Source: Neolecta irregularis DAH-3
Lineage: Eukaryota; Ascomycota; Neolectomycetes; Neolectales; Neolectaceae
DNA: 28,169 nt
Assembly: GCA_001929475.1 (NCBI GenBank)
Contig: LXFE01000337.1
Location: 1-28,169, forward strand
Direction of reading: 5' to 3'
Below the pieces are notes generated by a model. That model searched no databases. It saw only the letters and a list, made by a program, of their open reading frames with translations, and was not told where the DNA came from. Shown here one piece after another: positions 1 through 28,169 of the stretch. How positions within the stretch are numbered: the first letter of the stretch is position 1; each line of letters opens with the position of its first letter. The position numbers were made by a program, and so were the translations under genes.

Positions 1-430
1 TCTGCTTCTAGACTTGCAGCACAAAGCGAAATGTCGGTATGAGCCGTGTACACAAATCCTCGTAAACTTGCCATGGAATGTGAATTCCTGTCGAGAATTC
101 AAAAGTTTTTGTAAGACACAATCAGCAGGACTAGGAGCTATATTGAAAGGAAGTATTTGGATAAGGGGAAAATGTTTGGCAGTTTATTACAAGCAAAGGT
201 GTTCAGCATAGCGATCAGGGTTAAAGTGAAGAAAAAGGGCTGGTATTTGTAAGTAGACATTCAGGGCGATAAGGATGTTGTATAATCAGGCGTTTCCAGA
301 GTCGCTGATTGGAGGAAAGTAGAGATAATAGCCTGAAGTGAAAAAGTATAAGACAGCTCTCATTCGCACCAGAATCATTACGCTCAATGTATTTTCTCGC
401 TATTCTCACCAGCCTCGCTTTGACATTCTG
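1..430. other. Intergenic, no gene recognised
   Basis: Only short frames of about 60 residues without recognisable motifs occur on either strand. I see no RNA gene or clear repeat in this stretch. It lies just left of the LTR-like repeat that starts near 431. Confidence 0.5.
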
Positions 431-826
431 TGTTGTAACTAAATCAGAGTTGTAACCAACTTGGTATTTTGAAAAAACCAGTGGAGGAGCTTCTTACTTG
501 ACTCAAGACAGTAAAGGTTTTCAGCCACAGCTGCAACGGGAGTGCGAGGTGGGAGGGACAGGTGAGCGGGAGAGGCGCGAGAGGTGCGCGAGATCGGAGC
601 GTGAGGTGGGAGAGGTGCGCGAGTCGGGAGAGATGATGGAGGCGGGCGGGACGGGAGCGCGAGGTGGAGATGGACGCGCGAGGTGGGAGAATCGGGCAGG
701 CGAGGCGTGCAGGAAGACGATAGGGAGGACACATGGGAGAAGGGCTACCTACATATGTGGGATTATTTAATATCACGTGTAAAAGCCCATTTCGGCCCAT
801 GGCCCATCACAACACTGTCCCCAACA
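431..826 (-). repeat. LTR-like repeat with GC-rich minisatellite
   Basis: Read on the minus strand the stretch begins TGTTGGGGAC and ends TTACAACA, giving TGTTG...CAACA ends typical of retrotransposon LTRs. Positions about 535-735 hold a purine-biased GC-rich minisatellite built from variants of GAGGTGGGAGAGGCG, in sharp contrast to the AT-rich surroundings. A related copy sharing the TGTTGGGGAC end, the CCATGGGC block and the same minisatellite lies at 4676-5011. The 5-bp flanks (TTCTG and CCTAC) do not match, so no target-site duplication is seen. Proline-, serine- and arginine-rich frames on the minus strand are translations of the repeat and not genes. An LTR remnant is inferred; a non-LTR repeat is possible. 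Confidence 0.5.
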
Positions 827-1312
827 CCTACCAATTACAGAATATTTACCAGCTTCAGTTGATTCATAGGAAGGTGATACACCTGCAGACACTGGAGGAT
901 TGAAAGACAAGTGCTCTAAATAGGAAGACAAAGGTGAAAAGGCAGGTGGCAATGTCACAGTATGAGCAACTTGTGCGAGACTGCAAGTTAACAAAATTTC
1001 CGCCACCCCCTCCACCCCCACCAATAGACCTATCACTGCATGCTCTGTCTTTGAGATCCTCTCACTACGTTATAATAACCTTGACTCTGACAAAGCCTCA
1101 AGCAACCAAACAATGCCAGAATCAAATCGCCGACATGTTGAGCCATGGCCTGAATTGGAGGCTGCATTGCATGAATAGACTACAAGGATGGAAGAGCGTA
1201 TTATTTTAGCAAGTGACTTGTTGAAAATTTCAATCTTGCAAATGGTAACTCTGGATTTTAAATAAGAAAGTTTCATGCAAATTGCCTGTGCGGGATAATT
1301 CCCGGGCTACGC
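827..1312. other. Intergenic, no gene recognised
   Basis: No frame has recognisable coding character. A CCACCCCCTCCACCCCCACC run near 1003-1022 gives a short polyproline frame that looks like low-complexity sequence. The stretch leads into the formate dehydrogenase promoter. Confidence 0.45.
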
Positions 1313-1347
1313 TTACGTCAGCACGCTTAGCCTGATTTGGTTATAAA
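1313..1347 (+). promoter_or_regulatory. Putative formate dehydrogenase promoter
   Basis: TTACGTCA at 1313-1320 matches the half-conserved CRE/bZIP core, and TTATAAA at 1341-1347 is a TATA-like box about 70 nt before the ATG at 1415. Both are seen in sequence; regulation by a bZIP factor is inference. Confidence 0.4.
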
Positions 1348-1414
1348 TTGCAGTCTCCGCATCCTCGATTCCTGCATTAGATTCACCTCCGGACCTATTT
1401 TTTCATCAGTCACC

Positions 1415-2744
1415 ATGGTCAAAGGTATCTCCTTGCTGAAAAGAGGTACCAATTGGTCAAGTACTTGCTGTTCTCTACAAAGGCGGAAAGCACGCTTTGG
1501 AAGAACCCCGTCTTCTCGGGACTACAGAAAACGAGCTTGGCCTTCGAGAGTACTTTATTTCTAGTCTGAAATGTCGCTTGACTCTACAGATGGCTTGAAT
1601 CTCAAGGACATCACTACATTGTTATAGACGATAAAGATGGTTCCAATTCCGTTTTTGAAAAGCATCTGGTCGATACCGAAATTCTTATTACGACCCCGTT
1701 TCATCCCGCATATCTTTCAAAGGAGCGAATGGCAAAAGCAAAGAACTTGAAGCTCTGCGTTACTGCCGGCATTGGTATGATTTCTCTATTCTTTGCCTGT
1801 ATCTGATATTCCCGCAGGCAGCGATCATATCAATCTGGACGCAGCAAATGAGTACAAAATCACCGTTGCCGAAGTCACTGGTAGCAATGTAGTCTCGGTT
1901 GCCGAACACGTAGTCATGACCATTCTCATTCTTATCAGAAACTTTATTCCCGCTCATGAACAAATTGTTGCCGGAGATTGTATTTCTTCCTTGGTTAAGA
2001 TCGCATTCATCTGGTATAGGGGATGTCGCTGCTGCTGCTCGACGTGAGTATGACCTCGAGGGAAAGGTTGTTGCGACAGTCGGGGCTGGGCGAATCGGGA
2101 CACGAGTCCTTCGAAGGCTGAAACCGTTCGATTGTAAAGAATTGCTTTATTTCGACTATCAACCTATGAACCCTGAAGCGGAGAAAGAAATTGGATGTCG
2201 GAGAATTAATGATCTAGAGGAGATGCTCTCTCTGGCTGATGTCGTTACAATTAACTGCCCGTTACACGAGAAGACGAAGGGCTTATTTAACAAACAGTTG
2301 ATTTCAAAAATGAAAAAAGGTATGCCCCAGTTCACTAAGGTATTAATCCACTATAGGCGCTTATCTGGTAAATACCGCTCGGGGCGCGATTTGTGTCAAA
2401 GAAGATATCGCGGAAGCAATGAATCGTGGTCACTTGAGTGGTTATGGGGGTGATGTTTGGTACCCTCAACCAGCTCCAAAAGATCACCCTTGGAGAACTA
2501 TGCCTTTTGTAAGTATTTATCGTGACTGCTAGTTGATAAGTAGAACGCCATGACTCCTCATGTCTCTGGTACCTCCATTGATGCACAAAAACGATATGCG
2601 GAAGGTACTAAGAGAATCATTGACAGATATTTCAAGGGCGTTGAACAGGATGATGCCGATGTCATTGTTACTGGAGGCCAATATTCCAGTGCGGCATATG
2701 GTCAACGATCAAAAGCTTCAGTAGGAGGTACCTTGAAAATGTGA
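1415..2744 (+). CDS. FDH1: NAD-dependent formate dehydrogenase
   Basis: Oxidises formate to CO2 with reduction of NAD; cytosolic C1 detoxification enzyme of the D-2-hydroxyacid dehydrogenase family. Exons 1415-1424, 1462-1549, 1590-1774, 1818-1979, 2020-2319, 2357-2508 and 2544-2744 join in frame to 365 residues, close to the fungal norm of about 365-375. Introns are 37, 40, 43, 40, 37 and 35 nt. The ATG sits in CACCATGG and gives [15 protein letters not shown]. Visible motifs are [11 protein letters not shown], the Rossmann motif VGAGRIG, INCPLH, NTARGA with the substrate-binding Arg, QPAPKDHPW with the conserved Gln, and [17 protein letters not shown] with the catalytic His. No stop or frameshift remains after splicing, so it looks functional. 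Odd points are the 10-nt first exon and about six residues missing between WRTMPF and NAMTPH relative to relatives. There is no mitochondrial presequence. Confidence 0.93.
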
Positions 2745-3229
2745 GCCACTTGGTGTTATGTTTGATATGTTACTTTGTGCATAAGGCATTTCAACAATAC
2801 AAAGCCTGATCAAGGGAATGGTGTGTCTATCTATCAACTCTGCTAAAGAAACTTCGGCGAATCGATATCGACTAATTTCTTTCATTTGAGTAATCAACTC
2901 ATACCTCTGGGAACGGAGTCTATACTCTTCCTTCTCGAACAAATAATCTGAATTACCCAGAAAAATGAGTTTTCAAATCCCAAATATACCTTTCCCGCAA
3001 GGGAAGGATGCAAACAAGGCTCGCTGGAAATCCCTATTATATGATATGTTTCATGCCATAGAATTGACAAAGAGGTGCAATGGGCAAGGATTGCTGATAT
3101 TTGGCTCACAATCATAGACTTCTGGACTTGTAAATAGGATAAAAGTCGTGGATATAAGATAGAATATGAAAATCAATTTGAAAACTCAATCCAACCAGAC
3201 AGCATAACTCGGTCCATACCCGCTTAAAA
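2745..3229. other. Intergenic between convergent genes
   Basis: Shared 3' flank of formate dehydrogenase (+) and the small secreted protein gene (-). Short frames only, with no recognisable gene or repeat. Confidence 0.5.
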
Positions 3230-3682
3230 TCAACATTGCCTCAATTTCAGGGGTGTCTTTGAACATCCATCGGGAGGGGCGCCTGTACTAGTTGAGGTGA
3301 CCAATGCATCCCATTCCTGATCCTTCTTACATCGATAGAATTGATAACCGCCACTTATCCCGATGTTGTAGTATCCGTCCAGAGTGAAATTGGCGCCGTC
3401 TGTTTCATCGTTTCCGAGTGAAATACTGTACCACTGGTCGTGGTTGTTCCAGTTACTAGTGATCTGCAAGAATCCTCCGGTGGTGTAATCATAAAGCTTG
3501 TTGGTGTCATAGTCATAGAACTGGATTGTATCCCCTGGGATTTGAAACGTTGCAAAACCTTCATAGAAAGCAATTCTCGAAGGATAAAAATCGGCATCGG
3601 CGGCGGAAGTTGAGTCAATGAGACAAGAATAAGCGGAAACTGTTGCGCAAAAGATCGCCGAGTAGATAGTGGAAAATCGCAT
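3230..3682 (-). CDS. Small secreted cysteine-containing protein
   Basis: A single uninterrupted frame encodes 150 residues. The N-terminus (MRFSTIYSAIFCATVSAYS) is a typical signal peptide, probably cut after residue 19 or near 28. The mature part is rich in Tyr, Asp, Gly and Thr and keeps four Cys: near residue 20, in FYRC, in DGC and as the last residue. The layout of FYRC, then C-x-x-x-P-x-x-L, then a terminal Cys resembles the C-terminal domain of fungal PIR-type cell-wall proteins and many cell-wall-associated small secreted proteins. A TATAAA box lies about 38 nt before the ATG. Extracellular or cell-wall location is well supported; a PIR-like fold is a guess from spacing. A role as an effector cannot be judged from sequence. 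Confidence 0.75.
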   Translation of the reverse strand: MRFSTIYSAIFCATVSAYSCLIDSTSAADADFYPSRIAFYEGFATFQIPGDTIQFYDYDTNKLYDYTTGGFLQITSNWNNHDQWYSISLGNDETDGANFTLDGYYNIGISGGYQFYRCKKDQEWDALVTSTSTGAPPDGCSKTPLKLRQC

Positions 3683-3719
3683 AGCGGTCTGGCACGACCA
3701 GAAAGCTCAAGGACGAGGC

Positions 3720-3725
3720 TTTATA
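3720..3725 (-). promoter_or_regulatory. TATA box of secreted-protein gene
   Basis: TATAAA on the minus strand, about 38 nt upstream of the ATG at 3682. The spacing is short but plausible for a strongly expressed small secreted protein. Confidence 0.5.
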
Positions 3726-4373
3726 GAACATTTTGGGATTGCTTTTAGTAATGGCTCAGAGAGAACAAAGCCACATTTGAACAAGTCTCGCGATAATGGG
3801 AAACACTGAAAACTGCTAAAGAACTCATTTTTAGAACAATAGTTTGAAGGCTACTTTCATGGTCACGTCGATTACAGTATCATTTACTAGCATGAGAACC
3901 TTTTAGTTGATGAGACGGCCTTAATTTTGATTTGCGATCACAAGACACTTTACAAAAGATCGACCTTGGATATGACATCAGTATCACTTTTTTTAGGTAG
4001 CGAAGAAATTCTGCCGAAGGGAAAAAAGAACATATTAGTTAGCCACGGAAAAAAACTTGATTGTGGGGCGTTATAATTCAAGATCCAGTCGGGCTAAAAA
4101 ATGGTTCAATGAATGCTCAAGGATCATCTGAAGCTGATTGGATACGTTCCAAAGCAGGCAATGTTCTAAATAGAGATCAGCGGACGAAAGCTAAAGTAGT
4201 TCAATTCTTTGGTCAAAAAGAAAACTTGTTTAAACTATCTGCGTTATCGCTACCACATCCGCTAATTACCTACCGAAACTCATGATAAGCTCAGATCCGA
4301 TTTAAGCGATGCCCCCCTAAACTTGACACCACCAAAGAAATTGTCATGACACATATATTTGTCTACCAAACTT
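3726..4373. other. Intergenic, no gene recognised
   Basis: AT-rich. A 74-codon frame at 4061-4285 (+) shows no recognisable motif and no promoter, so I do not call it a gene. The stretch ends at the transposase relic. Confidence 0.45.
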
Positions 4374-4675
4374 CTATTCAAGGTTTAGCTCCCATTCAAA
4401 CATGCAGCTATCAATACTAGCTCTTTCTAACGCCTTTGCTGTCTTTTTAGCTTCTAATTCTGGTGCTCTAGCTACGATTTTTGCCCTTTCTTGAGTTGCT
4501 TTATCAATCACCTGTTGAATACTTTCAATAGTGGCAAATCAGCTATTTGGGTCAATTGGAACCCTTTTCCACACCTTCTTGTCCTGGAACTCCTGGATAA
4601 TTGATCCTTGCTGTTTAATAACTGATTCTTGCTGAGCTTGTTGAGCATTAAGCTGTGCAATTGCCTTCCCAGTTT
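4374..4675 (-). pseudogene. Pogo/Fot1-type transposase, C-terminal relic
   Basis: On the minus strand about 100 codons read as protein: AIAQLNAQQAQQESVIKQQ, then KRVPIDPNS, an in-frame TGA, then FATIESIQQVIDKATQERAK, and finally MFEWELNLE and a stop. The order (Gln-rich helix, basic segment, DPN-x-x-F-x-x-IE-x-I, charged helix, MFEW end) matches the C-terminal tail of fungal pogo/Fot1-type DDE transposases as I know them. The catalytic DDE domain is absent. The reading stops at 4676 where the second GC-rich repeat begins, so the repeat probably landed in or replaced the rest. The TGA and the truncation make it inactive. Confidence 0.6.
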
Positions 4676-5011
4676 AGGATGGGCGAGACGGGCTGGCGTG
4701 GTGAGTGAGGTGGGTGAGGCAGGGGAGAAGGAACACGGGGAGGGAACGACGTGTCAGGCACGTGAGACGGGCGGGCCAGGCGGGTAGGCACGAGGCGGGA
4801 GAGATAAGCAGGCGAGATGGGAGAGGGAGGTGAGACGGGCGGGCGAGGCAGGAGAGGCAGGCGAGACGGGTAACGGGAGTGCGAGGTGTGTGAGACGAGG
4901 GAAACCACAGGCTTTTCATGGGCCAGCTAAGCCCATGGCCTGTCCACAACACTTGAGGGCAGCAATATGGGCTGTATTGAACAGGGCTAAGCCCACAGCT
5001 GGTCCCCAACA
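4676..5011 (-). repeat. Second LTR-like repeat with GC-rich minisatellite
   Basis: On the minus strand it begins TGTTGGGGAC, as does the repeat at 431-826, and carries the CCATGGGC block and the same class of GC-rich minisatellite (4676-4900, variants of GAGACGGGCGGGCGAGGCAG). It also has an extra segment (GTGGGCTTAGCCC and related, about 4925-5000) absent from the first copy. The left end lacks the TGTTGTAAC terminus of the first copy, so it is truncated or continues differently into the transposase relic. No target-site duplication is seen. Long minus-strand Pro/Ser/Arg frames here are repeat translations. Confidence 0.5.
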
Positions 5012-5124
5012 CTGACTTGATGAAAGTTAGGAGTAGAGAGCAAATTACATACAAATCTTTTAGAATATATCAATGCTGAGTTTAGTTTGGGAAGAATTGT
5101 CACTCAATAATCAGCTACTACAAA

Positions 5125-5423
5125 GTCTAGACTGACTCCAAACTCTGCTCGCTATATATCCTGAAGCAAATGTAGCTCATAACAATGTCAAGATTTCATT
5201 CCCTATTCATTTGCCTGAACCAACGCTTATTCGATTGGGCGATCAAGAAATCAAAGTTGACTACCTACTGCCGGATGATTGCGATTTCCAAATCGGAGAT
5301 AAATATCCCGGAACCTCCTGCCTTGGGGATTTAATGTCGTTGGGTAGATACATCAAAAATCAAGGACTGTTTGCTGGGTATTTGGGCGGTGACACGATTC
5401 GATGTTCTGTATATTTGGTGCTT
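5125..5423 (+). pseudogene. Orphan coding fragment cut by a repeat
   Basis: An open frame from just after a TGA near 5125 runs without an early ATG and reads like real protein: LQTLLAIYPEANVAHNNVKI, then PEPTLIRLGDQEIKVDYLLP, DDCDFQIGDKYPGTSCLGDL and GRYIKNQGLFAGYLGGDTIR. Composition and codon use are protein-like, unlike neighbouring random frames. I do not recognise the family. The frame meets the palindromic repeat at 5424, after which it becomes low-quality. The best explanation is the internal part of a gene broken by repeat insertion; an internal exon of an unrecognised gene is the alternative. Confidence 0.4.
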
Positions 5424-5456
5424 GTGGGGATTCCCGGAACCCCCACAGCCACCAGA
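5424..5456 (+). repeat. 33-nt palindrome-bearing repeat, copy 1
   Basis: Positions 5424-5446 form a 23-bp palindrome (arms GTGGGG-TTCC / GGAA-CCCCAC) with one internal mismatched pair. The 33-nt block is repeated exactly in inverse orientation at 26034-26066. Similarity fades after about 5456. It may be an end or core of a short mobile repeat. Confidence 0.6.
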
Positions 5457-5534
5457 GACGGATAACCACCGCCACCGGCAAATGGACCAAGAACATCCGC
5501 AAAGAGCTATCGACCTCTCCATCCGCAAGTAGAG

Positions 5535-5583
5535 CTAGGAAGCCCAATAGGGATGTTAGCCGCTTCCCTATTGAGCTTCCTAG
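5535..5583. repeat. Near-perfect 19-bp hairpin
   Basis: Arms 5535-5553 (CTAGGAAGCCCAATAGGGA) and 5565-5583 (TCCCTATTGAGCTTCCTAG) pair with one mismatch around an 11-nt loop. It lies about 80 bp from the palindromic repeat and outside any gene. It is probably part of the same inserted repeat, or a small foldback element. Confidence 0.7.
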
Positions 5584-5918
5584 GGTTGGTCCCCTTGAGC
5601 GGCCAGACCTAGGCAGTGAGAATCTTTTCTTAGGATGTTCAAGGAATATCTAGTGACCTCTATTGAGTTATTGTGGTTCTGAAGGTTCTTGGCGGTGTGA
5701 AGCATCATTTCATGAAGATTTTCGTATGCGGTGGATGATAATGCAAGTTGAAAAATTGGCATTCGAACTCAGTTTCCATAATATTAGAGACTGCAGGAGT
5801 AAGTTAATGTATTTGTAAGTTTTTCTCGCTTTTCACTCATAGATATATACTTGAAAACAGCTGCAAAAATATGAAATACAAGCCATATCAGTGATGATTA
5901 TTCTTTTTGGTGATTGTT
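5584..5918. other. Intergenic, 3' flank of F-box gene
   Basis: Short frames only. I see no further coding or repeat signal between the hairpin and the stop codon of the F-box gene. Confidence 0.45.
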
Positions 5919-6812
5919 TCAAATTTGCTCCTTTCGTTCATTCAAGATCTTTCGAATAGCTGCGACCATGAACTCTCGATGACCCCAGGTCCCAACACCA
6001 AACCTTTTGACAAGGTAACTGGCACGAATCTTGAAAAGTCTCTTTTTCTCAAGAAGATATGCAACAATATCCATTCTCATCATTAGCCTCCAGATCCAAT
6101 CAGTAAACTCTTGAGGAGTGACTTTCTGGCGGATTCCGACATCTTTAGTGATTGCACTACGCATACAGACTCGAATTCTGTGCATGAGACGATACATGTT
6201 CTTCAGAACAGGTGTTGAAATCATCATCTCTTTAAGAATCTTAATTTGGAGGGAGATTCGAGACTCGTGTTGCTGTGCTTTAATCCGTTGTGAATTATTC
6301 GTATATTCATGATTAAATACATGGATGAGCCATAGAGCTTTGAAATAACTCGGGGAATAGTCAATCCCTTCGCGGTTAACAAATACGGCGTCGAAAATGA
6401 TTCTTGTGTTCCTTGATATATTGTCGAGTTTTCGAAAGTGGGAAAAGTCGATCTCAGGATTCGGAAAACTTATATGAAAGAAGTGAGGCTTGACGAGCTG
6501 TGACCAAAAGTGTATCCGTTGATGGCATAGAGAGAGGATAAGAAATTGGCTGTGATCTTGAATCAGTTGATTGGTTTGATAATTAACAAGCAGAAGAGTC
6601 AGTAGTGTCTGGAGGTCTAGGTGTGAGAATATCTGAAGTAAAAGATCATTCGACAGTCGATGGATAGAATGTGAAGCTGTCTTGGCAAAAAGCTGAGTAG
6701 ATGTAAAGCCTTTCTGCGATTCTCTTCTTTTCCAGATGTATTTTTGTTCCTTTAGAACTACTGCCACAATAGTTGATGACATTGAAGGCATGACAATTTT
6801 GGTTAGTCCCAT
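5919..6812 (-). CDS. F-box domain protein
   Basis: An uninterrupted frame of 297 residues. Residues about 50-90 (IHRLSNDLLLQIFSHLDLQT, then LLLVNYQTNQLI) form an F-box with the usual L-P/S-x-D/E-L-L-x-x-I start, predicting Skp1 binding in an SCF ubiquitin ligase. The remaining 200 residues are helical and basic, with no WD40 repeat, LRR or Kelch pattern, so the substrate is unknown. No transmembrane segment or signal peptide is seen. The start chosen is the first ATG; others at codons 8 and 11 could serve. It is divergent from the FAD oxidoreductase across a 640-bp promoter region. Unlike most neighbours it has no recognisable intron. Confidence 0.75.
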   Translation of the reverse strand: MGLTKIVMPSMSSTIVAVVLKEQKYIWKRRESQKGFTSTQLFAKTASHSIHRLSNDLLLQIFSHLDLQTLLTLLLVNYQTNQLIQDHSQFLILSLCHQRIHFWSQLVKPHFFHISFPNPEIDFSHFRKLDNISRNTRIIFDAVFVNREGIDYSPSYFKALWLIHVFNHEYTNNSQRIKAQQHESRISLQIKILKEMMISTPVLKNMYRLMHRIRVCMRSAITKDVGIRQKVTPQEFTDWIWRLMMRMDIVAYLLEKKRLFKIRASYLVKRFGVGTWGHREFMVAAIRKILNERKEQI

Positions 6813-7451
6813 GAAGGTTGTTGACAGGTAAGGAGCTTGTCGTGAAGAATTACTAAACAGAGAATCTTCGCCTGAAACAACACTATTCTAAGTTCTCGTT
6901 GAAGCTCCTGCCTCCCTCGACCTTCACAATTTCTATCTTCGCCATTCTTCTTCTCTAATTCGCTATCTACCTATCTTGGCCCAGTTTTGCCTCCTACGTC
7001 GGTTCCTGTCTCCATAAGAGTGTCTTTGTAACTGGGAGTATGGAGCGTGGTGACGAATCACCGCGTGTAATTGGGGCTTAGCATAGTTTTTCATTTTTAA
7101 TCTACTGCGTGTGCTAGGAGGAAGTATGGCGGGCTCTTCAAGTTAGGATAGATAGTCTTCTGCCCCTCTTTTTCAGCCTAGATTCAATTATACATACAGT
7201 CAAATTTGAATCTCGACAATTTGAACAATGTATTACTAACAAACGCCTACAAAATTTATCTATACGGTTTATAATTATTGACACTCCCTCCCCCGCCCTT
7301 CGTCTTTCCGGATTTCAAAGCTTAGGACAGATTCTGCACTACAAACTGAAGTTGATGTGGCCGTGGAATTGAATAACGTGACCCGCGTTACCTGCATCCG
7401 ATTCTCAGACTCTTAGTCTATTTTTTAAAATCACCAAGATCAGCAGGACCA
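6813..7451. promoter_or_regulatory. Divergent promoter region
   Basis: It separates the F-box gene (-) from the FAD oxidoreductase (+). The stretch 6900-7020 is strongly pyrimidine-rich (CCTCCCTCGACC, TTCTTCTTCTCT), as is common in fungal promoters. No gene is seen. Confidence 0.4.
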
Positions 7452-8736
7452 ATGTCGAGAGAGCATATAGTCATCGTCGGTATTCCCGATGATTAAGCAT
7501 AAGGAAGGCTCATAAAACAGGTGGAGGTATTCAAGGAGCATCAACAGCATATTATATAACCCATCACCAATCATTTTCCGCAGAAACTACAGATTTGACG
7601 CTTATTGAAGCTGTTTCTCCAGCATGTGCTGCCTCTGGAAATGCGGGTGGATTTATAGCTCCAAACTGGCATGGTAAATTAACGTCAAAATTGGCCGATC
7701 TCTCATGGCACGAACATCAACGTCTTGCGCAAAAGCATCCTAGGCTATGGGATTATATACAATTGGATACGTTTTCAGTCAAAGCAGATGAAAATTCTAA
7801 ACAAAGAGTGGTCTTGCCAAGGACAATTGATTGGTTGGATGGAAATGCCATTGAACATGCTGAGTTATTGGAACCAGAAATGATACTGCTCAGGTTCATC
7901 CGTATCGTCCGATTGAGAGAAGCATAATACCCATCCAAATAGATTCAAGCTGACAATCGGTCTTCTCAACCTGGCAAAAGATAAAGGCCTGAATGTAATC
8001 AACGGAAAGGTTAAATCGTTCGAGCAAAAGGCCGAATCGAAAGACATTGAATTTCTGATATACTCAACATCGAGTATGGAACACCAAACTTTGAAAGTCA
8101 CAAAAGTCATTTTTACGTTGGGCCCATGGACTTCTTCGCTTCTTCCCCAGACAAGAATCACTGGTCAACGAGCTCATGCTATCACCATTATTCCTACTCG
8201 TCCAACAACTCCACATGCATTCTTTACCTCAGTCACATCTAAGGGCGAAATTCTTGATGAACCTGAGATATATGCACGACCAGATGAAGTTTATGTTTGT
8301 GGGGAAACAGACAATGAACCTTTGCCTGAAACTGCAGACCAAGTCAAGACCGATGTTGAGAAATGCAAAAAGCTCCACCGCGCTGTCTGTTCGATTAGTC
8401 GGGTGCTACTTGAAGGGCATACCAACAGCCAGAGAGCATGTTACTTGCCTGTTGGCCCCATGAATGGTCCACTTGTAGGACGTGTCGGTAGTTTGGGGAA
8501 CTGTTGGATCGGTGCTGGGTATATATACATATCTTTATAAATTACTGATTATTAGACATTCTGTTTGGGGAATATGCCTATCAACTGGAACGGGGTTGGT
8601 GTTGTCTGAAATGGTAAGAGTTTGCCAAAAGAAAGATGTAATCATCTAGGTCATGAGTGGCAAGAAGATAGAAGACATTATTGGTAGTTATCCTTCTCCA
8701 GACTCTATGATTGGGTCATATCTGCCAGTATCGTGA
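7452..8736 (+). pseudogene. Tda3-like FAD-dependent oxidoreductase, frameshifted
   Basis: DAO-type flavoprotein related to yeast Tda3. Exons 7452-7479, 7521-7901, 7943-8518, 8556-8613 and 8650-8736 are separated by introns of 41, 41, 37 and 36 nt. The N-terminus splices to HIVIVGGGIQGASTAYYITH, the FAD-binding Rossmann motif, followed by LIEAVSPACAASGNAGGFIA. Later motifs are VIFTLGPWTS, LPVGPMNGPLVGRV and WIGAGHSVWGICLSTGTGLV near the C-terminus. Between ELLEPE and NDTAQVHP, at about 7877-7880, the frame slips by one base and no intron of normal form repairs it. Exon lengths sum to 1130 nt, one short of a multiple of three; one added base would give 376 residues. All splice sites and the rest of the frame look intact, so this is either a very young pseudogene or a one-base sequence error. 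Substrate unknown. Confidence 0.75.
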
Positions 8737-9071
8737 TGGTGATTGGGGGTTGTTATTTGTTTTCTTTCTAGTTCTATATAGTTTGGTATTTTCTTGATTC
8801 TTTGCTTCTCCCTCGGCTTAATTAGCTTCCTGCAATGATTCAAGCGCCATATATCCGTAATCATCGCCTCCTTCAGGGGTTTGACCTGTAGGGAGCTGCT
8901 AAGCGTCAAGGAATTCACGACTAACCACCAGAAATCGGGTAGCCATCGTCCTTAACAACACCGACCTCGCGATTGCGTTATATATCTCCTCTTTTTCTCG
9001 TCAATTCGCCCCGAATACCACTAGAATCTTTGGAAACAGATGAATGACTGAATGTGCTTACCTATACAGTA
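8737..9071 (+). promoter_or_regulatory. Formin 5' flank
   Basis: Intergenic between two genes on the same strand. It contains pyrimidine-rich stretches (CTCCTCTTTTTCTCG near 8990). Two ATGs (9041-9055) precede the chosen formin start and may be upstream starts. No gene is recognised. Confidence 0.35.
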
Positions 9072-12000
9072 ATGACGTCTGAAGAGAAGCAACTACCTGG
9101 TCTTCCCCCAACTCCTCGACATATTTTCGCCAGCCGCAAACGAAAACCACCTAAAACGAGCCTCAAAGAAAAGATTGGCATTCCTTACGAACAAATTCCA
9201 CCCCAGTCATCGCCGGTTTCTGTTTCGTATTTGCCCGACCAGCACCGACCCCCGTCTGCTGCTTCTTCTTATCAACAAAACAGCCCGCCAAATTCTGTTC
9301 GCTCTCAGAATATGTACAGGTCAATATCAGACTACGAGCCGAGCATTCGAAGTACTTTGTCGCACGGGCTGCCTTCTGGACCTCGACCTGCTCCATCAAG
9401 TCGAGTATCAAATCATACCCATGCACCTCCCCAATCCTATCGCCAATTCGATCAGATGAGTGTAGCATCGTCAATGTCAAGAGGATCTGGAATGAGCGAC
9501 TTGGACGATACTCCGAGGAGTAGTTATACATCGCAAATTGGTCCAAACGGCGAATTCCGTATGGATAGACCAGATGATGACGCGGCTGTGGAGGCCATGT
9601 TCATTGACTTGATGGTACTCCTCATTTATATTGGTTTAACATGGCAGAATAAGCGTGATTTCAAGAATTTACCAGAAAATGCACGGCGGCAGCTAATGGG
9701 ATATGATCCAGATAAGAAATGGACTTTGATCCATTCAGGCGCTATGGCTGAACATAACTCCAACGTGATGATCTTCTACAAAGACTGTTTTTAAGTTTCA
9801 GAAACGCCGACTTCACCAAGGATTAGGTCACGACAGAGATGTGCCGGAATGGTATGTGAGGAAAATCGTGGAACACAAAATATCTCTCAAGTTGTTGTCA
9901 TCTCTGAGTGTCTCTTTGCGAACCCTGACAATCAGGTAAGAAAATACAATAAAATCTTATTGACTTTAATAGCTGGGTGCAGAAATTTATCGATTTACAT
10001 GGACAAACAGCGTTGACTAAGATTCTCAGCGAGATAAACCAGCGTCCATCAAAGCAAATGTAGGATATTCTTTATTGAGTTTGCTTGATTTCTAGAAAGG
10101 AAGAAGATATCGAACGCGAATATGAGATTATCAAATGCATGAAATCACTACTCAATAATAAAGCATGCCTTTTGAGCTATTGTTTACTAATATCTAGTAT
10201 GGAGCAGATGATGCAGTAGATTCTCAAAGCTGTATATCTGCAATTACTGCCTCTTTGATCTCACCACATCTTCCAACCCGGAAGCTCGTCGCAGAAATTC
10301 TCACCTTCATTTGTCACTGGCAGAAACCTCTTGGTCATACCAGAGTACTTCAAGGCCTAGATAGCCTTCAAACAAAACTCAACGAATTTGGTCGCTTCGA
10401 CGCATGGCTTCGAGTTCTCGAGCACACGATCGATGGAAGAGGAAAAATGGGCAGTCTCGTTGGTGCAAGCGATGAAATTCGCAGAGCGGGTCTTGGAACC
10501 GATAATCTACTGATGGAGTATACACTTGCAAATCTCTTTCTTATCAATTCGATTTGTAACGGAGGGGAAGATCTGAATCTTAAAGTTCATATACGAGGAC
10601 AACTCCGTGGGTGTGGTTTTCATATTCGTTTAATGGGGAAAATGAAGAACTTTGGATACGACTTAATTGATAAACAACTCAACAAATTCGAATTGGAAGA
10701 GGCTACAGACTTTGCTGAATTGTCCGTACAAGAAGGTCGCGAGGAGCTTCAAAATATCGAGGATCCGGTTGAAGTTGTTCAAGCAATCTTGCGAAGAAAT
10801 GAAGGTACTCGAGCAGATGGATATTTTCTATCATCTTTACAGCATTTGTATCTTATTCCTGATGAAGGGGAGATTCGTTCGAGGTTATTTCAACTGTTTG
10901 ATGCGATTACAACGTATCTAGTGATGGATCGACGAGGCGCTGATATGACGGTTACTCAAGCGCTGAATATTCCAATTCATGACATTCTTGATCGACTACG
11001 GAGCGACGAGGAGGCGCAGGTTGCGATTGAAGATGCTAGAGAAGCTCGGTCGCTTGCCGAAAGGCTTGCGGTAGAACGAGATACCATCGCTGCACAGATA
11101 GAAATGGGTGCTGATGGACTTGTTAAACAGCTCCGCCAAGAAATAGAGGACCAGAATGAAGTTATAGAAGCTCAGAAACGAACAAATGAGACTTTACGCA
11201 GAGAACTTGAGGACCTTCAACAAGCACAGTTGAAGCAATCTCAGGAGAGTGAACTTGAAATTAGAGAACTCTACATGATGATTCGCGAAGTTTCACCAGA
11301 GGAATGGGACACATCGGGGGTTTTGGACCGTAATCAACTCATCGAGAAACTCGAACGACAACTAGAGCGAACAAAGACAGGTTATAAGTTGGAAGGGAAA
11401 AATTTCGATGCAGAAGGGCCGAGTGAAAAACTTTTGGTATCTTTAACCGCATTTTTCTCGGTTCTTACTCTTAGCGAATGAGAGAAAAGATGGATAAGGA
11501 GAGACTTACGAGGCTTGATCAAGAGCTTGGTCATCTCCGGAGTTTTTCCGGTGAAACTGAGGGTCATGATTCGCCTTTATCACCCGATGGCATGGATGGG
11601 CCATCATTATCAGCATTCTTTGGTGTATGTGTCGCCCCTGCTGAAAATCGGTTAATTTCCAGTCTTCGCGATCCCGGTCAACTCATGTTACTCGAAAGGC
11701 CTCTCAGTCGTCTGGATTTAGCTATCCAGGCGGTCACCGGCGTTCTGAAACACAGGACTTGATGCTCGAAGAAGGCGACGCAACAATCGAAAAGACTCAT
11801 GTCGTCCGTCTTCGCAAAGCATCTGCTGGTAAACCGGCATTTGTCAACGAAATTATCCCCAGGACGAATAAGGTGGACGGAAGCGACGATGACTATGAGT
11901 CAAAAGGCAGCGAAAATGGAAAAGAATCAAATGTTACGGCGCCCACTTCACACATCGCCAGCGAGAATGTTGAAACATCTAGAGTTTGGGTCAATGTCAT

Positions 12001-14578
12001 TCCTAGTGATGCTGCCAATGGAAACCTCGGCGAGGAAACTACAGTTGTTGCTGAAAATCCAGATGAGACAACCCAGGACGAGGCACTCTCAAAAGCCCAC
12101 CATACTACCACTGAAGGCGAACCATCCAGCAGCAAACATGAAAACGAAAGTGACGATCAGACCCATGTTGGATCTATGGGAATTCAGCTGGAAAATAAAC
12201 ATGGCAATGAATCTGCCGTTGTATCGTCTCATCCACCATCAAATCCAAACCCAGAGAGAGAAACCTCATCAAACGAATCAATACCTAAGATTCCGATTGT
12301 TTCTGTACCTCCTCCACCTCCAATACCATCCACATCAACAGTTGCTATCCCTACAATCATTGTTCCTCCTCCCCCACCACCACCGCCGTTATCTGGCTTC
12401 AATGGTCCACCTCCGCCTCCCCCGCCTCCCTTACCAGTGAATGCACAATCGTTACTTGTATCTCCACCTGTCCCACCTCCTCTACCAGGTTTAACTCCTG
12501 GTCCAGGGCCACCGCCTCCTCCCCCTTTGTCTGGTTTATCACTGGCTGGTCCGGCTCCTCCACCTCCTCCACTGAGCGGCATTCGAGCAGGAAAAGTGAA
12601 ATCAACCATCTCTAATGGTGATTCAAACCTGCCATTACATACCGGCGAAATTGGATTATCAGGAATACCTATAGTTAATCCACAAATCAGAGTTCAGAAG
12701 ATTTCAGTCAGACCGAAAAAGAAATTGAGGCAAATGCATTGGGACAAATTAGACACAAACATTGAGTTTACTGCGTGGGGAGATAAAAAGCTCGACGCAA
12801 ATGTACTATGTAATAAACTGCGAGAACGGGGCCTCCTTGAAGACATTGAAAAAATGTTTGCCATGAAGGAGATCAAGGTTAAAATAACCGTTCAGAAGTC
12901 GGATAAGAAGCAGTATATGCCTCATAATTTGAGGCAAGCCATGGGTAATTTTCGTAAAGATTAGGATGCATTGAATGTCTAGATATTAATCTCCGACCCT
13001 GGGTTAACATCCCAGAGCTTGAATTCGTCAGGAAAGTCCTTCGCTGTGAGAAAGACGTTCTAGAAAATTCCGTCGTAATGAACTTTCTCGGAGATGAGAA
13101 AATATGGAGAAATGAAACTTTGGTAGTTTCTAGAACCATGTCAGATCTGATCTTCAAGGCACATAAATTGATTTCCTATTCTACAGACTGGTCATCGCAA
13201 AAGAACAAACCTACTTCTAACCCCGACGAATTGGACCGAAATGATCGTATATGGCTTGAGCTGTGCTACAATTTAAGACCATACTGGGGTAGACGAATGG
13301 CCGCTCTCAACATGACTCAGTCCTTTCAAGAATCTTATCAGATTTTCGTCGCGGATATTAAGTTGTTCTCGAGAGCATCAGATGCAATTAGAAAATCTCA
13401 GTGTTTTCGAGAGATACTTGATGTCATCCTTCATGTTGGGAACTTTATGAACGATACAAGCAAACAAGCGAATGCCTTCAAACTCAGCTCACTACAAAGA
13501 TTACAATACACCAAGACCGACCATGGGAATCTTACCTTTTTACATTTCGTGGAGAAGGTTGTCCGGGATATGTTCCCTGAACTTCAAGAGTTCCTTGAAG
13601 ATCTGGCTATATGTAAGGAAGCCGCATCCCGTATATTTTCATATCCCGTTCTGTGCTAATGAGTCAGGATCGGTCAAAAGCACCCAAGAAGAATGCAATA
13701 AATTCCTTCAGGAAATCAAGCTTATTGAAAACTCCTTGGGTCAAGGCGTCCTCTCGGATTCCAAGAAATTTCACCCGGAAGATCGAGTTCTTAGCATTAT
13801 TGTTCCTGCACTCCCAGAATTCAAGAAGAAAGCGACATTTCTTCGAGAACATCTCGATAGCATGATAACTACATTTGATGATACGCTCCGCTTTTTCGGA
13901 GAGACGGCTGGAGATGCAAATGCTCGTGACGACTTTTTCAAGATGATTACACTTTTCCTTAATGATTATGTCCGGGCGAACCGCGAAAATATGGAAAGAG
14001 AAGAAAAGGAACGAGCTCTCGAGCTCCGTAGACGCGCACTGGGGAATGCTCAGATCACCGCAAAACATCGTCAGGATATGATGTTTGATAATTCTGGGAA
14101 ACAAATCGACCATTCACTTATGGATAATCTTCTTGAAAAACTTCGTGCAGGACCCGATACAGCCCGAGAACGAAGGCGGCAACGCAATGCAATGATTGCA
14201 AGTCCTACTTCCTTGTCTGGGACCATGAAAAATAACCAACCACCAGTTGTTGATCTTACGACTACTTCTGCTCCTGGCAACGCAACATTAAATATTGCCT
14301 TGCGGGCTCAAAATATGCTGGCTGGTCTCCGCGGACAGACTCCTACTCCTTCGGTAGCTAGCGAATCATTCGAGTCAGATACTTCCACTTCGACAGTAAT
14401 AACTCCTTTAACAATCGCCAACGATACTCGTCATACGCGTCGTCAGACCGAATACCTACTGAACCAGTTTCTCCTGGAAAAGGAACGATCACCATCTCCT
14501 AGACCATCAACAACTGAGTCCTTGATGCCCTCACAGTTAGTCGATGATTCTCAGGCAGAAAATAAGGTACAGGAGTGA
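9072..14578 (+). CDS. SepA/Bni1-type formin
   Basis: Nucleates unbranched actin cables and the cytokinetic ring at growing tips and septa, activated by Rho GTPases. Ten exons join to 1725 residues: 9072-9614, 9648-9764, 9802-9935, 9973-10059, 10096-10162, 10198-11436, 11475-11624, 11663-12944, 12983-13630, 13668-14578. Introns are 33-38 nt and the fifth is GC-AG. Order: disordered N-terminus with GIPYEQIPPQ, GTPase-binding/FH3 region from about residue 180 (NLPENARRQLMGYDPDKKWT; RKLVAEILTFICHW; GRGKMGSLVGASDE), coiled coil about 610-720, FH1 polyproline about 995-1086, FH2 about 1126-1540 (LRQMHWDKLD; HVGNFMNDTSKQANAFKLSS), and a DAD near 1572 (MDNLLEKLRAG, then RRRQRN). FH2 and DAD together indicate an autoinhibited diaphanous-related formin. 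The ATG at 9072 is the first in the coding frame; an upstream exon cannot be excluded. Confidence 0.93.
9615..9647 (+). other. 33-nt stop-free intron in formin
   Basis: The stretch begins GTACTC and ends GGCAG, is divisible by three and has no stop, so it reads through as eleven extra residues. Removal restores the FIDLM-NKRDFKNLPENARRQ join expected for the formin GTPase-binding region. I call it an intron on that basis. Confidence 0.75.
10163..10197 (+). other. GC-AG intron in formin
   Basis: 35 nt, starting GCATGC and ending TCTAG with a perfect TACTAAT branch-like site. No GT donor in range gives a working frame, whereas GC-AG removal yields SLLNNK-YGADDAV, which is the expected formin sequence. 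Confidence 0.8.
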
Positions 14579-14811
14579 CTCAGTTGTTTTTCCTTCTGTT
14601 CTCTAGTTAGTCTCGTTTTGTATAATACTCATTCTGATGTTTCCATTTTTTTCGAGAACAACTTTGATAGATTTATTTTCTTATGGCGTTCTAGGACGAT
14701 GGTTCGGTCTTAATACACAGTGTCACAACACATGCATATTTTTCAAGGTCTATACTGAATAAAGTTTTTATTCTAACAATACTGAACAGTGAGGTGAATG
14801 GTTTTAATATC
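14579..14811. other. Shared 3' flank of convergent genes
   Basis: AT-rich sequence between the formin stop (+) and the arrestin-like stop (-), with T-rich runs such as TCCATTTTTTTCGAG near 14641. No gene; likely polyadenylation regions of both. Confidence 0.45.
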
Positions 14812-16215
14812 TTAGGCCTGGACTGAACGTTCTCCATCTTTGTCAGCATTAGTTTGCCTATCGTTTCTTCTATGGAATCTCCATCTCTGACTCTTTCTAA
14901 TGTCTGCCACATTGAGATACTGCACTGCTGGCTCCTTCAAATAGTCAAACTTGATCGTAGGATTTAGCGCCATAAACTGAAAAGCCTTCTCGGAGCTTTC
15001 CGGTTTATTCAATACGATAACTGCGATTGTCCGCTCAAAACTCTAAAGGTCAAGGATAGAAGAAGGACGAGGCTACCTCATCAGGGAGTATTTCACCGCG
15101 GATAACTGGAGCATTATAGAGATTGGTCAAGTTTACTGTCACTTTAAGGTCGTACTGGATAGATATTTGAGGAAGAGAAATTGATTGGGGGAGATCCTCT
15201 GGAATATGAATGATTCCAGTGAGATGTCGTAAGCTGACTCGAAACGGGTATATTCTTGCGTCTACAGCTTCAAAATACCTTGAACAATGTCGAGTGGTGC
15301 CGACTGAAGCGCACTTGTCCTGCTTATCTGGAATGGTCAAGGTGCAGAGGAGGTCCAGCGAATAAGAACTCAGTTCGAGCTTTCTGTTCCCCTTACGCTT
15401 TATACCAAATGAGATTGAAAGATCTGATCCTCGGTATGCGATAATGGGTTGTTGAACAGAAAGCCAAAAATCAAGATGATCTGTCAATTCAAGAAATCGA
15501 TGTAGAGGGATGATCTTGCGATCATAGTCAATCCCGTCCAGCAAAAATCGTTTGTTTAAAGGCTTGAGGAATGTTGGGAAAGCGGGTAAGGAGTGGTGTT
15601 GCTGCAATGACTCGACACATATCGAGCAAATTTCGACAGGGAATCTATCACGGAACCTAGAAACTGCTGTTAGTTGAAGATTATAGCTTTTCTTAGCAAT
15701 AATTTCCAAATTTCACATACTGAATTCTATAATTCTTACCGTAAATTCCAGAGCTTGGTAGAAGAGTATATGGACAGGTCTGGTTGAAAATCTTCCAATA
15801 ATCAGTGGATGATACATCCCTTGCAATAATTTTGAAAGATGATCCTCTTTTGAATTTGGTTTGGTATGAGATATTGAGCATGTACACCGGTATTTCCATC
15901 TCTGGGAGGGTGACGGGGAAATCTGTCAGCAGTCGTCCGTCTCTATACAACGACCATGAGAAGAGATTCCTACTGAAAAACTATTGACTATAAGCAAGTG
16001 GAATAAGCTGAACATGCTAGATCTTTGTAATCCCCCGGGCAATCGCTCTTCAAATCATCTGAAATATACCCATGAAGATCGAGAGACATATTTACGAGGC
16101 TGTGCCTGTCGATATCACCAAAGACAGTTCCTTTCAATGGTTCTCCTGCAACCAATCGAGGGTTTCCTTCAGCAGAAATGAAGTTCTGGATTGGTTTGAA
16201 GAGAAGGTTGGGCAT
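14812..16215 (-). CDS. Arrestin-like domain protein
   Basis: Exons (minus) 16215-16018, 15980-15721, 15686-15077 and 15042-14812 join to 432 residues; introns are 37 (GC-AG), 34 and 34 nt. Early sequence AGEPLKGTVFGDIDRHSLVN followed by SLDLHGY matches the start of arrestin N domains (P/AGE-x-hx-G-x-V, then a beta strand with L-x-L-x-G). Late sequence GIIHIPEDLPQSISLPQISI followed by QYDLKVTVNL matches the C domain. Fungal proteins of this fold act as ubiquitin-ligase adaptors for membrane transporters or in pH signalling; no PPxY motif is obvious, so the role is open. The 5' end is uncertain: a second ATG at 16258 opens an overlapping frame (MNVDCDSTAILMSCYAQ) that could be the true N-terminus if an unseen splice or indel joins it. 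The middle intron could alternatively be 73 nt (15667-15739). Confidence 0.6.
15981..16017 (-). other. Probable GC-AG intron in arrestin-like gene
   Basis: 37 nt, starting GCATGT and ending CAATAG on the minus strand. No GT donor nearby gives a compatible phase. GC-AG removal joins GDYKDL to FFSRNLFSWSLYRDG in frame. The donor resembles the GCATGC donor in the formin gene. Confidence 0.5.
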
Positions 16216-16633
16216 AACAGGACATCAAAATTGCTGTTGAGTCACAGTCGACGTTCATGCTGAATCGACGTTCATGCAACATCGACTTATCCTATGCATT
16301 TTTATCACCAGCTACTTACAGTTCCAATTTATTGCCTAATAACATACCAGGTCTATATAGGAACGAGTGCATCTCGAAATTTAAGGTCTAGATACTCAAA
16401 CAAGGTAGTCGTTCGCACGCCACACCAAAACTCTGGTCGAATCTTGTATACCGTTTAAAAAAGGTCTGTAATAAACTTCATTGTTCTGAGGGATATCTCG
16501 AATAGTCAGCAGGAGATTTCAAACAATATTTCAGTTGGGAGCTCAAAATCCTATTTACCTCGAAAGGTTTCACCTTTATGTTCTTGTCCCTATGATCAAT
16601 AAATATTGAAACTCCTACTCAGTAGATCTCTGG
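16216..16633. other. Intergenic between minus-strand genes
   Basis: 3' flank of homoaconitase and promoter of the arrestin-like gene. It holds two copies of TCGACGTTCATGC (16248-16260 and 16265-16277), which duplicate an ATG context on the minus strand. No other gene signal. Confidence 0.45.
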
Positions 16634-18823
16634 TCAGTTACTAATCTGGGATTTGGTCCATCCTTCGAGTCCACCTTTAACAAACAATTCCTGAACCATT
16701 CCGCCAAGTTCGCCAACACTTTCCGACCAATGCTCTTCTGAATCTTCAGTAATGAAAACCTGACTCCTCCTAATATCCCATCGAAATATCCATCCAGTAC
16801 GAACAGTCGGACCTCCATTTTTGAATTTTTCTCGAAGACGAGAAATAAGTCTCGGGACTTCAAGACATAGCAATGCATTATTGATACAGTTCCGCTTGAA
16901 AATATCGCCAAATGAACCTGAGACCACAAGGGTAATTTGTCGCGAGCGAAGCGCAGTGGCTGCTTGTTCTCTAGATGACCCTGTTCCGAAATTGAATCCA
17001 GAAACAAGGATGTCGCCCTGATATTAGTCTAGAATCCATGTACAAAGAGTTTACGGGTTTGCATATACGACTAAACTGTGAATCATAATTCTCCATACAA
17101 ACCTGTGACATTTTCTCCTTTGAGATATTGTCTTGATATGTATATTTACCTGGATAGATTGCGTCAGTATTCAAATTATTCACATCACAAAAAAGGATCG
17201 CTCCCTCAATAAATTCAGGGAACCCAGGAATGATATCAACATTCATGGTACTGGCATTCTTCTTAGCAGAATTCAGAACTTGGATCGAAGTCTTTGGGAT
17301 TGCACTGTCATAGTGAAATCCCTCTGGCCCAGCGATCTTTCCAGCTAATGCACTAGCTGCAACGACAGCAGGACTAGCTAAATAGACAAGTGCCTTTGGA
17401 CTTCCCATTCTTCCCTTAAAGTTTCGATTCGTTGCACTGATTCCGGTTTCTCCGTCTTCGAGTAGCCCAGTTCCAAGTCCTACCTAATCAACCCAAAATG
17501 GAATAGAAATATATACCGATACATGGTCCACAGCCGCTAGGAAGAGGTTTTGCCCCGGCCTCTAATAGAGCTCCCCAATCTCCAGAATGTTCAGCGTCGA
17601 GTTGAACTTTAGAACTGGCAGCAGCAATGTAAAAGTTAACTGCAGGAGAAATTTTTCTGCCTCTGACGACAGAAGCGGCAGCAGAGATATCAGAAACTCG
17701 TGAATTTGTACAAGAGACCAGATATGCCTTTTGAATTGGAATATCTCGTTTAGTAAGATCAGGTAACGCAGTCGACAATTTGACGCTATTCGGACCGGAT
17801 ACATGAGGTACCAAAGTAGATAGATCGAGCGTTAGATGTTTTGCATAAATGGAATCAGGGTGAATTTTGAATGGAACAGCCTCTAGTTGTTCAATGCGTT
17901 GATTAGACAATCTGGAATTTCCCGGGTTTCGTTCTGATAAAGCGTAATACCACTCTAGTAATATCTTATCAACGGGAAAGAGGCCGCTCAAGGCACCCCA
18001 TTCAGTAGTCATATTGGCAATTGTAAGACGTTCATCGATTTCCAGAGCACCTACTCCGGGCCCCACGAATTCGATGGCATGATTGAGGACTTCGTCTTTA
18101 TTAAACATTCCACATAGGGCGACAATGACGTCCTTACCAGTAACACCATGCCTTAAAGAACCGGTTAACTCAACTTTTGCGACAGGTGGAATCTGCCACC
18201 ATGTTCGGCCAGTTGCCCAGATCGCAGCTGCATCTGTACGGACAACTGGAGTTCCCAGACAGCCTACGCCTCCGTACATGTTTGAGTGTGAGTCGGATGC
18301 AACTGTCATAGTGTAAGGAAATGCATAGCCTTCTTCGACTATGATTTGATGTCCAATTCCACGGCCAGCAGGATAGAAATCAATTCCGTGTTTTCTTGCA
18401 AACTGTTCTATATTGCGGTACTTTTGGAGATTTTCGAGAGATTTATTCTGGACGTCGTGGTCCAGTGTAAGCACTGCCTGTCGAGAATCGTAGATTTTGG
18501 ATGCGCCAATGTTTATGAATCTGCGATGTCAATTGATTTTCCTGATCATAAATTACTTTTGCGCGACAGGCCATGCTATTCCATCAGCCATACGGTCCAC
18601 TGGACTCCTTACAGTTATCATGCGACATGACATGTTCTGGCTTTATCGAAACATAGTCTCCACTATGTACAAATTTTCCGGGTTGTAAACCAACTGCGTA
18701 CTTTTGAACGATTTTCTCAGTAAGAGATTGTGCAGGAACGGATGCAATCGTAATCGATGCAAACCTCCATCTCAGCGCAAATTGATTTTGTCGAGGAACA
18801 CGGTTGAGCGGACGAGTTATCAT
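16634..18823 (-). CDS. LYS4: Mitochondrial homoaconitase
   Basis: Converts homocitrate and homoaconitate to homoisocitrate in the fungal alpha-aminoadipate route to lysine. Exons (minus) 18823-18613, 18575-18557, 18520-17517, 17479-17055 and 17017-16634 join to 680 residues, the usual size. Introns are 37, 36, 37 and 37 nt, and the second exon is only 19 nt. The ATG gives a basic, acid-free presequence ([20 protein letters not shown]), consistent with mitochondrial import. Motifs: [34 protein letters not shown] across the microexon, [35 protein letters not shown] with Cys about 347 and GCGPC with Cys about 407 and 410 (4Fe-4S ligands), [14 protein letters not shown] and [18 protein letters not shown]. 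The latter two belong to the swivelling domain and favour homoaconitase over isopropylmalate isomerase. It looks intact. Confidence 0.93.
18557..18575 (-). other. 19-nt microexon of LYS4
   Basis: Flanked by introns 18576-18612 (GTAAGG...ATAG) and 18521-18556 (GTAATT...GCAG). It supplies residues of the conserved HDNSWPVAQKF segment, so skipping it would shift the frame and remove part of the active-site region. Confidence 0.85.
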
Positions 18824-19508
18824 CAAGGAGATTGCAGACCAAAATTTCAAGTGGAGACTTCTTTTTGCGCAGAAGAGGGTGTGATAGCTGCTGTACAACC
18901 CATTTTCTCTTTAAACAATTACTACATTATGGCATTAGTAGGAAATCAACAGGGTTAAAGAATCTGGGCCGTGTATTTTGGTGTTTAAAGTACAAGTTTC
19001 TCCATGGTTTTTCAGAGACGACCACTTTGAGCAAGGAAAAATTACAGGACAAACAAGAATAGCTCAGCTTGTCTGGAACGTTCTCGGGACAACTTAAGAG
19101 TTTGACATGTATTTGGAATCAGGGGTTTCTCCATGTGAGATATTCTTGATGCCAAGTAATACCTGTCATATTTCAGTTGTCTTGAGATAATCCAGCCTGT
19201 CATCTTGTCAATCTTTGGAGAAAGATTTGGCGTTGAGGACAGGCAAAATTTGACTACTCCCGAAATACTGCTCAGTTGATCATACTTTATCTATCAAATC
19301 GTACTCCCCATCAAAGTATCCAGTTTCAAAGAACTTGAAAATTTCACGATAATTCTGCTATATAGTGAACTTGACAATTCAGTTTTGTGTTTTTTGGGTA
19401 CCAAAGTCTGGTTCCATTCTTTGATCGGCCGAATATTGCAGCAATTTCCCCTACTTAGAAACCTTGGGTTTCCATCACAAATCAACCTTTATTTGGTAGA
19501 AAGAGTAT
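18824..19508. other. Intergenic, LYS4 5' flank
   Basis: Promoter side of homoaconitase and 3' side of the SIM-motif gene. The minus frame continues a short way upstream of the chosen LYS4 ATG without an earlier ATG of clear merit. No other feature seen. Confidence 0.4.
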
Positions 19509-20305
19509 CTAGAGGTACGCATCATCTTGAGGTCTATTATTTGGAGGGTTGTTAATTGCTTGTTTCCACTTTGTTTGATTTGCAGATTTAGGTTGGAAAG
19601 ACGGTTTGTAAGGCAGTAAAGGCATTCTTCCAGGTGGACTTCCTTTATCAAAATCAGGATAGAGATCATCAAAGGCCTGCTGTAGTTCTTTTTCTTTGAA
19701 TTGTCGTAGAATGGCATACCCAAGACTGCATTGCTTCCAGGTCTTGCCTCCCCGCTTGTACGATCAGCAATAAAAACAATAGGAATTCAAACTCGCAGGC
19801 CGAGCAACAAACGACCTTGCTCTTTGCTCAAAATACCCTTGGACTGTCTCGGTGATGAAAGATTCTGAACTTGTAATTCTTCAAAGATGCCAGATTTTCC
19901 CACATGCCGCGATTCAGATAGTCTTTTCGATACGATGGGTTGAGGCTTTATATGGTTCTGGCTCGAAGAAGATTGGGATCCTGATTCTGCGGACCCTCTA
20001 GGGCCTCTGTATAACTGATTCCATTTGAATGTTGAGCGTGGTTTTTGGAAAAGGACATTTTCAAGGGTTCCAGATTCTTCATTCTTCATGTTCAGTTGCT
20101 TGTATACAAGATCGAATATCACTGTGACGTTTCTTGGGATTCTTCTCTCTCGGCGACTAGCCACTTCTCTCGCAAATGGTTGTATTCGAATTGAAGGACT
20201 GGGTACGACTGTCCGGGAACGAGAAGTCACAGCGGTTTCAGTGAGACTGCAAGTCGATTGATACTCTGAATCAGAATCATCGCTGATTTCGATAACTTGT
20301 GGCAT
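19509..20305 (-). CDS. Protein with SUMO-interaction-like motif
   Basis: Exons 20305-19793 and 19754-19509 (minus) join across a 38-nt intron (GTTTGA...ACAAG) to 252 residues. Residues 3-12 are QVIEISDDSD, a hydrophobic core followed by acidic and Ser residues as in phospho-regulated SUMO-interacting motifs. The middle is Ser/Arg-rich and probably disordered. The second exon looks conserved and structured: GGKTWKQCSLGYAILRQFKE, then ELQQAFDDLYPDFDKGSPPG and RMPLLPYKPSFQP. I do not recognise the family. The upstream in-frame extension to 20395 has no ATG, so 20305 is the start. A nuclear role is suggested by the SIM-like motif only. Confidence 0.6.
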
Positions 20306-20712
20306 TAACGGAATATAAGTTTGGTGGAATTTGATCCTGACAATACTTAAACGCCCGGAGAGCCGATATCGATTAAGCCTGCTTGGTCTTTTCAAAATTT
20401 CAAATTGTATTGTAGAAGCATTCTTTATCGTACCATGTATGAGAGAGAGCTACTCATATCAAGGAGACTTGCCGGATTTTACCTTTCTAGTTCCTAGCTG
20501 ACTGAATATCAAGGTTTCGTTAGCTTCATCAAACGGTGCGAAAATTTGCGTCTACCCTCAAAGAAGACCTTCTGTGGAGACGCTATTGCAGCTTGAATCA
20601 GGATTATGGAATGGAATTTACACAGTGCCTCAAAGGAATATTGAATGATTAGATAAATGTATGTTCCTGATTGTATAGCGCAACTCAGAAAACGGTCCAC
20701 AAGACCACCCTT
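20306..20712. other. Intergenic between minus-strand genes
   Basis: 3' flank of ABZ1 and promoter of the SIM-motif gene. Short frames only. Confidence 0.45.
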
Positions 20713-22788
20713 CTATTCAATAATAATGCCTAATGCCGGACAAGTACTTCCCAATTTCGTCTTCATTTCTTTCCATTCTTCGTCGATGCCACCTAAAGCT
20801 GTGATTGCTCCACCAGCTCCTACTTTCCATTCTCCATCAATTTTCTCCTGTACTGCGGTACGGATAACAACGCTGAAGTCTCCATTTCCACAAACACTCC
20901 AGTATCCAAGAACCCCGCTGTATATACCACGTTCCTCCTCTTCGAGGGTTTGAAGGATTTCAACAGAGCGTTTTTTGGGTGCCCCGGTCATGCTACCAGG
21001 CGGCAACGACCGGCTCAGCACATCAAAGCCTGTGTATGGTGGAGATAGTTGACCTTGAATAACACTGACAAGTTGAAAGACAGTCCGATATTCCTCGACC
21101 TGCATCAATTTTGGAACAGTTACATCGTCTGTAATACAATGTAAATCATGTCGAATAAGGTCGACGATCATCAGGTTCTCGGCCATTTCCTTTGGGACTC
21201 GAAGTTTACTTTCCGCTTCCGCGAATGTTGTGGTTGGAGTTTTGCGGATTGTGCCCTTTATTGGGCGAAGTTCAACTTTGCCATCACGAGTCCAGCTTAG
21301 AAATCGCTCTGGAGATGAGGAAAGTACTGTTGTTGAACCGAGACGGAGGTATGCCGCATAAGGTGCTGGATTTCGTGAACGTAAAGAATGGTACAAGGAC
21401 CACGAAGGAACATCTAACGGTAGAAGCACTCTTGTTTGAGCAGTCAGACATAATTCATATGAATTTCCGGATAAGAGATGTTCGGTACATTTTGCAATAT
21501 TCGATTTGTATTTTGCTTCTTCTGGTATTGAAATTTCAGCCCGATGATTTGTGGATATAGGCGGCGGCGATGCTGTAGCGGTTTGAAGCAGCAAAGCTGT
21601 CTTATTTACCCAATCATCATTCTGCTGAAGACTCTGAATATAGATCATCGACTTGTGTGTATCGATAACAACACTCCGGAAGACAAACACCAAATTCACA
21701 TCTGGACGATGACGTGAACCTCGAACGGCTACATTGAGGCTCGAGACACCGGCTTCGTAACTGAAATATCCGATTAGCCCGCCAGAAAAGGGAATATCAG
21801 GGAAAACCGGCGACGTAGCTCGAGCAGCCATGAATTTCGCTAGCCAAGACCATATGTCTCCCTCATGCGGTAGAGTGGTAGCACATCCGTTTTGTGTTAC
21901 AGTAACATGTAGATCATGGATGAAATACTGTATGATTTCCGACTTATTGCACGGAACTCCGACAAGGGAATATCGTCCGGGGACCGAGAGAGACTCTAAT
22001 AAAGTGACAGGATCTTCCTTATGGAGGTTGAGTCGCTGCACAATATCTGTTCCCAGAAGAGTAGATTGTAATGCAATACCAGTACCACGAGATAAGTTCA
22101 CTGACGTTATAGAACTCGGTAGAGATTGTGGCATGATGTCGAAATCAAAATGACACTCGAGTTGTCTTGATGGTCGATTGCTCTTGTTCCAGTTTGAAGC
22201 CAAATCCCAAAAGTTTAATATCAGCCGATTGCCTTCAGTCGAGCACACTGATTCAGGATGGTATTGAACACCCCAATAAGGCTTGTAAGGATGTCTTACA
22301 CCCATTAAAACTCTACCGTTCTCCTCATCATCTGCCCAGGATAGTGCTTCAAGGTCTTTTGGAAGTGTACAATGCAGTGAATGATATCGAACAGCTTGTA
22401 TTTCCTTGGAGTTGGCGTAAATGTCTGAAGCGAAGTGCTCAAGGAAGCTGATTTGCCCGTGTTTGACAGCTGAAAGCCTTTTAACTTCCCCACCAAATGC
22501 CATGCACAAGGTCTGCATTCCAAGACATACACCTAGTGTAGGAATATCGCAATTCCAAACATGACCGATCACACCAATATCTTTGGGGTTGGATGGATTT
22601 CCGGGCCCAGGGCCGATCACTACGGAATCAAAAGCCGGCAAATAGAGTTGAAGTTCTTCCAAAGAAAACTGATCGTTCCGAATCGTAACTACCCGGGATC
22701 CGGGTATGTTCTTCAATAACAGGGATCTCAAGTTATAGGAATAACTATCATAGGAGTCGATTAGGAGAATTCGAGGCACTGGAGACAT
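20713..22788 (-). CDS. ABZ1: Aminodeoxychorismate synthase (PabA-PabB fusion)
   Basis: Makes 4-amino-4-deoxychorismate from chorismate and glutamine for p-aminobenzoate and folate; cytosolic. One intron-free frame of 691 residues. Residues 1-200 are a class I glutamine amidotransferase: IGPGPGNPSNP, then GVCLGMQTLC with nucleophile Cys88, and QYHPES with His177 and Glu179. Residues about 240-691 are the chorismate-binding synthase domain: GGLIGYFSYEAG, ELCLTAQTRV, SSSPERFLSW, RPIKGTIRKTP, DLIRHDL, VFQLVSVIQGQL, PPGSMTGAPKKRSVEIL and GIYSGVLGYWSV. GATase first, then synthase, on one chain is the fungal and plant aminodeoxychorismate synthase arrangement; fungal anthranilate synthase normally keeps the synthase on a separate subunit. 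The PIKGT lysine favours PabB over TrpE. It looks intact. Confidence 0.93.
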   Translation of the reverse strand: MSPVPRILLIDSYDSYSYNLRSLLLKNIPGSRVVTIRNDQFSLEELQLYLPAFDSVVIGPGPGNPSNPKDIGVIGHVWNCDIPTLGVCLGMQTLCMAFGGEVKRLSAVKHGQISFLEHFASDIYANSKEIQAVRYHSLHCTLPKDLEALSWADDEENGRVLMGVRHPYKPYWGVQYHPESVCSTEGNRLILNFWDLASNWNKSNRPSRQLECHFDFDIMPQSLPSSITSVNLSRGTGIALQSTLLGTDIVQRLNLHKEDPVTLLESLSVPGRYSLVGVPCNKSEIIQYFIHDLHVTVTQNGCATTLPHEGDIWSWLAKFMAARATSPVFPDIPFSGGLIGYFSYEAGVSSLNVAVRGSRHRPDVNLVFVFRSVVIDTHKSMIYIQSLQQNDDWVNKTALLLQTATASPPPISTNHRAEISIPEEAKYKSNIAKCTEHLLSGNSYELCLTAQTRVLLPLDVPSWSLYHSLRSRNPAPYAAYLRLGSTTVLSSSPERFLSWTRDGKVELRPIKGTIRKTPTTTFAEAESKLRVPKEMAENLMIVDLIRHDLHCITDDVTVPKLMQVEEYRTVFQLVSVIQGQLSPPYTGFDVLSRSLPPGSMTGAPKKRSVEILQTLEEEERGIYSGVLGYWSVCGNGDFSVVIRTAVQEKIDGEWKVGAGGAITALGGIDEEWKEMKTKLGSTCPALGIIIE

Positions 22789-23015
22789 CTAAGGCTAATC
22801 TAACGCAAATTAACGGATTTCCTTAGCTAGCAACAATACCACTCAAGGAATCGCCAGTGGTGAGTCAAAAGAACAAGATAATTATTGGGCGCGACTAAAA
22901 ATAAAATTTCTCGAGTTTGAGAGTTAATTATTCTGCCACCCCATCAGGCGAAACAACAGATGAGATGCTGGAATCTCATACATGTGGTGTTATCTAGTAA
23001 CCCACATTGGATGAA
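22789..23015. other. Intergenic, ABZ1 5' flank
   Basis: Short promoter region of ABZ1 and 3' flank of the BAH-PHD gene. No other signal. Confidence 0.45.
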
Positions 23016-23816
23016 TCAGTAAATGTTATTATAACAAATCAAGCAATAAACATCTATCGTTACTTTTTCCATATCAGCATCAATCCATGATGCCTTTAAA
23101 CACTCTTTGTCATTAATAAAGAAGATTGGGAATTTTATAGAATGAATTTCACGGATCCGCTTCTCTAAACATTTTTGATGTAGCCATATCTGGCAGCAGC
23201 TGCACAACCACATGGGCTCATCGGCAGAATGGGGTTCCAGGCATTTACAATGATTCTTTGGTTTCTGACTTGTCAGTTCAACAATTGAATGGGAATACTG
23301 TCAGCTGCCCCTTCAAGGGACAAAACTTTTGCCTCCAGTAGAATGTTTGAACCAATTCATTTTCATTCTTATGTTCCCTCCACTGTATACAGGAACATTT
23401 TGCAGCAATTGTGTAGGCTGAAATGACCTGTTCCCAATCGGACCATATGACCTCATCTTCCCCATGGTACTTTTGACGACCACAGGGAAGCTCTTCAGGA
23501 CGATAGTACCAGCGGATTAGCACATAGACCTCCTTTTCGGTTCGAGCTCGAATTTCGACGATTTGCGCAATCCAATAAACTGAATTTTTCATATTTACGG
23601 TTGTTTCCTTGTTGTCATTGCTATTGTTGACCAAAACGTGATCTTTGACGCTTAAAAGCTGATCAGAAACTCGAATTAATTAGAATGTACAGGAAATCAA
23701 ACCATACTAGTACAAGATTCAAAGCGATCCAATCTATGCCAATCATCTGGTGCATCGTCGGGGAAGCGGGCTCTCACAGTCATTTTTATGTTGGTGGGAA
23801 AGATCCCTTCTCGCAT
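23016..23816 (-). CDS. BAH-PHD chromatin protein, EPR-1/BP1-like
   Basis: Exons (minus) 23816-23708, 23669-23299 and 23264-23016 join through introns of 38 and 34 nt to about 242 residues. The BAH domain runs from LLSVKDHVLVNN through YWIAQIVEIRARTEKEVYVL, RWYYRPEELPCGRQKYHGED and ending at FYWRQKF. A PHD-type zinc finger follows: HCKCLEPHSADEPMWLCSCC, IWLHQKCLEK and a distal YCLIC pair, with an insertion before the last pair. BAH-PHD proteins of filamentous fungi (Neurospora EPR-1, Fusarium BP1) bind H3K27me3 and repress Polycomb-type targets. Trp and Tyr in the BAH core are compatible with an aromatic cage, but the cage is not proven here. The 5' end is unsure: the frame stays open upstream to a TTTTCAG acceptor at 23995, so an earlier exon could add about 60 residues. 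Confidence 0.7.
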
Positions 23817-24386
23817 TTTATAAATTCTTCCCGAGAGTGCAAGTCTACAGACCTTGCTAGCCTGTTTCCGTCGGCAAGCTCCGTGATGTATTACATTAAC
23901 AGCTGAAGCAGATGCCTCTGAGAAACGCACAATTCGTTCAGCTCCGCGTTCATATTTCAGTGAAGGAAGCTTAAAATAGGATATCGGCTTGAATCTGAAA
24001 AAAAAGTGTCAACATGAGAATTTAGAATAAAATTTCAAAGGAGCGCAACTGGTCACTTTAAACACTTTGGAAATTCGCTATATTAGACTACGGTTGAAGG
24101 AAAGAAATGTTGGAGGTATAGAGTCGGATCAGCGCTCATCCAAAGGAATAACGAGATCCCGGCTTAAATCCCGTCGCGTCAATCTTCATCCTTCCAAACC
24201 AACCTTGGGAGCTATTATCGAGTCCGTCCGGTCTTTGACAAGAGATTGTGTGGAGGGACGGTTATTAGGAATTTTGGAAAGTAGCGAAAAGATTAGCCGA
24301 TATGGGTTTTATAGCGGTTTCCAAACTGAGACTAATTAGCGACCTTTTCCAACAACTGTTCCTCTGACCTACTTAGTTCTGCGAGT
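23817..24386. promoter_or_regulatory. Divergent promoter of BAH-PHD and SNRNP27-like genes
   Basis: It separates two head-to-head genes. Up to 23994 it may also be coding for the BAH-PHD N-terminus. A 90-codon plus-strand frame at 24067-24339 lacks motifs and sits in the expected 5' region, so I do not call it a gene. Confidence 0.4.
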
Positions 24387-25017
24387 ATGGGATATGACAA
24401 GACAGACAGCCAGCGTGATAGATCAAGAGACCGAAATGCGAGAACTCGCAGAGACCGCTCGAGAAGCCCCCGGGTTTATGGTATAGTCCTTTTTCGAATT
24501 GTTTTAATCTCAAGACCGCAGAGATGACAAACCATACGATAGACGACGACGAAGCCCTTCTCGCGACCGGGATATGGGCGGAAAGGGATCTCGAGTGCGA
24601 TCTGAGGATATTAATGGACGATTTTCGAGAAAAAAAGACCGGAGGAGATCGCCGTCGAGAGAACGAACGCAAGACTATCGACAAATATCTAGAAGCCCTC
24701 GGAGACACACCCGGTCTCCCTCAAGGACTCGAGAACTGCATAAAGATGGACCAGAGAGACCGGCCACACGCCCTGGAGAAGGTTGTGGTCACATACGAAG
24801 CACTCTAACATTTGCAGATCATCTTGAGCCAGCCCCGGAAATAGACGAAGAGGCTGGACTAATGAAGCTGATGGGATTTTCTGGATTTTCTTCTACGCAA
24901 GGCAAACATATTCCCGGAAATACCGCAGGTGTTCTTAAGAAAGTAAAACCTCAAAAGTTCCGACAGTACATGAATCGACCTGGCGGATTCAACAAACCTC
25001 TGGAATCTAGCTCGTAA
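24387..25017 (+). CDS. U4/U6.U5 tri-snRNP 27 kDa protein (SNRNP27-like)
   Basis: Spliceosome component expected in the tri-snRNP. Exons 24387-24480 and 24515-25017 join across a 34-nt intron (GTATAG...TCAAG) to 198 residues. The first 110 residues are rich in Arg-Ser, Arg-Asp and Ser-Pro (GYDKTDSQRDRSRDRNARTR; SRSPRRHTRSPSRTRE). The C-terminus LMKLMGFSGFSSTQGKHIPG, then KFRQYMNRPGGFNKPLE is the signature of the SNRNP27 domain (DUF1777): M-x-x-MGF-x-x-F-x-ST-x-G, then YRQYMNR-x-GGFNRPL. The ATG at 24387 is followed directly by RS-type sequence. A splicing factor sits in a genome whose introns here are all 33-43 nt, which may be coincidence. Confidence 0.9.
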
Positions 25018-25204
25018 TCCTTTTTTCCAAACCAGTCCTATATTCGTCAAGTTGGTTTTCTAGACATTGGAATTTCACTTTTAATGCTCATTTTCTAAGG
25101 TCCCTCAAACAAATGGGTCAATAGGACAGAGTACTGGCCTGCATAGGAATACTATTATAAGACAAACCGAAACTATTTCATATCAATACACTTCACCATT
25201 CTCT
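25018..25204. other. 3' flank of SNRNP27-like gene
   Basis: AT-rich, no gene seen. Confidence 0.4.
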
Positions 25205-25453
25205 TCAATAGTGCTCATAATCATCGTAATTGTTACTCTTGTAACTCCCGCAATCACAATGATCATTTTTCTGATCCCGGATTCTGTTCTCATCATAATA
25301 ATCATACTCGCCATCACAGCCATCATACTCGCAATCACAATCATCATTATATGTTTCTCCTGGTTCATTTTCGTTGTCACTTGTAACCCCTAGGCTAGAC
25401 TTACCCCGAAAACTGGATGATTCGATGGTGCCTGGGGATGGAAACGAGGTCAT
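25205..25453 (-). CDS. Acidic low-complexity ORF, uncertain
   Basis: An 82-codon minus frame beginning MTSFPSPGTIESSSFRGKSS and ending in a Asp/Glu/Tyr/Asn/Cys-rich tail (YNDDCDCEYDGCDGEYDYYD) followed by a similar second block. The frame stays open upstream to about 25555 without an ATG (SYEPYDFNYPGNYGTM), so this could be the last exon of a gene. A GTAAGT donor after SSFRG and an AACCAG acceptor could remove 45 nt. The tail derives from GATGATTATGA-like degenerate repeats, and a low-complexity accident is possible. No function is assigned. Confidence 0.3.
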   Translation of the reverse strand: MTSFPSPGTIESSSFRGKSSLGVTSDNENEPGETYNDDCDCEYDGCDGEYDYYDENRIRDQKNDHCDCGSYKSNNYDDYEHY

Positions 25454-25867
25454 GGTACCATAATTACCCGGGTAATTAAAGTCGTAGGGTTCATAGCTAT
25501 CATCTACATCCTTGGAATAGGCCCAAGAGACTGAAAGCCAATACCACCGCGCTCACCAATCAACAAACAACAATCTATTATAATCCTATAAACGCCTGTG
25601 ACCTCAAGCTACATCCTGCGTGCAACACGCGCTAGTTGTATTAAGGCAGGTGGCTCCGCATGCTTCACTTTTCTCTGGGCGAAATGTTTCTTGTTTCCTT
25701 TTCACCTCGAGCTCACCTACGTTTCAACAAAGCCATGAACCAAGCAGAAAATTACAATTACCAAGAAATTATCATCACGACGGGAATTCCTTGAGGCACA
25801 CTTCGCTGCTGCCTATTCCTCCTTCCTTTATGGATCTGAATTTGTTCCGCAATTTTCCTCATTAAGC
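25454..25867. other. Intergenic, mostly featureless
   Basis: Apart from a possible upstream continuation of the acidic ORF, no gene, RNA or clear repeat is seen. Confidence 0.4.
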
Positions 25868-26339
25868 TTGGTAGCTCTTCTTGTGGAGAATAAGACTGAT
25901 CGGGTCTTGAGGATGTTGCTGCTCAGTTTGTCACTGAGCTCGTTCTTTCTCTTTGCGGTCAGCAAGCCCATCCACATGATGGATTTGTCATCGTCGGTAT
26001 TCCCGATCTGGTTATCTGTGGCAATGGTTGTTTTCTGGTGGCTGTGGGGGTTCCGGGAATCCCCACTTGGAACCTTCATACAACGAATTCAACGGAACCC
26101 AACCGCCTCCCAAAATCAATTTGTTTAAGGTCTAACGTGATACCACGGTAGAAAGAATCCTCCTTATAGTCGAACCTGGCTACAGGGAATCTCCATACAA
26201 CGAAATCTTCCCTATAACGAAATCAACTGGTTTCAAAAATTAATTAGTATGCGGTATTTTTCTATCATGATAGAACGAATCCGCCTTATAAAAATTCAAC
26301 GCCCTTGAATGCCACGTTCGTTATAACTAGGTTCGATTG
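25868..26339 (-). mobile_element. Pogo-type transposon end or MITE remnant
   Basis: The right end, read on the minus strand from 26339, is CAATCGAACCTAGTTATAAC followed by GAACGTGG and is preceded by TA (26340-26341), as expected for pogo/Tc1-type ends with a TA target. Internal stretches repeat the same theme (CCTTATAGTCGAACCTGG near 26163, ACAACGAAATC and ATAACGAAATC near 26200). No transposase frame and no matching left terminal repeat are visible, so this is a fragment or a composite MITE. The left limit is arbitrary; the palindromic repeat at 26034-26066 lies inside it. Confidence 0.5.
26034..26066 (-). repeat. 33-nt palindrome-bearing repeat, copy 2
   Basis: Exact inverse copy of 5424-5456, including the 23-bp palindrome at 26044-26066. 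Here it sits within transposon-like DNA, which suggests the repeat is part of a mobile element. Confidence 0.6.
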
Positions 26340-26490
26340 TATCGATATTTTCTATATAATTACAACGATGTATCATTCAATATACATTTTGTACACCCTA
26401 ATTATTGAGACTCTCCATGCCGCCAATACCTCGTAATTATACTACTCAATGTGATTCTTCGTTGCCCAGCTGCATTTGGCAATTGCCTTC

Positions 26491-26760
26491 TCACGAACAA
26501 ATCCGCAGAATTTTAGCCTTAAACAGGCTGGAAGGATATACCTTTAGACTGTCGAGATACTTGTACAGACGCTTTATTCTTTTCGAAAGAACCGGCTTCT
26601 CTTTCTCTTTACCTTCATCATCGGGATCTGCGAATCCTTTGCAATACCAGGGATTCTGACTGTCTGTCTTCGAAGGTGTGTGCATTTCGAATACAATACC
26701 ATCCGTTTTAATATACCTCCGATCAGTTCCGTTAAGCGATTTTCGAAAATATTGCTTCAT
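26491..26760 (-). CDS. Small basic hypothetical protein
   Basis: An 89-codon frame with ATG at 26760, preceded about 50 nt upstream by TATATAAA-type sequence. The product (MKQYFRKSLNGTDRRYIKTD, then DEGKEKEKPVLSKRIKRLYK) is Lys/Arg-rich and protein-like but belongs to no family I recognise. A GTATATCC donor within the frame could begin an intron, so the C-terminus may differ. No signal peptide or membrane segment. Confidence 0.35.
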   Translation of the reverse strand: MKQYFRKSLNGTDRRYIKTDGIVFEMHTPSKTDSQNPWYCKGFADPDDEGKEKEKPVLSKRIKRLYKYLDSLKVYPSSLFKAKILRICS

Positions 26761-26810
26761 CTTTTGAAATGACTGTTATATCAAGCAATATTCATTTGAA
26801 AAGTGATCTC

Positions 26811-26816
26811 TTTATA
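26811..26816 (-). promoter_or_regulatory. TATA box of small basic ORF
   Basis: TATAAA within TGTATATAAAGAG on the minus strand, about 50 nt before the ATG at 26760. Confidence 0.4.
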
Positions 26817-26820
26817 TACA

Positions 26821-28169
26821 CCTCGCTATCAACCGGGTAAAATTGCTATGACTGTTCGTCTAAATGTGTGATGAACACGCATTCATCGTCAAGGCGCTTG
26901 GTCCTTTCTTGGGAACGATAAATTATCAACGGGTTTGGATATGCGCTGTCCTTGTGTGGACTCAGGAGAACCCCACTACAGGCTTAGTGATCGAGATAAT
27001 TTCTCTTTAGTGAGGAGCAAAGTCGACAAGAAGAAGCGGCTTTGTGCTTTATTCGGAAGCCTTTAAAATTTATCTAATCGAGAGTGAACCGAAATACTCG
27101 GATGAAGTAATAGTTTGATGAACCTCAAGGAATCGGTAACTGCAATGTGCAGAAAGCGTCAATATCCTACTCAAACACACGGGGACCTCTGAAGGAGAAT
27201 ATCTCTAAAGGGGAATTATTTTCTTGGTAAAACCTCTATAGAAAGGCTTATCTCATAGTCAATGATCTGGAAAAGTAATATGTGCACAGCATGGAAGATT
27301 TAGAAGGACAATGAGATTGATACTATCATTTATCCAAGAGCAAGAGGCCACACATAAGCTGCTTGTATAAATAGCAGTTGGACGTGTTATTGAATGGTTT
27401 AGTGCAGAGTATGCTGGTCAGAAGTCTTGCGTGTCATATGTATACACTGTACATATCCCAAGACCCCACATCTCGTTTCAAAGGCAGGTCGGCTAAATGC
27501 GCCAGAATAAAACTTTGTTGAGTTGTATTCTTAGTAGTTCCTTTAAGATGTCGATCACAGATTACTAACGATATCCGCTCGGTCTTTTAATGAGATCTAG
27601 ACCAAAATAAGGCACAGATCGCTTTTTAGATTAGTTGTTGCATTTGAGATAGAACATCGTCTCCTCAAAACCGATGCAGTGTCTTCATCCAGCGCTAAAT
27701 CCAAATATAATACTGAAAACGTGGCGTCCTCAAGATAGGCTAGACTTGTTGCACAGCTGTCGGGCATAATGGATGACTTTGCAAGAAACCTTTGATCCTG
27801 ATATAGTGGCACAGTGTTGGCAACAATATAAACCATATGGTATTGGCAATATAAAAATGTCATAATATTATAACAAAATCAAAAAGTCCATCTTATATCA
27901 TCTAATAAAAATTAAATGGTTACAATATTATTACAAAAAACCATATACATATCACACAATATGTAATATATCACATGTAATTGTGATATTGTTGCCGACA
28001 CTGACTGTGGCAGTCAATTTTTGAAAGAACTATCTTCAAACAGGCAAATAGATGGAATCTGATCAATTCTTTCTAGAGAGATTTAATCCATCCAATAATC
28101 AATCATCCTCTACCAGTTCTTCATGTTGGGTAATTGTAGACGAGTCTCATTTTAGCGCTCTTTGCACGT
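26821..28169. other. AT-rich region without recognised genes
   Basis: Only short frames without motifs (for example 27597-27863, minus). The part 27830-28000 is especially AT-rich, with recurring ATATCACA/TGTGATAT and CAATATTATTACAA words. It could be decayed repeat or transposon DNA. Confidence 0.4.

What the first reader, a model, noticed from the sequence alone, without database searches (positions are those of the whole stretch)
1415..25017. Uniformly tiny introns across eight genes
Thirty introns resolved by frame and protein continuity measure 33-43 nt: FDH 37,40,43,40,37,35; FAD gene 41,41,37,36; formin 33,37,37,36,35,38,38,38,37; arrestin-like 37,34,34; LYS4 37,36,37,37; SIM gene 38; BAH-PHD 38,34; SNRNP27-like 34. 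Filamentous ascomycete introns are usually about 50-70 nt. A hard ceiling near 43 nt suggests a lineage with compacted introns and perhaps adapted spliceosome geometry.
Basis: partly seen in the sequence, partly recalled or inferred. Interest (0 to 1): 0.75.

Follow-up and report, generated by a model that had tools for sequence, protein, structure and literature searches.

The report
Very short introns in Neolecta irregularis
The window is a piece of the genome of the fruiting-body fungus Neolecta irregularis, and the tiny introns noticed there are real and recur in its other genes: most are about 31 to 44 letters long, shorter than the averages reported for its relatives, but they carry ordinary splicing signals.

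Summary
All 30 reported lengths fit the sequence; one more 36-nt intron was missed, giving 31 introns of 33-43 nt, median 37. One (TDA3-like gene, intron 2) is 41 nt only if a one-base frame disagreement upstream is accepted; the public gene model uses 49 nt. The contig belongs to Neolecta irregularis DAH-3: spliced LYS4 is 100% identical over 680 aa to its NCBI protein on a 28,169-nt contig.

The pattern extends beyond the window: 54 of 67 frame-changing exon pairs in four large protein families and Slu7 estimate 30-44 nt, and 59 of 60 confidently placed introns (of 98 junctions tried) are 31-44 nt. There is no hard ceiling: one is 71 nt. Anatomy is uniform: branch motif YTRAY, branch A about 27 nt from the 5' splice site and 8 from the 3' end. 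Nothing found shows an altered spliceosome; U2AF stayed unresolved. No RNA was examined. Short introns are a known kind; this is an extreme ascomycete case.

The parts
1415..2744 (+). Formate dehydrogenase gene; introns 1425-1461 (37), 1550-1589 (40), 1775-1817 (43), 1980-2019 (40), 2320-2356 (37), 2509-2543 (35)
   Evidence: Spliced 365 aa aligns with 6t8y over residues 1-361, E 2.7e-169
7452..8736 (+). TDA3-like FAD oxidoreductase; introns 7480-7520 (41), 7902-7942 (41; public model 7894-7942, 49), 8519-8555 (37), 8614-8649 (36)
   Evidence: Model with the 49-nt intron equals NCBI P0241; homologs read keep TAQVHP or a close variant, which fits the 41-nt choice in another frame
9072..14578 (+).
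   Evidence: 1713 aa; equals NCBI P0121 except 7 residues caused by the GC-AG choice; P0121 has Drf_GBD, FH3 and FH2 domains
14812..16215 (-). Arrestin-like gene; introns 15981-16017 (37, GC-AG), 15687-15720 (34), 15043-15076 (34)
   Evidence: Open spliced frame; Arrestin_C 27.4 bits, cut-off 27.7; unguided search agreed on 15043-15076 only
16634..18823 (-). LYS4 homoaconitase; introns 18576-18612 (37), 18521-18556 (36), 17480-17516 (37), 17018-17054 (37)
   Evidence: Spliced protein identical to NCBI P0001, Neolecta irregularis DAH-3
19509..20305 (-). SIM-motif gene; intron 19755-19792 (38)
   Evidence: Open spliced frame; no Pfam family; unguided search chose others
23060..23816 (-). BAH-domain gene; introns 23670-23707 (38), 23265-23298 (34); 3' end uncertain
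   Evidence: BAH domain 42.6 bits; unguided search agreed on the second and chose 44 nt for the first; no stop codon at the end used
24387..25017 (+). SNRNP27-like gene; intron 24481-24514 (34)
   Evidence: SNRNP27 81.4 bits; single solution
20713..22788 (-). Intronless para-aminobenzoate synthase-like gene, for contrast
   Evidence: 691-aa open frame; GATase and chorismate-binding domains

Best explanation
These are ordinary U2-type spliceosomal introns of Neolecta irregularis, shrunk to near the shortest workable size across much of the genome. Shown here: the lengths; GT (86 of 91) or GC (5 of 91) donors; a YTRAY branch motif; a branch A typically about 27 nt from the 5' splice site and about 8 nt from the 3' end. 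Inferred: a conventional spliceosome recognises each intron as one short unit (intron definition), and both segments were trimmed by deletion until spacing limits stopped further loss. Neolecta is published as having far more introns in shared genes than Taphrina or S. pombe, though fewer than Pneumocystis; with the short lengths this suggests compaction by shortening rather than by intron loss.
For: Organism: LYS4 100% identical over 680 aa. Public gene models share 16 of the 18 introns that I placed in the three genes compared (LYS4 4 of 4, formin 9 of 10, TDA3-like 3 of 4); the other five genes were not compared with the public models. 99.4% of predicted genes are reported as RNA-seq supported (PMC5309816, passage seen). 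Beyond the window: 67 frame-changing exon pairs, median 37, 54 in 30-44; 60 placed introns, 59 at 44 nt or less, 56 in 30-41. Gene-free test: 84 donor-to-acceptor pairs at 30-41 nt against 46 in the reversed sequence, with 10-27 per full 6-nt bin elsewhere (one donor pattern of three). 66 of 91 introns have a YTRAY with its A 5-13 nt before the end, random expectation 12%. Tentative U1 with ACTTACCT near its 5' end, U2 with GTGTAGTA. Intron numbers in 1,211 orthologs: Neolecta 4202, Pneumocystis 4842-5289, S. pombe 862, T. deformans 639 (PMC7940399, passage seen).
Against: No RNA reads were examined. Sites in the 60 were chosen with a splice model trained partly on the same set; it has no explicit length term, but a mild term against long introns and a term for agreement with the protein-based estimate. 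The frame-changing estimate cannot see introns whose length is a multiple of three. 38 of 98 junctions were not placed confidently, so longer introns could hide there. Only 8.96 of a published 14.5 Mb were searchable, in conserved domains. In two of three donor patterns the gene-free test shows a weak bump or none. The U1 candidate scored 43.7 bits, below its gathering score 69.5, and three Sm-site strings that I looked for in it were absent. The same paper reports about 26% of Neolecta introns as independently acquired, so the history is not shortening alone.
Confidence: 0.88

Rival explanations
1. Spacing itself is a signal: because donors are weak, the fixed 5'ss-branch-3'ss distances act as a ruler that helps tell introns from exons.
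For: Donor information about 5.7 bits over 9 positions, G at +5 in only 43% (Fusarium 93%); length distribution about 3 bits tighter than flat over 30-100 nt.
Against: Exons are not depleted of look-alikes of the right size: 14 seen, 14.1 expected from synonymous shuffles (40 shuffles, 14.6 kb). The depletion found was at 45-58 nt (5 against 14.0), which this idea does not predict.
Confidence: 0.12
2. The spliceosome of this lineage is structurally adapted to very short introns.
For: Branch A to 3' end median 8 nt, against 12 in S. pombe (PMC4079972, passage seen; there most introns under about 75 nt gave no branch point).
Against: U2 and a tentative U1 have conventional recognition sequences; Prp18 (46.2 bits for the better of two exons) and Slu7 (155.4 bits) match. 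U2AF large subunit: only RRM-like matches below cut-off (17 matches, best 51.3 of 310.3 bits), in an incomplete genome, so inconclusive.
Confidence: 0.07
3. The short introns are a local peculiarity of this contig.
For: None found.
Against: 59 of 60 placed introns from other contigs are 44 nt or shorter.
Confidence: 0.02
4. Many segments are not introns but frame errors or unspliced DNA.
For: One frame disagreement in the TDA3-like gene.
Against: Public models and solved or homologous proteins match the spliced products of FDH, LYS4 and formin.
Confidence: 0.02

Closest known systems
Taphrina species introns (Taphrinomycotina)
   Same: Short introns in a small genome of the same subphylum
   Different: Published mean 48-51 nt and about 2 exons per gene (PMC4007546 Table 2); Neolecta here median 35-37
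Schizosaccharomyces pombe introns
   Same: Short introns spliced by intron definition (PMC5728500, passage seen); similar branch motif (recalled)
   Different: Mean 81 nt; about 36% of introns under 49 nt and branch to 3' end median 12 against 8 here
Pneumocystis introns
   Same: Intron-rich relatives with short introns
   Different: Mean 61 nt in P. jirovecii
Fusarium introns (Pezizomycotina)
   Same: CTRAY/TTRAY branch sites, mostly YAG ends
   Different: 42-529 nt, median 57, G at +5 in 93%; here G at +5 in 43%
Ciliate and nucleomorph minimal introns (recalled, no call)
   Same: Narrow length peak near a minimum
   Different: Shorter still, about 15-25 nt, in unrelated lineages

Membership tests
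U2-type spliceosomal introns | GT-AG or GC-AG ends | tested here: met
   86 GT, 5 GC of 91; all AG. GT/GC and AG were required when introns were sought, so only the GT:GC ratio is free
U2-type spliceosomal introns | Branch motif near the 3' end | tested here: met
   66 of 91 with YTRAY at 5-13 nt, 12% expected
U2-type spliceosomal introns | Removal restores a conserved protein | tested here: met
   FDH, LYS4, formin; inconclusive for the SIM and arrestin-like genes and for TDA3-like intron 2
U2-type spliceosomal introns | Removal seen in RNA | not testable with these tools
   No reads available; published statement of 99.4% gene support
Genomes with a narrow minimal-intron peak | Genome-wide narrow short mode | tested here: met
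   67 estimates and 60 placed introns; conserved domains only, 8.96 Mb
Genomes with a narrow minimal-intron peak | Hard upper limit at 43 nt | tested here: not met
   44, 44 and 71 nt
Neolecta irregularis | Identity to the named genome | tested here: met
   LYS4 and TDA3-like proteins 100% identical on a contig of the same length, 28169
Adapted (altered) spliceosome | Changed or lost core recognition parts | tested here: inconclusive
   U2 conventional, U1 tentative, Prp18 and Slu7 present; U2AF large subunit not resolved

The most novel reading that the evidence does not exclude
Neolecta kept an intron-rich gene structure but squeezed nearly all introns to the spacing minimum, so that intron size itself carries recognition information that its weak donors lack: genome compaction by shortening rather than by loss, in a fruiting-body-forming fungus with a yeast-sized gene set.
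Probability: 0.2. Interest if true: 0.6.

Novelty: new member of a known kind. Interest (0 to 1): 0.4.

Why it matters
It gives an ascomycete with introns near the practical minimum and ordinary-looking splicing parts, useful for asking how small a conventional intron can be. It also has a practical side: in this one contig the public gene models appear to miss a GC-AG intron and use a doubtful 49-nt intron, so gene finders may mis-annotate such genomes. On whether it is in print: a search for Neolecta with intron listed 16 papers, of which I saw passages of 3; I also saw passages of the genome paper and of 3 others, and the listings. None of what I saw states a Neolecta intron length; supplements could not be read and 13 of the 16 papers were seen only in the listing.

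Tried and rejected
A home-made gene finder with no length preference, trained on about 53 kb of long open frames, was too weak: it fused genes with spurious introns, though it recovered several of the same short introns. A 7-nt branch-motif search without prior gave a blurred motif. Whole-window tRNA and Rfam scans found nothing. Estimates above 44 nt (13 of 67) were checked by letters: 6 resolved to 31-41 nt with margin 1 or more, 1 is a 71-nt intron, 6 stay unresolved. Dropped before counts: 41 of 112 exon pairs with profile gap over 6 and 4 same-frame pairs; 14 of 112 pairs never made into junctions because they keep frame or span over 420 nt; 38 of 98 junctions that had no solution, more than one intron, profile gap over 7 or margin under 1. 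The Prp18 pair had a gap of -10 and is not in the 67. The decoy-depletion test went against the ruler idea; there the BAH gene had no stop codon at the end used, and the TDA3-like gene was left out. Paper look-up one search was not held.
Full report
WHAT IT IS. The window is the whole of contig C309 (28,169 bases) of an assembly of 8,961,725 bases in 363 contigs. The spliced LYS4 protein is 100% identical over 680 aa to 'Homoaconitase, mitochondrial [Neolecta irregularis DAH-3]' on a contig of the same length; the other listed hits are at 67% identity or less. The formin and the TDA3-like oxidoreductase also hit proteins of this strain (99% and 100%). Neolecta is in Taphrinomycotina, Neolectomycetes. 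Published facts seen in passages: 14.5 Mb, N50 16 kb, 44% GC, 5,546 predicted genes, 99.4% with RNA-seq support; the word intron does not occur in the main text (PMC5309816). So about 62% of the published assembly was searchable here.

THE OBSERVATION. I placed 31 introns in eight genes: 33-43 nt, median 37, mean 37.0, s.d. 2.2. FDH, LYS4, formin and SNRNP27 rest on strong protein evidence. The six introns of the arrestin-like, SIM and BAH genes are weaker: an unguided search recovered two of them and preferred other sites for four.

ANNOTATION COMPARED. LYS4 equals the public model. My formin differs from it in 7 of 1,713 residues, all due to using a GC-AG intron at 10163-10197 instead of a GT-AG intron at 10182-10216, both 35 nt; three of four homologs carry NNKYGADDA there, as my version does. 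The TDA3-like public model is reproduced exactly with a 49-nt intron (7894-7942). Homologs read carry TAQVHPYKFT or similar; the window encodes DTAQVHPFKLT across the 41-nt version (7902-7942), but in a frame that does not meet the upstream exon. I read this as a one-base discrepancy in the gene or the assembly; which one is open.

BEYOND THE WINDOW. Pfam families Pkinase, DEAD, Cpn60_TCP1, SNF2, Prp18 and Slu7 were searched in the genome. Neighbouring exon matches give intron length from protein alignment alone. Of 112 pairs, 71 have a profile gap of 6 or less and 67 of these change frame: median 37, 54 in 30-44, 6 in 45-50, 7 above 50. This cannot see lengths divisible by three. I then had letters for 98 junctions (with loci already held) and placed introns exactly. 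With a single intron, profile gap 7 or less and margin 1 or more, 60 of 98 remain: 31-71 nt, median 35, 59 at 44 or less. The 71-nt intron lies in a Cpn60_TCP1 gene on C343 and has clean signals. Hence the mode is narrow but there is no absolute ceiling.

GENE-FREE CHECK. In 207,293 bases (window plus 20 stretches), the donor GTA[ACT][AGT]T followed by YTRAY and AG gave 35 pairs at 30-35 nt and 49 at 36-41, against 22 and 24 in the reversed sequence; the other full bins held 10-27 pairs, and 16-39 in the reversed sequence (965 and 1,056 donors). The pattern GTA[AT]GT showed a weaker bump (13 against 8 at 36-41, 8 against 10 at 30-35; 156 and 239 donors). GTAAG showed none (5 and 6 against 15 and 16; 208 and 581 donors).

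ANATOMY. Over 91 introns: branch motifs mostly CTGAT, CTAAT, CTGAC, CTAAC and TTGAC (57 of 91); nucleotides after the branch A median 8 (77 of 91 within 6-13); 5' splice site to A median 27. 66 of 91 have a YTRAY with A 5-13 nt from the end; random expectation 12%. Donors are weak: A at +3 78%, T at +4 58%, G at +5 43%. Branch sites were taken as the best-scoring motif, so their strength is somewhat inflated.

MECHANISM. Shown: sequence anatomy, protein continuity, wide occurrence. Inferred: splicing by a conventional spliceosome through intron definition, and reduction by deletion down to spacing limits. A U1 candidate carries ACTTACCT near its 5' end; at 43.7 bits it is below its gathering score 69.5 and three Sm-site strings that I looked for were absent, so it is tentative. 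U2 (132.8 bits) holds GTGTAGTA on its RNA strand, which I read as the reverse complement of the printed stretch; the script's own string test looked at the other strand and found nothing. Prp18 and Slu7 matches exist; the need for Slu7 in budding yeast depends on branch-to-3' distance (reference title seen). U2AF large subunit is unresolved. A ruler role for length predicts fewer look-alikes of the right size in exons; 14 were seen and 14.1 expected, so that prediction failed in 14.6 kb of exons.

KNOWN CONTEXT. Published mean intron lengths: S. pombe 81, P. jirovecii 61, four Taphrina species 48-51 (PMC4007546, passages); Novakomyces median 261 (PMC7912804, passages); Fusarium 42-529, median 57 (PMC5677156, passages). 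In 1,211 orthologs Neolecta has 4,202 introns, against 862 in S. pombe, 639 in T. deformans and 4,842-5,289 in Pneumocystis, which that paper calls markedly higher; about 26% of Neolecta introns are reported as independently acquired (PMC7940399, passages). Means and medians are not directly comparable. Together these suggest that Neolecta shortened rather than lost introns; I did not test that history.

VERDICT. Real and apparently genome-wide, an extreme member of a known kind. The proposed spliceosome adaptation has no support here.

Noticed in passing
window 7860-7942: The TDA3-like gene has a one-base frame disagreement before intron 2; the public model covers it with a 49-nt intron from a weak GTTCAT donor.
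   Followed up: partly
window 10163-10216: The public formin model appears to misplace one intron by 19 nt because the real donor looks like GC.
   Followed up: yes
window exons: Intron look-alikes of 45-58 nt were scarcer in exons than in synonymous shuffles (5 against 14.0; 0 of 40 shuffles as low). One of five bins, small numbers, unexplained.
   Followed up: no
window 535-710 and 4756-4896: Two GC-rich, purine-rich minisatellite-like tracts share related units (periods 22-58 nt).
   Followed up: no
window 5424-5456 and 26034-26066: A 33-nt perfectly complementary repeat 20.6 kb apart; the right copy lies near short repeats at 26188-26224 that look like transposon debris to my eye.
   Followed up: no
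window 3230-3682, minus strand: A 150-aa open frame that looks by eye like a small secreted protein, with no Pfam match.
   Followed up: no
window 5919-6812 and 20713-22788, minus strand: An F-box gene and a 691-aa PABA-synthase-like gene each form one open frame without an intron beside intron-rich neighbours.
   Followed up: partly
G000:C343:15419-15489 (L032, L108): A 71-nt intron, about twice the mode, in a Cpn60_TCP1 gene, with clear CTGAC branch motif and T-rich tail.
   Followed up: partly
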